Below, piece by piece: positions 1 through 64,000 of a stretch of 64,000 nucleotides of DNA. Under the pieces are notes generated by a model. It made no database searches. It saw nothing but the letters and a program-made list of their open reading frames with translations, and had not been told where the DNA came from. The DNA comes from Prevotella intermedia ATCC 25611 = DSM 20706 (GTDB lineage Bacteria; Bacteroidota; Bacteroidia; Bacteroidales; Bacteroidaceae), in assembly GCF_001953955.1 (NCBI RefSeq), contig NZ_CP019300.1:992001-1056000 (forward strand), written 5' to 3'. The position numbers were made by a program, and so were the translations under genes. Numbering within the stretch: position 1 is the stretch's first letter; the number at the start of each line of letters is the position of its first letter.

Positions 1-2173
1 GTTGGATATATTGCGACCCAAGGTTCGATGTCATAATGATAATGGTGTTCTTGAAGTTCACCACACGCCCCTTATTGTCTGTCAGATGTCCATCGTCGAG
101 CACTTGCAGCAGAATATTGAACACATCGGGGTGCGCCTTTTCTATTTCATCGAATAACACCACAGAGTACGGCTTGCGTCGAACGGCTTCCGTAAGTTGC
201 CCTCCTTCGTCGTAACCGACGTACCCCGGAGGCGCACCGATAAGGCGTGATACGCTGAACTTCTCCTGATACTCGCTCATATCTATACGCGTCATCATCG
301 TTTCATCGTTGAACAAGTATTCTGCCAACGCCTTTGCCAACTCGGTCTTACCTGTACCCGTTGTTCCAAGGAAGATGAAAGACGCTATTGGCTTCTTTGG
401 GTCTTGCAATCCAGCACGCGAACGTCGCACCGCATCGGCTACTGCAGTGATGGCTTCTTCTTGTCCGATGACACGCTTGTGCAGCTCTTCTTCGAGATGG
501 AGCAGCTTTTCGCGTTCGCTTTGCAGCATTTTTGTAACGGGAATGCCCGTCCATCGGCTCACAACCTCTGCAATGTCCTCAGCCGTAACTTCCTCTCTAA
601 TCATAGCATCGCCACCTTGCGTTGCCTGCAACTGCTGTTGTATGCTCTTGATGTCGTCTTCCAACGCTTTCAAACGAGAGTAACGGATTTCCGCAACACG
701 CTCGTAGTTGCCTTCGCGCTCTGCTCTGTCCGCCTCAAACTTCAAGTGTTCAATCTCTTCCTTGTCTTGTTGGATTTTGTTCACTAAGTTTTTCTCGCTT
801 TCCCACTTCGCCTTGAAACTTGTTTCCTGCTCTTTCAGTTCGGCAATCTCCTTGTCTAACAGTGCAATCTTTTCGGTATCGTTTTCACGCTTAATGGCTT
901 CGCGTTCTATTTCCAGCTGTTTGAGTCGGCGTGTTATCTCGTCTAACTCTTCAGGAACAGAGTCGCGCTCCATACGAAGCTTTGCTGCGGCTTCGTCCAT
1001 CAAGTCTATAGCTTTGTCGGGTAGGAATCTATCCGATATGTAACGCTCCGAAAGTTGCACGGCAGCAATGCAGGCATCGTCCTGAATGCGCACTTTGTGG
1101 TGGTTTTCGTAGCGTTCCTTCAATCCTCGAAGTATGGAAATGGCGTCTATTTCATCGGGTTCGTCCACCATAACGGTTTGGAAACGGCGTTCGAGTGCCT
1201 TGTCTTTCTCGAAGTACTTCTGATATTCGTTGAGCGTTGTCGCACCGATGGCACGCAGTTCGCCTCGTGCAAGGGCAGGCTTTAGTATGTTGGCAGCGTC
1301 CATTGCTCCCTCTCCGCCACCAGCTCCGACGAGCGTATGGATTTCGTCGATGAAGAGAATGATGTTGCCTTCAGCATTTGTAACCTCCTTGATGACGCTT
1401 TTCAGTCGTTCCTCGAACTCGCCTTTGTACTTCGCACCTGCCACCAGCGCACCCATATCCAACGAGTAGAGTTGCTTGTCTTTCAGGTTTTCGGGTACGT
1501 CGCCACGGATAATACGTCCTGCCAACCCCTCTACAATGGCGGTTTTACCCGTACCCGGCTCGCCGATAAGTATAGGATTGTTCTTTGTTCTTCGTGAAAG
1601 AATCTGCAATACACGGCGTATTTCTTCATCACGGCCGATTACCGGGTCGAGTTTTCCTGCCCGTGCGTCTTCCACCAAGTTGCGTGCGTATTTCGATAAC
1701 GCCTGATAGTTCTCGTCGCCGCTTTGTGTTTGCACCTTTGCGCCTTGTCGAAGTTCTGTTATGGCTGCTCTCATAGTTTGCTCCGTACAGCCTGCGTCCT
1801 TCAAAATGCGGCTTGCTGTTGAGTTCACAGTTAAGAGTGCGAGCAACAAAGGTTCTATGCTTACGAACTCATCGCCCATTTTCTGCGATTCGCTCATCGT
1901 TGTTTGCATCACCTTGTTTGCATCGGGAGAGAAGTAAGGTTCGCCTCCTGATACCTTCGGCAAGCGGCTAACCTCGTTTTGTACGGCACTTTCTACAACT
2001 TGCAGATTAATGCCCGACTTATGAAAAAGATAGTTTACCACGTCTTTTCCCTTTTCCATTACGCCTGCAAGAATGTGCAATGGCTCAATCACCTGTTGGC
2101 TGTTGCGACTTGCTAAAGCTACTGCGGCTTGTATAGCTTCTTGCGCTTTAATTGTAAATTTGTCTAATGTCAT
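1..2173 (-). CDS. clpB: ATP-dependent chaperone ClpB (3' end cut by the window)
   Basis: Hsp100 disaggregase that, in the known family, works with DnaK/DnaJ to extract proteins from aggregates in the cytosol. The minus-strand translation begins [17 protein letters not shown] and shows the Clp N domain (about residues 1-150). The first AAA+ module follows, with Walker A GEPGTGKT at about 204-211 and a FIDEIH Walker B near 275. A coiled-coil middle region rich in Glu/Lys/Arg comes next, then the second AAA+ module with GTTGTGKT near 602; this loop is more often GPTGVGKT in other ClpBs. The sequence leaves the window in the [12 protein letters not shown] sensor-1 region near residue 720, so about 140 C-terminal residues are missing compared with the usual ~860. 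The frame is open throughout. The ATG at 2171-2173 is preceded by AAAGGAACG, which fits a weak ribosome site. Confidence 0.97.
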
Positions 2174-2380
2174 AGTTCGTTCCTTTCATTTTTATGTTCT
2201 GCTTCTTATCTATCAAACCTCGTTCCTATGTGTAAAGGTCTGACAAATTGGCGAAAATGCTGACGTTTTGACGCTTTTGCACTCATCTTTCTTTGTCTTT
2301 TGAAATATTATTTGTAGTTTTACAGTCCCAATATCTCTACTGTTAGGGGAATAGAGGAAGGCTTTAAAAACATCTGACTT

Positions 2381-3089
2381 ATGAATAAAGGTAAATCGAC
2401 TTGCAAGGTTTTGAAAGATATTCGCCAAAAGATAGCCGATGCAAACAGTATTCGTTACGTTCCGAAAGAGTGTAATTTTAAAGGCGAATGTAAGGGAACT
2501 TGTCCTGCGTGCGAAGCAGAGATACGCTATTTAGAGGACGAACTCAAGCGCAAGCAGCGCAATGGCTTCGCTGTAAAGATAGGTGGTATTGCAGCAGGCT
2601 TGTGTGCAATGGTTGTTCCTGCGCAAGTTGAGGCTCAGAACATAAATAAAGACAGCCTGAAAACTTCCGTTCCGCAAGTTAATGCCTTAGATAGCGTTGC
2701 CGTGAAAGACCTTTCCGAAGGAGCAGAAGATGCTATCGTGGTGCGTGGTTGTTTGATTTTCAAAGAAGACAAAGAACCCCTGATAAGGGCTTCGGTAATA
2801 GTTTTGGGAACGCAGAAGGGGCTTGCAACTGACTTAGATGGTAAATTTTGCTGTAAAAGTCCCCCAAGATGCGAGCTTGGAAATATCCTATATTGGCTTG
2901 AAAAGCAAGGTTGTCAAGGCAAAAGACTTGTTGGATAGGAAGAACAGAACCATCGTTTTAGAATCTGACGAACAAGTTTTATTGGGCGAAGTTGTACTGT
3001 CAGGCGTAGTAGTTACACGCAATGGAGACGATGTTTACAACCGAACGACACCTAAATACAAGTCGCATAAGAAGAAATGCAAGAAGTAA
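2381..3089 (+). pseudogene. Four-cysteine membrane protein with carboxypeptidase-regulatory-like domain, frameshifted
   Basis: The reading starts at ATG 2381. An N-terminal cytosolic-looking region carries C31-x5-C37-x3-C41-x2-C44 (KGECKGTCPACEAE), followed by a charged helix. A hydrophobic segment spans about residues 63-82. After a linker comes the start of a beta-sandwich resembling CarboxypepD_reg (VVRGCLIFKEDKEPLI, then TDLDGKF). At the T run 2846-2849 the natural continuation (FAVKVPQDASLEISYIGLKS) moves to the next frame and runs to the stop at 3087-3089. Frame 1 ends early at 2938 with unrelated residues. Removing one T would give one protein of about 235 residues. This is either a real inactivating or phase-varying frameshift or a sequencing error. 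The 3' end overlaps the downstream radical SAM gene by 13 bases, suggesting coupling. Function is not known. Confidence 0.7.
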
Positions 3090-3700
3090 AAGCACCCATA
3101 ATCGGCATTAATCGCCACCGACTGACTACCGATGGCGATGGTGTAACTACTCTTGTGGCTTTTCACGGATGTCCGTTGCATTGCAAGTATTGTCTGAATC
3201 CGCAATGTTTCTCGCCCGATGGAGTGTTGAGAACCATTACACCGAGCGAGCTTTACAGCGAGGTGGAGATAGACGACCTTTATTTTATGGCAACAGGTGG
3301 AGGCATTTGCTTTGGCGGAGGCGAACCTTTATTACACAGCAAGTTCATCGTGAAGTTTGCAAAAATTATGAATCCCGAGTGGAACATTGTATTGGAAACA
3401 TCGTTGAACGTGCCTTTGAAGCAGTTGGAAATGGTTGCACCGCTTGTCAAGGAGTTTGTAGTCGATGTCAAGGATATGGACGAACAAACCTACAAAGCCT
3501 ACACTACGCAAGGCAACGCTTTGGTTACGAGCAATCTAAAGTGGCTTGCAGAAAACGGATATGCAGATAAAACACTCGTTCGTTTGCCGTTAATACCTTA
3601 TTATAATACAGAGGCAGCGCAAGAAGAAAGCAGAAAACAAATAGAAAGTATGGGCTTCCGCCGTTTCGACAAGTTTGAGTATATCGTGAAGCACATGTGA
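3077..3700 (+). CDS. PflA-like radical SAM protein
   Basis: A 207-residue radical SAM enzyme of the glycyl-radical-activase (PflA-like) type. It has the CPLHCKYC motif (C-x3-C-x2-C) near residue 32, which would bind the 4Fe-4S cluster and S-adenosylmethionine. GGGICFGGGEPLL near residue 75 is the SAM-contacting glycine motif. The C-terminal half continues the partial TIM barrel (VVDVKDMDEQTYKAYT, LVRLPLIPYYN). There is no extra ferredoxin-type cysteine insert, so it is a minimal form. No glycyl radical enzyme lies next to it. Its only partner is the overlapping four-cysteine protein gene upstream, so its substrate may be that protein or something encoded elsewhere. Family assignment is firm; the substrate is unknown. 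Confidence 0.85.
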   Translation: MQEVKAPIIGINRHRLTTDGDGVTTLVAFHGCPLHCKYCLNPQCFSPDGVLRTITPSELYSEVEIDDLYFMATGGGICFGGGEPLLHSKFIVKFAKIMNPEWNIVLETSLNVPLKQLEMVAPLVKEFVVDVKDMDEQTYKAYTTQGNALVTSNLKWLAENGYADKTLVRLPLIPYYNTEAAQEESRKQIESMGFRRFDKFEYIVKHM

Positions 3701-3838
3701 AAAGGAACGTTTGAAAGCAATGCAAGTTCGCAATTTATCACGTTCTTGCCACCTACGCAAAAGCCAGATGGGATATGCGGAATGTAGTAAATTACGCCTT
3801 TATATTTCACCTTGAAAAAGCAGGGAAACAACTCTGAT

Positions 3839-4036
3839 TTTGTAAAGATAATTTATAAGGAAAACGGTAATTTCGATTTGGCATTGCGAAAGCGTAGGTT
3901 TTGCAATGCAAAAGAGCCGCTTTTACCGTGCAAAACCTACGCTTTTGGAACGCAAAACAATAGGTTTTATAAAGCGTTGATAACGAGCTTGTTACACGAG
4001 AGATATGTTTATAAAAAATCTTTACATAATTATCGC
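3839..4036 (+). repeat. Dispersed intergenic repeat, copy A
   Basis: About 200 bases filling most of the gap between two convergent genes. It starts with TTTGTAAAGATAATT, passes through ATTTCGATTTGGCATTGCG and ends with a TTTATAAAAAATCTTTACA-type tail. Three arms lie in the core. In this copy the cassettes are CGTAGG (arm 1), GAGCCG (arm 2) and CCTACG (arm 3), so arms 1 and 3 are complementary. The same framework recurs at 11529, 22609, 37636, 47050 and 56343. Bases 3701-3838 hold no gene that I can recognise. Confidence 0.85.
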
Positions 4037-4051
4037 TTGTTTTTAGCTTGT

Positions 4052-4495
4052 CTATCTCACTTTTACACAAACTTCTCCGTAGTATCCTTTTGCTTCGCTG
4101 TGCAGCAAAAAGCCATATACGGCAGCCTGCTTGCGGGCAGAAAGACTGTGGTATAGGTTGGTTTGGTTGTCTATATGTCCTCGTTCGGTGTGCTGAAGGT
4201 CGTAAATGCAAATGCGCTCGGCGTGTTGTGGATCGGCTTTGGCGTAGCCTAAGAACAGTCCTTCCTCGTCTTCGTCTATTGCGTTGGCTATGTCTAAATG
4301 GTAGTGTAGGTAGCCTGCACGACACAGAAGTTCGCCATCGGTGTAGAATTCCTTAACTTCGCTGAGGCTTAAGGGCTTGTATGGCAAAGGCTCCACGTAT
4401 TTTTGTGGTTTGCTTCGGGCTATTTTCGTTCGTTTTGCCAGCCATATTATGCAGAGCACCGTAAATAGAATGAGGGCGATGTTTACAATTGTCAT
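4052..4495 (-). CDS. Hypothetical protein with one N-terminal membrane segment
   Basis: About 147 residues from ATG 4493-4495; a GTG start at 4519 would add eight residues. Residues 1-20 are hydrophobic (MTIVNIALILFTVLCIIWLA) and followed by basic residues, so the protein is probably anchored in the inner membrane with the rest in the cytosol. The remainder is a soluble acidic domain with no motif I recognise (DEDEEGLFLGYAKADPQHAE, GYYGEVCVKVR). Weak ribosome-binding context is usual in Bacteroidetes. The gene is convergent with the radical SAM gene, with repeat copy A between them. It contains one of the very few GATC sites in the window (4231). Family unknown. Confidence 0.6.
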   Translation of the reverse strand: MTIVNIALILFTVLCIIWLAKRTKIARSKPQKYVEPLPYKPLSLSEVKEFYTDGELLCRAGYLHYHLDIANAIDEDEEGLFLGYAKADPQHAERICIYDLQHTERGHIDNQTNLYHSLSARKQAAVYGFLLHSEAKGYYGEVCVKVR

Positions 4496-4638
4496 ATTCC
4501 AATGTGTTTGTTTAGGCACTGCGATGATGCAATGTGTGTGAAATATTTCTATTTACAAAGATATTGAAAAACTATTAAAAAATATCATTTTTCGTAACGA
4601 AAAATCCTACTTTCTCATCTTTTATAATATAAAAGGCG

Positions 4639-4646
4639 TATCTTTG
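4639..4646 (+). promoter_or_regulatory. Bacteroidetes -7 element (TATCTTTG) for the alpha-2-macroglobulin gene
   Basis: TATCTTTG matches the TAnnTTTG -7 consensus and lies in an AT-rich stretch about 180 bases upstream of the likely ATG (4826). The transcript would begin near 4653 and would contain the inverted-repeat element at 4675-4769 in its leader. Confidence 0.5.
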
Positions 4647-4674
4647 TACCATATAAAGACTTGCTCTTTGCCGA

Positions 4675-4769
4675 TAGGAACGTGATAAATCACGCCCCTA
4701 CAAGTGGAGGCGGTCGCGATGCAACAAGCAGCAGAGAGAGGTGTAGGGGTGCGGTTTATCACGTTCCTA
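4675..4769. repeat. MITE-like inverted-repeat element
   Basis: Two 28-base arms (4675-4702 and 4742-4769) are inverted copies with 25 of 28 matches. The outer ends read TAGGAACGTGATAAA and the inner ends CCCCTACA, around a 39-base GC-richer centre. It sits in the leader between promoter and start codon of the alpha-2-macroglobulin gene. A solo arm with 22 of 24 matches lies at 22496-22519. It resembles a small non-autonomous element but no transposase is present in the window. Confidence 0.7.
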
Positions 4770-4825
4770 ACCATTCAAAGCAACTGCTGGCATATATTTT
4801 AGTTATTTCTAAAGCAGAGAAGGTT

Positions 4826-7800
4826 ATGAAAAAACTATTAACTGTACTTACATTATTATTTATGGTGTCATTCAATTTGTTTGCACAGAGCTACGCTGAG
4901 TTGTGGAAACAAGTAGATATAGCAAGGGGAAAAGACTTGCCCAAGACACAAATAAGTGTCTTAAAGAATATTATAAGCAAGGCTCAAAAAGAGAAATCGT
5001 ACGGCAACTTGTTGGCAGCCGAGTTGCTGACCTCAAGTTTGCAGACGAGAATATCGCCCGATTCGGTTGATTCGGAAAAGGCTCGTTTGAAGAAACTTTG
5101 CGCTAAAGCCGAGACAACAGACAAGGTGTTGTATGCTGTTTACAACTGTGCGTTGGGCAGAATCTTTAAATACGATGAGGACAAAGACGAGTTGATTGCT
5201 GGTTATTTCGATAAAGCGATGGCAAATCCAGCCTTGTTGGCAGGTGTTCAGTGTAGTAAGTACACACCGTTGATAAAAGAAGGAAAGGACGACGCCATCT
5301 TCAAGAACGACCTTCTCCACGTTATTGCTTTCGAAGCAGGGCAGTACGACAAAGCAAGCAAGTATTACACATCGGTGGGAAACCGCGAGGCAGCTTGTTA
5401 CAGTGCCTATATGGGTGTAAAAGAAGAAAACAACAAGGAGGCTTTAGATTCGCTCATTGCGCTCTATGGCGACTTGCCTGTATGTGGAAATGTGGCAGTA
5501 GCGAAATACAAATACTTGAAAGACGAAGAGGAGATAGATGTAAAGCAACGCATCGAATATATAGATAATGCCTTGAAACGTTGGGGAACGTGGAAAAACA
5601 CCAACTATCTGCGCAACGAACGCGAAGCCCTTACTGCCCCAATGTTCCAAATGTGGGTATCAGAAAATGTGGGTGCGCCTCATAAGGAGCGAATCTTGAA
5701 AGATGTTAAGATTAGGAATATCAACGATTTAACGCTGACCATAACGCGCACAACGCTGACGGGCGACGATAATTTATCGCCCCGCAACTCTAATAGTTTA
5801 GCAAAAATAAAGACGAAACTGTTGCCTGCTACTGCGCAGACCGTAAAGCGCACATATTCAGGCAATGCTCCTTACGAGGTAATTGAGGACTCGTTGGAAC
5901 TCCCTCGCTTAGATGCAGGTGTCTATCTGTTCGAGTTGGCATCGTCGAACAATCGGTTAGCCCCACAATACGAACTCTATTACGTTACCAACTTGTATGT
6001 AATAGCAGAAGAACAGCCCGCAAGCAAGATACGGTATGTAGTGGTTAATTCAACAACAGGGCAACCTATACCCAATGCTAAGCTAAAGCTGAAGAAGCGT
6101 GGCTACTACAAACAACCGCCCGTTATAAGATATGTTGAGACCAATGAGCGTGGCGAGGCTTATTACAATTATGGTGAGCACGAACCAGACGAAGTATATG
6201 TCTCTACCAATACGGACAAAGCGTGCCCTAACTCGTTCATTAGAACAAATTATTATTACGGTAAGGAAAGAATAGAATTCGAGGTTTACGACCTCTTTAC
6301 TGATAGGCAAGTGTACCGTCCTGGGCAAACTGTGCACGCTTCGCTCCTTGTTCACAAGAAGAACAATAAGGAATTGAAGAGCGAGGCTGTTGCCAACAAG
6401 ACTGTAAAGCTTACATTGCGCGATGCCAACTATGAAGATGTAGTGTCGAAAGAAGTTGTTACCGACGAGTTTGGTACGGCTGCTGCCGATTTTGAGTTGC
6501 CCAAAGGTTTGCTCACAGGAGCATTTTCTATCTATGCCAATGATGAAGATGGAACTTCAGTAAGCTTTAATGTAGAAGAATACAAGCGTCCGACGTTTAC
6601 GGTAGAGATAGACGAATATAAAGAAAAATATGCCATTGGCGATACTATCAAGCTGAAAGGACGTGCAAAAGCTTATTCGGGTATGCCTGTACAGGGTGCA
6701 GAGGTGTTATACACAGTCAATCGTAACCCAGTATTATGGTGGTGGTATAGTAATGAAAACAGCGAGATAGTTTTTGAAAGCAAAGCCATAACCGATGAAA
6801 AGGGTGAGTTCGATATTGAATTACCTTTCATATTCCCCGATGAAAAGAAAAGTAAGAAGTCGGCAAATCGTGGTTATTGGCGGTCAGCAAAGTTTTATAA
6901 CTTTGTTGTAGATACCGATGTAACCGACCTTGCAGGCGAAACACGGTCGGCAAGTGCATCGTTGCCATTAGGCACGAAGACCACAGTGCTGACGAGCAAT
7001 ATGCCCGATAAGGTGTTGAAAGATAAGTTGCGTCAGCTGAAATTCTCTTATTTGAACGCTGCGGGCAAACCTATTGAAGGGAAAGTTCGTTATGCCATAG
7101 CACCTTATAAGAAGGAAAAGCCATCGTTTGGCAATTATACAACAGTGGAAGCCAATAAGGATGTAGACTTGAAACCACTGCGTTCGGGTCGTTATATGTT
7201 GCAAGCCATCTGCGAGAACGATACGTTAGAGCAAGAGTTCGTTGTGTTCTCAATGGAAGACAAACGCCCTGTTATAGAAACACACGATTGGTTCTATATA
7301 AGCGGAAATAAGTTCCCAAGCGACGGAAAGCCTGTTTACGTGCAGTTTGGTGCCACCGATGCCGACCAGCACGTACTTTATTCTATCTTCTCAGGCAATA
7401 AAGTGCTTGACAGTGGGGCTATCGACCAAAGCAATAGCCTTACCACATGGAAGCTTACGTATAAGGAAGAGTATGGCGATGGCATTGTCGTGAACTTTGC
7501 ATGGGTGAAGAATGGCAAGCTGTATAAGCACAATGAAAGTATTGCACGCCCTATGCCCGATAGACATTTGAACGTGAAGTGGACTACCTTCCGTAATCTT
7601 TTGCTGCCCGGACAGAAAGAAGAATGGACGCTTAACATAACCTATCCTGACGGAAAACCTGCAAAGGCGCAGCTCATGGCAACGCTTTACGACAAGAGTC
7701 TTGACCAGATAGACGAACACTCGTGGTACTTCGAGCCAGCATACAGTAACAATTTCCCGAGCTATATTGACTGGAGTAAAATGATTTATTCATCTTTAAG

Positions 7801-10465
7801 CCTCAGTAGGCTCGCCAATTATAAGTCTTTGAGTCTACCTCTGCTGTCGCTTGCTAAGTTTGATACACGCTTTGTAGATAACTTTGAAAAACAACAAATC
7901 TTTATCAGGGGTTATGGAAGTCGTGCAGAAACCAAGGCTTATGCAAAGATGGAAATGATGGCAGTTGTAAAATCAGATGATGCAGAGTCTCGTAAATCTG
8001 AAGAAGCACGTAGTTCTGTTAAATTCACCGCACCTGTTATAAAAGAAGATTCAGCCATTCGTAATGAGGCAGAGGCGGACTATGCTGTTGCCGACTCTGT
8101 TTCTGGTGTTGTAAAAAGAGCTACTAATAACGTTCAGATGCGTGAGAATTTGAACGAAACAGCGTTCTTCTATCCCCGCTTGAATACCGATGCCAACGGC
8201 AATGTAAGCATTAAGTTCACGCTGCCAGAGAGCCTTACAACTTGGCGTTTTATGGGACTTGCACACGACAAAGACATAAATTATGGTATGCTAACCGACG
8301 AAGTGGTAGCCAAAAAGACGGTAATGGTGCAGCCCAATATGCCTCGTTTTGTTCGTATGGGCGATGAAGCAATGCTATCGACACGTATTTTTAACTCGTC
8401 AGATAAGGCTGTTAAGGGCAAGGCAACCATAGAAATACTTGATGCTGAAACCGAAAAGGTGCTCTACACAGATAGTAAAGACTATGCTTTAGAGGCGAAT
8501 GCGACAACAACGGCAACGTTCTCGTTGGCAAGTTTGCTGTCGGAAGAAGGTGCAAACAAGCTCTCTATTGCCGACCAAAGTATGCTTATCGTGCGCATCG
8601 TAGCCAGTGGCGATGATTATTCGGACGGCGAACAGCAATATTTGGCAGTGCTTCCAAATCGCGAATACGTGGTTAATACCTATCCATTTACGCAAAACAA
8701 GGCAGGAGAGAAGCGCATTGACCTTACAAAACTGTTCCCAACAAACACTACAGACCAACGATTGACGGTTGAATATACCAATAATCCAAATTGGTTGATG
8801 ATACAAGCCTTGCCGTATGTTGCTGATGCGAACGAGCTAAACGCCATTAGCTTGGTGTCAGCCTACTATGCCAACAGCTTGGCGAATAAGATTTTGAAGA
8901 CGTCGCCTAAGATACGACAGACCATTGAAAGCTGGAGAAACGAGCAAGGAAACGAAACTTCTATGATGTCGGCATTGGAAAAGAACCAAGACTTGAAGGA
9001 ATTTGCCCTTAAAGAAACGCCTTGGGTAATGGAAGCAAAGAACGAAAGCGAGCAGAAGCAAACGCTTGTGCGTTTCTTTGATGATAATCAGATAAAGTAC
9101 AACCTGTCGTCTACAATCGAAAGACTTGGCAGATTACAGAACCCCAATGGCTCTTTCTCTTGGTGGGAGAAAATGCCAGGCAGTTTCTATATGACGGTTG
9201 AAGTGGTGAAAACCTTAACCCGCTTGAACGTGTTGATGGGCGAAAAAGACGAGGAAACGGAAGATATACTGAACTCAGCCTTTGCTTTCTTAGACAGAGA
9301 AGTGGCTGAACGTGTTGCAGAGATGAAACGTTTGCAACGCAAGGGATACAAGAATATCTTCCCTTCTGATGCGCTTTGCGACTATCTGTATAGCAATGCG
9401 TTGGCAAAACGCAAGACAACGGCAGATATAACCTATCTTATCGACTTGTTGGCAAAGAAGCCTGTCGATTTAACAATATATGGCAAGGCAAACACGGCGG
9501 TTATCTTGCAGCAGTATAAGCAAGTTCAGAAAGCAAAAGAATATCTGCAGAGCATCAAGGAATATACTGTTTACAAGGAGGAAATGGGCAGATATTTCGA
9601 TACGCGGAAGGCTTATTACAGTTGGTTCGACTATAAAATACCAACGCAAGTAGCTGCGATAGAATCGTTTAAGACGATTGCTCCGACCGACAAACAAACG
9701 ATTGAAGACTTGCAACGTTGGCTTTTGCAGTCGAAACGCACGCAGGCTTGGGATACGCCAGTGAACTCTGTAAATGCTATTTGGGCATTTATGAACAACG
9801 GACAGTGGACGATGGACAATGGCGAAGCGAGCGTATTGAAACTCGACGGAAAGGTTATGGAACTTCCAAAGGCTACTGCAGGCTTGGGATATGTGAAGGT
9901 AACAAAGCCAGTGGCAGTTAATTCACATAACGAAAGCGAAGGCAAGCAAGTTGCAAACACGTTTACCGTAGAGAAAACAAGCAGCGGAACAAGCTGGGGA
10001 GCAGTCTATGCGCAGTTCTTCCAGCCTGTTACAGAGATAAAGGCAAACAATGCAGGACTTACCGTAAAGCGCGAATTGTTTGTGCGAAACAGCAACAACA
10101 ATGCAAAAGATGCCGTTCAGGCAAAGGTTGGCGATAAGGTTGTGGTGCGCATAACCATTGTGGCAGACCGTGATTATGACTTTGTTCAGGTTTCCGACAA
10201 GCGTCCAGCGTGTCTTGAACCTGTATCGCAAATCAGCGGATACCAATACGGTGGCTACTACATAGCACCGAAAGACTACTGCACAAACTATTATTTCGAT
10301 ATGATGGCAAAGGGAACTCACGTTGTGGAAACAGAGTATTTTGTAGACCGTGAGGGCGTTTATCAGTCGGGAACGTGCACCGCACAATGCGCTTATGCGC
10401 CTGAATATACAGGTCGCGAAGGAGCAGTTAAAATAAAAGTGAATAGCAACAATGCTTCAAATTGA
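4826..10465 (+). CDS. Alpha-2-macroglobulin family protein, thioester-less, exported
   Basis: A bacterial alpha-2-macroglobulin of about 1,879 residues, thought in this family to act as a periplasmic protease trap. The ATG at 4826 is chosen because it gives a clean signal peptide (MKKLLTVLTLLFMVSF, ending LFAQ|S); the frame is open back to 4661 but that part covers the inverted-repeat element. There is no lipobox cysteine, so a soluble periplasmic protein is expected. MG2 hallmarks DRQVYRPGQTVHA lie near residue 495. The A2M core (TLPESLTTWRFMGLAHD, then PRFVRMGDEAMLSTRIFN) lies at about 1,130-1,190. The alpha-helical domain follows, with NPNGSFSWWEKMPGS near 1,440. The CxEQ thioester is absent: the matching stretch reads WLMIQALPYVADANELNAIS. 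The stop overlaps ispH by 14 bases. No penicillin-binding partner gene is adjacent. Confidence 0.93.
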   Translation: MKKLLTVLTLLFMVSFNLFAQSYAELWKQVDIARGKDLPKTQISVLKNIISKAQKEKSYGNLLAAELLTSSLQTRISPDSVDSEKARLKKLCAKAETTDKVLYAVYNCALGRIFKYDEDKDELIAGYFDKAMANPALLAGVQCSKYTPLIKEGKDDAIFKNDLLHVIAFEAGQYDKASKYYTSVGNREAACYSAYMGVKEENNKEALDSLIALYGDLPVCGNVAVAKYKYLKDEEEIDVKQRIEYIDNALKRWGTWKNTNYLRNEREALTAPMFQMWVSENVGAPHKERILKDVKIRNINDLTLTITRTTLTGDDNLSPRNSNSLAKIKTKLLPATAQTVKRTYSGNAPYEVIEDSLELPRLDAGVYLFELASSNNRLAPQYELYYVTNLYVIAEEQPASKIRYVVVNSTTGQPIPNAKLKLKKRGYYKQPPVIRYVETNERGEAYYNYGEHEPDEVYVSTNTDKACPNSFIRTNYYYGKERIEFEVYDLFTDRQVYRPGQTVHASLLVHKKNNKELKSEAVANKTVKLTLRDANYEDVVSKEVVTDEFGTAAADFELPKGLLTGAFSIYANDEDGTSVSFNVEEYKRPTFTVEIDEYKEKYAIGDTIKLKGRAKAYSGMPVQGAEVLYTVNRNPVLWWWYSNENSEIVFESKAITDEKGEFDIELPFIFPDEKKSKKSANRGYWRSAKFYNFVVDTDVTDLAGETRSASASLPLGTKTTVLTSNMPDKVLKDKLRQLKFSYLNAAGKPIEGKVRYAIAPYKKEKPSFGNYTTVEANKDVDLKPLRSGRYMLQAICENDTLEQEFVVFSMEDKRPVIETHDWFYISGNKFPSDGKPVYVQFGATDADQHVLYSIFSGNKVLDSGAIDQSNSLTTWKLTYKEEYGDGIVVNFAWVKNGKLYKHNESIARPMPDRHLNVKWTTFRNLLLPGQKEEWTLNITYPDGKPAKAQLMATLYDKSLDQIDEHSWYFEPAYSNNFPSYIDWSKMIYSSLSLSRLANYKSLSLPLLSLAKFDTRFVDNFEKQQIFIRGYGSRAETKAYAKMEMMAVVKSDDAESRKSEEARSSVKFTAPVIKEDSAIRNEAEADYAVADSVSGVVKRATNNVQMRENLNETAFFYPRLNTDANGNVSIKFTLPESLTTWRFMGLAHDKDINYGMLTDEVVAKKTVMVQPNMPRFVRMGDEAMLSTRIFNSSDKAVKGKATIEILDAETEKVLYTDSKDYALEANATTTATFSLASLLSEEGANKLSIADQSMLIVRIVASGDDYSDGEQQYLAVLPNREYVVNTYPFTQNKAGEKRIDLTKLFPTNTTDQRLTVEYTNNPNWLMIQALPYVADANELNAISLVSAYYANSLANKILKTSPKIRQTIESWRNEQGNETSMMSALEKNQDLKEFALKETPWVMEAKNESEQKQTLVRFFDDNQIKYNLSSTIERLGRLQNPNGSFSWWEKMPGSFYMTVEVVKTLTRLNVLMGEKDEETEDILNSAFAFLDREVAERVAEMKRLQRKGYKNIFPSDALCDYLYSNALAKRKTTADITYLIDLLAKKPVDLTIYGKANTAVILQQYKQVQKAKEYLQSIKEYTVYKEEMGRYFDTRKAYYSWFDYKIPTQVAAIESFKTIAPTDKQTIEDLQRWLLQSKRTQAWDTPVNSVNAIWAFMNNGQWTMDNGEASVLKLDGKVMELPKATAGLGYVKVTKPVAVNSHNESEGKQVANTFTVEKTSSGTSWGAVYAQFFQPVTEIKANNAGLTVKRELFVRNSNNNAKDAVQAKVGDKVVVRITIVADRDYDFVQVSDKRPACLEPVSQISGYQYGGYYIAPKDYCTNYYFDMMAKGTHVVETEYFVDREGVYQSGTCTAQCAYAPEYTGREGAVKIKVNSNNASN

Positions 10466-11387
10466 AATAGATGAAGGCAGCGGCTTCTGCTTTGGCGTTA
10501 CGACAGCCATAAAAAAAGCCGAAGAGGAATTAGAAAAAGGAAGGCAGTTGTATTGCCTTGGCGATATAGTACACAACAGTATGGAGGTGGAAAGGCTTGC
10601 CAAACGTGGGCTGATAACCATTAACCACGACCAGTTGTGCGAACTTCACAATGCAACAGTGTTGCTTCGGGCACACGGCGAGCCTCCCGAAACCTACGAG
10701 TTGGCACGGAAGAACAACATAGAGATAATCGATGCCACTTGCCCTGTGGTGTTGGCGTTGCAGCGACGCATAAAGAATCAATACGAAAAGAACGGCAATA
10801 GCGTTGCGTGCGACCTTGAAAAGGTAGACTTGGAAACGGAGTTGAAAGATAGAAAGAAAGCTACCGCATCGCAAATCGTTATCTTTGGAAAGCTGGGACA
10901 CGCCGAAGTGTTGGGCTTGGTGGGGCAGACGCACAGCAACGCCATTGTGATAGAGAAGTTTGGAGATGTGCAGCAACTCGATTTCAACCGCGATATATAC
11001 CTTTATTCGCAAACAACGAAGAGTTTGAACGAGTTTCATCGCATCATCGAGTATATACAAGAACATATCTCCGAGAACGCCAAGTTCCGTAGTTTCGATA
11101 CCATTTGTCGGCAGGTAGCTAACCGAATGCCGAACATTTCGTTGTTTGCTGCGAAGCACGACCTTATTCTCTTTGTTGCAGGGCGCAAGAGTTCCAACGG
11201 AAAAGTTCTGTTCCACGAATGCCTGAGCGTAAATCCAAACTCGCATCAGGTGGAGAGTGCCGACGAAATAGATATGGAATGGTTCAGGAATGTACGAACC
11301 GTCGGTATCTGTGGAGCTACCAGCACCCCCAAATGGCTGATGGAAGAGTGTCGCGACGAGATACTTCGTAGAACACCCAATGCTTAA
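10452..11387 (+). CDS. ispH: 4-hydroxy-3-methylbut-2-enyl diphosphate reductase (IspH/LytB)
   Basis: Last step of the MEP isoprenoid pathway, reducing HMBPP to IPP and DMAPP with a 4Fe-4S cluster in the cytosol. The three cluster cysteines are visible: C13 (GSGFCFGV), C97 (DATCPVV) and C219 (DTICRQVANRM). DIVHNSMEVERL, RAHGEPPETYELA and GKLGHAEVLGLVGQTHSN supply the conserved histidine and glutamate positions, and GICGATSTPKWLMEE closes the active site. At 311 residues it is slightly long. A charged insert at about 115-140 (LEKVDLETELKDRKK) pushes the third cysteine some 20 residues later than in classic enzymes. The ATG lies inside the 3' end of the alpha-2-macroglobulin gene, so the two are probably co-translated. 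Confidence 0.95.
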   Translation: MLQIEIDEGSGFCFGVTTAIKKAEEELEKGRQLYCLGDIVHNSMEVERLAKRGLITINHDQLCELHNATVLLRAHGEPPETYELARKNNIEIIDATCPVVLALQRRIKNQYEKNGNSVACDLEKVDLETELKDRKKATASQIVIFGKLGHAEVLGLVGQTHSNAIVIEKFGDVQQLDFNRDIYLYSQTTKSLNEFHRIIEYIQEHISENAKFRSFDTICRQVANRMPNISLFAAKHDLILFVAGRKSSNGKVLFHECLSVNPNSHQVESADEIDMEWFRNVRTVGICGATSTPKWLMEECRDEILRRTPNA

Positions 11388-11528
11388 ACAGCAATTCTTT
11401 TAAATCGGTTCGCTCCTTCTTTATACATACAAGAAAGACTTTCGTAGTCCACTCGTGATACAGCAAAGGCATATTATGGAACAGTAGAAGTTTAAGGCCG
11501 ATAACCTGCTTAATGAACAAAAAGAAGA

Positions 11529-11726
11529 CGATAAAACTGTAAATATTTTTCACAAACCTGTCTATCGTGTAACTGTTTGTTTATCAACGTATTGCAAAAC
11601 CTGTTGTTTTGCATTCCAAAAGCGTAGGTTTTGCACGGTAAAAGCGGCTGTTTTGCATCGCAAAAGAGCCGCTTTCGCAATGCCAAATCGAAATTGTAGT
11701 TTTCCTAACGAATAATCTTTACAAAA
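11529..11726 (-). repeat. Dispersed intergenic repeat, copy B (reverse orientation)
   Basis: Read on the minus strand it has the full framework: TTTGTAAAGATTATTCG, ATTTCGATTTGGCATTGCG, three cassette arms, then GGAATGCAAAACAACAGG and a TGTGAAAAATATTTACAG tail. The cassettes in minus-strand order are CGGCTC, CAGCCG and CCTACG. Arms 1 and 2 are complementary except at one base. Confidence 0.85.
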
Positions 11727-12041
11727 CTAAAAAGTTTTTCCGTATCTACCAACAATAAGAAGAAGGAAATCAAATCTCCCATAATTTACTGTCGAACCTT
11801 TCTTAAAGGTAAATCAGAAACGTGTTAAACAATTTCATGATAATCTTAAAATCATATCAAATAGTTTAGTTTTTCTTTGTTTGTAAAGTAATGTGAAGTC
11901 AGTATAATTTCTTTATACTGATAGCACAAAATCGGTTTCAGAAGCCAGTCTTGTATGTATCAAGGTTTTCGATCATAGAATTAAATGAACTACCAAATAG
12001 TAATTCTTGAAGAAAGACATATCTATTTCTCATTTTTTTTA

Positions 12042-12049
12042 TAACTTTG
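12042..12049 (+). promoter_or_regulatory. -7 element (TAACTTTG) for the restriction-modification operon
   Basis: TAACTTTG fits TAnnTTTG. It lies 65 bases before the methylase ATG, behind a T-rich stretch. No clear -33 TTTG was seen. Confidence 0.45.
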
Positions 12050-12113
12050 CGTTTAAATTAAAGTCTTTAAGAGTATCATTAAATACTTATTATACAACGC
12101 TGAAAGATGAAAA

Positions 12114-13109
12114 ATGGCAAAAGCAAGACCTTTTATTAAATGGGTGGGTGGTAAAAGCCAACTTATCGAGCAATTAGATGCACAACTTCCAGCTGACTTT
12201 AGCAGGTGGAAGAATGTTACCTATATTGAACCTTTCGTAGGTGGTGGAGCTATGCTTTTCTACATGTTGCAACGGTATCCAAATATCAAACATGCTGTAA
12301 TTAATGATATTAACTCAGATTTAACGACTTGTTATAAAGTTGTTCGCGATACCCCCGAAGAACTTATAAAATCGCTTGGGCAGTTAGAAACTGCTTATTT
12401 ATCGCTTGATACAGAAGAAGAACGCAAGGCGTTCTTTATAGATGTGCGTGCTCGATATAATCAAAAAAATCTGGATTCGATAGAGAATACAACTATGTTT
12501 TTCTTTTTGAATCGCACTTGTTTCAATGGTCTTTACAGGGTAAATAAGAAAGGTTTGTTTAATGTTCCCTTTGGAAAATACGACAATCCAACTATTTGCG
12601 ATCCTGATACCATACGCAGAGACAGTACTTTACTTCAGCGTGTAGAGATTTTGACAGGCGATTTTGAAGCAACATTTACCCATGCTCATGGCGATACATT
12701 GTTTTATCTCGATCCTCCCTATCGCCCGTTGAGCGATACTTCGAGTTTTAATGATTATACTAAAGAGGCATTCAATGATGATGCGCAAGTTCGTTTGAAG
12801 GAATTTTGCGATAGGATTGATGCAGCTGGTTATAAGTTCATGCTCAGTAATTCTGATTGTAAAGGAAAGGACGAAGCCGACAGTTTCTTCGATGTTCTTT
12901 ATGGTGCATATAAGATAGAGCGGGTTTGGGCTGTACGAAGCATTAACTCTAATCCGCAGAAAAGAGGTAAACTGACAGAGATATTGGTGCATAACTATTT
13001 AAACACCAAAACTAATGCTTATGTAGACAACTTTATGTTAGAACCTGAATACGTGGCGGAAAGAGATGTTACAAATAACTATGGTTTAAATAAAGCACTA
13101 TCTTCATAA
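12114..13109 (+). CDS. DpnII/Dam-type adenine-N6 DNA methyltransferase (GATC)
   Basis: A class-alpha N6-adenine methyltransferase of the Dam/DpnM family, 331 residues. The order of motifs is KWVGGKSQL (residues 9-17, motif X), EPFVGGGAM (39-47, motif I, SAM binding), a long recognition region with FFLNRTCFNGLYRVN, and DPPY at 200-203 (motif IV, catalysis). The C-terminal SNSD and NSNPQKRGKLTEILV stretches are also typical. The family methylates adenine in GATC, and the DpnII-like nuclease gene 8 bases downstream supports this specificity. The coding sequence contains two of the window's six GATC sites (12600 and 12711, the latter inside the DPPY codons). This suggests a history different from its neighbours. 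Specificity is inferred from family and context. Confidence 0.9.
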   Translation: MAKARPFIKWVGGKSQLIEQLDAQLPADFSRWKNVTYIEPFVGGGAMLFYMLQRYPNIKHAVINDINSDLTTCYKVVRDTPEELIKSLGQLETAYLSLDTEEERKAFFIDVRARYNQKNLDSIENTTMFFFLNRTCFNGLYRVNKKGLFNVPFGKYDNPTICDPDTIRRDSTLLQRVEILTGDFEATFTHAHGDTLFYLDPPYRPLSDTSSFNDYTKEAFNDDAQVRLKEFCDRIDAAGYKFMLSNSDCKGKDEADSFFDVLYGAYKIERVWAVRSINSNPQKRGKLTEILVHNYLNTKTNAYVDNFMLEPEYVAERDVTNNYGLNKALSS

Positions 13110-13117
13110 CGAAAACT

Positions 13118-13939
13118 ATGGAAAAGAACTTTGAACAATTTATGTCTCAACTTCACGAAACAAACCAAACATTGGATTTCTTCTGCGATTTCGAAAAGAT
13201 TTCCAATAATGTTGATAATATCAAGTTGAGCCTTTGTATGTTGAACAGCCTTATTGGTACGACCGACCTTCGCAAGAGCGTAGAAGCAATTTGGCATCGT
13301 GACAAAACAGCTTTCAGCATTATGGATATTCTTATTGCAGTTCGCAGTGCAGGAAAAAGGGTAGTTCTCAATTCCAAGGGTGAATGTATCGTTCTTGATA
13401 GGCTGTTTGAAAGTGTTGATGGAGTTATTGAATACCTTGAAGATACAGGTCTTGCAGAAATCTTCAGAGAGCGTAAAATCAAAGATTTAGTAGATTATGT
13501 ATTTGGTATTGAGACAGGTCTTGATAGCAATGCTCGCAAAAATAGAAGTGGAGTTGTAATGGAAAATGTGGTTGGAAAAATACTTTCAGACAACGATATA
13601 ACCTATCGTAAGGAAGTTTATTCTACTGAATGGCCTGACCTGCAAGCTGTACTTGGTGATGATAAGAAACGTTTTGACTTTGTTATTGAAACGACGGAAA
13701 AGAACTATCTTATAGAAGTTAATTTCTATAGTGGTGGTGGCTCTAAACTTAACGAGATTGCTCGTTCTTATTCAGATATAGCTCTGAAGATTAATTCTGT
13801 TGAAGGTTTCGAGTTCGTTTGGGTTACTGATGGAGTTGGTTGGAGGTCTGCAAAGAATAAACTTCAAGAAGCCTACAACATCATTCCAAGTGTTTATAAT
13901 CTTACAAGCGTTTCGAGTTTCATTGATTTGATTAAGTAA
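13118..13939 (+). CDS. DpnII/MboI-like type II restriction endonuclease (predicted GATC)
   Basis: A 273-residue protein resembling the DpnII/MboI/Sau3AI-site endonucleases. The N-terminal half is helical (NIKLSLCMLNSLIGTTDLRK, FSIMDILIAVRSAGKRVVL). The C-terminal half carries the likely nuclease core: GVVMENVVGKIL, KRFDFVIETTEKNYLIEVNF, then YSGGGSKLNEIARSYSDIA. D and E of FDFVI and IEVNF are the likely metal ligands of a PD-(D/E)xK-like fold. It follows the methylase by 8 bases, as expected for a coexpressed pair in which the methylase is made first. The operon ends at the 24-base-pair terminator hairpin at 14007. The gene itself has no GATC site by my reading. Confidence 0.85.
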   Translation: MEKNFEQFMSQLHETNQTLDFFCDFEKISNNVDNIKLSLCMLNSLIGTTDLRKSVEAIWHRDKTAFSIMDILIAVRSAGKRVVLNSKGECIVLDRLFESVDGVIEYLEDTGLAEIFRERKIKDLVDYVFGIETGLDSNARKNRSGVVMENVVGKILSDNDITYRKEVYSTEWPDLQAVLGDDKKRFDFVIETTEKNYLIEVNFYSGGGSKLNEIARSYSDIALKINSVEGFEFVWVTDGVGWRSAKNKLQEAYNIIPSVYNLTSVSSFIDLIK

Positions 13940-14006
13940 ATTAAAATTGTTTCTGAGGAATTAGCTCATAAACACTTGTCTTGTTTATAGTATAGGGATA
14001 TAAACA

Positions 14007-14057
14007 AAAACACAATAACCGCCTCGAAAAATCTTTTCGAGGCGGTTATTGTGTTTT
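14007..14057. terminator. Strong bidirectional terminator after the restriction cassette
   Basis: A perfect inverted repeat of 24 bases per arm (AAAACACAATAACCGCCTCG at its outer part) around a three-base loop. It has A-rich and T-rich flanks and lies between convergent genes. Confidence 0.9.
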
Positions 14058-14077
14058 AATCTCTTTGTTTTCTTAGT

Positions 14078-14959
14078 TTAATTGTTTTGGTTCTTTTTTG
14101 CTTTTCGTTTAGTTCCCTTAATCCAAAGGTAAACTCCGAGTGCAATAAAAGCAATTAATATAACCGTCATTTGCCAGGCGTATTTCTCTGGTTCAACCCA
14201 AAACTCATGGAAGAAGTTAATGCGTCCGAGAATTTCAATGGGTGTCCAAAACACGATAACAGTAGCAATAGACATACGGATGTTTGCGCCCCACGATGCC
14301 AAATACAACTGTCGTTTAAACATAAATAGCGCACCAATGAAGCAACCGATACCGATTAGGAAAGTTACAGGGTGGTGGTCGCCCAAGAAATTCTTATCGT
14401 AGCAGAACATCAGCAGCAGATACAGTCCCCAAAGTATCATGAATATTTCCATAAAGGTAACGATGCTGGTGTGGCGTGTCATAGGTTGGGCACAGATGGT
14501 ATATTGCTTTCTGCCGAAACATTTGCGCTGAATCCATGTAATAAAGTCGCAACCGTTGCGTGTTGAGAATATATACATCACCATAATGGCAACCCACATG
14601 CCAAACGAAGCAGGCATAATCAAGTATTCGGGTTTCGTAACTATCTCGCCATTCTCCATTTCTGGCATTACACCATAGCGACGGGCGTAGTACATAAACA
14701 GAAATTCTACCCAGCCTGTCCAAAACAGCAAGCCGCCGATGAAGCCCCAAAGTGTTTGTCGTGTGTCTCCTTTCACGAACACACCCACAATAACCATTAT
14801 CAATCCAGCAAGCCCTAACAAGAAGCCTGCAGTATGAACAGCACTTTCAGACATCGTCTTTTCCATGATAATCATAAGCGCATGCCCTAATGGCATAGAA
14901 AAAAGAACAAGCAGGAAAGAGGCGATTGTGCGCCAAGGGTATAACTTTTTAGTTTCCAT
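14078..14959 (-). CDS. Polytopic membrane protein of unknown function
   Basis: A 293-residue integral membrane protein with about eight hydrophobic segments: residues 10-32, 44-62, 70-88, 113-132, 165-185, 196-212, 224-245 and 260-278. The C-terminus is basic (KGTKRKAKKNQNN), which suggests a cytosolic end. Loops contain conserved-looking aromatic stretches (YARRYGVMPEME, WVEPEKYAWQ) but no catalytic or transport motif that I recognise. It stands alone between the RM cassette (convergent) and a divergent subtilase. I infer a lineage-specific membrane protein and offer no function. Confidence 0.75.
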   Translation of the reverse strand: METKKLYPWRTIASFLLVLFSMPLGHALMIIMEKTMSESAVHTAGFLLGLAGLIMVIVGVFVKGDTRQTLWGFIGGLLFWTGWVEFLFMYYARRYGVMPEMENGEIVTKPEYLIMPASFGMWVAIMVMYIFSTRNGCDFITWIQRKCFGRKQYTICAQPMTRHTSIVTFMEIFMILWGLYLLLMFCYDKNFLGDHHPVTFLIGIGCFIGALFMFKRQLYLASWGANIRMSIATVIVFWTPIEILGRINFFHEFWVEPEKYAWQMTVILIAFIALGVYLWIKGTKRKAKKNQNN

Positions 14960-15106
14960 GTTGATAGTTTAAATTGTTTATTTTAAAATTTTAGTGTATT
15001 TGGATTCACGTTAAAGGAAACGTATATATGGTCTGATTTATTGTGAATATTTGCTTAATTCGTTTTTTTTTCTTTTCTTTGCAAGGAGAATAGAGAATAA
15101 CAGGCA

Positions 15107-17215
15107 ATGAATAATATGAAGAAAATACTCCTTTTACAAGTACTTTTATTGTTTGTAGCAGGCAGTTTTGCACAGCGTCCCGACTACACGAAGATGTCGC
15201 CTCTGGTGCGTGAAGCTGCTACCGATGCCATTCGACAAAGCAGGCAGATGCTTTCGGTCAGTCCGAAGAAGTTTCAGCCCACTATCACTGCATTTGCAAA
15301 GTTTAGCAGCAATGCCGAAAATACGATAGAGAAGTACGGCTGTCGGCAGCTTGCAAAGGCAGACGATATATACATATTGTCTATTCCCCTGAACCAATTG
15401 GCAGGTCTTTCAAACGAAAGGAACGTATTGCGAATAGAAGCAGGCAATGGCAACAGGGTGCAAATGGACACTACCATAACAATGGTGAATGCCTTGCCGG
15501 TTTACAGTGGACAAGGCTTGCCGCAGGCATACACGGGTAAGGGTGTCGTGGTAGGGGTGCAAGACATTGGCTTCGACCTAACTCACCCAACCTTTTACAA
15601 TGCCGATATGACGGAATACCGCATTAAAGCCCTTTGGGACCAACTGTCGAAAGACACGCAGGGCAGCACGTTGCCAGTGGGGCGCGACTACCGTGGTACG
15701 GAAGAACTATTGCAGATAGGGCACCCTTTAGACGGTCTTACACAGACGCACGGCACACATACGGCAGGAATAGCAGCCGGAAGTGGGGCAGAAGGAGCGG
15801 GCAAGACAAGCCCATATCGCGGCATAGCCTACGAAGCAGATATTGTTATGGTGGCAAATGCTGCAGGAGATAATATCGAACTCATCGACAAGGAAGACTA
15901 TTACAAGTACACCTACGCTACCGATGCGTTGGGCTTTAAGTATATTTTCGACTATGCCGACAGCCAAGGCAAGCCCTGTGTGATTAACTTTAGCGAGGGT
16001 GGGCATCAGGATTTCCACGGTTACGACCAACTATACTACGAGATGCTCGAGAAGATGACAGGTGCAGGGCATATCATCGTTGCTTCAGCAGGCAACGATG
16101 CCGATTGGATAAACTATGTGCACAAGCCCAAAGGCATTCCGAATATAGAATCGTTGTTGTGGGGAAACCGCGAAAGTGCCTACTTTACGGCTAAGACCGA
16201 CAAGCCGTTTGTATTCCGAATGAAAGTTCCCGCCAACAGTCCTACTGCCCAAGTCGTTGAAATACCAATGGAGAAGGTGCTTGCTTGCAAAGACTCCTTG
16301 CTGATAGATTCCGTTAAGATAGGCAGTCAGATGTACGAATGGCGTGTTCTTGGCTATCCGTCAAGCTATAAAGCGGAAGACGTGGTTTACGATATTCGCC
16401 TTGCAAGTCGCCCTAATTTAGGATACGATGTGCCTGTTTCGATAGAATTTGCAAGTAGCGAAGCAACGATAGACCTTTATCGCATAAGGGGGTTCCTGCC
16501 ACCACACGACCAAAATCCGATGTTAAAGATGGGCGATAATAGTTACAGCATTCACTCGCCATCGAGTGCGCCAAGCGTTATTTCGGTAGGAGCAACGGCT
16601 TACAGACGAGGCTTTCTGAACTATTTAGGCGAATGGAAAGACTACGACAAAGGCACTGACGGACGGCGGACATCGTTCTCTGGTATCGGTCCGACCATAG
16701 ATGGGCGAATCAAACCCGACGTGATGGCACCGGGACAGAACGTCGTTTCGGCTTACAGCAGTTATTTCATAATGAATCCGAAGAATGCAGGAGCACCGTT
16801 GGCTTCAGATGTAAAGCACTTTGAACACAATGGCAGAACCTATGCTTGGAACGCCAACAGCGGCACATCAATGTCGTCGCCGGTTGTCGCCGGTGCCATT
16901 GCCTTGTGGCTTCAGGCGTACCCTCGCCTTACACCGCAGGATTGCTTGGAGGTGTTTCGCAAGACGTGCACGCGTTACGACACGGCACTGGCCTATCCGA
17001 ACAATTGGTATGGCTATGGCGAAATAAATGTATATGAAGGTCTGAAAGAGGTTTTGCAAATGGCTGCGGCAGGCATTACGCAACACGAAAGTACTCAGCC
17101 ATCTGAGAGCGACAAGCGCATTTACCATCTTGACGGACGCTATGCGGGTACTTCCGAAGCCAATTTGCCACGTGGCATATACATTCGCAATCATCAGAAG
17201 TTTGTAAAGCGTTAA
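15107..17215 (+). CDS. Secreted subtilisin-like serine protease (S8 family)
   Basis: A 702-residue exported subtilase. The signal peptide covers about residues 1-22 (MKKILLLQVLLLFVAGSFAQ from the second Met, 15116). A propeptide-like region follows, then the catalytic triad. Asp is near 155 (GVQDIGFDLTHP), His near 215 (QTHGTHTAGIAAG), the oxyanion Asn is in VASAGNDADW, and Ser588 is in NSGTSMSSPVVAGA. Between the AGND block and Ser588 sits a large insert (about 350-500), probably a beta-sandwich. The C-terminus IYHLDGRYAG ... GIYIRNHQKFVKR matches the short GIYI-N tail found also in the secreted protein at 28903. The enzyme is likely surface or periplasmic and degrades host or peptide substrates; the substrate is unknown. 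Confidence 0.92.
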   Translation: MNNMKKILLLQVLLLFVAGSFAQRPDYTKMSPLVREAATDAIRQSRQMLSVSPKKFQPTITAFAKFSSNAENTIEKYGCRQLAKADDIYILSIPLNQLAGLSNERNVLRIEAGNGNRVQMDTTITMVNALPVYSGQGLPQAYTGKGVVVGVQDIGFDLTHPTFYNADMTEYRIKALWDQLSKDTQGSTLPVGRDYRGTEELLQIGHPLDGLTQTHGTHTAGIAAGSGAEGAGKTSPYRGIAYEADIVMVANAAGDNIELIDKEDYYKYTYATDALGFKYIFDYADSQGKPCVINFSEGGHQDFHGYDQLYYEMLEKMTGAGHIIVASAGNDADWINYVHKPKGIPNIESLLWGNRESAYFTAKTDKPFVFRMKVPANSPTAQVVEIPMEKVLACKDSLLIDSVKIGSQMYEWRVLGYPSSYKAEDVVYDIRLASRPNLGYDVPVSIEFASSEATIDLYRIRGFLPPHDQNPMLKMGDNSYSIHSPSSAPSVISVGATAYRRGFLNYLGEWKDYDKGTDGRRTSFSGIGPTIDGRIKPDVMAPGQNVVSAYSSYFIMNPKNAGAPLASDVKHFEHNGRTYAWNANSGTSMSSPVVAGAIALWLQAYPRLTPQDCLEVFRKTCTRYDTALAYPNNWYGYGEINVYEGLKEVLQMAAAGITQHESTQPSESDKRIYHLDGRYAGTSEANLPRGIYIRNHQKFVKR

Positions 17216-17370
17216 GCAACGCAAAAATCTTTTTATTTCTTTGCTGGTACGACGTTGTTTCAGCCAGATAAAAAGCGTCTTTTTCACGCACCGATTTCCC
17301 CCTTTTTAAGGGCTAAAAATATGCTTTTGTAACTCATTGGCAATCAGCGGTTAGCAGAGGTGCGAAATTC

Positions 17371-17434
17371 CCTTATAAGAGAATTAAAATTGTCTTATAG
17401 GAGAATTTAAATTGTCTTATAAGACAATTTTGAG
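17371..17434. repeat. Cluster of AATTGTCTTATA direct and inverted repeats
   Basis: The unit AATTGTCTTATA occurs twice in direct orientation (17388 and 17411), with variants TTATAAGAGAATT and TATAGGAGAATT between. The second copy forms a perfect 22-base palindrome at 17410-17431. The cluster lies about 100 bases before the nadB promoter and could be an operator or a small repeat element. Confidence 0.7.
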
Positions 17435-17527
17435 AGAATACGCAGCAAGTATAAAATACTCACGCATTTCTCGGCAATTTAATTGTAAGTAAAAAGGCTT
17501 TGTGTTGGCATATTAAGAAAATATTAT

Positions 17528-17535
17528 TACTTTTG
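17528..17535 (+). promoter_or_regulatory. -7 element (TACTTTTG) for nadBAC
   Basis: TACTTTTG matches TAnnTTTG, 30 bases before the nadB start codon. Confidence 0.6.
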
Positions 17536-17564
17536 CATCTGTTCTGAAAAACTGCAATATTAGC

Positions 17565-19163
17565 ATGATACATAAGTCAGATATTCTTGTCATAGGCGGG
17601 GGCATAGCCGGAATGAGCTACGCCCTTCGCGTTGCAAATAGCGGTAAGGGCAAGGTTGTATTGGTGTGTAAAACCACGCTCGACGAAGCAAATACAACGA
17701 AAGCGCAGGGCGGTATAGCCTCTGTTACCAACTTATCGATAGACAATTTCGAGAAACATATAACCGATACGATGGTGGCTGGCGACTTTATTTCCGACCC
17801 GCAGGCGGTGGAACACGTTGTTCGCAATGCCCCTCAAGCTATCAGCGACCTTGTCGGCTGGGGCGTAAACTTCGATAAGAACAACGAAGGCGCATACGAT
17901 TTACACCGTGAAGGCGGACACAGCGAGTTTCGCATACTTCACCATGCTGACGATACGGGAGCCGAAATACAACGCGGACTTATGGCGGCAGTGCGCAGCA
18001 ACGAGAACATTACGGTGCTCGAAAATCATTATGCCGTAGAAATCATTACGCAACATCATCTCGGAATTGAAGTAACACGCCGTACACCGAATATAGAATG
18101 TTACGGTGCGTACATCTTGAACCCTGCCACGCAGAAGATAGACACCTATTTAAGCAAGGTTATGCTTATGGCAACTGGCGGTTGCGGAGCTGTCTATGGC
18201 ACAACGTCGAACCCGAGCATAGCCACTGGCGACGGTGTGGCAATGGTGTATAGAGCGAAAGGAACCGTTGCCGATATGGAGTTCGTGCAGTTCCACCCTA
18301 CGGTGCTTTACAATCCGAAAGAAACCCGTCCTGCTTTCCTGATAACCGAAGCGATGCGTGGTTATGGCGGTATTCTTCGTCTGCCCAATGGCGACGAGTT
18401 TATGCAGAAATACGATGAGCGACTTTCGCTCGCTCCCCGCGATGTAGTGGCAAGGGCTATCGACCACGAAATGAAGATACACGGACTTGCCTACGTCTGC
18501 CTCGATGTAACGCACAAAGATGCCGACGAAACCCGAAAGCACTTTCCGCACATATACGCAAAGTGCCTTAGTTTGGGCATAGACATAACCAAGGAGTATA
18601 TTCCAGTGTGTCCAAGTGCCCACTATATGTGCGGTGGCATAAAGGTAGACCTGAACGGCGAAAGCACCATAAAGCGACTTTATGCGGTTGGCGAATGTGC
18701 CTGTACGGGATTGCATGGGGGCAATCGTCTGGCAAGCAATTCGCTTGTAGAGGCTGCTGTCTATGCTAAATCGGCTGCAGAGCACACGCTTGACGTTATC
18801 GACGACTATCAATTCAACACCGATATACCCGAATGGGACGATGCTGGCACACTCTCTAACGAAGAACGAGTGCTGATAACACAGAGCGTAAAGGAAGTGG
18901 GCGAGGTCATGAGCAACTATGTTGGCATTGTGCGCAGCAACTTACGCTTGAAAAGAGCTTGGAGCAGACTCGACCTTCTTTACGAAGAAACCGAGCAACT
19001 CTTCAAGCAAGTAAAGGCCACAAAGGATATTTGCGAACTGCGAAATATGATAAACGTAGGTTATCTGATAACCCGTCAGGCAATAGCACGCAAGGAAAGC
19101 CGTGGCTTACATTATACAATAGACTATCCGAAGCACGCCAACGACCCGCAAAAGAAAGATTAA
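17565..19163 (+). CDS. nadB: L-aspartate oxidase
   Basis: First enzyme of de novo NAD synthesis: it oxidises L-aspartate to iminoaspartate with FAD in the cytosol, using oxygen or fumarate as acceptor. The FAD fold is at the N-terminus (ILVIGGGIAGMSYALR, residues 6-21). It continues with NTTKAQGGIASV, the succinate-dehydrogenase-like REGGHSEFRILHHADDTGAE and the catalytic region ITEAMRGYGGILRLPNGDEF. HYMCGGIKVDLNGES and the second FAD segment LYAVGECACTGLHGGNRLAS follow. Length, 532 residues, is normal. It opens the operon nadB-nadA-nadC, with 31 bases to nadA. In an anaerobe, fumarate is the likely electron acceptor. Confidence 0.97.
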   Translation: MIHKSDILVIGGGIAGMSYALRVANSGKGKVVLVCKTTLDEANTTKAQGGIASVTNLSIDNFEKHITDTMVAGDFISDPQAVEHVVRNAPQAISDLVGWGVNFDKNNEGAYDLHREGGHSEFRILHHADDTGAEIQRGLMAAVRSNENITVLENHYAVEIITQHHLGIEVTRRTPNIECYGAYILNPATQKIDTYLSKVMLMATGGCGAVYGTTSNPSIATGDGVAMVYRAKGTVADMEFVQFHPTVLYNPKETRPAFLITEAMRGYGGILRLPNGDEFMQKYDERLSLAPRDVVARAIDHEMKIHGLAYVCLDVTHKDADETRKHFPHIYAKCLSLGIDITKEYIPVCPSAHYMCGGIKVDLNGESTIKRLYAVGECACTGLHGGNRLASNSLVEAAVYAKSAAEHTLDVIDDYQFNTDIPEWDDAGTLSNEERVLITQSVKEVGEVMSNYVGIVRSNLRLKRAWSRLDLLYEETEQLFKQVKATKDICELRNMINVGYLITRQAIARKESRGLHYTIDYPKHANDPQKKD

Positions 19164-19194
19164 CTGTTAGGAAATACAATAAATATTATAAGAC

Positions 19195-20187
19195 ATGATT
19201 GATAAGAAATGGAGCGAACAGGGCTTTATTGACGAACCAATACCTGCCAATATAGATGTAAAGACTGAAATAAAACGTATGTGTAAAGAGAAGAATGCCG
19301 TGATAATGGCACATTATTACACAGACGCAGAAGTGCAGGACTTGGCTGATTTCGTAGGCGACAGCCTTGCCCTTGCGCAGAAAGCAGCCACTACCGATGC
19401 CGATATTATCGTAATGTGTGGCGTGCATTTCATGGGCGAAACCAACAAGATACTTTGTCCCGATAAAACTATTCTGGTGCCAGACCTTAACGCTTCTTGT
19501 TCGTTGGCAGAGAGTTGCCCAACCGATACATTCGAGAAGTTTGTGAAAGCTCACCCCGACCACACCGTAATAAGCTATGTAAACACTACGGCAGCAACAA
19601 AATCGCTCACTGATGTTGTCGTTACCAGTAGCAATGCGTGCCAAGTTGTGGAGTCGTTCCCTAAAGATACAAAGATTATTTTCGGTCCCGACAAGAACCT
19701 CGGAGGCTACATCAATCGTATCACAGGTCGCAATATGCTGCTTTGGGACGGTGGTTGCCATGTGCACGAACGCTTTTCAGTGGAAGGCATTAAGCAGCTG
19801 AAGCAACAACACCCCGATGCAAAGGTATTGGCACACCCTGAATGTACGGGCGAAGTAGCTGCACTTGCCGACAAGGTAGGCAGCACGGCTGCTTTGCTGA
19901 AGTTCAGTATCAACGACGACGCACAAAAGTTCATTGTCGTTACAGAAGTGGGCATACTTCACGAAATGCAGAAGTCTGCACCGCAAAAGACCTTTATTCC
20001 TGCGCCATCGAACGAAGAACCGCGTGCCTGCAACGAATGCAACTACATGAAGCTCATTACAATGAGGAAACTGTACAACTGTATTAAGCACGAATGGCCT
20101 ACGATAGAGGTAGACCCTGAAATTGCAGAAAAGGCTGTGCGTCCTATCAATAAGATGTTGGAAATATCAAGGAAACTTGGTTTGTAG
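19195..20187 (+). CDS. nadA: Quinolinate synthase
   Basis: Condenses iminoaspartate from NadB with dihydroxyacetone phosphate to form quinolinate, using an oxygen-sensitive 4Fe-4S cluster. The 330-residue protein has the NadA signature blocks: IMAHYYTDAEVQDLADFVGD, IVMCGVHFMGETNKIL, VPDLNASCSLAESC, LAHPECTGEVAALADKVGS and ACNECNYMKLITM. The cysteines of VMCGVHF, HPECTGE and NECNYM are the likely cluster ligands. Gene order and close spacing with nadB and nadC support one transcript. Confidence 0.97.
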   Translation: MIDKKWSEQGFIDEPIPANIDVKTEIKRMCKEKNAVIMAHYYTDAEVQDLADFVGDSLALAQKAATTDADIIVMCGVHFMGETNKILCPDKTILVPDLNASCSLAESCPTDTFEKFVKAHPDHTVISYVNTTAATKSLTDVVVTSSNACQVVESFPKDTKIIFGPDKNLGGYINRITGRNMLLWDGGCHVHERFSVEGIKQLKQQHPDAKVLAHPECTGEVAALADKVGSTAALLKFSINDDAQKFIVVTEVGILHEMQKSAPQKTFIPAPSNEEPRACNECNYMKLITMRKLYNCIKHEWPTIEVDPEIAEKAVRPINKMLEISRKLGL

Positions 20188-20229
20188 TACGCTGCAATCC
20201 GTTTTCCACCTTATTTATATAATAGCGAT

Positions 20230-21105
20230 ATGTTACAAGTAGAAGAATTAAACGATAGATTAATCGACCTTGCCTTTAGCGAAGATATTGGCGATGGCGA
20301 CCATACAACCCTTTGTTGCATACCTGCCGACGCTATGGGCGAAAGCAAATTGCTGATAAAAGAAGAAGGAATATTTGCAGGAGTAGACATTGCAAAGCGT
20401 GTTTTCCATCGCTTCGACCCCGAACTCGTGGTGGAAGTGTATATCGAAGACGGCGCACACGTAAAGCCCGGCGATATTGTTATGAGCGTAAAGGGGCGCG
20501 AACAAAGTCTTTTGCAGACAGAACGCTTGATGCTCAACATACTCCAGCGTATGAGCGGCATAGCCACAATGACCCACAAATACCAGCAAACCCTGATTGA
20601 TGCAGGCACAAAGACACGTGTTTTAGACACCCGCAAGACTACTCCAGGTATGCGTATGCTTGAGAAAGAGGCTGTCCATATCGGCGGAGGTACAAACCAC
20701 CGTATCGGTCTTTTCGATATGATACTCTTGAAAGACAACCACATCGACTTCTGTGGTGGGGTTCACAATGCTATTTCGCGTGCAAAAGCCTACTGCAAGG
20801 AGAAAGGCAAGGATTTGAAAATAGAGTGCGAAGTGCGCAATTTCAAAGAACTCGACGAGGCATTGGCGGAAGGCTGCGACCGTATTATGTTCGATAACTT
20901 CACACCCGAAGACACTCGAAAGGCGGTAGACACTGTTGCAGGACGTTGCGAAACGGAATCGAGTGGCGGAATAACCTACGACACGATGATACCATACGCA
21001 AAAGCAGGTGTCGATTTCATATCTTTTGGCGCACTGACACATAGCGTAAAGGGATTGGATATGAGTTTTAAAGCTGCAGGAAGCGATAAGCTTGTAGTGA
21101 AATAA
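20230..21105 (+). CDS. nadC: Nicotinate-nucleotide pyrophosphorylase (quinolinate phosphoribosyltransferase)
   Basis: Converts quinolinate and PRPP to nicotinate mononucleotide with loss of CO2, completing the pathway begun by NadB and NadA. The 291-residue protein has a typical type II PRTase layout. An N-terminal alpha/beta sandwich (EDIGDGDHTT, LNILQRMSGIATMTHKYQ) leads into the barrel. Substrate-binding TRVLDTRKTTPGMRMLEKEA, HIGGGTNHRIGLFDMILLKD and the C-terminal ESSGGITYDTM and VDFISFGALTHSVKGLD blocks follow. A terminator lies 50 bases after the stop. Confidence 0.97.
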   Translation: MLQVEELNDRLIDLAFSEDIGDGDHTTLCCIPADAMGESKLLIKEEGIFAGVDIAKRVFHRFDPELVVEVYIEDGAHVKPGDIVMSVKGREQSLLQTERLMLNILQRMSGIATMTHKYQQTLIDAGTKTRVLDTRKTTPGMRMLEKEAVHIGGGTNHRIGLFDMILLKDNHIDFCGGVHNAISRAKAYCKEKGKDLKIECEVRNFKELDEALAEGCDRIMFDNFTPEDTRKAVDTVAGRCETESSGGITYDTMIPYAKAGVDFISFGALTHSVKGLDMSFKAAGSDKLVVK

Positions 21106-21154
21106 CATATAATAGGTATTCGGAAATTGTGCAAATGGCAATTTCTAATGATAG

Positions 21155-21202
21155 AAGATGGTAGCGTAAAATGCGGAAACATTTTGCGCTACCATCTTTT
21201 TT
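21155..21202 (+). terminator. Terminator of nadBAC
   Basis: An inverted repeat AAGATGGTAGCG / CGCTACCATCTT with further AAAATG/CATTTT pairing, followed by a T run. Confidence 0.85.
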
Positions 21203-21334
21203 GCGTTTTACTAACTTTGTTTAGGTGTTTTGCTGCGATTTCTTTAATGAATGTAAAATAAAAATATTAAAGTCCGTTTGTAACTTCTTTTCTTGTAGAA
21301 AACGCTGCGTTAAAGCTAACAAACCACTACTTAA

Positions 21335-21372
21335 AAGTAGGTATTTTGCAAGAACCCCTATTTTTAGGTATT
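21335..21372. promoter_or_regulatory. Twin TAGGTATT sites upstream of flavodoxin
   Basis: AAAGTAGGTATTTT (from 21335) and TTTTTAGGTATTGC (from 21361) share TAGGTATT in direct orientation 27 bases apart, just upstream of the fldA -7 element. A 13-base match, AAGTAGGTATTTT, occurs in reverse orientation at 57008-57020 before the hemerythrin/LuxR gene. A regulator operator is inferred. Confidence 0.45.
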
Positions 21373-21393
21373 GCACGGAACAAGGAAACTCTC

Positions 21394-21401
21394 TATCTTT
21401 G
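21394..21401 (+). promoter_or_regulatory. -7 element (TATCTTTG) for flavodoxin
   Basis: TATCTTTG fits TAnnTTTG, with a TTG about 20 bases before it as a possible -33 element. It is 43 bases before the ATG. Confidence 0.65.
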
Positions 21402-21443
21402 CAAACGTAAACAAAACAAACGTAACAAAATATCAATACGAAT

Positions 21444-21932
21444 ATGAAGAGTACAATAGTAGTTTTCGGTTCATCAACCGGTACATGTGAGAACATTGCA
21501 AACACCATTGCAGAGAAATTGGGTGTAGAAGCTATCAACGTTGCAGATTTTTCTGCTGACACCGTTGCTAATCACGACAACCTAATCCTTGGTACCTCTA
21601 CTTGGGGAGCAGGCGAATTGCAAGACGATTGGTACGATGGCGTGAACGTTCTAAAAGGCGCAGACCTTTCAGGCAAGACGGTAGCACTTTTCGGTTGTGG
21701 CGACAGCGAATCATACTCAGATACTTTCTGCAGCGCAATGAAGGAAATCTACGATGCTGCCGAAGGCGCAAACATCATCGGAAGTGTACCTACCGAAGGC
21801 TATACATTCGACGATAGCGATGCTGTTGTAGACGGCGAGTTCATTGGTCTTGCACTTGACGATGTAAACGAAGACGACTTGACCGAAGGCAGAATCGACG
21901 CTTGGTTAAGCAGTATCAAAGGTTCTTTATAA
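21444..21932 (+). CDS. fldA: Flavodoxin
   Basis: A 162-residue acidic electron carrier that binds FMN and substitutes for ferredoxin in low-potential reactions, often when iron is short. The phosphate-binding loop FGSSTGTCENIANTIA is at residues 8-23. LGTSTWGAGELQDDWYDG at about 51-68 and LFGCGDSESYSDTFC near 91-105 form the isoalloxazine loops. Length and the acidic C-terminus fit a long-chain flavodoxin. It has its own promoter, preceded by twin TAGGTATT sites. A DUF2023 gene follows after 36 bases and probably shares the transcript. Confidence 0.95.
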   Translation: MKSTIVVFGSSTGTCENIANTIAEKLGVEAINVADFSADTVANHDNLILGTSTWGAGELQDDWYDGVNVLKGADLSGKTVALFGCGDSESYSDTFCSAMKEIYDAAEGANIIGSVPTEGYTFDDSDAVVDGEFIGLALDDVNEDDLTEGRIDAWLSSIKGSL

Positions 21933-21968
21933 TAAAATTTAGATAGCATCTAAGCATTTGTATATATA

Positions 21969-22325
21969 ATGGAAGGAATGGCAACCGACATGAAGGTCTT
22001 ATTGAATCATATTTATGAGTTCAAGAAAGGAGTACGGCAGATGGTACTTTATACTTTCAACAAGAAGTATGAAGACTTTGTTACCGCACGTCTTCACAGT
22101 CAGCAGATACCTTTCATCATTCAGCCAGTCGGAAACAGTAGCTTAAACCTGTTTTTCGGACGCAAGGAATGTTTAGATGCTATACGGTTATTCGTAACCA
22201 AGCCACTAAACCAGCTTACTCCAGAGGAAGATTTCATACTGGGGGCAATGCTTGGATATGACATTCGAGTGCAGTGCGAACGCTATTGTGAAAGAAAATG
22301 TCGCACTTGCAACCGAGTACAATAA
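21969..22325 (+). CDS. DUF2023 family protein
   Basis: A 118-residue protein of a small conserved family whose function is unknown. Recognisable family features are HIYEFKKGVRQMVLYTF near the start, LNLFFGRKECLDAIRLF in the middle and LTPEEDFILGAMLGYD near the end. The C-terminus carries four cysteines (CERYCERKCRTC), which could bind a metal. Starts at 21969, 21978 and 21990 are possible; the last gives the family-like MKVLLNHIYEF. Its position right behind flavodoxin suggests a partner role in electron transfer or flavodoxin control, but that is inference. A hairpin terminator follows at 22417. Confidence 0.85.
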   Translation: MEGMATDMKVLLNHIYEFKKGVRQMVLYTFNKKYEDFVTARLHSQQIPFIIQPVGNSSLNLFFGRKECLDAIRLFVTKPLNQLTPEEDFILGAMLGYDIRVQCERYCERKCRTCNRVQ

Positions 22326-22416
22326 TAAAATGGGTATGGTAGAGTCCATACCAAGGTTAGTAATGAAAATCTTGTTCGCGAAATAAAATTATTTCATAAT
22401 GTTTTTGTATAGGATT

Positions 22417-22447
22417 AAGGCTGGCTGTGAAGTCAGCCTTTTCTTTT
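22417..22447 (+). terminator. Terminator of the flavodoxin operon
   Basis: AAGGCTGGCT and AGTCAGCCTT pair with one G-T position around a four-base loop, followed by a T-rich run. Confidence 0.8.
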
Positions 22448-22495
22448 TCTTTTTATTCGTCCCTAATAAGTTTTTATAATGCACGTTGGCAGGTT

Positions 22496-22519
22496 GGGGC
22501 GTGATTCATTACGTTCCTA
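22496..22519. repeat. Solo arm of the 4675-4769 inverted-repeat element
   Basis: Read in reverse it is TAGGAACGTAATGAATCACG plus CCCC, matching the left arm at 4675 in 22 of 24 positions. No partner arm is visible nearby. Confidence 0.65.
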
Positions 22520-22608
22520 GCACCGAAGAAAAAGCATTCTTTTTAGGAAATCTAATTTCTCTATAATTCATAGAAACCTTTAAACTAAACACAAAGAAAC
22601 CCCTCTAC

Positions 22609-22808
22609 TTTGTAAAGATTATTCGTAGGAAAAATGATAATTTCGATTTGGCATTGCAAAAGCGGCTGTTTTGCAACGCAAAACAGCCGCTTTTACCGTG
22701 TAAAACCTACGCTTTTGGAATGCAAAACAATAGGTTTTGCAATATGTTGATAACGAGTTAGTTATGCAATACTTGTGCTTGTGAAAAATATTTACACGAT
22801 TATCGCTC
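22609..22808 (+). repeat. Dispersed intergenic repeat, copy C
   Basis: Full framework: TTTGTAAAGATTATTCG, ATTTCGATTTGGCATTGC, three arms, then GGAATGCAAAACAATAGG and GTGAAAAATATTTACACG. The cassettes are CGGCTG, CAGCCG and CCTACG. Arms 1 and 2 are fully complementary here and would form a long hairpin. Confidence 0.88.
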
Positions 22809-22841
22809 AATTTTCACCGTACAGAAGGCTTTTTCAGAGCT

Positions 22842-23660
22842 TTATCTCCTTTTGCTTTCCTGATAATATTTCATTGCTTCGGGCATCCAACCTTGAATGT
22901 TTTTAATGCGAGCGGCATCAGAAGGGTGCCTACTTAGGAACTCCATTGATGAACCTTTCGACGAAGCTGACATACGTTGCCAGAACGGAATGGCGTTTTG
23001 AGGGTCGTAACCTGCCATAGCAGCAAAGATAAGTCCCATATAGTCGGCTTCCTTCTCGTTCTTTCTGCTATACTTCAGGTTCAGAAGCGATAAGCCTGTT
23101 GAGGCTACCGAGCTTACAATATCGCCAGTACCGCTGCCAACAGCAGAGTTTAGTACCGTTCCCAAGATAGCTGTGCCTACGCTTTGATTTTGTTTCTTTG
23201 TTATTTGTTCGGCACTGTGCTTTGCCACTGCGTGCGCTATTTCGTGTCCTAACACGATGGCAAGTCCAGCTTCGTTTTGTGTATAGGGCAGCAAATCTTC
23301 GAAAACAACGATTTTACCGCCTGGCATACAGAAAGCGTTGGCTTGTTTGTCTTGTACAAGATTAAATTCCCATTGGAAGTTTCTTACTTCGTTTGCATAG
23401 CCGTTATTGCGCAAATAGGATTCTACGGCATTGGCAAGTTTGCGTCCAACACGTGTTACCATTTGGGTATTCTTTGTGTTTGTCGACTTCTTTGCGCTCG
23501 ACATAAACTTTGCATACTGCGTTTTGCTTAAGCTAAGGAGTTCTGAATCGCTTATGCTGATTTGGCGTGTGCGTCCCGTAAGTGGCACAGTGGAAGTAGT
23601 TCCGCATGCAGCAAGTGTGGCGATAACAACGGTCATCACTAAATACTTAATCTTTTTCAT
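22842..23660 (-). CDS. M48 family zinc metalloprotease, lipoprotein
   Basis: A 272-residue periplasm-facing lipoprotein protease related to LoiP/BepA-type M48 peptidases that handle misassembled envelope proteins. The ATG at 23660 is chosen because it gives a lipoprotein signal (MKKIKYLVMTVVIATLAAC) with Cys20 in the LAAC lipobox; the frame also reads through to 23738. The zinc site is LGHEIAHAVAKHSAEQ (HExxH), and the third ligand is in SRKNEKEADYMGL. GGKIVVFEDLLP and the C-terminal SRHPSDAARIKNI are typical of the family. It is divergent from the acidic paralogs that follow. Substrates are unknown. Confidence 0.93.
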   Translation of the reverse strand: MKKIKYLVMTVVIATLAACGTTSTVPLTGRTRQISISDSELLSLSKTQYAKFMSSAKKSTNTKNTQMVTRVGRKLANAVESYLRNNGYANEVRNFQWEFNLVQDKQANAFCMPGGKIVVFEDLLPYTQNEAGLAIVLGHEIAHAVAKHSAEQITKKQNQSVGTAILGTVLNSAVGSGTGDIVSSVASTGLSLLNLKYSRKNEKEADYMGLIFAAMAGYDPQNAIPFWQRMSASSKGSSMEFLSRHPSDAARIKNIQGWMPEAMKYYQESKRR

Positions 23661-23808
23661 CTTTTCTTTTAAATACCTTGGCTGTCGTGTAGCCTTTTTC
23701 TGTTTATTTTGGCTGCGAAAGTACGGACTTTTTCGCAAAAAACGTTGTCTTTGCTTCTTTTTAGTAAAAACAAATGTCGTATAGTTTGTTTATTTAACTA
23801 AGAATAAA

Positions 23809-23816
23809 TAATTTTG
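23809..23816 (+). promoter_or_regulatory. -7 element (TAATTTTG) for the paralog pair
   Basis: TAATTTTG fits TAnnTTTG and lies 57 bases before the ATG at 23873. Confidence 0.55.
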
Positions 23817-23872
23817 CAGTATAAAAGTTACAAAACTGTAACGGCAATCATAATTTATTAAATCATAAAAAT

Positions 23873-24919
23873 ATGCGTAGAACCGCCACTTTGTTACTGT
23901 TGTTGCTCACAACTCTTTGGGTATCAGCACAAAATAAACAAACTTATTTGCCCGATTTCAAGAAAGGGCAAACCGTAATTTACGAGCATTTATTGAAGAA
24001 AACCTATCAGCGAAACAGTGACAATGCCGCTGTTGATGGGTTGGAATTGTATTCTCCATTTGCAACTTCTTTGGGAGGATTTAATTTTTTAGATATAGTA
24101 AGAATGCTTCCTACTGGCGACAGTATATCAAGTAAATTCTCGCTGAAGGTACTCGAGGCAACACCATACGCCTATATTATGGAACTTAAACTTATTGATG
24201 TAGGCTTGCCAAAGGAATTAAGAAGAAGTTCAGATGCAAAAGATTTCTTAGAGATAATTAATTTGGCAAAGAACTTCAAAATGCGTTTGATGATGTCAAG
24301 AAAGTTAGGCGAATGGGTAGTAATCAACACTAATGAGTTATACAAGCAATTTCTTACTGAAGGCCGCAAACGAAAACTTTCTTTCTTAGATAACGAAGAT
24401 GAGGAACTTGATGAAAAGATGATAGCAAAGATGCAGAAAGGAAGGGCAATAGATATCTTCTTCTATATGTTTGTACCAGGCTTTAATACTTTTACTGAAG
24501 TCTATGGTCTGCGCTGTGAAGAGGGGCATCGAGAAGAAGGAGAGCTAAAAGAAGAAGAGGGCTCGTTTAAGTTTGTAAGCGATGTAACAAAAGGTAAAGG
24601 CAGAGAAATGAACCTTAAAATGAATATGGATATGTATTCAAGTTTATACGAACTTGACAACGACATGTATGCAAGTAATGTGGATTCAATTAGTATAGAC
24701 TCTATGGAAATGGATTATGTTGATATAGATACAATTGCAACAGATAAAGAAGATTCGCTATTATATGACGATGGGAAGGTATTGTGCAAGGCTCAGAATG
24801 TAATAGATGTGAAAATGGATAAGAAAAGTTGGTTGGAAAAGTACGAAAATACTGTTACCATCAATTATCCAAATGGTGTTGGCACAATTTATCAAGTAGT
24901 AAGACGACGCAAGAATTAA
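23873..24919 (+). CDS. Exported protein of unknown function, acidic paralog 1
   Basis: A 348-residue protein with a signal peptide at residues 1-19 (MRRTATLLLLLLTTLWVSAQ). The start of the mature part, YLPDFKKGQTVIYEH, and the end, KKSWLEKYENTVTINYPNG, align with YCPKFEKGQSAVYEF and KDSWPTEISKTITLEDNG of the next gene, so the two are tandem paralogs. Before the last domain there is an Asp/Ser-rich low-complexity stretch (VDSISIDSMEMDYVDIDTIA) that could bind calcium or act as a spacer. I do not recognise the family. A 13-base gap to the next gene suggests one transcript. Confidence 0.8.
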   Translation: MRRTATLLLLLLTTLWVSAQNKQTYLPDFKKGQTVIYEHLLKKTYQRNSDNAAVDGLELYSPFATSLGGFNFLDIVRMLPTGDSISSKFSLKVLEATPYAYIMELKLIDVGLPKELRRSSDAKDFLEIINLAKNFKMRLMMSRKLGEWVVINTNELYKQFLTEGRKRKLSFLDNEDEELDEKMIAKMQKGRAIDIFFYMFVPGFNTFTEVYGLRCEEGHREEGELKEEEGSFKFVSDVTKGKGREMNLKMNMDMYSSLYELDNDMYASNVDSISIDSMEMDYVDIDTIATDKEDSLLYDDGKVLCKAQNVIDVKMDKKSWLEKYENTVTINYPNGVGTIYQVVRRRKN

Positions 24920-24932
24920 AGAAACAGACAAG

Positions 24933-26117
24933 ATGAAAACAATAAAGAAACAACAAAATAAGATGCGAGTATTCTTAACCATCATAACATTGCTTGCAAC
25001 CAATGGTTTATGGGCACAGAAGAACAGTGGATATTGTCCTAAGTTTGAGAAAGGACAATCTGCTGTTTACGAGTTTTCACTCGAACAAACACAGAGCGGT
25101 ACCCCCGATTCGATAAACACAATGCTCGACTTTACCTCTATTATAGAAGATGATAATAACCTTTTCCGTGGAATAGAAAGAAAAGAGCCCTATCTTTCGT
25201 GTAAAGTCCGCTTAACAGTTTTAGATGTTTCTCCGTTCACTACAACTATACAAGTAGACCTGTTAGAGAGTGTCAATTATACAAAAAAGAAACTAGAACC
25301 GGTTTCTGATAGTTTGTTTTATCATCGTGTGGGCGATATTTTTAAAAAGCGTCCGCTTATTTTTACCTTTACTCACGATATGAAATCATATATTGTGAGC
25401 AATTCGGAAGAGGTGTCAGCAGAAATATCAGAAACCCTGATAAAGTTGGTTTATGGCGAGAATCCTTCAGAATCAGCTACCCCCATATGCAGCTATAATA
25501 GTTTTGCAACGCAGGCTTTGAGCCTTATGGGAAAACCCTATATAAAGTTCTTAACCCATCTTTATGCTTTATATGCACCAAGTCTGCTTGATTTAATTCA
25601 GACTTTTGCCAATCCGCTGACCGAAGGCTCTGTTACGAAAGGACGCCCACTCGACGGTACAAACAGACTTATGGAGTATTTTACATCAATTACAACGAAG
25701 GATAAACAAGGAGAATGGACATCTATCACTGATTTGTACAAATATACCACACCTTATTACAGCAGCGATAATGAAGATAATTGGGCTGATAGTGTTGAGA
25801 TTGACAGCGTTGAAGTAGATTCAATGGCGTCTGATGAAGATTATGATTACGACACAGTATCCGTTGATACAGATTACATTGATACTGCAGAATGGGATAC
25901 AACAGAATGGGATTCGGTTGTAGAAGATTATGAATACGAACCCGATACGACCTTGGAAGAAACCGACCGGGCAGTATATACGCACACTGAAACACGTATT
26001 GGAAAGGACAGTTGGCCAACAGAAATAAGTAAAACCATAACGTTGGAAGATAACGGTGTTGCTTGGATATACCGCAGAAAGGTTAGAAAAGTAAAGGAAA
26101 CACAGCAGAAGAAGTAA
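24933..26117 (+). CDS. Exported protein of unknown function, acidic paralog 2
   Basis: A 394-residue exported protein. The signal peptide fits best from Met11 at 24963 (MRVFLTIITLLATNGLWAQ), although ATG 24933 is in frame. It shares the KF.KGQ.AVYEF opening and the K.SW..E...T...NGV closing segment with the upstream paralog. The acidic stretch is longer here, at about 280-350, with alternating D-S-V, D-Y-D and E-W-D-T units (VEIDSVEVDSMASDEDYDYD). A hairpin terminator follows at 26153. Function unknown. Confidence 0.8.
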   Translation: MKTIKKQQNKMRVFLTIITLLATNGLWAQKNSGYCPKFEKGQSAVYEFSLEQTQSGTPDSINTMLDFTSIIEDDNNLFRGIERKEPYLSCKVRLTVLDVSPFTTTIQVDLLESVNYTKKKLEPVSDSLFYHRVGDIFKKRPLIFTFTHDMKSYIVSNSEEVSAEISETLIKLVYGENPSESATPICSYNSFATQALSLMGKPYIKFLTHLYALYAPSLLDLIQTFANPLTEGSVTKGRPLDGTNRLMEYFTSITTKDKQGEWTSITDLYKYTTPYYSSDNEDNWADSVEIDSVEVDSMASDEDYDYDTVSVDTDYIDTAEWDTTEWDSVVEDYEYEPDTTLEETDRAVYTHTETRIGKDSWPTEISKTITLEDNGVAWIYRRKVRKVKETQQKK

Positions 26118-26152
26118 GCAGAATATAAGAAAGAAAGTAAGCAGAATATAGG

Positions 26153-26178
26153 AAAGAGGGAGTTTGACTCCCTCTTTT
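26153..26178 (+). terminator. Terminator of the acidic paralog operon
   Basis: AAAGAGGGAGT and ACTCCCTCTTT form an 11-base-pair stem around TTG, followed by a T-rich tail. Confidence 0.88.
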
Positions 26179-26254
26179 CATTTTCTTTACCAAAAAGTTG
26201 TTGGTCTCATTTTAAAGTATTAACTTTACATTCTAATTAAATAATCATTACGCT

Positions 26255-26707
26255 ATGATACAATACTTCTTAGAAAATCTTTGGTTGGCATGGCTTTTAG
26301 TAAGCCTGTTGTGCCTCGTGTTGGAATTAACCAATGGCGATTTCTTCATTATGTGTTTTGCCATAGGGGGTGTTGCAGCTGCCATTGTGTCGGCTTTCAG
26401 CGATAGTTTTACGTTGCAGGTTATTGTCTTTGCGGTAGTTAGTGCATTAAGTATCTTCTTTGTCCGCCCATTTGCGCTGAAGTATCTGCATAAAAACAAA
26501 GATAACAGAGTCAGTAATGCCGATGCCATTATAGGCAGAACGGGCAAGGTTACAGAACCAATAGCAGCAAACGGACACGGAAGAGTAAAGGTGGACGGCG
26601 ATTCATGGAAAGCTGTTGCAACCGATAATCTTGCTATTGAAGAAGGAACAACGGTGCGTATCGTGGCTTTAAACTCGATTATCGTAACCGTGGAGAGAGC
26701 AGAATAG
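26255..26707 (+). CDS. NfeD-like membrane protein
   Basis: A 150-residue short NfeD. Two or three membrane segments at about 8-25, 30-50 and 53-75 are followed by the soluble OB-fold domain (about 85-150) with IIGRTGKVTEPIAANGHGRV and VDGDSWKAVATD, which are family hallmarks. Short NfeD proteins are partners of SPFH/stomatin proteins, and the SPFH gene follows here after 36 bases. A role in membrane-domain scaffolding is inferred from the family. Confidence 0.92.
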   Translation: MIQYFLENLWLAWLLVSLLCLVLELTNGDFFIMCFAIGGVAAAIVSAFSDSFTLQVIVFAVVSALSIFFVRPFALKYLHKNKDNRVSNADAIIGRTGKVTEPIAANGHGRVKVDGDSWKAVATDNLAIEEGTTVRIVALNSIIVTVERAE

Positions 26708-26743
26708 TTTACTTTTTATAAACAAATAAATTACTTTATCATT

Positions 26744-27694
26744 ATGGACATTGGAGCTTATGTATTAATTGCCATCGTTGTATTGGCAGTCGTCTTTGCT
26801 AAAAAGGCAATCGTTATAATCCCACAGAGTGAAACACGCATCATTGAACGCTTAGGACGATACTTCGCAACTTTGCAACCGGGTATCAATATCATCATTC
26901 CGTTTATCGATAGAGCGAAAGAGATGGTGGCAGTGCGCCGCGGACGCTATGTCTACACGAACGTTATAGACCTACGCGAGCAGGTTTACGATTTCGACCG
27001 TCAGAATGTTATCACGAAAGACAATATTCAGATGCAAATCAATGCGTTGCTTTATTTCCAGATTATGGACCCTTTCAAGGCTGTGTACGAAATAAACAAC
27101 CTACCAAATGCTATCGAAAAACTGACGCAAACCACGCTTCGTAACATCATTGGTGAGATGGAACTCGACCAAACACTCACTTCCCGCGACACCATTAACA
27201 CCAAGCTGCGTTCAGTTCTCGACGATGCAACCAACAAATGGGGTATCAAGGTGAACCGTGTAGAGCTTCAAGACATCACACCACCAGAGAGTGTGCTGCA
27301 AGCAATGGAGAAACAGATGCAGGCAGAACGTAATAAACGTGCGACAATTCTCACCAGTGAGGGTGAAAAACAAGCAGCCATACTCCAGTCGGAAGGTGAA
27401 AAGACATCGCGAATCAACCGTGCCGAGGCTGACAGACAACAGGCTATACTCATTGCAGAGGGTCAGGCAGAAGCGCGAATACGTGTTGCTGAAGCCGAAG
27501 CTGTGGCAATTCAGAAAATCACGGACGCTGTCGGGCAAAGCACAAATCCTGCAAATTACCTCATTGCACAGAAGTATATCCAGATGATGGAAGAACTTGC
27601 GAAGAACGAAAACCAAAAGACGGTTTACCTTCCATACGAAGCAACGGGCGTTATGGGCTCGATTGGCGGTATAAAAGAAATGTTTAAAGGATAA
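26744..27694 (+). CDS. SPFH/band 7 (stomatin-like, QmcA-type) protein
   Basis: A 316-residue membrane-anchored scaffold. One N-terminal hydrophobic segment (residues 4-22) is followed by IIPQSETRIIERLGRY and the SPFH domain with FDRQNVITKDNIQMQINALL and ITPPESVLQAMEKQMQAER. The long charged C-terminal helix (about 190-265) is built of repeats such as EGEKQAAILQSEGEK and EADRQQAILIAEGQAEARIR, the oligomerisation coiled coil. It pairs with the upstream NfeD gene. The epimerase gene begins 11 bases later and may be cotranscribed. Confidence 0.95.
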   Translation: MDIGAYVLIAIVVLAVVFAKKAIVIIPQSETRIIERLGRYFATLQPGINIIIPFIDRAKEMVAVRRGRYVYTNVIDLREQVYDFDRQNVITKDNIQMQINALLYFQIMDPFKAVYEINNLPNAIEKLTQTTLRNIIGEMELDQTLTSRDTINTKLRSVLDDATNKWGIKVNRVELQDITPPESVLQAMEKQMQAERNKRATILTSEGEKQAAILQSEGEKTSRINRAEADRQQAILIAEGQAEARIRVAEAEAVAIQKITDAVGQSTNPANYLIAQKYIQMMEELAKNENQKTVYLPYEATGVMGSIGGIKEMFKG

Positions 27695-27705
27695 TAAAAA
27701 CGCAA

Positions 27706-28845
27706 ATGACAAGAACAGATAGCGAACTTAAAATCTGTATTTTCTGTGGCGCACGCCCTAATTTTATGAAGGTTGCGCCCATTATTAGAATTATCAAGAA
27801 GAGGCAAAACGAAGGCTGGGACGGCAGAAACATTGCTTACTCGTTGGTTTATGCGGGTAGCAAAGCCGACCCTACATTGGAGGATAGCTTGTTCGACGAC
27901 CTTCAAATTCCACGCCCCGATGTATATCTCGGTGTGGAATGCGAGAACCTGAACGAACTCACGGGGCAGGTAATGTCGAAATTTGAACAGTATTTGCAGC
28001 AGAACACCACACACGTCGTTGTGGTTGTAGACGACCTTGCATCGACTATGGCTGCGGCTATAGTGGCAAAAAAACAGGGCATAGCCTTGGCGCACATTGC
28101 TGCAGGAACTCGGTCGTTCGATATAAATATGCCGAAAGAAATAAATCGTTTGGTTATCGACGGACTGTCGGACGTGCTTTTCACCGCAGGTCTGAGCAAC
28201 AACAGCATTGCCAATAAAGAAGGCGCAGAGCTTTCCCGTGTGTATATGGTTGGCAATATTCTTATTGACAACATTCGCTTCAATCGTGAAAGAATGGGCG
28301 ATTTGTCGTTGGCAAACATAGCTTCGGTGAGCGATTTGCACCTGAAACCAAAGCAGTATCTGATGTTTACGCTCAACCGTAAGGTGCTGATGAACGACAA
28401 AGCCAACTTGGAACGTATGCTGAAAGCTATGCTGGAAGCCGCAGGCAATATGCCTATTGTTGCTCCGTTGCGCGAGAATGCAGCGCAAATCGTACGTTCG
28501 CTCGATGCAGCAAAGCACGCAAATCTATGTTTCGTGCAGCCTTTGGGCTACTTGGAGTTTAGCTATTTGTTGTCGAATGCTGCAGGAATTATAACCGATT
28601 CGGGCAATGTTGCCGAAGAAGCCACCTTTACCAACGTTCCGTGTGCTACGCTGAACAGCTATACCGAGCACATTGAAACCGTGAAACAAGGCACAAATGT
28701 CCTTGTTGGCGAAGATGCGCAGAAACTTCATACTGCCGTTTCCGATATGGTTGGAGGCAAGTGGAAGGCTGCCACAATCCCTGATAGGTGGGACGGCCGT
28801 TCTGCCGAACGCATTGTTCAAACCCTTGTCGATTTAGTGAAATAA
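27706..28845 (+). CDS. wecB: UDP-N-acetylglucosamine 2-epimerase (non-hydrolysing)
   Basis: Interconverts UDP-GlcNAc and UDP-ManNAc for surface polysaccharide synthesis. The 379-residue protein has the epimerase 2 fold of GT-B type. It opens CIFCGARPNFMKVAPIIRII (substrate loop) and continues with VVVVDDLASTMAAAIVAKK, ALAHIAAGTRSFDINMPKEI and NRLVIDGLSDVLF. The C-terminal nucleotide-binding part reads GIITDSGNVAEEATF with CATLNSYTEHIETVKQGTN, close to the classic SGGIQEE / R..TERPE regions but with substitutions. That leaves room for a related UDP-sugar epimerase activity. It ends in a terminator at 28855. Confidence 0.88.
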   Translation: MTRTDSELKICIFCGARPNFMKVAPIIRIIKKRQNEGWDGRNIAYSLVYAGSKADPTLEDSLFDDLQIPRPDVYLGVECENLNELTGQVMSKFEQYLQQNTTHVVVVVDDLASTMAAAIVAKKQGIALAHIAAGTRSFDINMPKEINRLVIDGLSDVLFTAGLSNNSIANKEGAELSRVYMVGNILIDNIRFNRERMGDLSLANIASVSDLHLKPKQYLMFTLNRKVLMNDKANLERMLKAMLEAAGNMPIVAPLRENAAQIVRSLDAAKHANLCFVQPLGYLEFSYLLSNAAGIITDSGNVAEEATFTNVPCATLNSYTEHIETVKQGTNVLVGEDAQKLHTAVSDMVGGKWKAATIPDRWDGRSAERIVQTLVDLVK

Positions 28846-28854
28846 GTAAAACAG

Positions 28855-28889
28855 AAAGCGGATATGTCAGTTATGGCATATCCGCTTTT
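28855..28889. terminator. Terminator between convergent genes
   Basis: AAAGCGGATATG and CATATCCGCTTT form a perfect 12-base-pair stem around a 10-base loop, followed by T's on the plus strand. Confidence 0.88.
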
Positions 28890-28902
28890 GCTTTATGGCT
28901 CT

Positions 28903-30030
28903 TTACTTAACCACTATTTTCTTTCCATTATGTATATAAATGCCCTTTGATGGGTATTTGTAGGCACGTCCTTGCAAGTCGTAGTAAAGAGTATTTTCTT
29001 GTTTTTTAGGTTGAGTTACACTTGAAATTCCATCTGTAATTTGTGATTCGGGAATTGTGATACTGATATTGGTGTATTTTGTAACCCATTCGTTGCTTGT
29101 ACCTTTGCTGCTGACTTGAGAAGCAAGAGCCCCTAAAAGTTCATTGTTTGCGGTTGTACATTTATAGGTATGAGTTGTTTCATCTAATACCATAGGAATC
29201 TTTAGACCTTCTACTTCTTTAGGTTCAGAACCGTTGTTCCCTTCTGTCGTAGCCGTCTTAAATACAAAATAAGCATCAGACATATAAGTTATGAATTGAT
29301 TGTTAGGAATGAATAATAGCATATTTTCGCCCTCTTGCAATATCTTTGCTACTTGCCATTTGTTAGGAACAGATGCCTCTAACGAATTAAAATAAATATT
29401 CTCACCATATTTAATGCAATCTATCTTGCTACTTTCTTTGCTTCCTCCTTCTTCAATATCCGTGTACTCGTAGGTTGCTTTTTGGACAGCTGCGTCTAAA
29501 AGAGTTTTACTCACCATTTTCAAACCTGTGGTATGAAGGAATATAGTAGGCTTCTCTTCGTTTAAATAATAAAGCGAAAAGCAGAGCGAACCGCCATCAA
29601 TGTACATATTGCCATTGCCTTTGTCTATGTATTTTAGCGTAAACTCCCCATCTTCAGGTTGTTGTGTTGTTGTATTCATAGTTGCAAAGTAAACTTTATG
29701 CGTAGCTCCACCTTTCTTAAATTGCTTTGTGCCCATCTCTTGTCCGTTCTTAATGGTAATGGTGCCAGCATCTTTATTGATAGTTCCCTTTATGAAACCA
29801 ATGAAGTCGATGAACTCCTGCAAATAAACTTCGTTGTTTTCCATTATGTAAACCCGCTCTTCGAGAAGATTGCGTTTGGTGTACCCAATCGTGTTTACAT
29901 ACATTTCGTCATCGTAATAGAAGTATGTGGCTGTCTTTCCCTCAAAATCGGGTTCAGCCTCATTACCATTTGTTTGAGCTTGCATTGCAGTTGCAATAAG
30001 CAGACTCGAGAGTAACAATTTAATTCTCAT
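28903..30030 (-). CDS. Secreted protein of unknown function with GIYI-N C-terminal tail
   Basis: A 375-residue exported protein. The signal peptide is at residues 1-19 (MRIKLLLSSLLIATAMQAQ). The mature part is beta-rich, with DFEGKTATYFYYDDEMYVN, FIGFIKGTINKDAGTITIKN and DGEFTLKYIDKGNGNMYIDG segments. The last 30 residues read LYYDLQGRAYKYPSKGIYI then HNGKKIVVK. This is the short YDLQGR...GIYI-NGKK tail common on Prevotella surface proteins and probably used for sorting or as a terminal beta-hairpin. The subtilase at 15107 carries a version of the same tail. Function unknown. Confidence 0.8.
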   Translation of the reverse strand: MRIKLLLSSLLIATAMQAQTNGNEAEPDFEGKTATYFYYDDEMYVNTIGYTKRNLLEERVYIMENNEVYLQEFIDFIGFIKGTINKDAGTITIKNGQEMGTKQFKKGGATHKVYFATMNTTTQQPEDGEFTLKYIDKGNGNMYIDGGSLCFSLYYLNEEKPTIFLHTTGLKMVSKTLLDAAVQKATYEYTDIEEGGSKESSKIDCIKYGENIYFNSLEASVPNKWQVAKILQEGENMLLFIPNNQFITYMSDAYFVFKTATTEGNNGSEPKEVEGLKIPMVLDETTHTYKCTTANNELLGALASQVSSKGTSNEWVTKYTNISITIPESQITDGISSVTQPKKQENTLYYDLQGRAYKYPSKGIYIHNGKKIVVK

Positions 30031-30371
30031 CTTTGTTAGGTTTTTGTTTATATTATCTTTAAAGTATATATTATTTGTTTTCTTTCGGCTATAAAGGTAA
30101 TAATATTTTATAAAAGTAAGGTTGTAGCAATACCGAAAAATTATTTTTTTGCTTCTTTCGTTGCCTATAAATATCTTATTTGTCTACTTGTTTTAATTAG
30201 AAATACCTGTGAAGTTATCTTTAAACTGCCATTTTTGCATTGTTTAAAAAGGCAAGCTATCTCTCTTGATAAATAATAAAGGGTCTTTTGGAGATAACAT
30301 TGTTTCGGGCTTTTCTGCGCTTTCCTTTATAATTAGATATGTGTGGAATCATCAAAAAGTTTTGTCTGAAG

Positions 30372-30460
30372 AATTATTTACGTGTAAAGAAATATTTATT
30401 TACACGTATGGAAGAATTTATTTACACGTAGAAAAATATTTCTTTACGTGTAAATAATTT
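30372..30460. repeat. Nested inverted repeats built on TTTACGTGTAAA / TTTACACGT
   Basis: Four copies of a TTTACACGT-like unit lie in alternating orientation near 30379, 30399, 30420 and 30443. Outer arms of 25 bases (from 30373 and ending at 30457) pair in 23 of 25 positions. The inner pair is a direct TTTATTTACACGTA. It could fold into a long hairpin or act as a multi-site operator. Confidence 0.7.
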
Positions 30461-30640
30461 AGTAGTGTTGCTTTAAAATGGCTTTTCTTCTTCATTAACT
30501 AATTCAGTAGACGCATCTTTTATAGTTATACAGAATTGATAGATACAAGCCAGAAGATTATGTTGAAAAAGTAGATTCCTGCTCCTTTCATTTTTAGTTC
30601 TAATTAAACATTCACATTCTTTTGGTTATTTAGTTTTTTG

Positions 30641-30648
30641 TATCTTTG
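30641..30648 (+). promoter_or_regulatory. -7 element (TATCTTTG) for the MATE-copZ-copA operon
   Basis: TATCTTTG fits TAnnTTTG exactly. It ends only 8 bases before the MATE ATG, so the mRNA would be leaderless or nearly so. Confidence 0.65.
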
Positions 30649-30656
30649 CCTTTGAT

Positions 30657-32021
30657 ATGCACAAAGGTAAAAACAATTATACATTCCTTACCGAGGAGCC
30701 TATTCATAAGGTTGTGATAACAATGGCTGTGCCCACCATTATTTCGATGTTGGTAACAAGCCTATACAATATTGCCGATACTTACTTCGTGGGACAAATA
30801 AACACGCAGGCTACGGCAGCTGTGGGCATTGTGTTCTCGGTAATGTTTTTCATTCAGGCATTTGGCTTCTTTTTCGGACACGGGTCGGGCAATTACATTT
30901 CAAGAGAGTTGGGTGCGAAACGCCACCATAATGCTGTTCGTATGGCATCGACGGGTTTTTACTTTTCGTTTCTGTTCGGTTTATGTATCATGGCAGCAGG
31001 CCTGGTTTTCCTTAAACCATTGTCGGTTTTGTTGGGAAGTACTCCTACCATTCTGCCTTATACCGAAAAGTACTTGGGTATCGTGCTTCTTGGTGCGCCT
31101 TTTCTTACTTCTTCGCTCACGCTGAACAACCAAATGCGCTTGCAGGGCAATGCCACGTATGCTATGTATGGCATTGTTGTGGGGGCTGCGATGAATGTCG
31201 CACTCGACCCAATACTGATTTTCGGCTTCGATATGGGAATAACAGGTGCTGCCATCGCTACTGTTGCAGGGCAGGTTGTGTCGTTCCTTATTCTTTTTTA
31301 TATGGTTCGGCAGGGCGAGAATATCGGTATCTACTTCCGAAACTTTGCTCCTTCGTGGCAAGCACTCAAGGAAATATTCTTGGGAGGTAGCCCTTCGCTC
31401 TCTCGTCAGGGATTGGCGTGCTTGGCAACGATGTCGCTCAACATTGCAGCAGGCTATTATGGCGACGAAACAATTGCGGCAATGAGCATTGTTACACGTA
31501 TTTCGATGCTCGTACTTGCCACTGTTATTGGCTTGGGACAAGGCTTTCAGCCGCTGTGTGGCTTCTGTTACGGGGCGAAACTTTACGATAGGCTGCAGGA
31601 AGCCTACAAGTTTACCGTGAAAATGGGTACCGCCTTCCTCATAGTCTGCACGCTCATAGGTTGGCTTTTCAGCGGTTCGATTATCGGATTGTTCCGCAAC
31701 GACGCGCAAGTTATAAGCATTGGTGTCGCGGCACTGCGTTGGCAACTTTGCACCTACCCATTCAATGCGTTTATTGTAGCCAGCAATATGCTTGCACAAA
31801 CGTGCAGGAAGCCTTGGCGGGCTAACTTCCTTGCCGCTGCCCGTCAAGGGTTGTTCTTTATTCCCTTAATCTTTATACTTCCGAAGTTCTTCGGTTTGTT
31901 GGGAGTAGAGATGTGTCAAGCGGTGAGCGATACGCTTTCGTTCCTCGCCACCATTCCCATAATGGTTTATACGTTTAGGGAATTTAACAGGGAACAAATG
32001 GAATTTAATCAACATAGATAA
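30657..32021 (+). CDS. MATE family efflux transporter
   Basis: A 454-residue inner-membrane antiporter with 12 predicted membrane segments. The family motif is near the N-terminus: TMAVPTIISMLVTSLYNIAD, then TYFVGQINTQATAAVGI. The second half repeats it around GGSPSLSRQGLACLATMSLN. Family members export cationic drugs or organic compounds with Na+ or H+. The copper chaperone gene starts 12 bases after its stop and copA follows, so the three are probably one transcript. Whether this transporter takes part in metal stress is not shown by the sequence. Confidence 0.95.
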   Translation: MHKGKNNYTFLTEEPIHKVVITMAVPTIISMLVTSLYNIADTYFVGQINTQATAAVGIVFSVMFFIQAFGFFFGHGSGNYISRELGAKRHHNAVRMASTGFYFSFLFGLCIMAAGLVFLKPLSVLLGSTPTILPYTEKYLGIVLLGAPFLTSSLTLNNQMRLQGNATYAMYGIVVGAAMNVALDPILIFGFDMGITGAAIATVAGQVVSFLILFYMVRQGENIGIYFRNFAPSWQALKEIFLGGSPSLSRQGLACLATMSLNIAAGYYGDETIAAMSIVTRISMLVLATVIGLGQGFQPLCGFCYGAKLYDRLQEAYKFTVKMGTAFLIVCTLIGWLFSGSIIGLFRNDAQVISIGVAALRWQLCTYPFNAFIVASNMLAQTCRKPWRANFLAAARQGLFFIPLIFILPKFFGLLGVEMCQAVSDTLSFLATIPIMVYTFREFNREQMEFNQHR

Positions 32022-32033
32022 ACAAATAAGATA

Positions 32034-32246
32034 ATGGAAAATAAAGTATTTACCGTAAATGGTATGAAGTGTGAACATTGCAAGGCAAATGTAGAGAATG
32101 CCATAAAAGGTGTTGTGGGTGTTGAAATGGCTGAAGTAAACTTGGCGGAAAAGACGGTTGAGGTTGCTTACGATGAAAATTTGGTAAAGCCCGAGCTGCT
32201 GAAAAATGCGGTGGAAGCATCAGGTCGTTTTGAGATGATGCTATAA
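32034..32246 (+). CDS. copZ: Heavy-metal-associated (HMA) domain protein, CopZ-like copper chaperone
   Basis: A 70-residue single HMA domain with the metal-binding motif NGMKCEHCKANVENAI (C13 and C16). The ferredoxin-like fold is complete through VEVAYDENLVKPELL. The family carries Cu(I) in the cytosol and delivers it to a CopA ATPase. The P-type ATPase gene starts 42 bases downstream, which supports that role. Confidence 0.92.
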   Translation: MENKVFTVNGMKCEHCKANVENAIKGVVGVEMAEVNLAEKTVEVAYDENLVKPELLKNAVEASGRFEMML

Positions 32247-32288
32247 ATTGGTATTTATAAACTTGGAAATAGAAGGAGGAAATATAAG

Positions 32289-34208
32289 GTGAAGAAAACT
32301 ATTCCTGTAATTGGTATGGCGTGTTCGGCGTGTTCTGCCAATGTGGAAAGAAAGCTCAACAGCTTAAACGGCGTAGCTTCTGCTTCGGTTTCGTTGCCTT
32401 CACGCACGGCATTGATAGACTTTAATCCTGACGAAATATCGTTAGCAGACTTGAAAGCTGCCATTAATGCCATCGGATTTGACCTTGTAATAGAGGAAGG
32501 ACGCTCGGCAGTTGAGATTGAAAAGCGTGCTTTTACGTTACTGAAGCGCAAAACTGCCTTGTCGTGGCTGTTTGCCATCGGTGTTATGGCTGTGTCGATG
32601 CATTGGGTAGATATGGGTAATGCAAGCACAACCAACCAAATAGCCTTGCTCATCGCACTTGCCAATATGGTGTATTGCGGTCGTAGGTTCTATGTTTCTG
32701 CATGGAAGCAACTGCAAAACGGCTTAGCCAATATGGATACGCTTGTGGCTTTGTCTACGTTGATAGCCTTTTTGTTCAGTGTTTTCAATACCTTTTGGGG
32801 CGAAACGGTATGGGGGAGTCGTGGCATAGCGTGGCATACCTATTTCGATGCTTCGGTTATGATAATCACCTTTGTGCTTACGGGTAAGCTCTTGGAAGAG
32901 AAAGCGAAGGACGGTACTGCTTCGTCTATCCGTCAAATGATGGGAATGACACCTAAAACAGCCCACATTGTAGATGGAGAAAAGATAGAGGAGGTGCCTA
33001 TTTCAACCATAGAAGTGGGCGATTTGCTTGAAGTTCGTACTGGCGAAAAGGTGCCAGTAGACGGCGAAGTGGTTTGGGCAGAGAGCTTTATGACGGCTAA
33101 TGCTGCCTACATAGACGAGAGTATGATAACGGGTGAGCCTAATCCTGCCCCAAAAAGGAAAGGCGATAAGGTACTCGCAGGCACTATTCCAAATCAGGGA
33201 AAGCTAAGAATGCGTGCCCGACAGATAGGCAAGGACACTGTGATAGCGCAGATTATCCGTATGGTACAAGAAGCACAAGGCTCTAAAGCACCCGTTCAGC
33301 GTATCGTAGACAAGGCTGCTTTGGTATTCGTTCCTGTTGTTGCATCGATAGCCCTCTGCACTTTCCTTGTGTGGTGGCTTATCGGTGGCAATGCTTATCT
33401 GCCACAAGCCATTCTGTCGGCTATTGCAGTGTTGGTCATTGCCTGTCCTTGTGCAATGGGGTTGGCTACACCGACAGCGTTGATGGTGGGCATAGGCAAG
33501 GCTGCAGAGAAGCAAATACTGATTAAAGATGCTGCTGCGTTGGAGAATTTGCGCAGAATAGACGCGCTTGTAACCGATAAGACGGGTACATTAACCATTC
33601 CAAATAGAAGCATTGACTTCACTAAATCCGACGATTTGGCTTTGGAAGAACGCGAAACGCTAAAGCCTAATGCAAGGGAAGCAATGGAAACGTTGCAGAA
33701 AAGTGGTGTGGAAGTTTATATGATGAGTGGCGATAAGGAGGAGGCTGCAAGGTATTGGGCTGAGAAAGCGGGCATAAAGCACTATCAAAGCAAAGTGTTG
33801 CCACAAGACAAAGAAGATATGGTGCGCCGTTTGCAAGCTGAAGGCAAGCGTGTGGCGATGGTTGGCGACGGCATAAACGACACGCAGGCATTGGCTTTGG
33901 CTGATGTCAGCATTGCCATTGGCAAGGGAACAGACGTAGCGATGGACGTTGCGCAAATCACACTTATGGGCGATGACCTCCAAACCTTGCCCGACGCCTT
34001 GTTGTTGAGCCACCGCACAGTACGTATGGTATGGCAAAACCTGTTTTGGGCATTCATATATAACATTGTCTGCATACCACTTGCAGCAGGAGTACTGTAT
34101 TTGTTTGGCATCGATTGGCAGATAACACCTTCTTGGGCAAGTGCTCTGATGGCATTTTCGAGTGTCAGCGTAGTGCTAAACAGTCTGCGTTTGCGACTGA
34201 TGAAATAA
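32289..34208 (+). CDS. copA: P1B-type copper-transporting ATPase lacking a normal nucleotide-binding domain
   Basis: A 639-residue heavy-metal P-type ATPase. The GTG start at 32289 follows an unusually strong AGAAGGAGGA ribosome site. Order: HMA domain with GMACSACSANVE (C12, C15); membrane pair; A-domain with MITGEP near 281; CPC metal site C386-P-C388 in IACPCAMGLATP; phosphorylation site D430-KTGTLT; SGDKEE near 481; GDGINDTQAL near 525-534; C-terminal membrane helices with SALMAFSSVSVVLNSLRL. Between D430 and SGDK there are only about 50 residues, against about 140 in normal CopA. The ATP-binding N-domain with the SEHP motif and glycine loop is missing, replaced by IPNRSIDFTKSDDLALEERE. 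The reading frame is intact on both sides. The metal is inferred from CPC and the CopZ neighbour. Confidence 0.9.
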   Translation: MKKTIPVIGMACSACSANVERKLNSLNGVASASVSLPSRTALIDFNPDEISLADLKAAINAIGFDLVIEEGRSAVEIEKRAFTLLKRKTALSWLFAIGVMAVSMHWVDMGNASTTNQIALLIALANMVYCGRRFYVSAWKQLQNGLANMDTLVALSTLIAFLFSVFNTFWGETVWGSRGIAWHTYFDASVMIITFVLTGKLLEEKAKDGTASSIRQMMGMTPKTAHIVDGEKIEEVPISTIEVGDLLEVRTGEKVPVDGEVVWAESFMTANAAYIDESMITGEPNPAPKRKGDKVLAGTIPNQGKLRMRARQIGKDTVIAQIIRMVQEAQGSKAPVQRIVDKAALVFVPVVASIALCTFLVWWLIGGNAYLPQAILSAIAVLVIACPCAMGLATPTALMVGIGKAAEKQILIKDAAALENLRRIDALVTDKTGTLTIPNRSIDFTKSDDLALEERETLKPNAREAMETLQKSGVEVYMMSGDKEEAARYWAEKAGIKHYQSKVLPQDKEDMVRRLQAEGKRVAMVGDGINDTQALALADVSIAIGKGTDVAMDVAQITLMGDDLQTLPDALLLSHRTVRMVWQNLFWAFIYNIVCIPLAAGVLYLFGIDWQITPSWASALMAFSSVSVVLNSLRLRLMK

Positions 34209-34328
34209 GCAACAGCTTCTTTTGGGCTCACTAAAAAGTGGTGTAGAATATGTCTGTTACTTTACAGGGAAATCGTTGCGCCGATGCAGAATCTTGATAA
34301 TAGCAATGTCTTGCCGTATATATAAACA

Positions 34329-34366
34329 AAAAAGCGAATTGTTCCAAAAGGAATAATTCGCTTTTT
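34329..34366. terminator. Bidirectional terminator between copA and rny
   Basis: AAAAAGCGAATTGTTCC and GGAATAATTCGCTTTTT pair with one mismatch around AAAA. A and T runs flank it, serving both convergent genes. Confidence 0.88.
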
Positions 34367-34397
34367 ATAAGTTTGTATCTTTACAGAATGACTATGT

Positions 34398-35936
34398 TTA
34401 TTTTGCGTAAGAAACACTTCGTGTCTCTCGAATGACGGTGATTTTTACCTGTCCAGGATAAGTCATTTCATTTTGAATCTTTTCAGCAATCTCGCTACTC
34501 AATTGCTCGCTTTGAACATCGTCCATCTTGTCAGCACCTACAATAACACGTAGTTCGCGTCCTGCTTGGATAGCATAGGTCTTTGTAACGCCTGGATAGC
34601 TCATTGCTATGGCTTCCAAATCGTTCAAACGCTTGATGTAAGCCTCAACAATTTCGCGGCGTGCACCTGGTCGTGCACCTGAAATGGCATCGCAAACCTG
34701 AACGATAGGTGCAATAAGGCTCGTCATTTCTATTTCGTCGTGGTGCGCAGCAATGGCATTGCAGATTTCGGGCTTCTCTTTAAACTTCTCAGCAATGCGA
34801 CCACCATATAATGCGTGTGGAAGTTCTGTTTCCTCATCAGGCACTTTTCCAATATCGTGCAATAAGCCTGCACGCTTTGCCTTCTTTGGATTTAACCCAA
34901 GTTCGCTTGCCATGATACCACAAAGGTTGGCTGTTTCGCGAGCGTGTTGAAGAAGGTTCTGTCCGTATGAAGAGCGGTATTTCATCTTACCAACGATGCG
35001 GATTAGTTCTGGGTGCAAGCCGTGGATACCCAAATCAATGGCTGTGCGCTTACCTGTCTCAATGATTTCGTTGTCTAATTGCTTCTTAACCTTTGCCACA
35101 ACTTCCTCAATGCGAGCTGGGTGGATACGACCATCGGAAACCAATTGGTGGAGTGCTAAGCGACAAATCTCACGTCGAACAGGGTCGAAACCTGATATAA
35201 CAATTGCTTCGGGTGTGTCATCGACAACGATTTCAACACCAGTAGCTGCTTCAAGGGCACGAATATTGCGACCTTCGCGACCAATAATTCTGCCTTTTAC
35301 CTCGTCGCTGTCAATATGGAATACGCTAACCGAGTTCTCGATAGCAGTTTCGGTGGCAACACGTTGAATAGTTTGAATGACAATTTTCTTGGCTTGTTGA
35401 TTCGCATTTAGTTTTGCTTCATCAACAATTTCATTGATATAAGATGCCGCATCGAGCTTAGCTTGGTCTTTCAAACTTTCGATAAGGCGAGTTTTTGCCT
35501 CTTCTGCACTCAAGCCAGAGAGCTCTTCGAGTTTAGCGCGTTCTGCTTCTTTCTGCTTCTCTAACTCTTGTTCCTTAACCATCAACAGCTTCTTGTCGTT
35601 TTCAATGCGCTGTTGTTGTTGCTCAACCTCTTGTTTACGACGGTTCATTTCGTCTAAACGCTGGTTCAAGGTAATCTCTTTCTGCTTTAAACGGTTTTCG
35701 TTTTGCTGAAATTTATGATTTCTTTGTTGAACTTCTTTCTCAAGTTCGCTCTTCTTATTAAGGAATTTTTCTTTGACCTCAAGTAGTTTCTTTTCTTTCA
35801 ATACTTCGGTGTCCTTCTCTGCTTTCGCCATAGCGTCTTTGTATTGACCATCAATGATGTAACGAAAGGTAGTGTAGCCGATGATAAGACCTACTACGAG
35901 GCATACAAGAGCTATAATTATAGTTATCAGACTCAT
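34398..35936 (-). CDS. rny: Ribonuclease Y
   Basis: A 512-residue membrane-anchored endoribonuclease that starts mRNA decay in many bacteria. The N-terminal membrane helix (residues 4-25, [19 protein letters not shown]) is followed by a long coiled coil (about 30-200). The KH RNA-binding domain with [20 protein letters not shown] lies near 212-231. The HD catalytic domain has [13 protein letters not shown] (H360-D361), and the closing [19 protein letters not shown] matches the family end. Length is normal. It lies at the end of a minus-strand operon after zapA and a coiled-coil gene. Confidence 0.97.
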
Positions 35937-35966
35937 TTAAATTATTTATAATGTTATTTATCTTGG

Positions 35967-36260
35967 TTACTTCTTTAGTGCTTCTTCTATCTCTGAAGTG
36001 AGTTTGCCAAGAATTTCGTTGAATGGTGCAGTATCGTTGCGTGCGCCTTCTTTTTTGTAGTGAAGAGCAATATCTAACATTGCCATATATAAGATGTCTT
36101 TATCGCTCTTTTTGCCTTTAAAATAGGTTGCATAAGTGTTTACAGTATCTGTGATTAATTTTGAGGCAGCACGGTAGTATTCTTCGTCTTCACGAGGAAT
36201 ATTTACCGATAGCTCTGTATCGTATACGTGTAACCTAATATGCAATTTATCGTCTGCCAT
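35967..36260 (-). CDS. zapA: Cell division protein ZapA
   Basis: A 97-residue FtsZ-ring-associated protein. It has the ZapA N-terminal beta-strand domain (LHIRLHVYDTELSVNIPRED) and a C-terminal helix for coiled-coil dimers. Family features EYYRAASKLITDTVNTYA and LYMAMLDIALHY are present. It lies between a ZapB-like coiled-coil gene (11 bases upstream) and rny (30 bases downstream). This arrangement is typical of Bacteroidetes and links it to division. Confidence 0.9.
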   Translation of the reverse strand: MADDKLHIRLHVYDTELSVNIPREDEEYYRAASKLITDTVNTYATYFKGKKSDKDILYMAMLDIALHYKKEGARNDTAPFNEILGKLTSEIEEALKK

Positions 36261-36271
36261 TCGATTCGAGG

Positions 36272-36565
36272 TTATTTCTCACTAATGAGTGTGATGCACT
36301 TGTTTACATCGCGGATAAGTTTGGATATGCGTTTCTGTGCGCCTTCCATATCGCCGTCAGAAATTTCTATCATCTTAGCCATCTTTAATGAATTATAGTC
36401 GCTTTGCGCCTGTTTCAGCTGTGCTTCGAGCTTTGTAATCTCTTTTTCACGCTGATCCACCAAATCATACAACTCGTTGTTTTCTTTTTTTATCTCTTCG
36501 TATTGAAGAATCATTTGTCTAACACGAGTCGCAAAAGTATTCAGTGTCTTTTCATTCGCATTCAT
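36272..36565 (-). CDS. Small coiled-coil protein, ZapB-like by context
   Basis: A 97-residue protein dominated by a heptad coiled coil (about 15-65, with YEEIKKENNELYDLVDQREK and ITKLEAQLKQAQSDYNSLKM). A short C-terminal helical part follows (AQKRISKLIRDVNKCITLI). It is first in the operon with zapA, starting from its own -7 element. A role at the division ring like ZapB is inferred from position and shape only. One of the six GATC sites in the window lies in it (36454). Confidence 0.8.
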   Translation of the reverse strand: MNANEKTLNTFATRVRQMILQYEEIKKENNELYDLVDQREKEITKLEAQLKQAQSDYNSLKMAKMIEISDGDMEGAQKRISKLIRDVNKCITLISEK

Positions 36566-36586
36566 TTGCCTATATCATTTTGGCTA

Positions 36587-36594
36587 CAAATTTA
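36587..36594 (-). promoter_or_regulatory. -7 element (TAAATTTG) for the coiled-coil/zapA/rny operon
   Basis: Read on the minus strand, TAAATTTG fits TAnnTTTG, 22 bases before the start codon. Confidence 0.55.
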
Positions 36595-36659
36595 CGTTAA
36601 AGTTTTAATTTAACAAAATTTCCGACCAATTATTTTCTGTTCTCCAACAGAATAAACTT

Positions 36660-37295
36660 TTATTTTGTTGCTGTATCGTCAGCATTTTGCTTTGGTTCTT
36701 TCTTTGCTAACAGGACGATTTGGTAGACAAATTCTGTTGCCCATTGGCGTGAAAAACCAAGACGTTGCGACAGTTGGCGAACCGACATAACTGCCTTTAT
36801 AACACCTGGGTCGGTGTAATCGTTCTTATTGTAAATATCGTTGATAGTCTTTTCGGTCATCGTGTAGATGATTTTCGTGAAGAAACCTGGCACGCGAAGT
36901 TTAAATTTCATAAGGTTTCCAATAAGCATCATCAAGTCTTGGGTGTAGGCTTGGAATTGGTAAAGATAGCTTTGGGCATCTTGTATCTTTTTGCAATTCT
37001 TCTTAATACTGGCGTCTACTTCATCGAAGAACAGGTCGTTAGTACCATATAGATTCTTCATTGTTTTTTTTACGCTATTCTTTTCGCCCACTCCTAATTT
37101 ATTATTAACAGTTGGAACGTGGAAAGTTTGCTTATAAGTACGAAGGTCGGGCAACATTGTTAAGTTCGTAATGCCTAATCGAGCGGCAAGGGCAGCTTGA
37201 AAATAGACACGTACTAAAGTCATATAGTCGTTCATACCCCCAACCTTTTCTTGTTCTTCGTTATTTCCTTTAAATATTTTAGAAAATATTCCCAT
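36660..37295 (-). CDS. Conserved hypothetical cytosolic protein
   Basis: A 211-residue soluble protein with no signal peptide or membrane segment. It opens MGIFSKIFKGNNEEQEKVGG, similar to short N-terminal tails of other Bacteroidetes proteins. The rest is mostly helical and basic (VYFQAALAARLGITNLTMLP, KFKLRVPGFFTKIIYTM, MSVRQLSQRLGFSRQWATEF). I do not recognise a domain. It has its own -7 element (37350) and is not clearly in an operon with the division genes, 95 bases further on. Confidence 0.75.
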   Translation of the reverse strand: MGIFSKIFKGNNEEQEKVGGMNDYMTLVRVYFQAALAARLGITNLTMLPDLRTYKQTFHVPTVNNKLGVGEKNSVKKTMKNLYGTNDLFFDEVDASIKKNCKKIQDAQSYLYQFQAYTQDLMMLIGNLMKFKLRVPGFFTKIIYTMTEKTINDIYNKNDYTDPGVIKAVMSVRQLSQRLGFSRQWATEFVYQIVLLAKKEPKQNADDTATK

Positions 37296-37349
37296 TTTAG
37301 TTTATTAATGAATTTGATTAATAACTGAGTCTACACTCTTTTGCGTTTG

Positions 37350-37357
37350 CAAAGTTA
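37350..37357 (-). promoter_or_regulatory. -7 element (TAACTTTG) for the 211-residue protein gene
   Basis: TAACTTTG on the minus strand fits TAnnTTTG, 55 bases before the ATG. Confidence 0.55.
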
Positions 37358-37635
37358 AGAAAATAAAATAAGATTTAGGATAATAAGCATATTTTTTTTA
37401 ATTGCTGTGTTGTTTAGTTGTTTATGCTTTGATAGAATGTGTGTTTTTACTCGTTACTATGCTTTGGTTCGTTGTAAAATGGAAATAGCTAAAAGGATTA
37501 GATACCATTAAAAGGAAGTTTGCCTTGGTTTTTTCTGAATGTCAGTTCGGCATAAAGGGAGTTGGTTAAGCAAGCTATCTCGTAGATGTTTTTCTACAAA
37601 TCCACTGATGAAACAGTGAGAGTTATTTCATTTAA

Positions 37636-37838
37636 TTTTATAAAAATAATTCCGTTAAAAAGTGGTAACTGTGCTTTGGTGTTGCGAAAGCGGCTGTTTT
37701 GCGATGCAAAACCTACGCTTTTACCGTGCAAAAGAGCCGCTTTTGGAGTACAAAACAATAGGTTTTGTAATGACCTGATAGATAGAGAATTATGCAATAG
37801 TTATATGTGTGAAAAATATTTACACACATGTTGCTTTA
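37636..37838 (+). repeat. Dispersed intergenic repeat, copy D (permuted cassettes)
   Basis: The framework is weaker at the left but clear from GTTGCGAAAG to GTGAAAAATATTTACACA. The cassettes are CGGCTG, CCTACG and GAGCCG. Compared with copy C, the CCTACG cassette has moved from arm 3 to arm 2. Confidence 0.8.
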
Positions 37839-38036
37839 TTTTCGTTCATATAATAGCGTGAAGATGCTTCATTTCTTTCTGATGATAAGTGTATCAAATC
37901 ATTATCAGTTCTTTCTTTAAGTAAAATAAATTATATGGCGTTATTCTTATATTGAACTCACGTTATTTGATGCAAAAAGTTTTAGTGGACAGTAACATTT
38001 TTTATTATAGATGCCTTAAATATCAATTTAATTGAT

Positions 38037-38044
38037 TACCTTTG
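38037..38044 (+). promoter_or_regulatory. -7 element (TACCTTTG) for the rfbA operon
   Basis: TACCTTTG fits TAnnTTTG. The leader to the rfbA ATG would be about 155 bases, long enough for regulation but without a clear hairpin-terminator. Confidence 0.55.
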
Positions 38045-38206
38045 CGGGCAATAAACAGAATAACTCAGAATTGAATGAGGAGAGATTACTATTTGCGAGT
38101 AACTATTGGAATGTTTCTACGAAATGTGAAGATTGGGAGAAGCGTATTCTCTACCTGTTCTGACTGGGCGTAACATCTATATAATAAGCATTTAATAAAG
38201 ATAAGT

Positions 38207-39091
38207 ATGAAAGGTATTGTTCTCGCAGGAGGCTCAGGTACTCGCCTTTATCCAATTACAAAAGGCATAAGCAAACAGTTGATACCTATTTATGATAAAC
38301 CAATGATTTATTATCCTATTTCCGCATTGATGCTTGCAGGCATAAAGGAAATACTGATAATATCAACCCCATACGATTTGCCTGGCTTTAAACGTCTTTT
38401 AGGCGATGGACAAGAGTTGGGAGTTAGGTTTGAATATGCAGAGCAACCATCGCCAGATGGATTGGCACAGGCTTTCATCATTGGCGAAAAGTTTATTGGC
38501 GATGATTCTGTTTGTTTGGTATTGGGCGATAATATCTTTTATGGTGCAGGCTTTACGGGTATGTTGAAAGAAAGCGTAAAGAATGCAGAACAAGAAGGAA
38601 AAGCTACTGTGTTTGGTTATTTCGTGAACGACCCAGAACGTTATGGCGTTGCAGAATTTGATAAGGCAGGAAACTGTCTTAGCATTGAAGAAAAGCCCGA
38701 ACACCCTAAAAGCAACTATGCCGTGATAGGTTTGTATTTCTATCCAAACAGTGTGGTGGAAATAGCAAAGCATATAAAGCCTTCAGCACGAGGCGAACTT
38801 GAGATAACAACTGTAAACCAAGAATACTTAGCCAAGCAAGAACTAAAGGTTCAAACATTGCAACGTGGCTTTGCGTGGTTGGATACAGGTACACACGATA
38901 GCTTGTCTGAAGCAACTACCTTTATAGAATGTATAGAGAAACGCCAAGGCTTGAAAGTAGCTTGCCTTGAAGAAATTGCTTATAAACAAGGTTGGATAAG
39001 CAACCAACAACTTAGAGAAAATGCAGAGGTAATGAAGAAGAATGAATATGGTCAGTATCTTCTTCGTCTTGCTGATGAGAACAATCAATAG
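38207..39091 (+). CDS. rfbA: Glucose-1-phosphate thymidylyltransferase
   Basis: Makes dTDP-glucose from glucose 1-phosphate and dTTP, the first step to dTDP-rhamnose for surface polysaccharide. The 294-residue protein begins [20 protein letters not shown], the nucleotide loop. It continues with [49 protein letters not shown] and the C-terminal [18 protein letters not shown]. The other dTDP-rhamnose genes (rfbBCD) are not in the window. A BY-kinase gene follows after 15 bases. Confidence 0.97.
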
Positions 39092-39106
39092 AATAATGCT
39101 ATATTT

Positions 39107-41611
39107 ATGATAGAAGAAAATAAGAACGTAGAGAAAGAATACGGACAGGAAGAAACTGGAAAGTCGTTTATAAATTTTCAGTTGATTTATCGTACCATTA
39201 TCCTTAATTGGTATTGGTTCATACTTTCTACAATCATTTGTGTAGGCTTGGGCGCAATCTATTTGCGTTATACAACACCTACTTATCAAACTGTTGCAAA
39301 GTTGCTTATCAAGGAACAGGAGAACGATAGAAGGTCAGGTATTAAGTACTCATCAAATCTTGGAACAATATCTAATTCTGAAGGTCTTGATAACGAGATT
39401 GAAATACTTGGTTCAAGGTCTGTAGCTCAAGATGCAGTACGCGACTTGAAACTTTATACAAATTACACGATAAAGGGTAGGTTTAAGACTTTAACATATT
39501 ATGGCGACCAACCTTTGAATGTAGACCTCGATAGCGAACATTTGGAACGCTTGAACAGACCTATGCAACTTTCAATAAAGCGCGATAGTAATACTTTCAT
39601 TTTATCGGGCACTTATTCTGTTCCAAAGAATGAGCGCGACGCTGAAGGCCCATTTACGATAAATCGTAAGTTCTATTCGCTGCCACATACAATTGTTACT
39701 CGTGCAGGAGCAATTACGATTAACTCTAATAATGGTAGGGTCTTGCGTAAGGGCGAAGAGTTGAATGTAACAATACAGTCGCCTAAAGATGCTTGTGGAA
39801 AGTATGTTAGTAGTTTACAAATAGCGAACAGTTCGAAAGGTTCAAATATTGCTTTACTTAGAATAGTAGACGAAATACCTAATCGAAGCATCGACTACCT
39901 AAAACAACTTGTTGTAGCCTATAACCGTCAGGCAAATGAAGATAAGAATACAATAGCACTTAGTACTGACCGCTTTATCAGTGCTCGTCTTGGCAAAATC
40001 AGTCAAGAACTGGGTGTAACTGAGGGAAAATTGCAAAGCTATAAGCAGCAAAATGGTATGGTAGAGCAGCAAATGAATGCTGCAAGTAGCTTCTCGAACC
40101 AAACAGCGTCTGAACAAAAGCTCACAGAGATAGAAACTCAAATCCAGCTCTTCAATAGTGTTGCTTCAGAGGTGAATAGCTCTTCAAGAGATTTCTCACA
40201 GGTGATACCTTCCAATATTGGTTTAACCGACCCTACTACATCAGGTCTTATCAATAAATACAACGAATTGGTGTTGGAAAGAAACCGTCTTCTTCGAAGC
40301 GCATCGGTAAATTCGCCAGTGGTAGAACCACTTACCGACCAAATCAGAACGCTTAATACAAACATTCGTCGTGCTATTGAAACAGGGCGTCATAATTTGG
40401 AAATTCAAAGAAATGCTATTGCTGGTCAGTTTAATAAGTATAATACAGAAGTAGCTGCGGCTCCAAAACAAGAACGAATGATACAGTCTATTGGTCGTGA
40501 GCACGAAGTTAGGTCAGGATTGTATTTGATGTTGTTGCAGAAGCGTGAAGAGAATAGCATTTCGCTTGCAGCAACTGTTGATAAGGGTAAGTTAATTGAT
40601 GAACCACAGTTTGCAGGTATCGTAAGTCCGAATACACAAATGATTTACCTTATTGCATTGCTAATTGGTCTTCTTTTGCCTGCGTTTATCTTGTTCCTTA
40701 TCCAATTCTTTAGATATAGGATAGAAGGACACGAAGATGTGGCACGACTCACCAAGTTGCCCATTATTGCTGATGTTCCTGTTGCAAGTGAAGCGGCAAA
40801 GGGCAAGGCAGATATTGTGGTACACGAAAACCAGAACAATCAAATGGAAGAGGTGTTCCGTTCAATGCGTACCAATATACAATTTGTATTGGAAGAGAAC
40901 CAGAAGGTTATTCTCTTCACATCATCAACATCTGGCGAGGGCAAGACCTTTACAGCTGCTAATCTTGCAGTCAGCTTTGCATTGCTAGGCAAAAAGGTTA
41001 TCCTTGTAGGCTTGGATATTCGTAAACCTCGACTCGCTGAGCAGTTTAAGATAAACGATCATAAGCATGGTATTACAAACTTATTGATGAAGAACGAGCC
41101 TACTTTAGAAGATTTGAAGGCGCAAATTCTTCCATCGGGTGTGAACGACCAGTTAGATTTATTGATGGCTGGACCTATTCCACCAAATCCAACAGAGTTG
41201 ATAGCACGCAATTCTTTGAATACTGTGTTTGATTTGTTGCGTCAAGAATACGATTATGTACTTGTTGATACAGCACCTGTCGGACTTGTTACCGATACAT
41301 TACAGATTGGTAAAATCGTAGACGCGACAGTTTATATGTGTCGTGCCGACTACACATTGAAGTCATCTTTCGATATGATTAACGAACTTTCAGAACAAAA
41401 GAAACTTCCAAAGATGAATGTCGTTCTTAATGGTGTCGATATGTCTAAAAAGAAGTATGGCTACTACTATGGTTACGGAACCTACGGCAAGTATGGCCGC
41501 TATGGATATGGAAAATACGGTAAATATGGCACCTACGGCAACTATGGTAGCTTTGGGAACTACAGTAACAGTAAGTATGGAAACAAGAACGATAATTCTA
41601 TAAAACGATAA
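39107..41611 (+). CDS. Polysaccharide co-polymerase/tyrosine kinase (Wzz-BY-kinase fusion)
   Basis: An 834-residue inner-membrane protein that in known systems controls capsule or exopolysaccharide chain length and export. The Wzz domain has membrane segments near residues 32-50 (LNWYWFILSTIICVGLGAIY) and near 512-530, with a long periplasmic coiled region between. The cytosolic kinase has Walker A SGEGKTFTAANLA (609-621), Walker A' KVILVGLDIRKPR (about 634-646) and Walker B DYVLVDTAPVGLV. The tail from about residue 780 is a YG-rich cluster with about 15 tyrosines (KKKYGYYYGYGTYGKYGRYG), the expected autophosphorylation site. No glycosyltransferase or export genes are adjacent. Confidence 0.95.
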   Translation: MIEENKNVEKEYGQEETGKSFINFQLIYRTIILNWYWFILSTIICVGLGAIYLRYTTPTYQTVAKLLIKEQENDRRSGIKYSSNLGTISNSEGLDNEIEILGSRSVAQDAVRDLKLYTNYTIKGRFKTLTYYGDQPLNVDLDSEHLERLNRPMQLSIKRDSNTFILSGTYSVPKNERDAEGPFTINRKFYSLPHTIVTRAGAITINSNNGRVLRKGEELNVTIQSPKDACGKYVSSLQIANSSKGSNIALLRIVDEIPNRSIDYLKQLVVAYNRQANEDKNTIALSTDRFISARLGKISQELGVTEGKLQSYKQQNGMVEQQMNAASSFSNQTASEQKLTEIETQIQLFNSVASEVNSSSRDFSQVIPSNIGLTDPTTSGLINKYNELVLERNRLLRSASVNSPVVEPLTDQIRTLNTNIRRAIETGRHNLEIQRNAIAGQFNKYNTEVAAAPKQERMIQSIGREHEVRSGLYLMLLQKREENSISLAATVDKGKLIDEPQFAGIVSPNTQMIYLIALLIGLLLPAFILFLIQFFRYRIEGHEDVARLTKLPIIADVPVASEAAKGKADIVVHENQNNQMEEVFRSMRTNIQFVLEENQKVILFTSSTSGEGKTFTAANLAVSFALLGKKVILVGLDIRKPRLAEQFKINDHKHGITNLLMKNEPTLEDLKAQILPSGVNDQLDLLMAGPIPPNPTELIARNSLNTVFDLLRQEYDYVLVDTAPVGLVTDTLQIGKIVDATVYMCRADYTLKSSFDMINELSEQKKLPKMNVVLNGVDMSKKKYGYYYGYGTYGKYGRYGYGKYGKYGTYGNYGSFGNYSNSKYGNKNDNSIKR

Positions 41612-41683
41612 TAATTAAAAATTGATATACAAGAAGTGTGTCAGCGTTTATGCATTGCCACACTTCTTTTTCTTTATACGACT

Positions 41684-42109
41684 ATGGTTATAGCAGTTGA
41701 CTTTGATGGAACAATAGTGGAACATAGGTATCCACGCATTGGCGATGAGATTCCATTTGCTACTGATACTTTAAAGGAGTTGATAAAAGATGGACATCAG
41801 CTCATACTCTGGAGTGTCAGAGAGGGTGAACTATTACAAGAGGCTGTAGATTGGTGCCATAAACGTGGGGTCGATTTTTGGGCAGTGAATAAAGATTATC
41901 CAGAGGAAGAACGTTCAAAGAACAATCATTTCTCGCGAAAATTGAAGGTAGATATGTTTATTGACGACCGTAATGTTGGTGGATTGCCCGATTGGGGAAC
42001 TATCTATCATATGGTAAAATATAATGAAACGTGGGAAAGTATGCGTTATAACCATAACAATGCAGCCTACGAACAACCTAAACGGAAAAAGCATTGGTGG
42101 AATTTTTAG
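41684..42109 (+). CDS. HAD-like hydrolase of BT0820 type
   Basis: A 141-residue cytosolic protein. The ATG at 41684 is chosen because MVIAVDFDGTIVEHRYPRIG starts the HAD fold directly; the frame opens further upstream to 41636 without a likely start. The DFDGT motif holds the catalytic aspartates, SVREGE may give the motif II serine, and VDMFIDDRNVGG supplies the motif IV acids. No cap domain is present, as in the small BT0820-like phosphatases. Substrate unknown. It ends the rfbA/BY-kinase operon at a terminator. Confidence 0.88.
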   Translation: MVIAVDFDGTIVEHRYPRIGDEIPFATDTLKELIKDGHQLILWSVREGELLQEAVDWCHKRGVDFWAVNKDYPEEERSKNNHFSRKLKVDMFIDDRNVGGLPDWGTIYHMVKYNETWESMRYNHNNAAYEQPKRKKHWWNF

Positions 42110-42138
42110 TTATATTTCCACCACCTTATTAATATATA

Positions 42139-42183
42139 AGAGCCACTCTCGTTGTACTACAGCGAGAGTGGCTCTTCTCTTTT
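42139..42183. terminator. Terminator between convergent genes
   Basis: AGAGCCACTCTCG and CGAGAGTGGCTCT form a perfect 13-base-pair stem around an 11-base loop, followed by T-rich sequence. Confidence 0.9.
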
Positions 42184-42218
42184 ATATGATAGAATGACTT
42201 TTTTGTATGATGGAGAAA

Positions 42219-43184
42219 TTATCTTTCAACAGTCCAATCTATGTCTTCGCTTGCCATTTCATTGCTTTCCTCTTCAATAGCGATACTTGATGGGGCAGGG
42301 TTTTTAATCACAATCTTAATGTTTGTCATTACATTACGCTTCAATACAAATGCTTTTGTTTCTGTTTTTATTGTTCCATCACTTTTTGTCCATTTCAAGA
42401 CGAAATCGAACTTACCGTTATATCCATCTTCTATCGCTTTAGCTGTTTGTGTAAAAGAATAAATAGCTTGATGGTCGAAAGTTGGGTCGGAAGCCTTTAT
42501 CGTTTCTTTGTAATCGTCTAAGTAACTGACTTCGAGTGTTCCTTCTTCGGGTGGTGCAATGGTTAGATGCAATCCGAATACTGCTCGTTTTACCTTTAGC
42601 GATACGGTATTAGTTGTTTTAGGGTCAAAGTCTAACAATGTGCCATATTGTTTTATCAGTTTAGGGCACCAAACTTGTTTGTTTCCCGTAATGGTTGTTT
42701 GACCTTTTGGTGGGAATGGAAAGTTTACTGAGCTTGATTTTGTGAATGAGTTGTTTACTTTTGTTGGCTTTTTGCTGGTTGTTATAAAAGGTTCCATATA
42801 GCCATCTTCTGAAAGATAGAGGCCGTCTTCGCCTTCTTCAACTATCAGGCATTCAAAGCGGTAAAGGCATTTTTCGTTTAAAACGATGCTTATTTTTGAT
42901 GGGTCGTCAAACAATCCATAGGCATATTTTGTGTAAGAACTACTGTTTGCTTTTTTCTGAAATACGTTAATACCATACAGCTTCTTTCCTGCACCACGAG
43001 TTCTGTTTGCAAATAAAGGTGTTTCAGAAGTTGTTATTTCCTCGTTTATTCTGAGCGAAATGGTTTTCATCTTACCTTTACCTTGTTTTTCTTTTCCTAT
43101 TCCTTCTTCTAAAATTGCTTTTTCGCAACTTGCCAAACATACAGCTATTGCGATAGTTAGTAGTGTGTAAATTGTTTTTTTCAT
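42219..43184 (-). CDS. Fimbrillin-like surface lipoprotein (putative)
   Basis: About 321 residues from ATG 43184, chosen because it gives a lipoprotein signal (MKKTIYTLLTIAIAVCLASC, lipobox LASC, Cys20). The mature part has two beta-sandwich-like halves. The first is LYGINVFQKKANSSSYTKYA with YGLFDDPSKISIVLNEKCLY, and the second is VSLKVKRAVFGLHLTIAPPE with TKAFVLKRNVMTNIKIVI. These fit the general pattern of Bacteroidales fimbrillin-like (Mfa/FimA-related) lipoproteins, but no partner fimbrial genes are nearby. It has its own minus-strand -7 element. The assignment is tentative. Confidence 0.65.
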   Translation of the reverse strand: MKKTIYTLLTIAIAVCLASCEKAILEEGIGKEKQGKGKMKTISLRINEEITTSETPLFANRTRGAGKKLYGINVFQKKANSSSYTKYAYGLFDDPSKISIVLNEKCLYRFECLIVEEGEDGLYLSEDGYMEPFITTSKKPTKVNNSFTKSSSVNFPFPPKGQTTITGNKQVWCPKLIKQYGTLLDFDPKTTNTVSLKVKRAVFGLHLTIAPPEEGTLEVSYLDDYKETIKASDPTFDHQAIYSFTQTAKAIEDGYNGKFDFVLKWTKSDGTIKTETKAFVLKRNVMTNIKIVIKNPAPSSIAIEEESNEMASEDIDWTVER

Positions 43185-43207
43185 CTTTATTAAATGTTTA
43201 GGTGCTA

Positions 43208-43215
43208 CAAAGGTA
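43208..43215 (-). promoter_or_regulatory. -7 element (TACCTTTG) for the fimbrillin-like gene
   Basis: TACCTTTG on the minus strand fits TAnnTTTG, 23 bases before the ATG and just after the stop of the upstream gene. Confidence 0.55.
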
Positions 43216-43246
43216 ATATATTTTATTTTATTTCCCAATTAAAATG

Positions 43247-44221
43247 TTAATATAAAAGGTCGAATACCAATGGGAGATGGTCGCTAAATCCGCCATTATA
43301 GCGCATACCATTGTAAAATCGGCGAGGCTTTACGCCTCCATATTTCGTGTCTTCTTCAAGCAGAAAAGGCGCATCATTTATTTTGCATTGCTGTACTTTG
43401 GGCACTAAGTTCGTGCTTACAAGTATTTGGTCTAAGCTGCCCCATTCGCCTTGATAGCGATAAGTTCCTTTTGCACCGTTCCGTCCTGTTGCATTTCGCG
43501 ATATGTTTGTCATTCCGTGCTCGTATATTTTCTGCAGCGATTTGTCGTCGGCATAATCGTTGAAATCGCCCATTGCTATTATTTTAGCATTCCTTGCAGT
43601 TGTTTTAATCGAGTCGATGGTATTGCAAAGTTGAGTGGCAACGTGTAATCTGAATGGTTCTGAGAAGATAGCACCGCCCGAACGGCTTGGTGCGTGTACG
43701 AGAATGACGTGCAGCGTGTCGCCATTCACCAATTCGCCCATTACGTGCAGTATGTCGCGAGTAGGCTTCATCTCTTTTAATGGAGGGATATGAATGGTGT
43801 CGGCTTTAATAATTCGGAAGGTGAAAGGCGAATAAAGTAAGGCGACATCTATGCCACGCTCGTCGTTCGAAGCAGTCATAATATATTGGTAGCGTGCTTT
43901 TCGCAGTAGCGAACGTTGTGTAAGGTAAATCATCGTGCTGTCGTTTTCCACTTCGCACAATCCTATCAAGTCGGGCAGATAAGTCCTTGCAGAATCCTCG
44001 CCACACGAAATAATGCCTTGTCCCACTTTGTTCAGCTTCTCCCAATACTTTGTGCGTGTCCAATGGCGAGGCGAGTTGGGTGTAAACTCCAAATCGTTTT
44101 TCTTTGAATCGTGCTCTGTGTCAAACAAGTTTTCTACATTCCATTCTACTATGCGTAAGCGTTCTTGTGCCACCAATGTGCAAGGAAGAAGGCAGAGAAA
44201 CAGCAACCATAGATGTTTCAT
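43247..44221 (-). CDS. Exported endonuclease/exonuclease/phosphatase family protein
   Basis: A 324-residue protein with a signal peptide at residues 1-18 (MKHLWLLFLCLLPCTLVAQ). The EEP fold is shown by LRIVEWNVENLFDTEHDSK (first metal site), LIGLCEVENDSTM (Glu ligand), VILVHAPSRSGGAIF, AKIIAMGDFNDYADD (Asp and Asn) and GGFSDHLPLVFDL (catalytic Asp-His). The WTRTKYWEKLNKVGQGI stretch is typical of the Bacteroidetes subfamily. It could be a nuclease or phosphodiesterase outside the cytosol; substrate unknown. It follows the DAHP synthase gene by 16 bases. Confidence 0.9.
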   Translation of the reverse strand: MKHLWLLFLCLLPCTLVAQERLRIVEWNVENLFDTEHDSKKNDLEFTPNSPRHWTRTKYWEKLNKVGQGIISCGEDSARTYLPDLIGLCEVENDSTMIYLTQRSLLRKARYQYIMTASNDERGIDVALLYSPFTFRIIKADTIHIPPLKEMKPTRDILHVMGELVNGDTLHVILVHAPSRSGGAIFSEPFRLHVATQLCNTIDSIKTTARNAKIIAMGDFNDYADDKSLQKIYEHGMTNISRNATGRNGAKGTYRYQGEWGSLDQILVSTNLVPKVQQCKINDAPFLLEEDTKYGGVKPRRFYNGMRYNGGFSDHLPLVFDLLY

Positions 44222-44237
44222 AGCGGGTAAACGATTG

Positions 44238-45302
44238 TCAGTTCAGCATAGTAAGCTGCTGGCGCACGCTTTCTTCGTGTATGATTTCGAGAATGCGGGC
44301 AGCAAATTTAGCATCTATTCCACATGCGTTTGCCTGTTGTGCACACTTTTCCAACATTTCGTTGTAGCGTTCCGACTGCAAGATAGTCATATTGTGTTCC
44401 TTCTTAAACTTACCAATCTCGCGACAAAGCTTAAAGCGTTCGGCAAGTAAGTTAATCAACGAACTGTCCATTTCGTCTATCTGTGAGCGCAGTTGATGCA
44501 ATTCTTCGCTTGTAGTGTGCTTGTTGCGCACGATAAGTTGCGAAAGAATAAGGTCTAATTGCTCGGGTGTTACTTGTTGTTCAGCATCGCTCCACGCTTT
44601 GTTCGGATTACAATGGGTTTCTATTATTAGTCCGTCAGCACCTAAATCGAGTCCTTGTTGGCAAAGCGGTGCAATGAGGTCGCGCCGTCCACCAATGTGG
44701 CTGGGGTCGCAAATAATCGGTAAGTCGGGTATGCGGCGGTGCAACTCGATGGGAATTTGCCACATAGGTAAGTTGCGGTATATTTTCTTTTCGTAACTCG
44801 AAAAGCCACGATGGATAACGCCCAATCGTTTTATACCTGCCTGATTCAAACGTTGCAGCGCACCAATCCATAGTTCAAGGTCAGGATTTACAGGGTTTTT
44901 CACCAAAACAGGAATGTTCTTTACACCGCATAATAGGTCCGATAAAGCTTGTATGGCAAACGGATTGGTGGTTGTTCGTGCACCAATCCACAGTATGTCC
45001 ATATCGTATTTCAGAGCCAACTCCACGTGTTCGGGCGTTGCCACCTCGGTGGCGATAAGCATACCTGTTTCGTCTTTCACCCGTTTTAGCCAAGGCAGAG
45101 CTTTTTCGCCGTTGCCTTCAAAGCACCCAGGTTTGGTGCGTGGTTTCCAAACACCTGCACGGAATATCTTGCAGCCATTGGCTGAAAGTTGCTGGGCAGT
45201 ATCCATTACCTGCTCTTCGGTTTCTGCAGAGCAAGGACCTGCTATTATGATGGGTTGGTTTTCTTTATGTGGAAGTTCTAACGGTTGTAGTTCTAATTCC
45301 AT
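44238..45302 (-). CDS. Bifunctional DAHP synthase / chorismate mutase type II
   Basis: A 354-residue fusion for aromatic amino-acid synthesis. Residues 1-255 are a DAHP synthase of the AroG-beta/KdsA-like type, condensing PEP and erythrose 4-phosphate. Its blocks are IIIAGPCSAETEEQVMDTAQ, FRAGVWKPRTKPGCFEG, ILWIGARTTTNPFAIQAL, PVLVKNPVNPD and PIICDPSHIGGRRDL. Residues 270-354 are an AroQ-type chorismate mutase helix bundle (LRSQIDEMDSSLINLLAERF, KLCREIGKFKKEHNMTILQS). This fusion is common in Bacteroidetes, with the mutase often giving feedback control of the synthase. It lies between a TPR gene and the EEP gene. Confidence 0.95.
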   Translation of the reverse strand: MELELQPLELPHKENQPIIIAGPCSAETEEQVMDTAQQLSANGCKIFRAGVWKPRTKPGCFEGNGEKALPWLKRVKDETGMLIATEVATPEHVELALKYDMDILWIGARTTTNPFAIQALSDLLCGVKNIPVLVKNPVNPDLELWIGALQRLNQAGIKRLGVIHRGFSSYEKKIYRNLPMWQIPIELHRRIPDLPIICDPSHIGGRRDLIAPLCQQGLDLGADGLIIETHCNPNKAWSDAEQQVTPEQLDLILSQLIVRNKHTTSEELHQLRSQIDEMDSSLINLLAERFKLCREIGKFKKEHNMTILQSERYNEMLEKCAQQANACGIDAKFAARILEIIHEESVRQQLTMLN

Positions 45303-45334
45303 TATAATAATATGTTGTCCGTTATGTTTTTGAA

Positions 45335-46201
45335 CTAAAAACCATACGGATTCATTTGTTTATACTTGTCATTGAGTTGTTTCTCAATGTTTTCTTCTGC
45401 ATTTTCTTTACCATCTGTTGGCATCAGTTCTTCTGCTCTTTCGGAATCTTCTTTTGCTTTCGCCTCGTTTCCTACTAAAGAAAACATTTCGCTGCGTTCT
45501 TTAAATGCAGTGTATGAAAATGGGTTGGCATCAATAGCTTTTGTGAAATACTCTATTGCCTCATCGTTGCGAGTGGCTGCTCGTTCGATTCTCGCTTTCA
45601 ACAGCAGCACGTCTTCGTTGTCTTCTGTATGTTCCAACAGCCAATCTACATCGGCTTCGGCTTCGGTAAGTTGCTGTGTGTGTAGGTAGGTTTCGCCACG
45701 CAGCAAGTAGGCGTTGCCTTGCTTGCTGTCTAACGAGATAGCCTTTGTTGCCATAGCTATCGTATTAACGTCGTCGCCCTGTCCCTTGCAGGCTTCAGCA
45801 TACAGATAGTGTGCCGTTGCATTTGCCGAATCTATGAGTATCGCCTTTTCGCAGGCAGTTGCCATTGCGCCATAGTTCTCCATCATAAAGGCTATATTTG
45901 CCATACGAATGAATATCTGCACATTATCGGGCTGCGCCTTACTTAATGTCTGCAGTTCTTCGTAAGCCTCAGAGAACAAACCTTTTGAGGTATAGACGAT
46001 GGAAAGGTGGTCGTGAATTTCCAAGTCGTCTTTTATTTCCAATGCGTGTTTAAAGCATCTCACGGCATAATCTACCTCGCCAGTCTTCATGGCTCTGACA
46101 CCGTCGTATTTCAATACATCGAAATCTTTTGCTTCGTTTTGTACTTTTACTTCTTCTTTGGTTTCTTCTTTACTACCAAATAGTTTCTGAAAAAAGTTCA
46201 T
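45335..46201 (-). CDS. Tetratricopeptide repeat protein
   Basis: A 288-residue soluble protein with about six TPR units across residues 30-265. Examples are VDYAVRCFKHALEIKDDLEI, LFSEAYEELQTLSKAQPDN and NDEAIEYFTKAIDANPFSYT. The N-terminus (MNFFQKLFGSKEETKEEVKV) resembles that of the 211-residue protein at 36660 in form. There is no signal peptide. It is probably a scaffold; the partner is unknown. It starts the operon that includes the DAHP synthase gene. Confidence 0.9.
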   Translation of the reverse strand: MNFFQKLFGSKEETKEEVKVQNEAKDFDVLKYDGVRAMKTGEVDYAVRCFKHALEIKDDLEIHDHLSIVYTSKGLFSEAYEELQTLSKAQPDNVQIFIRMANIAFMMENYGAMATACEKAILIDSANATAHYLYAEACKGQGDDVNTIAMATKAISLDSKQGNAYLLRGETYLHTQQLTEAEADVDWLLEHTEDNEDVLLLKARIERAATRNDEAIEYFTKAIDANPFSYTAFKERSEMFSLVGNEAKAKEDSERAEELMPTDGKENAEENIEKQLNDKYKQMNPYGF

Positions 46202-46274
46202 ACGTGTTTATGTTTATTAATGTTCAACGAAGGAGCAAACCATCATTTTCAATTCATTCGTTATTTATAATATG

Positions 46275-46282
46275 CAAACTTA
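46275..46282 (-). promoter_or_regulatory. -7 element (TAAGTTTG) for the TPR/DAHP synthase operon
   Basis: TAAGTTTG on the minus strand fits TAnnTTTG and lies 74 bases before the TPR gene ATG. Confidence 0.5.
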
Positions 46283-46309
46283 CATATTTTTTTCGACATA
46301 TCAACCTGT

Positions 46310-46750
46310 TTACAGTACTTTCAATGTGTATTTAATGCAGACATAAAGCAACAGAACAGTGAAGGGTAAAGTTGCCCAAAGTACAAGGTAGGGATTTGTA
46401 ATCATCAATATTTCTATTAGAACAAATATTAGAACAGTAATTACTTTCAGCCAACTGATAAGTTCTACTCCGATTTTCTCTTGCTCTTTCCGACTGTGTT
46501 TCTTTGAGTTTGGAAAGTTGTAGAGTTGAGGATTTCTCTCCAACCACCACGTCAACAGATAAATGAGCAATGCGATAGTAGGGAGTATAAATAGTTCCCA
46601 TTTAGAGCCATAGTTGTCCACTTCGCCGTGTATGTTAATGTGTAACGGAATGATTTCTACATTACTAAAACCAATAATAATGGCAAAAGCAAAGCCGATG
46701 CCTAAAGCCAAGATAGGGAGGCTCTTTTTTACAAGAATATTCAATATCAT
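46310..46750 (-). CDS. DUF1648-containing membrane protein
   Basis: A 146-residue protein with four hydrophobic segments at about 10-28, 50-68, 98-116 and 120-140. The loop after the first reads IIPLHINIHGEVDNYGSKWE, which matches the DUF1648 pattern PxHxNxxGxxDxxGSK. It may be related to the SdpI-type immunity/membrane family but lacks a second half, so a direct role cannot be assigned. No sdp genes are nearby. Confidence 0.85.
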   Translation of the reverse strand: MILNILVKKSLPILALGIGFAFAIIIGFSNVEIIPLHINIHGEVDNYGSKWELFILPTIALLIYLLTWWLERNPQLYNFPNSKKHSRKEQEKIGVELISWLKVITVLIFVLIEILMITNPYLVLWATLPFTVLLLYVCIKYTLKVL

Positions 46751-47049
46751 AAGTTTATGGTTTTATAAAGATATTTTTCTAAGATTATTATCAGCAGTAA
46801 TACCGTCTTGACCCTTGAAATAGGATATTGCAAAGATACGAACTTTAGTCGTAACGATGGAATAATGATGCTGAAAGTTTTATTTTGTGGGAAGATAGCC
46901 GAATAATTATTGGGCGAAAGTTCAGTATGAATCTATTTTTCTGATTGTAAATAAAGTATAATAAATCCGAATCCATTAACATTTGGAAATGAAGTGAAAT
47001 AGAAACGTGAAACAGTTAAAACTCTGTTTGAAAGTTGAAAAATAGATTC

Positions 47050-47146
47050 TCGTTTTGCGAAAGAGCCTCTTTTGCGATGCAAAACAGCCGCTTTTAGCTT
47101 GCAAAACCTACGCTTTTGCAGTGTGGAAGTGTAGGTTTTGTAGCTT
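47050..47146 (+). repeat. Dispersed intergenic repeat, copy E (core only)
   Basis: Only the three-arm core is kept: TTTTGCGAAAGAGCCTC, GATGCAAAACAGCCGC and GCAAAACCTACGCTTTTGC. The cassettes are AGCCTC, CAGCCG and CCTACG. The left and right framework sequence of the other copies is lost or unrecognisable. Confidence 0.75.
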
Positions 47147-47499
47147 TGTATTGTTCTGTTTTGTATCTTTCTTGTTTGTTCTATTACCATAAAATAGGGC
47201 AATGATTGCACATTACTACCCACTTCGTTTGTTAGTAACTGACTGTCTGTGCCTTTTCCGTTGCACGTAAAAAGTGGCATTATTTGAGAGCGAGAAGATA
47301 TTTGTTTGAAAAAGTGCCCTTCCTGCGAAGTTTCACGCTTTAGAATTTAACAGTTGGTGGTCGTGTTTTTACATTTGATAACGTTTAGAAGTCGTGTAAA
47401 AGGCTGGGAGAAAGGTAATGATTGGTAATAGCAAAGCCCAAGAATAAAGTGCTATTGAAAAGGTGTGCTTTTCTTGTTTGCTGAGATAGGATAGGGGAA

Positions 47500-47538
47500 A
47501 AACAAAATCCCACTGCTGCGAGTGCGGGCAGTGGGATT
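47500..47538 (-). terminator. Terminator of the hut operon
   Basis: On the minus strand AATCCCACTGC and GCAGTGGGATT form an 11-base-pair stem around a 10-base loop, followed by TTTGTTTTT. Confidence 0.85.
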
Positions 47539-47547
47539 ACTGTATGT

Positions 47548-48792
47548 TTATAGTGCATATTCTTCGCCATTGAGGAATACTCGGCGAATAATAGGTGTGG
47601 TGTATGCGTAAGGGATAAAGTCGATTGACGGAATTGGGTCGGTAATGTAGAAGTTGGCTACCTTACCCACGGTGATAGAGCCGTACTCTTCGCTCAGTCC
47701 CATAGCATAAGCTGAGTTGATGGTTGCTGCATTGATGGCTTCGGCAGGCATCAGGCGCATCTTGATGCACGCCAATGATACGGCAAACTTCATATCGCCC
47801 GATGGTGTAGAACCTGGGTTGTAGTCGGAAGCAATTGCCATTGGGAGTCCTGCGTCAATCATCTTTCTGCCTGGTGCGAATGGCATATTCAGGAAGAACG
47901 ATGTTCCGGGCAAAGCGGTTGGCATAGTTTCAGTGTCTTTTAGCAGTTCTATATCGTGGTCGTCCATCGCTTCAAGGTGGTCTACGGAGAGGGCGTTGCA
48001 TTCAACACCTACTTCTACACCGCCTGAAACAGCAAGTTCTTCGCCGTGAATTTTACCACGAAGACCATATTTTGCACCCGCTTGGAGCAGGCGTCGCGTT
48101 TCGTCTGGAGTGAAGAAACCTTCGTCGCAGAACACGTCTATGAAGTCGGCAAGACCTTCTTCTGCCACGGCAGGCAACATATCGTTGATGATGTGGTCTA
48201 CATATTCGGCTTGGCGACCAGCATATTCGCGGCCAACGGCGTGCGCACCGAGGAAGTTGGCAACGACCTTGACAGGAGCAGTCTCCTTTATGCGACGAAT
48301 AACGCGCAGCATTTTCAGCTCGTCTTTAAGATTCAAGCCGTAGCCACTCTTTATTTCCATCGCACCCGTACCTTTGCGAATAACCTCGTCTACTCGCTTC
48401 ATCGCCTGTTCGTAGAGTTCGTCTTCCGAAAGTTCGTGCAGGCGGTCGGCAGAATTGAGGATACCGCCACCACGCTTTGCAATTTCTGCATAGCTTAAGC
48501 CACGGATTTTATCAACAAATTCGCCTTCTCGGCTGCCAGCATAAACAACGTGTGTGTGGGAATCGCAGAACGAAGGCATAACGGTTCCGCCTTCAGCATC
48601 TACAACCAATGTGCTGCGTCCTACTTGCGGCGTGTCAATGCGTGGACCGTAAGAAACGATGCGACCGTTTTCTACATAAAGGTAAGCATTTTCAATGGTG
48701 TTTAGTTGGGACATTTCAGCCCCTCGCAGGCATCGTTTACCTTCATGTCCGATGCCTGCCAGTATGCCGATATTTGTTACTAAGAGTTTCAT
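47548..48792 (-). CDS. hutI: Imidazolonepropionase
   Basis: Third step of histidine breakdown, hydrolysing imidazolonepropionate to N-formimino-L-glutamate. The 414-residue amidohydrolase has the metal motif SFCDSHTHVVYAGSREGEFV near residue 75. It continues with GTGAMEIKSGYGLNL, KVVANFLGAHAVG, LRGKIHGEELAVSGG, SVDHLEAMDDHDIELL and the catalytic ASDYNPGSTPSGDMKF. Its start codon overlaps the hutH stop in an ATGA arrangement (48789-48792), so translation is coupled. It is last in the operon and ends at a strong terminator. Confidence 0.97.
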   Translation of the reverse strand: MKLLVTNIGILAGIGHEGKRCLRGAEMSQLNTIENAYLYVENGRIVSYGPRIDTPQVGRSTLVVDAEGGTVMPSFCDSHTHVVYAGSREGEFVDKIRGLSYAEIAKRGGGILNSADRLHELSEDELYEQAMKRVDEVIRKGTGAMEIKSGYGLNLKDELKMLRVIRRIKETAPVKVVANFLGAHAVGREYAGRQAEYVDHIINDMLPAVAEEGLADFIDVFCDEGFFTPDETRRLLQAGAKYGLRGKIHGEELAVSGGVEVGVECNALSVDHLEAMDDHDIELLKDTETMPTALPGTSFFLNMPFAPGRKMIDAGLPMAIASDYNPGSTPSGDMKFAVSLACIKMRLMPAEAINAATINSAYAMGLSEEYGSITVGKVANFYITDPIPSIDFIPYAYTTPIIRRVFLNGEEYAL

Positions 48793-50264
48793 TTGCGGAG
48801 GAAATCTACTGACTTAGCAATGTGTGGTGCCATAAATTGGTCGTTTTCAACGAATGGCACATCCTTACGATAAGCCTCGAAGATAGCTTCGATGGCAGGA
48901 GAAGACTTCAATGGGTGACGGAATTCGAGTGCCTGTGCCGCATTGAAAAGCTCGATAGCGAGTACACGCTCTGTATTCAGCACTACTTGGTAGAGCTTTG
49001 TGGCTGCGTTCGCACCCATGCTGACGTGGTCTTCCTGTCCTTGCGAAGAAGGAATGCTGTCGGCAGAAGCTGGTGTACAGTACATCTTGCTCTGGCTAAC
49101 GATAGAAGCAGCAGTGTATTGTGGAATCATGAAACCGCTGTTCACGCCTGGTTTAGCTACCAAGAAGCTTGGAAGGTCGCGTGTGCCGGATACGAGTTTG
49201 TAGATACGACGTTCTGAAATGTTGCTGAGTTCGCAAAGGGCAATGGCAAGGAAGTCCATTGGTTGTGCGATAGGTTCGCCGTGGAAGTTGCCTGCAGAGA
49301 TAACGAGGTCTTCGTCTGGACAAACAGTTGGGTTGTCGGTAGCTGCGTTCACTTCAATGTCGATTACAGATTTCACGTAGCGTATGGTGTCTTTTGATGC
49401 GCCGTGAACCTGTGGCATACAACGGAAAGAGTAAGGGTCTTGCACGTTTACCTTTGGTTGTTTGATGAGTTCGCTGCCTTCGAGCAACTCACGAATGCGA
49501 GCAGCTGTTTCGATTTGTCCTTGGTGAGGACGAACAGCATGTACGGCGTGTGTGAATGGTTCGATACGACCATCGTAAGCTTCGAGCGACATTGCACCAA
49601 TCTTGTCTGCCCAATCGCTCAATCGCTGTGCTTGGAGCAAGCACCAAACAGCAAATGAGTTCATGTTCTGTGTACCGTTGAGCAATGCCAAACCTTCTTT
49701 TGAAACGAGCTGGATAGGTTGCCAGTTCATCTTCTTCAGCATTTCCTCGCCTGAAACAACTTCACCGTTCATTTCTACACTGCCGATACCCAAGAGTGGC
49801 AAGCATAGGTGAGCCAATGGAACGAGGTCGCCCGATGCACCGAGTGAGCCTTGCATGTAAACAACGGGGTAAATATCGTTGTTGAAGAAATCAATCAAAC
49901 GCTCTACAGTTACCAATTGGCAAGCTGAGAAGCCGTAGCTTAGCGACTGAATCTTGAGCAGCAACATAATCTTTACGATTTCGTTTGGCACGCGGTCGCC
50001 AACACCACAGGCGTGCGACATCATAAGGTTCTTCTGAAGGTCAGAGAGTTGTTGCTTGTCGATAGAGATTTTGCACAACGAACCAAAGCCAGTTGTTACG
50101 CCATAGATAGGTTTGTCTGATGATTCAATCTTCTTGTCCAAGTATTCACGGCAACGAACAATGCGGTTGCGTGCGTCGTCAGAAAGTTCGAGTTTAATGT
50201 TGTTTTCAATGATTTCACCAATTCTTTCAATAGAGAGGTGTTCTGCACTTATCTTATGTGTCAT
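48789..50264 (-). CDS. hutH: Histidine ammonia-lyase
   Basis: First step of histidine breakdown, giving urocanate and ammonia. The 491-residue protein carries the MIO-forming triad A143-S144-G145 in QGSLGASGDLVPLAHL, at the position usual for the family. Other hallmarks are YGVTTGFGSL near 58, LLNGTQNMNSFAVW, RPHQGQIETA, YSFRCMPQVHGA and PSSQGQEDHVSMGANAATKL. The tyrosine of YGVTTGFG is the catalytic base. It lies between hutU and hutI in the operon. Confidence 0.97.
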   Translation of the reverse strand: MTHKISAEHLSIERIGEIIENNIKLELSDDARNRIVRCREYLDKKIESSDKPIYGVTTGFGSLCKISIDKQQLSDLQKNLMMSHACGVGDRVPNEIVKIMLLLKIQSLSYGFSACQLVTVERLIDFFNNDIYPVVYMQGSLGASGDLVPLAHLCLPLLGIGSVEMNGEVVSGEEMLKKMNWQPIQLVSKEGLALLNGTQNMNSFAVWCLLQAQRLSDWADKIGAMSLEAYDGRIEPFTHAVHAVRPHQGQIETAARIRELLEGSELIKQPKVNVQDPYSFRCMPQVHGASKDTIRYVKSVIDIEVNAATDNPTVCPDEDLVISAGNFHGEPIAQPMDFLAIALCELSNISERRIYKLVSGTRDLPSFLVAKPGVNSGFMIPQYTAASIVSQSKMYCTPASADSIPSSQGQEDHVSMGANAATKLYQVVLNTERVLAIELFNAAQALEFRHPLKSSPAIEAIFEAYRKDVPFVENDQFMAPHIAKSVDFLRK

Positions 50265-50346
50265 AATTGTATTTAAAAGTTAACTTGTTTCTTTAAAATG
50301 AATATTCACAGATAAGGATATGCCTTATCTGTGAATACGTTTGTTT

Positions 50347-52344
50347 TTACTTGTATGCTTCGTTGATAATATCGTCGTCAACAAAGTTTGGAAGCGTTAC
50401 GGTCAAGCCTGGAGTACGTTCCATTTCGCGCTTGATAGCGTCGATTGAACCCTTGTTGCGTGCCCAACTGCGACGAGAAATACCATTGTTCACGTCCCAA
50501 AGGAGCATTTGACGAATGTGGCGGTCTGAATCTTCACCACCATCGATAACCATACCGAAACCGCCGTTGATAACTTCGCCCCAGCCTACGCCGCCACCAT
50601 TGTGGATTGAAACCCATGTTGCGCCACGGAAAGAGTCGCCGATAACGTTGTGAACAGCCATATCAGCGCAGAACTGTGAACCGTCGTAGATGTTGCTTGT
50701 CTCGCGGAACGGAGAGTCGGTACCTGATACGTCGTGGTGGTCGCGACCCAAAACTACTGGGCGGCTGATTTCACCTCGTTTGATAGCTTCGTTGAATGCC
50801 AAGGCAATCTTTGTACGACCTTCAGAGTCAGCGTAGAGAATACGAGCCTGAGAGCCTACAACGAGCTTGTTCTTGCCTGCTTCCTTAATCCAGTGGATAT
50901 TGTCGTCCAATTGTCCGATGATATCAGGAGTTGCGGTCTTGCGCATTTTTTCGAGAACTTCTGTTGCGATACGGTCGGTTGTTTCCAAGTCTTTAGGGTC
51001 GCCAGATGAGCAAACCCAGCGGAAAGGACCGAAACCATAGTCGAAGAACATAGGTCCCATGATGTCTTGAACGTATGAAGGATAACGGAATTTACCGTTC
51101 TCTCCCATTATATCAGCACCTGCACGGCTTGATTCCAATAGGAAGGCGTTGCCGTAATCGAAGAAGTACATACCATCGGCAGTGAGTTTGTTGATAGCTG
51201 CAACTTGACGACGCAAAGACTCTTGTACTTTTTCCTTGAACAATTCAGGCTCTTCTGCCATCATACGGTTGCTTTCTTCCAACGAAACACCTACTGGATA
51301 GTAGCCTCCAGCCCAAGGGTTGTGGAGCGAAGTCTGGTCAGAACCAAGGTCTACGTGGATATTTTCTTCTGCCAAACGTTCCCAAAGGTCTACCACATTG
51401 CCTACGTATGCCATTGAAACCACACGCTTTTCTTCAACAGCCTTGCGGATTGCAGGAATCAGTTCGTCGAGGTTTTCGTGCAATTCATCTACCCAACCTT
51501 GCTCATGACGCTTGTGAGCAGCCAATGGATTGATTTCTGCTGTTACGCTAACAACGCCTGCTATGTTACCAGCTTTAGGCTGTGCACCTGACATACCGCC
51601 AAGACCAGCTGTAACAAACAACTTCATGTTGTCGCCGCCAACCTTGCGTGCAGCGTTCAACACAGTAATTGTTGTTCCGTGAACGATACCTTGAGGGCCG
51701 ATATACATATATGAACCAGCAGTCATCTGACCGTACTGGCTTACGCCGAGTGCGTTGTTGCGTTCCCAATCGTCTGGTTTAGAGTAATTAGGAATAACCA
51801 TACCATTGGTAACAACCACACGTGGTGCATTCTTGTGCGATGGGAAAAGACCGAGTGGGTGACCAGAATACATAACGAGTGTTTGCTCGTCGGTCATTTC
51901 ACTCAAGTATTTCATAACCAAACGGTATTGTGCCCAGTTTTGGAAAACAGCACCGTTGCCACCGTATGTAATCAATTCGTGAGGATGTTGAGCCACAGCC
52001 TTGTCAAGGTTGTTCTGAATCATCATCATAATAGCAGCAGCCTGATGCGACTTGTGTGGATATTCGTCGATAGGACGAGCGTACATCTCGTATGTAGGAC
52101 GGAAGCGATACATATAGATGCGTCCGTATGTTTCTAACTCATTGGCAAATTCTGGTGCCAATGTAGCGTGGAACTTCTTTGGGAAGTAGCGCAATGCATT
52201 GCGAAGTGCAAGCTTCTTTTCTTCTGCAGTAAGAATATCCTTGCGCTTTGGAGCATGGTTAATAGAAGTGTCGTATGCCTGAGGCTCTGGAAGCGTTTCA
52301 GGTATGCCGGCACGAATGTCTGCTATAAATTGTTCCTTAGTCAT
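50347..52344 (-). CDS. hutU: Urocanate hydratase
   Basis: Second step of histidine breakdown, hydrating urocanate to imidazolonepropionate with tightly bound NAD+. At 665 residues it is longer than the ~555-residue classic form; Bacteroidetes enzymes tend to this longer type. Blocks include LITYGGNGAVFQNWAQYRLV, VMYSGHPLGLFPSHK, VTAGLGGMSGAQPKAGNIAG, FFDYGNAFLLESSRAG, IMGPMFFDYGFGPFRWVCSS, VLGRDHHDVSGTDSPFRE and HNGGGVGWGEVINGGFGMVI. The cysteine in FRWVCSSGDPKDL matches the active-site Cys. It starts 13 bases after the ftcD stop. Confidence 0.97.
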   Translation of the reverse strand: MTKEQFIADIRAGIPETLPEPQAYDTSINHAPKRKDILTAEEKKLALRNALRYFPKKFHATLAPEFANELETYGRIYMYRFRPTYEMYARPIDEYPHKSHQAAAIMMMIQNNLDKAVAQHPHELITYGGNGAVFQNWAQYRLVMKYLSEMTDEQTLVMYSGHPLGLFPSHKNAPRVVVTNGMVIPNYSKPDDWERNNALGVSQYGQMTAGSYMYIGPQGIVHGTTITVLNAARKVGGDNMKLFVTAGLGGMSGAQPKAGNIAGVVSVTAEINPLAAHKRHEQGWVDELHENLDELIPAIRKAVEEKRVVSMAYVGNVVDLWERLAEENIHVDLGSDQTSLHNPWAGGYYPVGVSLEESNRMMAEEPELFKEKVQESLRRQVAAINKLTADGMYFFDYGNAFLLESSRAGADIMGENGKFRYPSYVQDIMGPMFFDYGFGPFRWVCSSGDPKDLETTDRIATEVLEKMRKTATPDIIGQLDDNIHWIKEAGKNKLVVGSQARILYADSEGRTKIALAFNEAIKRGEISRPVVLGRDHHDVSGTDSPFRETSNIYDGSQFCADMAVHNVIGDSFRGATWVSIHNGGGVGWGEVINGGFGMVIDGGEDSDRHIRQMLLWDVNNGISRRSWARNKGSIDAIKREMERTPGLTVTLPNFVDDDIINEAYK

Positions 52345-52357
52345 TTTTGTATAGTTT

Positions 52358-54061
52358 TTATAGTTTATCTTCTACAATCTTCATTATTTCAGCTTCAAGT
52401 TCATTAGCCTTCTTAATGAGCTCGTTAGCTTCGCTTACAAGCTTGTCAGCAGTTTCGCGGTCTTTCAGTCCTGAAGCGTTAATCTTAACGTTCAAGCCTG
52501 CACCTAGTACGGCAGCACGGGCTGCGAGTACGCCTACACCAGCGTCAGAAACACTGTTTGGATTACCTTCTTCTGCCATTGCTTTGCAGAGTTCAAATAC
52601 CTTGAATGATGCTTGCATAGTGTGCAAAGGTACTTGTGTTGCGAACAAAGTTGCAGCTTGGATAGCAGCAGAGCGAGCTTCTTTTTCCTCGTCAGTCTTT
52701 TTAGGAAGACCAAATGCCTCCATAATGCGGTTGAAAGCTTCGGTATCTTCGTCTACAAGTACCATAAGCTCAGCCTGAATCTTCTGTCCCTTGTCTGCCC
52801 AGTTGCTAAATTCTTCCCAACGGTCGTCCCAACCAGCCTTGTGGCTTGAGAGATTGGCAACCATTGTTCCCAATGCAGCACCTAAAGCACCCATATAAGC
52901 AGAGATGGTACCACCACCTGGAGCTGGTGATTCGCGTGATGTTTCGTCAGCAAAACCTTTCACTGTAAGGTCGATGAGCTTCGCTGTCTTATTCTCGTCT
53001 TCCAAAAGGTACTCGATAACCTTTTCGCGTGGGTTGAATTCCTTCAAGTCGTCCAATCCCATTGATTTGATAGCAATCTGCAAGATGTCTTCTTCAGGAA
53101 TACCTGTAGAACGGTTTTGTTTTCTCAAGAAATACTTACCTGCTTCTACCAATGTGCGCTTTGGTATCAAACCAACGATTTCTGTACCTGTAACACGAAC
53201 GCCACGGTTTTGTGCGCAACGGCAAACCTCGTCGAATGCAACGTGCAATGGAGTAACGTTAATATCGGTAATGTTCATTGAAACCTGTGCAATGCCGTAT
53301 TCGTCGATGAACCAACCTATTGCCTTTGTAGACTTCAATGTACCTGGAATCATAATTGTTTTTCCGTTTTCGTCCTTCATTGGCTTGCCAACAGGTGAGC
53401 CTCCTTCGCGTTGTGGACGGCCTTTTTCGCGTACGTCGAATGCAATAGCATTGGCACGACGGGTAGAAGTGGTATTCAAGTTGAAGTTTGTTGCAATCAA
53501 GAAGTCGCGGGCACCCACTGCAGTACAGCCTGTACGTGCAACGCCTTCGTCCCATGCACGAGCACCAAAGTCGGGTGCTTCAGCTTCAACGGTCATTCTT
53601 TCTGCCAATCCTTCGTACTCGCCCTTACGGCAAATAGCGAGGTTGCGGCGTTCAGGAGTTCTTGCAGCAGCTTCGTAGCAATAGCAAGGCACTTGCAGTT
53701 CGTTGGCGATACGTTCTGCCAACTTGCGTGCCAATTCAGCACATTCTTCAAGTGTGATGCCTGCCACTGGGATTAATGGGCAAACATCGGTAGCTCCCAT
53801 ACGTGGGTGTGCACCGTGATGCTGGCGCATATCAATGAGTTGTGCAGCCTTCTTTACGCATTGGAAAGCAGCTTCCAATACAACATCAGGAGCACCAACA
53901 AAAGTAATTACTGTACGGTTTGTAGCTTCACCTGGGTCTACATCAAGCAGTTTCACGCCTTTTACGCGTTCAATTTCGTCAGTTACTTGCTTAATAATAG
54001 CCTTGTTACGTCCCTCGCTAATGTTAGGAACACATTCAATGATTTGTTTTTCTTGTACCAT
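52358..54061 (-). CDS. ftcD: Glutamate formimidoyltransferase / formimidoyl-THF cyclodeaminase fusion
   Basis: A 567-residue bifunctional enzyme that moves the formimino group of formiminoglutamate to tetrahydrofolate and then releases ammonia, giving methenyl-THF. Residues 1-325 are the transferase: IIECVPNISEGRNKAIIKQV, HHGAHPRMGATDVCPLIPV with the catalytic histidine, GCTAVGARDFLIATNFNLNT. Residues about 360-567 are the cyclodeaminase helix bundle: SPAPGGGTISAYMGALGAAL, EEGNPNSVSDAGVGVLAARA. This fusion is known from animals and Bacteroidetes. As first gene of the hut operon it joins histidine breakdown to one-carbon metabolism. No hutG-type hydrolase is present here. Confidence 0.97.
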   Translation of the reverse strand: MVQEKQIIECVPNISEGRNKAIIKQVTDEIERVKGVKLLDVDPGEATNRTVITFVGAPDVVLEAAFQCVKKAAQLIDMRQHHGAHPRMGATDVCPLIPVAGITLEECAELARKLAERIANELQVPCYCYEAAARTPERRNLAICRKGEYEGLAERMTVEAEAPDFGARAWDEGVARTGCTAVGARDFLIATNFNLNTTSTRRANAIAFDVREKGRPQREGGSPVGKPMKDENGKTIMIPGTLKSTKAIGWFIDEYGIAQVSMNITDINVTPLHVAFDEVCRCAQNRGVRVTGTEIVGLIPKRTLVEAGKYFLRKQNRSTGIPEEDILQIAIKSMGLDDLKEFNPREKVIEYLLEDENKTAKLIDLTVKGFADETSRESPAPGGGTISAYMGALGAALGTMVANLSSHKAGWDDRWEEFSNWADKGQKIQAELMVLVDEDTEAFNRIMEAFGLPKKTDEEKEARSAAIQAATLFATQVPLHTMQASFKVFELCKAMAEEGNPNSVSDAGVGVLAARAAVLGAGLNVKINASGLKDRETADKLVSEANELIKKANELEAEIMKIVEDKL

Positions 54062-54400
54062 TTTTTATTTTGTATATTAATTTTTTAGGCATAGTTTCTT
54101 TACGGTGTAAAATTAAGAATAAGGTGGCAAACTACAAAATATTTAGCCTTAAACTATTTAAAAAAATGAAGTTTTACATCATTATGTCATAAAAAGCCAA
54201 AGTTTTTAACTAAAATAAGCTATTTCTCCTTACGCTGTGTCTAAATCGCTCTTTTGGTTTTTCGTGTCATCTGACCTTGCAAAATGAAGCGTAAAAGAAT
54301 ATTTTTTCTGCAAATACTGTTTCTTTCAAAAAAAAAATCTATATTTGCAATAATAATATAAGGTAGAACACAGAAGTCTGCCCATCTAAAATCGAAAACA
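54062..54400. other. Intergenic region upstream of ftcD and the epimerase gene
   Basis: 339 AT-rich bases between divergent genes. I see the plus-strand -7 element at 54340 but no clear minus-strand -7 element for the hut operon and no recognisable regulator site. Confidence 0.45.
54340..54347 (+). promoter_or_regulatory. -7 element (TATATTTG) for the exported epimerase gene
   Basis: TATATTTG fits TAnnTTTG, 54 bases before the ATG. Confidence 0.55.
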
Positions 54401-55357
54401 ATGAAACACCTAAGCTTTGCCATAATAGCTTGTTTTTTCTCTCTTGTGCTATCGGCGCAAGATATACAAACCTTTCAGTTAATAAACGATACGGGTATGA
54501 AAGCCTTGGTAAGCAACTACGGCGCACGTCTTATGCAGCTCGAAGCATATAACTGGAATGGAAGATTGGAACCTGTAATAAAAGGCTATAAACATATATC
54601 CGACTACAAAGACAACACGATACTTGGTGCAACGATGATGAGTCTTGACGGAAAAGTAAGTCCTGCGTTGGCGGATAAGGTCTGGGAAGTAGTCAGTGCC
54701 GACCACCAATCCGTAACTTTTCGTTATATTGCAGACAGCAAAGACGGCGAGTTTGACGGCAAAATGAACTTCTCGGTAACCTATACGCTGTCCGACCAAA
54801 ACGCACTTGACGTTGATTACAGAATGACTTCCACCGCCCCAACACGCTATAAACTTACCAACGGCATCGTTTTCAACCTGTCGGGCGACCCCAATCGTTC
54901 TATTCTAAAGCAGCATTTGTGGATAGATTCACATAAAACAAATGTGTTCGATAAGGATATGCGACTTACGGGCGAGCAGGAAAACGTGCGGTCTACGCCG
55001 TTGAACTTCATTCAACCGAGGGAATTGGGCGAGCGCATCAACGATTTGCAAAATGGATACAACCACGCCTTTCAGTTGCGACACCCTGCCAACGTGCAGA
55101 AACCTGCTGCCATTCTTTTCGACGAGCAGAGCGGCAGAGTGCTGACGGTTTATACATACGAACCAACTTTGCGCATAAACTCGTATGGTAAAAACAGTAC
55201 GGGCATTTCTTTCCAACCCCTTCATACGGGTTACAATGATAATAAGGAAAAGATAAGTACAAATATCAATCCGGGACAGGTATTCCACGCCGCAACGGTG
55301 TTTATCTTCACCACCGACCCTCCCTTGATAATGAGGAGAGAACGTGCCACTGAATAA
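54401..55357 (+). CDS. Exported aldose 1-epimerase-like protein
   Basis: A 318-residue protein of the galactose mutarotase family, which interconverts alpha and beta anomers of sugars. A signal peptide at residues 1-19 (MKHLSFAIIACFFSLVLSAQ) places it in the periplasm. Family features include LVSNYGARLMQLEAYNWNGR near the N-terminus, the TYTLSDQNALDVDYRMTSTA strand and LTNGIVFNLSGDPNRSILKQ, where the usual histidines are partly replaced (family: NLTNHSYFNL..G.....H). The C-terminal GISFQPLHTGYNDNKEKIST is close to the catalytic-Glu region. The changed residues suggest a diverged substrate or reduced activity. Confidence 0.88.
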   Translation: MKHLSFAIIACFFSLVLSAQDIQTFQLINDTGMKALVSNYGARLMQLEAYNWNGRLEPVIKGYKHISDYKDNTILGATMMSLDGKVSPALADKVWEVVSADHQSVTFRYIADSKDGEFDGKMNFSVTYTLSDQNALDVDYRMTSTAPTRYKLTNGIVFNLSGDPNRSILKQHLWIDSHKTNVFDKDMRLTGEQENVRSTPLNFIQPRELGERINDLQNGYNHAFQLRHPANVQKPAAILFDEQSGRVLTVYTYEPTLRINSYGKNSTGISFQPLHTGYNDNKEKISTNINPGQVFHAATVFIFTTDPPLIMRRERATE

Positions 55358-55413
55358 AATCATAGAAAAGATTAAATTCTTTTAATTTCTTTGGCTGTTA
55401 GGCTCCAATATTC

Positions 55414-55421
55414 TAAATTTG
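55414..55421 (+). promoter_or_regulatory. -7 element (TAAATTTG)
   Basis: TAAATTTG fits TAnnTTTG and ends 6 bases before ATG 55428. It overlaps the alternative start at 55419, so the later start is preferred and the mRNA would be nearly leaderless. Confidence 0.55.
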
Positions 55422-55427
55422 CATTGT

Positions 55428-56246
55428 ATGAAGAAGATATTTGTCATAGCCATAGCACTGCTTCTTGGTATAAGAATGTATGCGCAAGATGTTTATAATA
55501 ATGTTGATACGACTGTTGTCGCACCAATAGAATCTTCACGTCTGCAAGGATACAGACAAGCAACAGAGGCTGAAAAGGAATATGCACGCCTTTTGGCAGA
55601 AGAACGCGAGCAGCAACAGATAGACAGAAACCTGCCGCTTGTCGATGAAAACGGGCAAGCCATAACCAATAACGATATGTATTATCCTTATTGGGGTTAT
55701 GGCTGGGGATTCAATACGTGGCGTTTGCACAAGGGATTGAACGTAAACCTCAGTGCATCGGTATTTGCCAACTTGGGCAATGGCTACGGCCACGGTGCTG
55801 GTTTCGTTCAAGACGTATCGCTGATGTATGTTACCAACCTATCGAAAAAAGCCACATTGGCGGTAGGGGGCTATATAAATAATGTAACCTATGGCGGTTC
55901 CAACTATACCACTGCAGGTGTAAATGCCATTTTTGGCTACCGATTCAACGAACATTGGAGTGCATACGCTTTTGTTCAGAAAGCGTTCAATTCAGGCAAC
56001 TTCGCTCCTTGGGCAATGGGATATGGCGCATTTGGTGGTTACGGTATGGGCTTTTCGCCAATGTATGCAGGCTGGGGTTACGGAATGGCTGACAGTAGAT
56101 TTATGGACAGAATAGGTGGCGGTGTTACTTATCAATGGGGAGAACACAATCAGAACTCGCTCTCGATAAACATAGAATACGACCACGTGCCCAATCAGCG
56201 TAGCGGATTTTACGATTTCAATAGATACAGCTATCCTACCAGATAG
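55428..56246 (+). CDS. Exported Gly/Tyr-rich protein, possible outer-membrane barrel
   Basis: About 272 residues with a signal peptide at 1-18 (MKKIFVIAIALLLGIRMYAQ). An N-terminal linker (RLQGYRQATEAEKEYARLLA) precedes a beta-rich region with alternating aromatic and small residues. Examples are YYPYWGYGWGFNTWRLHKGL, LAVGGYINNVTYGGSNYTTA, VNAIFGYRFNEHWSAYAFVQ and GYGAFGGYGMGFSPMYAGWG. The last segment SLSINIEYDHVPNQRSGFYD could be the closing strands. This fits a small outer-membrane beta-barrel, but there is no named family I can give. Confidence 0.75.
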   Translation: MKKIFVIAIALLLGIRMYAQDVYNNVDTTVVAPIESSRLQGYRQATEAEKEYARLLAEEREQQQIDRNLPLVDENGQAITNNDMYYPYWGYGWGFNTWRLHKGLNVNLSASVFANLGNGYGHGAGFVQDVSLMYVTNLSKKATLAVGGYINNVTYGGSNYTTAGVNAIFGYRFNEHWSAYAFVQKAFNSGNFAPWAMGYGAFGGYGMGFSPMYAGWGYGMADSRFMDRIGGGVTYQWGEHNQNSLSINIEYDHVPNQRSGFYDFNRYSYPTR

Positions 56247-56342
56247 TAGTTTTCAAGGAATGTAACAGTTCGGTAGATACAACGTGGTGGGAGAGTGATT
56301 CTCTTTTTGTTGCATAAGGCAAATACTGAAAAATCTCTTTCG

Positions 56343-56538
56343 TTTTGTAAAGATAATTCGCACGAAAAATGGTAATTTCGGTTTGACGTTGCGAAAGTGT
56401 AGGTTTTGCGCTGCAAAACAGCCGCTTTTACCGTGCAAAACCTACGCTTTTGGAATGCAAAACAATAGGTTTTGTAAAGCATTGAAAACGAGTTAGTTAG
56501 GTAAAAGATATTCTTATAAAAAATATTTACACTTTTAT
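56343..56538 (+). repeat. Dispersed intergenic repeat, copy F
   Basis: Full framework from TTTTGTAAAGATAATTCG to TTATAAAAAATATTTACAC. The cassettes are TGTAGG, CAGCCG and CCTACG. Arms 1 and 3 pair with one G-T wobble, as in copy A. Confidence 0.85.
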
Positions 56539-56815
56539 AAAGTTCTTTTTATCTATAAAGTAAGCGGTTTTCACTGAATTTCTACGCTTGTAAGGCGATG
56601 CTTTAAAAGTAAAAACTCTCCGATTATAGGTTAATGCAAAGGCGTTACAGCAAAATCCAAATACTTTTATCGGTGAATTATGGAAGTAGGGTAGTGTGTT
56701 GTTGTAAATGCTTGCGAATTGCATAAAAATGGCATTTACGGCTTAATTTGTTGGTTTTTACAGGGTTAATTTCGTATTTTCTTTTAATTTTCTGTTCTGT
56801 TTGTCTAAATATTAG

Positions 56816-56823
56816 TACATTTG
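56816..56823 (+). promoter_or_regulatory. -7 element (TACATTTG) upstream of the hemerythrin/LuxR gene
   Basis: TACATTTG fits TAnnTTTG. It implies a leader of roughly 320 bases before 57152. Confidence 0.4.
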
Positions 56824-56999
56824 CAAAATAAAAAGAGTGCAGATACCTAATTGCTGTCTCGCAGCAGAATAGTGAAGAGAACTAAGTTTGTACCTTGCTG
56901 TCTGTAACTATAACCACTGTACGAGAGTTGCAATTATCCCTGCACCCATTTGCTTGCAAAGATACTATCATTATTTCTTTGCTGCAATACTAATTGTTT

Positions 57000-57020
57000 G
57001 GTATTTTAAAATACCTACTT
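57000..57020. promoter_or_regulatory. Palindrome GGTATTTTAAAATACC and TAGGTATT site
   Basis: A perfect 16-base palindrome at 57000-57015, followed by TACTT. On the minus strand the right half reads AAGTAGGTATTTT, identical to 13 bases in front of flavodoxin (21336). A regulator operator is inferred. Confidence 0.45.
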
Positions 57021-57151
57021 ATTGCTATTGCACAGCTCGTAAAAATGTTATTATTTTGCATAGATATTGCAACAGGGGAAAACGAAAGCATACTTTCATA
57101 TTCACCCAAGTGCAATTTATCTTATACAAAGATATTTAAAATGCGACCTAA

Positions 57152-58108
57152 ATGAAAAATCATAAGATGTATGAGGCTGATGATAAGATGATTTCTCTTA
57201 TCAGCGATAATTACGACCTACTACAAGCTCTGGGCGGTTTCGGAATTAATTTGGGCTTCGGCGATAAAACTGTTCGGGAGGTTTGCGATAGCCAGAATGT
57301 TGATACTTATACGTTTTTGGCTATTGTGAATTTTACAATGAATGGTTATAAGGAATACGACGATGCCGACAGGCTATCTATACCTACCTTGGTGAAGTAT
57401 CTAAAGGCCTTCCATACTTACTATTTGGATTTTCAGTTGCCGTTCATTCGCAAGAAACTTGTGGATTCGTTGGACGAGAACGACAATCTGGCACGACTCA
57501 TTTTGAAACTGTACGACGAATATGCACACGATATTCGCAACCACATGAAGTACGAAGAGAAAATGGTTTTCCCATATGTCGATTCTTTATTGTCGGGACA
57601 AACAAACAACAATTACGATATAGAAACCTTCTCCAAGCATCATAAACAGACCGATGTAAAGTTGCACGAACTTAAAAACATCATTATTAAGTATCTGCCT
57701 TCAGATGCGCATCGCAACAGTCAGCTCACGGCAACACTATACGATATTTACCATTGCGAGGAGTGGCTCGACCAGCATGCCGATGTTGAAGAAGAACTGT
57801 TCATACCTGCTATTCGCCATTTGGAACTGAAGAGCAAGCAGAACGATGTGTCGGTGAAGATTTCAAGTATGCTGAGCAAGCAACCCGATACGGGCGAAAC
57901 GCTGAGCGACCGTGAGAAAGATGTGATTATTTGTGTGGTTCAGGGAATGACGAACAAGGAAATTGCCAACCATTTGTGCATTTCTACAAATACCGTGATT
58001 ACCCACCGCAGAAACATTGCGCGTAAGTTGCAAATCCATTCTCCTGCGGGGCTCACCATTTACGCTATCGTAAATAACTTGGTAGATATAGGTACGGTAA
58101 GCCTGTAA
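57152..58108 (+). CDS. ScdA_N-like/hemerythrin/LuxR-type fusion transcriptional regulator
   Basis: A 318-residue cytosolic protein with three parts. Residues about 10-65 (MISLISDNYDLLQALGGFGI, then VREVCDSQNVDTYTF) resemble the ScdA_N domain of RIC di-iron repair proteins, but the usual CCGG is LGFG. Residues about 85-235 form a hemerythrin-like helical bundle with many His and Glu ligands: FHTYYLDFQLPF, HDIRNHMKYEEKMVFPYVDS, SKHHKQTDVKLHEL and DQHADVEEELFIPAIRHLE. Residues 248-318 are a LuxR-type HTH (LSDREKDVIICVVQGMTNKE, VITHRRNIARKLQI). The layout suggests a sensor of O2, NO or iron acting through a di-iron site. It is followed by a second LuxR gene with a very similar HTH. Confidence 0.88.
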   Translation: MKNHKMYEADDKMISLISDNYDLLQALGGFGINLGFGDKTVREVCDSQNVDTYTFLAIVNFTMNGYKEYDDADRLSIPTLVKYLKAFHTYYLDFQLPFIRKKLVDSLDENDNLARLILKLYDEYAHDIRNHMKYEEKMVFPYVDSLLSGQTNNNYDIETFSKHHKQTDVKLHELKNIIIKYLPSDAHRNSQLTATLYDIYHCEEWLDQHADVEEELFIPAIRHLELKSKQNDVSVKISSMLSKQPDTGETLSDREKDVIICVVQGMTNKEIANHLCISTNTVITHRRNIARKLQIHSPAGLTIYAIVNNLVDIGTVSL

Positions 58109-58119
58109 CCATAGTTTTT

Positions 58120-58141
58120 GAATACCAAAAAATAGGTATTC
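58120..58141. promoter_or_regulatory. Inverted repeat GAATACC-N8-GGTATTC before the second LuxR gene
   Basis: A perfect 7-base inverted repeat with an 8-base spacer, containing TAGGTATT. It lies about 27 bases upstream of the -7 element at 58168, a typical activator or repressor position. Confidence 0.5.
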
Positions 58142-58167
58142 TTGTTTCGTATCTTACAAAATAATTG

Positions 58168-58175
58168 TACTTTTG
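58168..58175 (+). promoter_or_regulatory. -7 element (TACTTTTG) for the LuxR-type gene
   Basis: TACTTTTG fits TAnnTTTG and ends 6 bases before ATG 58182, so the transcript is nearly leaderless unless the start is at 58200. Confidence 0.6.
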
Positions 58176-58181
58176 CAATCT

Positions 58182-58793
58182 ATGGACATGAGAAAGATAA
58201 TGAGTGGGCGTCCGCGTATTGCGGTTATCGACCCTAATACGCTTGCCGTACTTGGACTGAAAAGCATTCTTCAAGATGTAGTACCGATGATAGAAATAGA
58301 GTCTTTCTCTACTTTCGAGGACTTTTCTGCGGCTAACCCCGATTCATTCTTCCATTTCTTTGCAGCTCAAACCATAGTTTTAGAGAATATAACGTTCTTT
58401 ACGGAGCGCAGACAGAAGACGATATTGCTGACGATTTCCAAAGATTCTAATTCGCAATTGTCTGGTTTCCATTGCATCTGCGTCAATGTTGGTGAAGATG
58501 AATTGGTGCGCAACCTGCTTATGGTGGAGCAGCACGGGCATGCAGGAGGTAAGAATTTCCCTGAAATGCCGCAGGTTTTAAAGAATAAAGTATTGACCAA
58601 TCGCGAAATAGAAGTACTTTCTTTGGTGGTGCAGGGCTATATAAACAAGGAGATAGCAATCAAACTGAACATTAGTTTGACCACTGTTATAACACACCGA
58701 AAAAACATTATGGAGAAGTTGGGTATGAAGAGTGTGTCGGCACTGACGATTTATGCCGTTATGCACGGATATGTGGATATAAATAAAATCTGA
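58182..58793 (+). CDS. LuxR-family regulator with degenerate receiver-like domain
   Basis: About 203 residues from ATG 58182; ATGs at 58188 and 58200 are also possible. The N-terminal half (RIAVIDPNTLAVLGLKSILQ, then TIVLENITFFTERRQ) has the outline of a response-regulator receiver but lacks the phosphorylatable aspartate, reading VLENITF at that place. The C-terminal half is a LuxR-type HTH (LTNREIEVLSLVVQGYINKE, VITHRKNIMEKLGMKSVSAL) closely related to that of the upstream hemerythrin fusion. An inverted repeat just upstream suggests control by itself or by the neighbour. The sequence does not show a sensor kinase. Confidence 0.88.
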   Translation: MDMRKIMSGRPRIAVIDPNTLAVLGLKSILQDVVPMIEIESFSTFEDFSAANPDSFFHFFAAQTIVLENITFFTERRQKTILLTISKDSNSQLSGFHCICVNVGEDELVRNLLMVEQHGHAGGKNFPEMPQVLKNKVLTNREIEVLSLVVQGYINKEIAIKLNISLTTVITHRKNIMEKLGMKSVSALTIYAVMHGYVDINKI

Positions 58794-58803
58794 CCTTAAC
58801 GGA

Positions 58804-60123
58804 TTACAGGAAAGGAGAGATGAGGAAGCCCAATAAACCTTTCAGCTTCTGCCAAGGAGTTCTCCATTCGTTCCATTTCTTTTCCGTTAGCTTGAAGCAA
58901 TCTTTCTTTTGATTTTCAAAAAGGGTGTCCAGCTCCTTTGTAGTTTCTTTATCTATAATCACAGCATTTAATTCTCTATCCCATCTTAGGCTGCGAGCAT
59001 TCAGGTTTGCCGAACCTACGGTGCAGATTTTGCCATCTACAAGTATGATTTTTGTATGGTGGAAGCCTGGCTCGAACAACCAGATTATGCAACCGCTCTT
59101 CATCAACTTGTGTGCATTATAGTATCCGCAGTCGGGTGTTAGCGGAATGTCGCTCTTGACACTCAGCATTATTTCTACTTTTATTCCGCGCTTTGCAGCT
59201 TTCTTTAATGCCCTTCTTATCTTCGGACCAAGCGTGAAATAGGGGTTTATAATCTTTATGCTGTCTTGCGCATCATCAATTGCTTTCGCATAGAAAGTCC
59301 TGATAATGTCTTGCGATACATGAGGCTCTCGGTTGATAATGCCTACCATTTTATGTCCTGCAGCAGCGCAAGTGTCTGGTTTTAATCCTTTCACATAGGT
59401 AGCATTGCTTATTCCTCGGTAGTATTTTGCACCATGGACATTTTGCGCTGATACCGTATACCACATTTGCAGGAATATCTTTTGCAGAGTGTTTACGGCA
59501 TCGCCTTCTATCCTGCAATGCATATCGTGCCATTCTCCAACAACTTCTGTACCTTTAATATAGTAGTCGGCAACATTCATACCGCCTGTATAGGCTATCT
59601 TTCCATCAATAATGACAATCTTGCGGTGGTCGCGATTGAACACATCGTGTATCCAAGGAAACTCTATTGGCTTAAATTCATATATTTCAATACCTTGCTT
59701 TCTGATTTCTTTTAAATGCCTTTTGCGCATCGGACGATTGTTGCTGGCATTGCCAAATCCATCGAATATCGCTCTGACTTCCACTCCTTCTTTTACCTTC
59801 TTCGCAAGACGGGTAATCAATTCTTTGTTAATGGAGTCGTTTCTGAAGTTGAAATACTCTAAATGTATGCTTGAACGAGCTTGTTCAATGGCTTTAAACA
59901 GGTCGTCGAATTTCTCTTGACCGTTTGTCAGCAGCGTTACCGAATTGTTGTTGCTGAACTGTATGCCTTTCTTTCTGAGCTGTTGCACAAGTAAAGAATC
60001 GGAGCCTGTTGGCAGAGGGTGTTGCTTATCGGTTGCAGGACTTGACATTATGGGTTGCCTAAGTGCAGCAAACCATAGCAAAAGCAAGGTTAGTAAAAGT
60101 GATTTTCTTTCTGTATTCTTCAC
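58804..60123 (-). CDS. Phospholipase D-like protein, cardiolipin synthase type
   Basis: A 439-residue PLD-superfamily protein. Residues 1-25 are an N-terminal hydrophobic signal or anchor; the usual pair of N-terminal helices of ClsA is missing. The two HKD motifs are present: H166 in NRDHRKIVIIDGKIAYTGG and H356 in GFHHTKIILVDGKICTVGS, each followed by the conserved Gly-Ser/Gly-Met-Asn part. Other features are IHLEYFNFRNDSINKELI and KIINPYFTLGPKIRRALKK. Cardiolipin synthase is the most likely role (joining two phosphatidylglycerols). It lies 66 bases after kdsD and may be in its operon. Confidence 0.88.
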   Translation of the reverse strand: MKNTERKSLLLTLLLLWFAALRQPIMSSPATDKQHPLPTGSDSLLVQQLRKKGIQFSNNNSVTLLTNGQEKFDDLFKAIEQARSSIHLEYFNFRNDSINKELITRLAKKVKEGVEVRAIFDGFGNASNNRPMRKRHLKEIRKQGIEIYEFKPIEFPWIHDVFNRDHRKIVIIDGKIAYTGGMNVADYYIKGTEVVGEWHDMHCRIEGDAVNTLQKIFLQMWYTVSAQNVHGAKYYRGISNATYVKGLKPDTCAAAGHKMVGIINREPHVSQDIIRTFYAKAIDDAQDSIKIINPYFTLGPKIRRALKKAAKRGIKVEIMLSVKSDIPLTPDCGYYNAHKLMKSGCIIWLFEPGFHHTKIILVDGKICTVGSANLNARSLRWDRELNAVIIDKETTKELDTLFENQKKDCFKLTEKKWNEWRTPWQKLKGLLGFLISPFL

Positions 60124-60189
60124 GTTATTCGCTTTTTTTGTTTTCTTTTTATTTGTCTTTCGTGCTCTTCTTTGCTTTGAAACGCACGG

Positions 60190-61140
60190 TTAAAGCATAC
60201 AACTGTAATGGTCTACGACACCCAATAGCCTTTGTTCCTTATCGCAAACCAACACCGTGTGTATTTTATATTGGTGCATAATACTTTGAATTTCGGTGAT
60301 TTTAGTATTAGGAAGAACGGTTTTAGGCGTTCTTGTCATAATGTCTTCTACTGTGTGGTCAAAGAATTTAGCTTGCCATTTTTCCATCGCACGGCGTATG
60401 TCGCCATCGGTAATAAGTCCGATAACCTTATCGTTTTCAATAGAAACGCCTAACCCTAACTTGCCGTTGCTGACATGAATGATAGCTTCTCCCAAGTGCA
60501 TCTCTTTAGGAATGATAGGTAAATCCTCTGAACGCATAACGTCTTGTGCCGTGGTTAGCAAGCGTTTGCCGAGTTCTCCGCCAGGGTGGAACTGTGCAAA
60601 GTCTTTCGGACGGAACTTCCTGACTTCCATTAGGGCAATGGCAAGTGCGTCGCCCATTACCAATGCGGCTGTTGTAGAGCTTGTTGGAGCCAGGTTCAGT
60701 GGGCAAGCTTCTTTCTCAACCCATACCTTTATATGTGTTGTAGAGTATTTTGCCAACAGCGATTTTGGATTGGCACTCATACCAATGATGGGAATGTTCA
60801 TATGCAATACCATTGGAATAAAGCGCAGAAGTTCGTCTGTCTGTCCCGAATTAGAGAGTGCTAACACAACGTCGTCTTTCGTCATAGCACCCAAATCGCC
60901 GTGAAAAACATCTAAAGGATTAGCAAAGAAGGCAGGAGTGCCTGTCGATGACAATGTTGCAGCTATTTTAGCACCGATGTTTCCGCTTTTACCGACGCCT
61001 GTAACGATAACTTTCCCTTTGCAGTGGTACATCAGTTCTACAGCCTTATCGAAGTTATCGTCCAACTGTTCTATCAAAGCTAATGTGGCATTGGCTTCGT
61101 CTTTAATGCATTGTATTGCATAATCTCTAACACTTTCCAT
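60190..61140 (-). CDS. kdsD: D-arabinose 5-phosphate isomerase (KdsD/KpsF)
   Basis: Converts ribulose 5-phosphate to arabinose 5-phosphate, the precursor of Kdo in lipopolysaccharide. The 316-residue protein has an SIS domain (about 40-180) with VIVTGVGKSGNIGAKIAATL, STGTPAFFANPLDVFHGDLG and ALSNSGQTDELLRFIP. The family signature LAPTSSTTAALVMGDALAI follows, then FAQFHPGGELGKRLL. Two CBS domains (about 205-316) end the protein (MTRTPKTVLPNTKITEIQSI). It lies 21 bases after kdsA, so both Kdo precursor steps are coexpressed. Confidence 0.97.
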   Translation of the reverse strand: MESVRDYAIQCIKDEANATLALIEQLDDNFDKAVELMYHCKGKVIVTGVGKSGNIGAKIAATLSSTGTPAFFANPLDVFHGDLGAMTKDDVVLALSNSGQTDELLRFIPMVLHMNIPIIGMSANPKSLLAKYSTTHIKVWVEKEACPLNLAPTSSTTAALVMGDALAIALMEVRKFRPKDFAQFHPGGELGKRLLTTAQDVMRSEDLPIIPKEMHLGEAIIHVSNGKLGLGVSIENDKVIGLITDGDIRRAMEKWQAKFFDHTVEDIMTRTPKTVLPNTKITEIQSIMHQYKIHTVLVCDKEQRLLGVVDHYSCML

Positions 61141-61161
61141 CTTGCTTTTCTCTCTTTCGCT

Positions 61162-61920
61162 TTATTGTAGTTGTACGATTAGACTTTCAAGGTTGGCTAA
61201 TTCCAGCATATTGGCTGCATCGCTGAGCCCTTTGTCTGGGTCGGGGTGTACCTCAAAGAAGTATCCGTTAGCACCAAAAGCTTTGGCAGCCAATGCCATT
61301 GAAGGAACAAACTTGCGGTCGCCGACAGTCTTTCCATTGCCTGCGCTTGGACGTTGAACGCTGTGTGTGCAATCCATAATCACGGTTTCGCTAAATTCCT
61401 GCATGTCTGGAATGTTTCTGAAATCCACAACAAGGTTGTTATAGCCAAAGCTATTGCCGCGTTCTGTAAGCCAAACCTCTTTCGCACCGCTTTCCTTGCA
61501 TTTCTCAACTGGGTATTTCATATCCTTTCCGCTAAGGAATTGTGCTTTTTTAATGTTCACAATCTTTCCCGTTTTCGCAGCTGCAACCAACAAATCGGTT
61601 TGTCTGCACAGGAAAGCAGGTATCTGAATGACGTCCACAACTTTGCCAACTTCCTCTGCTTGATAGCTTTCGTGAATGTCGGTGAGTAGCTGTAAGCCGT
61701 ATTTGTCTTTGATTTCCTGCAGCATTTCAAGTCCTTTCACCATTCCTGGTCCACGGAAAGAGTTCAGACTGGTGCGGTTTGCCTTGTCGAAACTGGCTTT
61801 AAAGATTATGTCTATGCCATATTTCTCATTCAGGCGCACCAATTCTGCAGCGACTGTGTTCAGGAGTTCTTGGCTTTCAATGACGCAAGGTCCTGCAATA
61901 TAGATGTTTTTATTATTCAT
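61162..61920 (-). CDS. kdsA: 3-deoxy-8-phosphooctulonate synthase
   Basis: Condenses PEP with arabinose 5-phosphate to Kdo-8-phosphate. About 252 residues from ATG 61920; the frame also opens upstream to 62013, but MNNKNIYIAGPCVIESQELL is the normal enzyme start and a -7 element lies between. Blocks: KASFDKANRTSLNSFRGPGM, LLTDIHESYQAEEVGKVVDV, IQIPAFLCRQTDLLVAAAKT, VNIKKAQFLSGKDMKYPVEK, WLTERGNSFGYNNLVVDFRN and VIMDCTHSVQRPSAGNG. The last shows CTHSVQ with an Asp-Cys-Thr-His metal region. Confidence 0.97.
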   Translation of the reverse strand: MNNKNIYIAGPCVIESQELLNTVAAELVRLNEKYGIDIIFKASFDKANRTSLNSFRGPGMVKGLEMLQEIKDKYGLQLLTDIHESYQAEEVGKVVDVIQIPAFLCRQTDLLVAAAKTGKIVNIKKAQFLSGKDMKYPVEKCKESGAKEVWLTERGNSFGYNNLVVDFRNIPDMQEFSETVIMDCTHSVQRPSAGNGKTVGDRKFVPSMALAAKAFGANGYFFEVHPDPDKGLSDAANMLELANLESLIVQLQ

Positions 61921-61982
61921 TTGCGGAACGATATGAAATATAGAATGTTGAGAAAGTTGCTTCCCAAAGCTGTTTAATAATG

Positions 61983-61990
61983 CAAAGGTA
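61983..61990 (-). promoter_or_regulatory. -7 element (TACCTTTG) for kdsA-kdsD
   Basis: TACCTTTG on the minus strand fits TAnnTTTG, 62 bases before the kdsA ATG. It supports the start at 61920. Confidence 0.6.
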
Positions 61991-62078
61991 TATATAATAA
62001 GGTGAATATGCAAGCTATCTACATAAGTTTATTAATACTTTATAATACTATGGAAGTATTTTATTTTGAAGTTTTTTG

Positions 62079-62086
62079 TACTTTTG
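62079..62086 (+). promoter_or_regulatory. -7 element (TACTTTTG) for the kinase-like gene
   Basis: TACTTTTG fits TAnnTTTG and lies 17 bases before ATG 62104. It supports that start rather than the upstream ATG at 62002. Confidence 0.6.
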
Positions 62087-62103
62087 CAAGCAAAACAAAG
62101 CGT

Positions 62104-62976
62104 ATGATACTGATAGCAGATAGTGGCAGTACAAAAACCGATTGGATAGTTTCGGGCAATGAAGGAAATAATGATAAGGTTATTTCAACGCAGGGAATCA
62201 ATCCTTTTCATCAATCAGACAGCGAGATAGAACTTATTTTAAAGAATGAAGTTCTACCTCAATTAGTATCTGTTTTAGATGATACCGATGCAGCAAATCT
62301 GATTAAATCTGTTGCATTCTATGGGGCTGGTTGCACCGAAGGCGTACAACCTAAGATGAAAAAATGTTTGTCTGAAACTTTTGTGGAAGCAACTGTGGAA
62401 GTTGCCGGCGACTTGCTTGGCGCAGCCAGAGCCTTGTGTGGCGACACATCGGGCATTGCCTGCATATTGGGAACAGGCTCTAACAGTTGTTTTTACGATG
62501 GCAAGACAATCGTAAAGAGTGTTCCTCCGTTGGGTTATATCTTAGGCGATGAAGGCAGTGGGGCGGCATTAGGCAAACTCTTTATGAACGGAATATTTAA
62601 AGGCGGACTGCCCGAAGCAATCCGAGAATTATACCTTCGTGAAGAAAATCTCACCTATCAGGAAATCATTGAAAGAGTTTATCGCAAGCCATTGGCGAAC
62701 AGATTCTTGGCTTCTACTGCACAATTCATAAACCGACACTTGGATTTGCCCGAATTGGAAGCATTGGTACAGCAAAACTTTGAACTTTTCTTTGAACGCA
62801 ATGTGTGCGAATACGCTTGTTACGGAGTAAAGAAAGTGTCGGCAATAGGCAGTATTGCCTACCATTTCCGCAATGTTTTTGAAAAGGCAACTGCAAAGTT
62901 TGGTTTTGAAGTAGATAAGGTAGAGAAGTCGCCCATTCGTGGAATGCTGGCTTATCATCAGGCCAAACAAGCATAG
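62104..62976 (+). CDS. BadF/BadG-type sugar kinase-like ATPase (N-acetylglucosamine kinase-like)
   Basis: About 290 residues of the ASKHA superfamily. The start MILIADSGSTKTDWIVSGNE gives the phosphate-1 motif (DSGSTKTDW). AFYGAGCTEGVQPKMKKCL, GDLLGAARALCGDTSGIACI, LGTGSNSCFYDGKTI and LGYILGDEGSGAALGKLF supply the adenosine and phosphate-2 loops. The family phosphorylates GlcNAc or related amino sugars in cell-wall recycling. The exact substrate is inferred, not shown. It stands alone, divergent from kdsA. Confidence 0.88.
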   Translation: MILIADSGSTKTDWIVSGNEGNNDKVISTQGINPFHQSDSEIELILKNEVLPQLVSVLDDTDAANLIKSVAFYGAGCTEGVQPKMKKCLSETFVEATVEVAGDLLGAARALCGDTSGIACILGTGSNSCFYDGKTIVKSVPPLGYILGDEGSGAALGKLFMNGIFKGGLPEAIRELYLREENLTYQEIIERVYRKPLANRFLASTAQFINRHLDLPELEALVQQNFELFFERNVCEYACYGVKKVSAIGSIAYHFRNVFEKATAKFGFEVDKVEKSPIRGMLAYHQAKQA

Positions 62977-63065
62977 AAGTGTAGCTTTGTAGATAAATAT
63001 ATTCTGCCGAAACGCTGTCATAGAAGATATTCTGCCAATCGTTTGGCGGTTATTCATAAAATTAG

Positions 63066-63073
63066 TATTTTTG
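63066..63073 (+). promoter_or_regulatory. -7 element (TATTTTTG) for the ExbB-like gene
   Basis: TATTTTTG fits TAnnTTTG, 110 bases before the ATG at 63183. Confidence 0.45.
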
Positions 63074-63182
63074 AAATTCAAAAGCATAAGGGCTGCATTG
63101 TTGAGTAAAAGAACATAGCTTCGATGCTTCGTACAAGCTCTTTCGGCATTTAATTATAAGATTTTAGAAAAGAAATATCAGT

Positions 63183-64000
63183 ATGAAAAAAATAATTGCT
63201 TGTCTTGCAATCTTCGCAACCATCTTGTTTTCTTGTCCGCTTGGCAGTATTGCGCAAAACGCTGATGCAGCACAGCAGAAACCAAACGTGGAGGCAAATG
63301 CGAGCGGAGGCGCACAAAGCAGCGATGCACTCGACGCCCTCGGAGTGGAAGAAAATGCTCCGAAGGTGCAAAAAGCATCGACAGAAAGTGTAGGTTTCCA
63401 CCAATCGTTGAAGCGAAAGTTCATCGACGGCAATGCAGGCTTTATGTCGCTTGTTGCCTTAGCTTTGGTGTTGGGCTTGGCTTTCTGTATAGAACGCATT
63501 ATCTATCTTAGCCTTTCGGAGATTGATGCAAAGCGTTTTATGGGAAAGCTGACCGACCTGATAGTTGCAAAAGACATTGAAAAGGCGAAAGAACTTAGCA
63601 AGAACACCCGTGGCCCTGTAGCTTCTATCTGCTATCAAGGACTTCTCCGCATCGAAGGTTCTATCGAAGACATAGAGCGCAGCGTGGCTTCCTACGGCAG
63701 TGTGCAGAGTGCCAATTTGGAGAAAGGCTGTTCGTGGGTAACCCTTTTCATTGCTATGGCACCGTCGTTGGGTTTCCTCGGTACGGTAATAGGTATGGTA
63801 ATGGCTTTCGACCAAATACAAGTTGCGGGCGACATCAGTCCTACCATTGTGGCTTCGGGTATGAAAGTGGCTCTGATAACCACCATCTTCGGTATCATTG
63901 TAGCTTTGGTCTTGCAAGTATTCTACAACTATATACTTTCCAAGATAGAGCATCTGACGGCTCAGATGGAAGAGTCGGCAATCTCTTTGTTAGACGCTAT
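63183..64000 (+). CDS. ExbB/TolQ/MotA-family proton channel protein (3' end cut by the window)
   Basis: The first 272 residues are present. A signal peptide at about 1-25 (MKKIIACLAIFATILFSC) and a 45-residue Ala/Glu/Lys-rich periplasmic linker precede the channel domain, as in Bacteroidetes ExbB proteins. Membrane segments lie at about 87-105 (GFMSLVALALVLGLAFCIE), 180-200 and 225-245. FIAMAPSLGFLGTVIGMVMA and GDISPTIVASGMKVALITTI, then FGIIVALVLQVFYNYI, are the conserved pore region. With ExbD and TonB it would power TonB-dependent uptake; the partner genes should follow beyond the window. Confidence 0.94.
   Translation, partial: MKKIIACLAIFATILFSCPLGSIAQNADAAQQKPNVEANASGGAQSSDALDALGVEENAPKVQKASTESVGFHQSLKRKFIDGNAGFMSLVALALVLGLAFCIERIIYLSLSEIDAKRFMGKLTDLIVAKDIEKAKELSKNTRGPVASICYQGLLRIEGSIEDIERSVASYGSVQSANLEKGCSWVTLFIAMAPSLGFLGTVIGMVMAFDQIQVAGDISPTIVASGMKVALITTIFGIIVALVLQVFYNYILSKIEHLTAQMEESAISLLDA

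What the first reader, a model, noticed from the sequence alone, without database searches (positions are those of the whole stretch)
3839..56538. Dispersed ~200-bp intergenic repeat family with swapped 6-base cassettes
Six copies (3839, 11529, 22609, 37636, 47050, 56343) share a fixed framework such as ATTTCGATTTGGCATTGCG, ACCGTGCAAAA and GGAATGCAAAACAATAGG. Three arms carry exchangeable 6-mers drawn from CGTAGG, CGGCTG and CGGCTC and their complements. The cassette strings are A: CGTAGG/GAGCCG/CCTACG; B: CGGCTC/CAGCCG/CCTACG; C: CGGCTG/CAGCCG/CCTACG; D: CGGCTG/CCTACG/GAGCCG; E: AGCCTC/CAGCCG/CCTACG; F: TGTAGG/CAGCCG/CCTACG. The choice decides which arms can pair (1-2 in C, 1-3 in A and F), so copies look like alternative hairpin designs on one scaffold. 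All are intergenic, in both orientations, at convergent, divergent and tandem junctions. They encode no plausible protein. This might be a non-autonomous element, a family of switchable RNA structures or a protein-binding site.
Basis: seen in the sequence. Interest (0 to 1): 0.8.

Follow-up and report, generated by a model that had tools for sequence, protein, structure and literature searches.

The report
Word-swapping hairpin repeats in Prevotella
Hundreds of short repeats lie between the genes of this Prevotella genome; they appear to be remnants of a small jumping element whose hairpin is built from interchangeable seven-letter words, and those words differ between two species at the same places in the genome while the scaffold stays, a behaviour I found no earlier report of for this otherwise known repeat.

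Summary
The six copies are 6 of about 300 in the genome, very probably PINSR, the 188-bp Prevotella intermedia/nigrescens repeat (Naito 2015), whose authors reported no terminal repeats and no known function.

Three things go beyond the passages read. (1) The 188-bp unit is the core of a longer MITE (15 of 17 full-length copies 427-567 bp): terminal repeats (ACGTGAGTTCG...), 7-bp flank duplications (71/119 matches, 44 expected) and a 1,027-bp IS982-family element with the same ends in the genome. (2) The 'cassettes' are 7-mers on an A4-N7-T4-N7 lattice. At 12 of 13 intact insertions shared with P. falsenii a whole word differs; words 1 and 3 are about 60% identical, the last three linkers 92-100%, flanks 83-86%. 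One word (W) fills 93 of 255 P. falsenii arms and 0 of 279 here. Words combine so that arm 1 pairs with arm 2 or 3 more often than shuffling gives: strong in P. falsenii, weaker here. (3) The lattice recurs with other dictionaries in distant Prevotella.

Best reading: a decayed MITE family whose hairpin words are exchanged among copies with pairing largely kept. Molecular function is unproven.

The parts
3838..4026 (+). copy A, ~189-bp core; lattice array 3877-3968; words GCGTAGG/GAGCCGC/CCTACGC/CAATAGG (arms 1-3 can pair)
11538..11726 (-). copy B, core; array 11596-11687; words GCGGCTC/CAGCCGC/CCTACGC/CAACAGG (arms 1-2 pair with one mismatch)
22608..22796 (+). copy C, core; array 22647-22738; words GCGGCTG/CAGCCGC/CCTACGC (arms 1-2 pair perfectly). 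The shared insertion in P. falsenii (L279:16958) has arms 2 and 3 in swapped order
37538..37964 (+). copy D, the window's full-length MITE (427 bp) with both terminal inverted repeats; core about 37636-37824; array 37675-37766; words GCGGCTG/CCTACGC/GAGCCGC
37539..37556 (+). left terminal inverted repeat of copy D (3 mismatches to ACGTGAGTTCGGYATAAG)
   Evidence: 2 matches in the window against 0.08 expected
37946..37963 (-). right terminal inverted repeat of copy D (2 mismatches)
47048..47139 (+). copy E, array only, degenerate; words GAGCCTC/CAGCCGC/CCTACGC
56343..56531 (+). copy F, core; array 56382-56473; words GTGTAGG/CAGCCGC/CCTACGC (arms 1-3 pair with one G-U). P. falsenii (L184) lacks about 330 bp at this place

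Best explanation
The six repeats are copies of what is very probably PINSR, the conserved core of an old MITE. SHOWN: full-length copies end in terminal repeats, are flanked by 7-8-bp duplications more often than chance, and share their ends with a 1,027-bp IS in the same genome whose open 320-aa frame is an IS982-family transposase. The natural conclusion is that such a transposase spread the family; most copies that could be compared are shared with P. falsenii, so they have long stayed put. SHOWN: the core carries a lattice of A4-N7-T4-N7 (11 bp a step) whose 7-mers come from a small dictionary. At insertions shared with P. falsenii whole words differ while the locus keeps its own flanks, and species-specific words occupy many loci. 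SHOWN: word combinations favour a stem between arm 1 and arm 2 or 3. INFERRED: words move between dispersed copies, and between arms of one copy, by short ectopic gene conversion or hairpin-templated copying, with selection or the copying process itself keeping the stem. INFERRED: the hairpin, in a transcript or as a DNA cruciform, is the part still under constraint. Its task (transcript end or stability, or a protein docking site) is not known.
For: MITE: outer arms and terminal repeats; both ends in 17 copies, 4 of 93 own and 13 of 85 P. falsenii (4 and 10 of these were cut by a stretch end and could not be judged); 15 of the 17 are 427-567 bp, two are 346 and 368 bp; 7-bp flank matches 71/119 against 44.0 +/- 4.7, 0 of 4000 shuffles as high (k=8 P 0.019; k=5, 6, 9 not significant); IS with the same ends at 9 places read, 7 with 6-8-bp duplications; transposase NF033520 IS982, 281.7 bits, cut-off 130. 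Word exchange: 12 of 13 shared loci (7 of 8 in the strictest set) have a whole-word change; identities word1 .59, word3 .60, linkers .87-1.00, flanks .83/.86; W in 0/279 own arms and 93/255 P. falsenii arms, Z in 54/279 and 3/255. Pairing: P. falsenii 53 of 70 copies with a perfect 7/7 partner against 38.8 with arm 1 permuted (0 of 5000); own 45 of 80 against 35.2 when arms 2 and 3 are permuted (P 0.008); folding energy z -4.4 and -6.1 (own), -5.6 and -5.6 (P. falsenii); same sign in G010 and G012. Arms 2 and 3 are one X and one R word in 66 of 66 own copies with exact words.
Against: With arm 1 alone permuted, the own-genome pairing excess is weak (6.49 against 6.41, P 0.08; perfect partners 45 against 42.9, P 0.31; exact dictionary pairs 40 of 66 against 39.8, made of a 1-3 excess, 27 against 19.8, and a 1-2 deficit, 13 against 19.9). 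The 'one X, one R' rule does not hold in P. falsenii (same class in 49 of 86 against 55.0); there only exact repeats are avoided (6 against 18.4). G167 and G039 show no pairing excess. One shared locus (own #22) has no partner left for arm 1 in P. falsenii. 80 of 93 own copies show neither terminal repeat. No conversion tract was traced to a donor copy. The linkage test is weak: element flanks show little linkage among themselves. Permutations treat copies as independent. No transcript or protein data.
Confidence: 0.7

Rival explanations
1. The words are recognition sites of one or more DNA-binding proteins. The dictionary differs between species because the protein's specificity changed; pairing is a by-product of using the same sites in both orientations.
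For: Exact words are kept in an otherwise diverging element (66 of 93 own copies have three exact dictionary words). Dictionaries of the species read differ while the A4/T4 spacing is fixed. Species-specific words occupy many shared loci.
Against: It does not predict that arm 1 prefers combinations with its own complement. No candidate protein was sought or identified.
Confidence: 0.2
2. The element is kept for transcription: a two-way hairpin that ends or protects transcripts of neighbouring genes.
For: Stems of up to about 17 bp whose 3' side ends in TTTT, possible on both strands. More frequent at convergent gaps of 250 bp or more (27 of 44) than divergent ones (15 of 43).
Against: Only four T at the stem's end; the terminator scan around copy A does not pick the array (only this copy was scanned). 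In tandem gaps arrays lie a median 225 bp past the stop codon; copies occur at all junction types and, in tandem gaps, in both orientations (28 same, 19 opposite). The element itself lengthens the gap, so the junction bias is weak.
Confidence: 0.2
3. Old subfamilies and drift only: each copy keeps the words that it was inserted with, and nothing is exchanged.
For: In the own genome the combination x with order X,R is missing, as a simple tree would give.
Against: Shared insertions carry different words in 12 of 13 loci. Word classes show no linkage with element flanks (a weak test). W fills 13 of 39 arms in P. falsenii and 0 of 39 here at the same 13 loci, which needs replacement in one of the two species.
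Confidence: 0.05
4. Intrinsic DNA curvature: phased A/T tracts are what matters (nucleoid binding), and the words are filler.
For: A4/T4 tracts every 11 bp in several species.
Against: In the 10 genomes tested the 10-bp version gives 0-2 hits against 35-481 for 11 bp, and the 12-bp version occurs in 12 of 200 genomes, although such spacings would also give curvature. Words are exact and tend to pair. Curvature itself was not computed.
Confidence: 0.07
5. REP-type palindromes moved by a RAYT (Y1) transposase.
For: Palindromic, intergenic, many copies.
Against: No Y1 transposase match in 5 of the 6 array-bearing genomes searched, including this one; only G010 has two. The element has IS982-type ends and flank duplications instead.
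Confidence: 0.02

Closest known systems
[quoted passage not shown] 2015, PMC4755523; passages and section 3.4 read)
   Same: Length (~189-bp homologous block), intergenic, probably non-coding, hundreds of copies, a two-replicon genome, presence in P. falsenii JCM 15124.
   Different: The paper reports no terminal inverted repeats and separates PINSR from MITEs; here longer copies with both ends, duplications and a matching IS are found. In what I read it describes no word lattice, word exchange, pairing or genus-wide relatives. Its consensus (Figure 4A) is not held, so identity was not checked base by base.
MITE239 / MITE700 and ISPg3 of Porphyromonas gingivalis (Table 2 of Klein et al. 2015, PMC4596501; seen as a passage)
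   Same: Ends ACGTGAGTTCGATATAAAGGAA (MITE239) and ACGTCAGTTCGA (ISPg3) resemble ACGTGAGTTCGATATAAG here. Naito et al. say that ISPi1 of P. intermedia shares ISPg3's ends and 7-bp duplications.
   Different: No lattice array is described for them in the passages read. The paper files ISPg3 under IS5; the transposase here meets the NCBIfam IS982 model and stays under the cut-offs of the IS5 models.
BrickBuilt MITE of P. gingivalis (PMC4596501; abstract, sections 5 and 8 and passages read)
   Same: An intergenic MITE around short repeated units that can fold.
   Different: 23-nt head-to-tail direct repeats without spacers and TIRs like GAGACCTTTGCA; here alternating A4-N7-T4-N7 with words in both orientations and other ends.

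Membership tests
MITE | terminal inverted repeats | tested here: met
   17 full-length copies; ends of about 18-21 bp. Not recognisable on either side in 80 of 93 own and 47 of 85 P. falsenii copies.
MITE | target-site duplication | tested here: met
   7-bp flank matches 71/119 against 44.0, 0 of 4000 shuffles; k=8 P 0.019, k=5, 6, 9 not significant. One empty site with a 7/7 duplication (P. falsenii L241:6198 against own L032).
MITE | too short for a transposase; IS with the same ends in the genome | tested here: met
   346-567-bp copies; 1,027-bp IS with the same ends and an IS982 transposase.
MITE | mobility by the IS transposase | not testable with these tools
   needs a transposition assay
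PINSR | 188-bp intergenic repeat, ~180 copies, P. intermedia/nigrescens group | tested here: met
PINSR | consensus sequence of Figure 4A | not tested
   the figure is not held
PINSR | no terminal inverted repeats (as published) | tested here: not met
   longer copies do have them; the 188-bp core alone does not include them
BrickBuilt | 23-nt tandem direct repeats with TIR like GAGACCTTTGCA | tested here: not met
   period 11/22 with inverted words; ends ACGTGAGTTCG
REP/RAYT | Y1 (RAYT) transposase in the genome | tested here: not met
   0 matches in G000
Rfam RNA family | match at the gathering score | tested here: not met
   0 in the window
Structured RNA | paired changes beyond shuffling | tested here: met
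   weak for arm 1 in the own genome, none in G167 and G039; not specific to RNA rather than DNA hairpins
Structured RNA | transcription | not testable with these tools
   no RNA data

The most novel reading that the evidence does not exclude
Prevotella carries a genus-wide class of combinatorial hairpin elements: an invariant 11-bp A4/T4 lattice into which each species writes words from its own small dictionary, with words replaced at fixed genomic sites in complementary pairs and driven through the whole copy set of a genome (concerted evolution). This would be a paired-word exchange system, possibly read by a species-specific partner. The 11-bp step equals the turn of an A-form RNA helix (recalled, no call), which would put one A/U tract on the same face at every turn of the stem.
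Probability: 0.35. Interest if true: 0.8.

Novelty: new variant of a known kind. Interest (0 to 1): 0.62.

Why it matters
It gives a source for a repeat described in 2015 without one (a MITE with IS982-family ends) and shows an unusual mode of evolution: several hundred long-settled copies whose seven-letter words turn over faster than their surroundings, yet mostly stay within a dictionary and tend to keep a stem. That makes concerted evolution of dispersed bacterial repeats, and hairpin-templated copying, measurable in strain collections. The lattice also offers a simple pattern for finding such elements across Prevotella.

Tried and rejected
Simple pairing story ('the word choice decides which arms pair, and that is the whole constraint'): in the own genome arm 1 shows no excess of exact complements (40 of 66 against 39.8). 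The clearer constraint there is that arms 2 and 3 hold one X and one R word (66 of 66; 2000 shuffles gave at most 46 of 66). Ends of the 188-bp core as terminal repeats: an imperfect TGTAAA match was seen by eye and dropped once the outer ends were found. Terminator scan at copy A: nothing at the array. Rfam: none. RAYT: none here. Clean 188-bp insertions: the six candidate empty sites viewed show inserts of about 275-456 bp instead, which led to the outer arms. TTGATTATCAA-like motif about 20 bp beyond the arrays: the recurring position is suggestive, but it exceeds one set of shuffles clearly only in G010; not used as evidence. Ends of this type in the other species: 2 hits in 20 G010 loci, 3 in 13 G167 loci, 0 in 7 G039 and 0 in 8 G012 loci, so the lattice is not tied to this one IS.

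Limits: the gene caller is home-made. P. falsenii copies at the loose threshold (117) include off-register doubles; later tests use 85 with a score of 42 or more. Of 20 own copies with both flanks found in the P. falsenii sequence held, 17 were called shared, 1 empty and 2 other; I used 13 of the 17 and dropped #33, #40, #64 and #74, whose P. falsenii match was off-register or truncated. Further candidates in loci L151-L190 and in P. aurantiaca L098 were not analysed. Linkage test: 80 of 93 copies; pairing tests: 80 of 93 and 70 of 85; exact-word table: 66 of 93 and, in an earlier set, 86 of 108. Lattice loci of the other species were chosen because they match the pattern. Outside the genus only counts and a capped list were seen; G209, G525, G623, G426, G452, G467, G571 and G580 (11-85 hits) were not read, and the listed matches of G474 and G578 look like AT-rich noise. 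PMC8040213 (thousands of candidate structured RNAs in human microbiomes; passages read) lists palindromic candidates of Bacteroidetes and two confined to Prevotella; its tables were not open to me, so overlap with these arrays cannot be excluded.
Full report
WHAT IS THERE. The window holds six copies of one repeat. The window is bases 992001-1056000 of the larger of two contigs (1,965,935 and 708,235 bases). An 18-mer of the framework hits 157+156 places in the genome with up to 3 mismatches, against 0+1 for the backward control. In an even sample of 864 kb (the window plus 40 stretches of 20 kb) a gapless scan finds 93 copies, 44 in 464 kb of the large and 49 in 400 kb of the small contig, that is about 290 per genome. 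A profile search of the same sample gave 96 merged places, 77 of them with the whole core. No Rfam family matches the window.

WHAT IT IS CALLED. The length of the homologous block (about 189 bp), the intergenic places (90 of 93), the two-contig genome and the presence in P. falsenii (exact 18-mer in many contigs of DSM 22864; 250 hits in G017) fit PINSR, reported by Naito et al. 2015 (PMC4755523; passages and section 3.4 read) with 177 and 184 copies in two P. intermedia strains. Their consensus figure is not held, so I did not compare letters. They state that PINSR has no terminal inverted repeats, is distinct from MITEs, and that its function and source need study. A search for 'PINSR' with 'Prevotella' returned only that paper. 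Searches for related terms listed nothing that, by title and start of abstract, describes the lattice or the word exchange; the library lacks most subscription journals, and the tables of PMC8040213 were not seen.

THE FULL ELEMENT. Sequence beyond the 188-bp core is alike among many copies: 91 of 178 on the left and 106 of 178 on the right have similar outer arms. Fourteen copies aligned reach terminal inverted repeats, left AACGTGAGTTCGGCATAAGAA, right TTATACCGAACTCACGTT. With up to 5 mismatches in 18, both ends are found in 4 of 93 own copies and 13 of 85 P. falsenii copies; one end only in 5 and 15, neither in 80 and 47, and 4 and 10 were cut by a stretch end. Fifteen of the 17 are 427-567 bp, two 346 and 368 bp. 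The seven bases outside the two ends match at 71 of 119 positions against 44.0 +/- 4.7 for shuffled pairings (0 of 4000 as high); with 8 bases 59 of 136 against 47.7 (P 0.019), with 5, 6 and 9 no significant excess (P 0.49, 0.13, 0.054); some single copies fit 8 better than 7. Copy D of the window is full length, 37538-37964.

THE MATCHING IS. Places with the same end but no array led to a 1,027-bp element (1,029 in one) read at 9 places. Seven of the 9 have perfect 6-8-bp duplications; L035 and L289 have none; two of the seven (L051, L053) share the same flanking bases in reverse and may be one event. Its 320-aa open frame meets the NCBIfam IS982 model (281.7 bits, cut-off 130; the other models listed stay under their cut-offs) and Pfam DDE_Tnp_1_3. 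It is probably ISPi1, which Naito et al. describe as related to ISPg3 with 7-bp duplications; no letters were available to check. A solo MITE with the same ends also exists (L281-L285, 240-241 bp in four and 262 in one; four of five with 6-8-bp duplications). In 7 of the 8 full-length repeats compared (of 17) the right part resembles it at 73-86% over 29-93 bp; the eighth, copy D, shares only the end.

WORDS DIFFER AT FIXED LOCI. Of 20 own copies whose two flanks were found in the P. falsenii sequence held, 17 were called shared, 1 empty and 2 other. In the 13 intact shared pairs, 12 have a whole-word change (3 or more of 7 letters); in the 8 strictest, 7. Identity by region: word1 54/91, word2 79/91, word3 55/91, word4 90/91, linkers 1-5 .89.87.96.92, 1.00, left arm .83, right arm .75, flanks .83 and .86. 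Examples: own zXZ against wXW (L034:11742 and L136), yXY against wXW (L040:11599 and L148), and window copy C yYX against yXY (L279). In the first two both arms of the stem changed together; in #22 (yXY against yXX) arm 3 changed alone and the pairing is gone. Word classes show no linkage with element flanks beyond r2 of about 0.16, but the flanks show little linkage among themselves (mean r2 .02-.03 between left and right parts and within the right part), so this test is weak.

PAIRING. Arm 1 permuted among copies: P. falsenii best-partner score 6.59 against 6.12 (0 of 5000 as high), perfect partners 53 of 70 against 38.8 (0 of 5000); own 6.49 against 6.41 (P 0.08), perfect partners 45 of 80 against 42.9 (P 0.31). 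Arms 2 and 3 permuted: best-partner score 0 of 5000 as high in both genomes; perfect partners own 45 against 35.2 (P 0.008), P. falsenii 53 against 34.9 (0 of 5000). Folding energy: own -36.0 against -35.0 (arm 1) and -33.6 (arms 2, 3); P. falsenii -37.9 against -35.1 and -35.4; z between -4.4 and -6.1 from 30 permutations each. Other species, A-words permuted among arrays, 60 permutations: G010 (19 arrays) z -5.8, G012 (7) z -3.4, G167 (13) z 0.4, G039 (6) z 0.5; each was folded on one strand only. So a pairing preference is seen in four of six sets, and is weak in the own genome for arm 1 alone.

THE WIDER CLASS. The exact pattern A4N7T4N7A4N7T4 occurs in 130 of 200 genus genomes, up to 481 hits (own; one array can give several hits); by my reading of the table 23 of 200 have 20 or more. 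With N8 it occurs in 12 of 200, with 20 or more only in G151, and not in the own genome. With N6, in ten genomes that have 35-481 N7 hits, 0-2. Loci read in G010, G167, G039 and G012 (48) have 6-14 nodes, mostly 8-11, with their own dictionaries: GATGACC/GATAACC/CATCACC/GGTAACC; GCATAGC/CCTATGC/CATCATC; GCATAGC/GCTATCC; GCATAGC/GCAGCCC; a few of these loci (such as L322, L350) gave only a poor array. Two G053 arrays were also seen; the other genomes with high counts were not read. In 247 order genomes 118 have a hit; the places listed outside the genus (a capped list) look like AT-rich chance, and several genomes with 11-85 hits were not read. The PINSR form itself is frequent only in G000, G017 and, less so, G360 among 398 genus genomes.

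PLACE. By a home-made gene caller 28 of 66 convergent, 47 of 363 tandem and 15 of 69 divergent gaps hold a copy (for gaps of 250 bp or more: 27 of 44, 47 of 112, 15 of 43). That is compatible with avoiding promoters, and too weak to name a function.

HOW IT MOST LIKELY WORKS. Shown: an element with MITE anatomy and IS982-type ends; copies old enough to be shared with P. falsenii; words that differ at shared sites; species-specific words at many loci; combinations that favour a stem. Inferred: spread by the IS transposase; exchange by short gene conversion between copies or by copying across the hairpin, with the stem kept by selection or by the copying itself. Unknown: what the stem does.

Noticed in passing
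G151: This Prevotella genome has 23 hits of the 12-bp lattice (8-letter words such as TCGCGCGG, TCACGCGG) and 5 of the 11-bp one: possibly a variant lattice with another step.
   Followed up: no
L216 (G162): A single PINSR-type array with own-genome words sits in a genome that otherwise shows almost none: possible lateral transfer.
   Followed up: no
L098, L132, L137, L176 (P. aurantiaca JCM 15754): Exact framework 18-mer hits in P. aurantiaca; Naito et al. name only four positive species in their PCR, which included P. aurantiaca OMA31. L098 aligns with own L058:12793 at the spacing of a shared insertion.
   Followed up: partly
L051:14094-15120 and L053:2440-3466: Two IS982 copies on the small contig have the same flanking bases in reverse orientation: a duplicated or inverted segment.
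   Followed up: no
L221, L222, L223 (G145, G131, G123): Another recurring motif that fits the lattice pattern, AAAATAAATATTTTTCTTCATGAAAA-like, of different character (AT-rich).
   Followed up: no
G010: Several pattern hits of this genome contain a constant AAAATAAATTATTTTT-like unit in either orientation.
   Followed up: no
window:12114-13109 +: A D12-class adenine DNA methyltransferase lies beside copy B; the 273-aa frame at 13118-13939 that follows was not examined.
   Followed up: no
window:57152-58108 +: A notable domain pair: hemerythrin HHE domain plus LuxR-type DNA-binding domain, beyond copy F.
   Followed up: no
L046:19428, left flank: A long hairpin (GCGTTTTACTGT...ACAGTAAAACGC, seen by eye) precedes this copy; it is missing in P. 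falsenii together with the copy.
   Followed up: no
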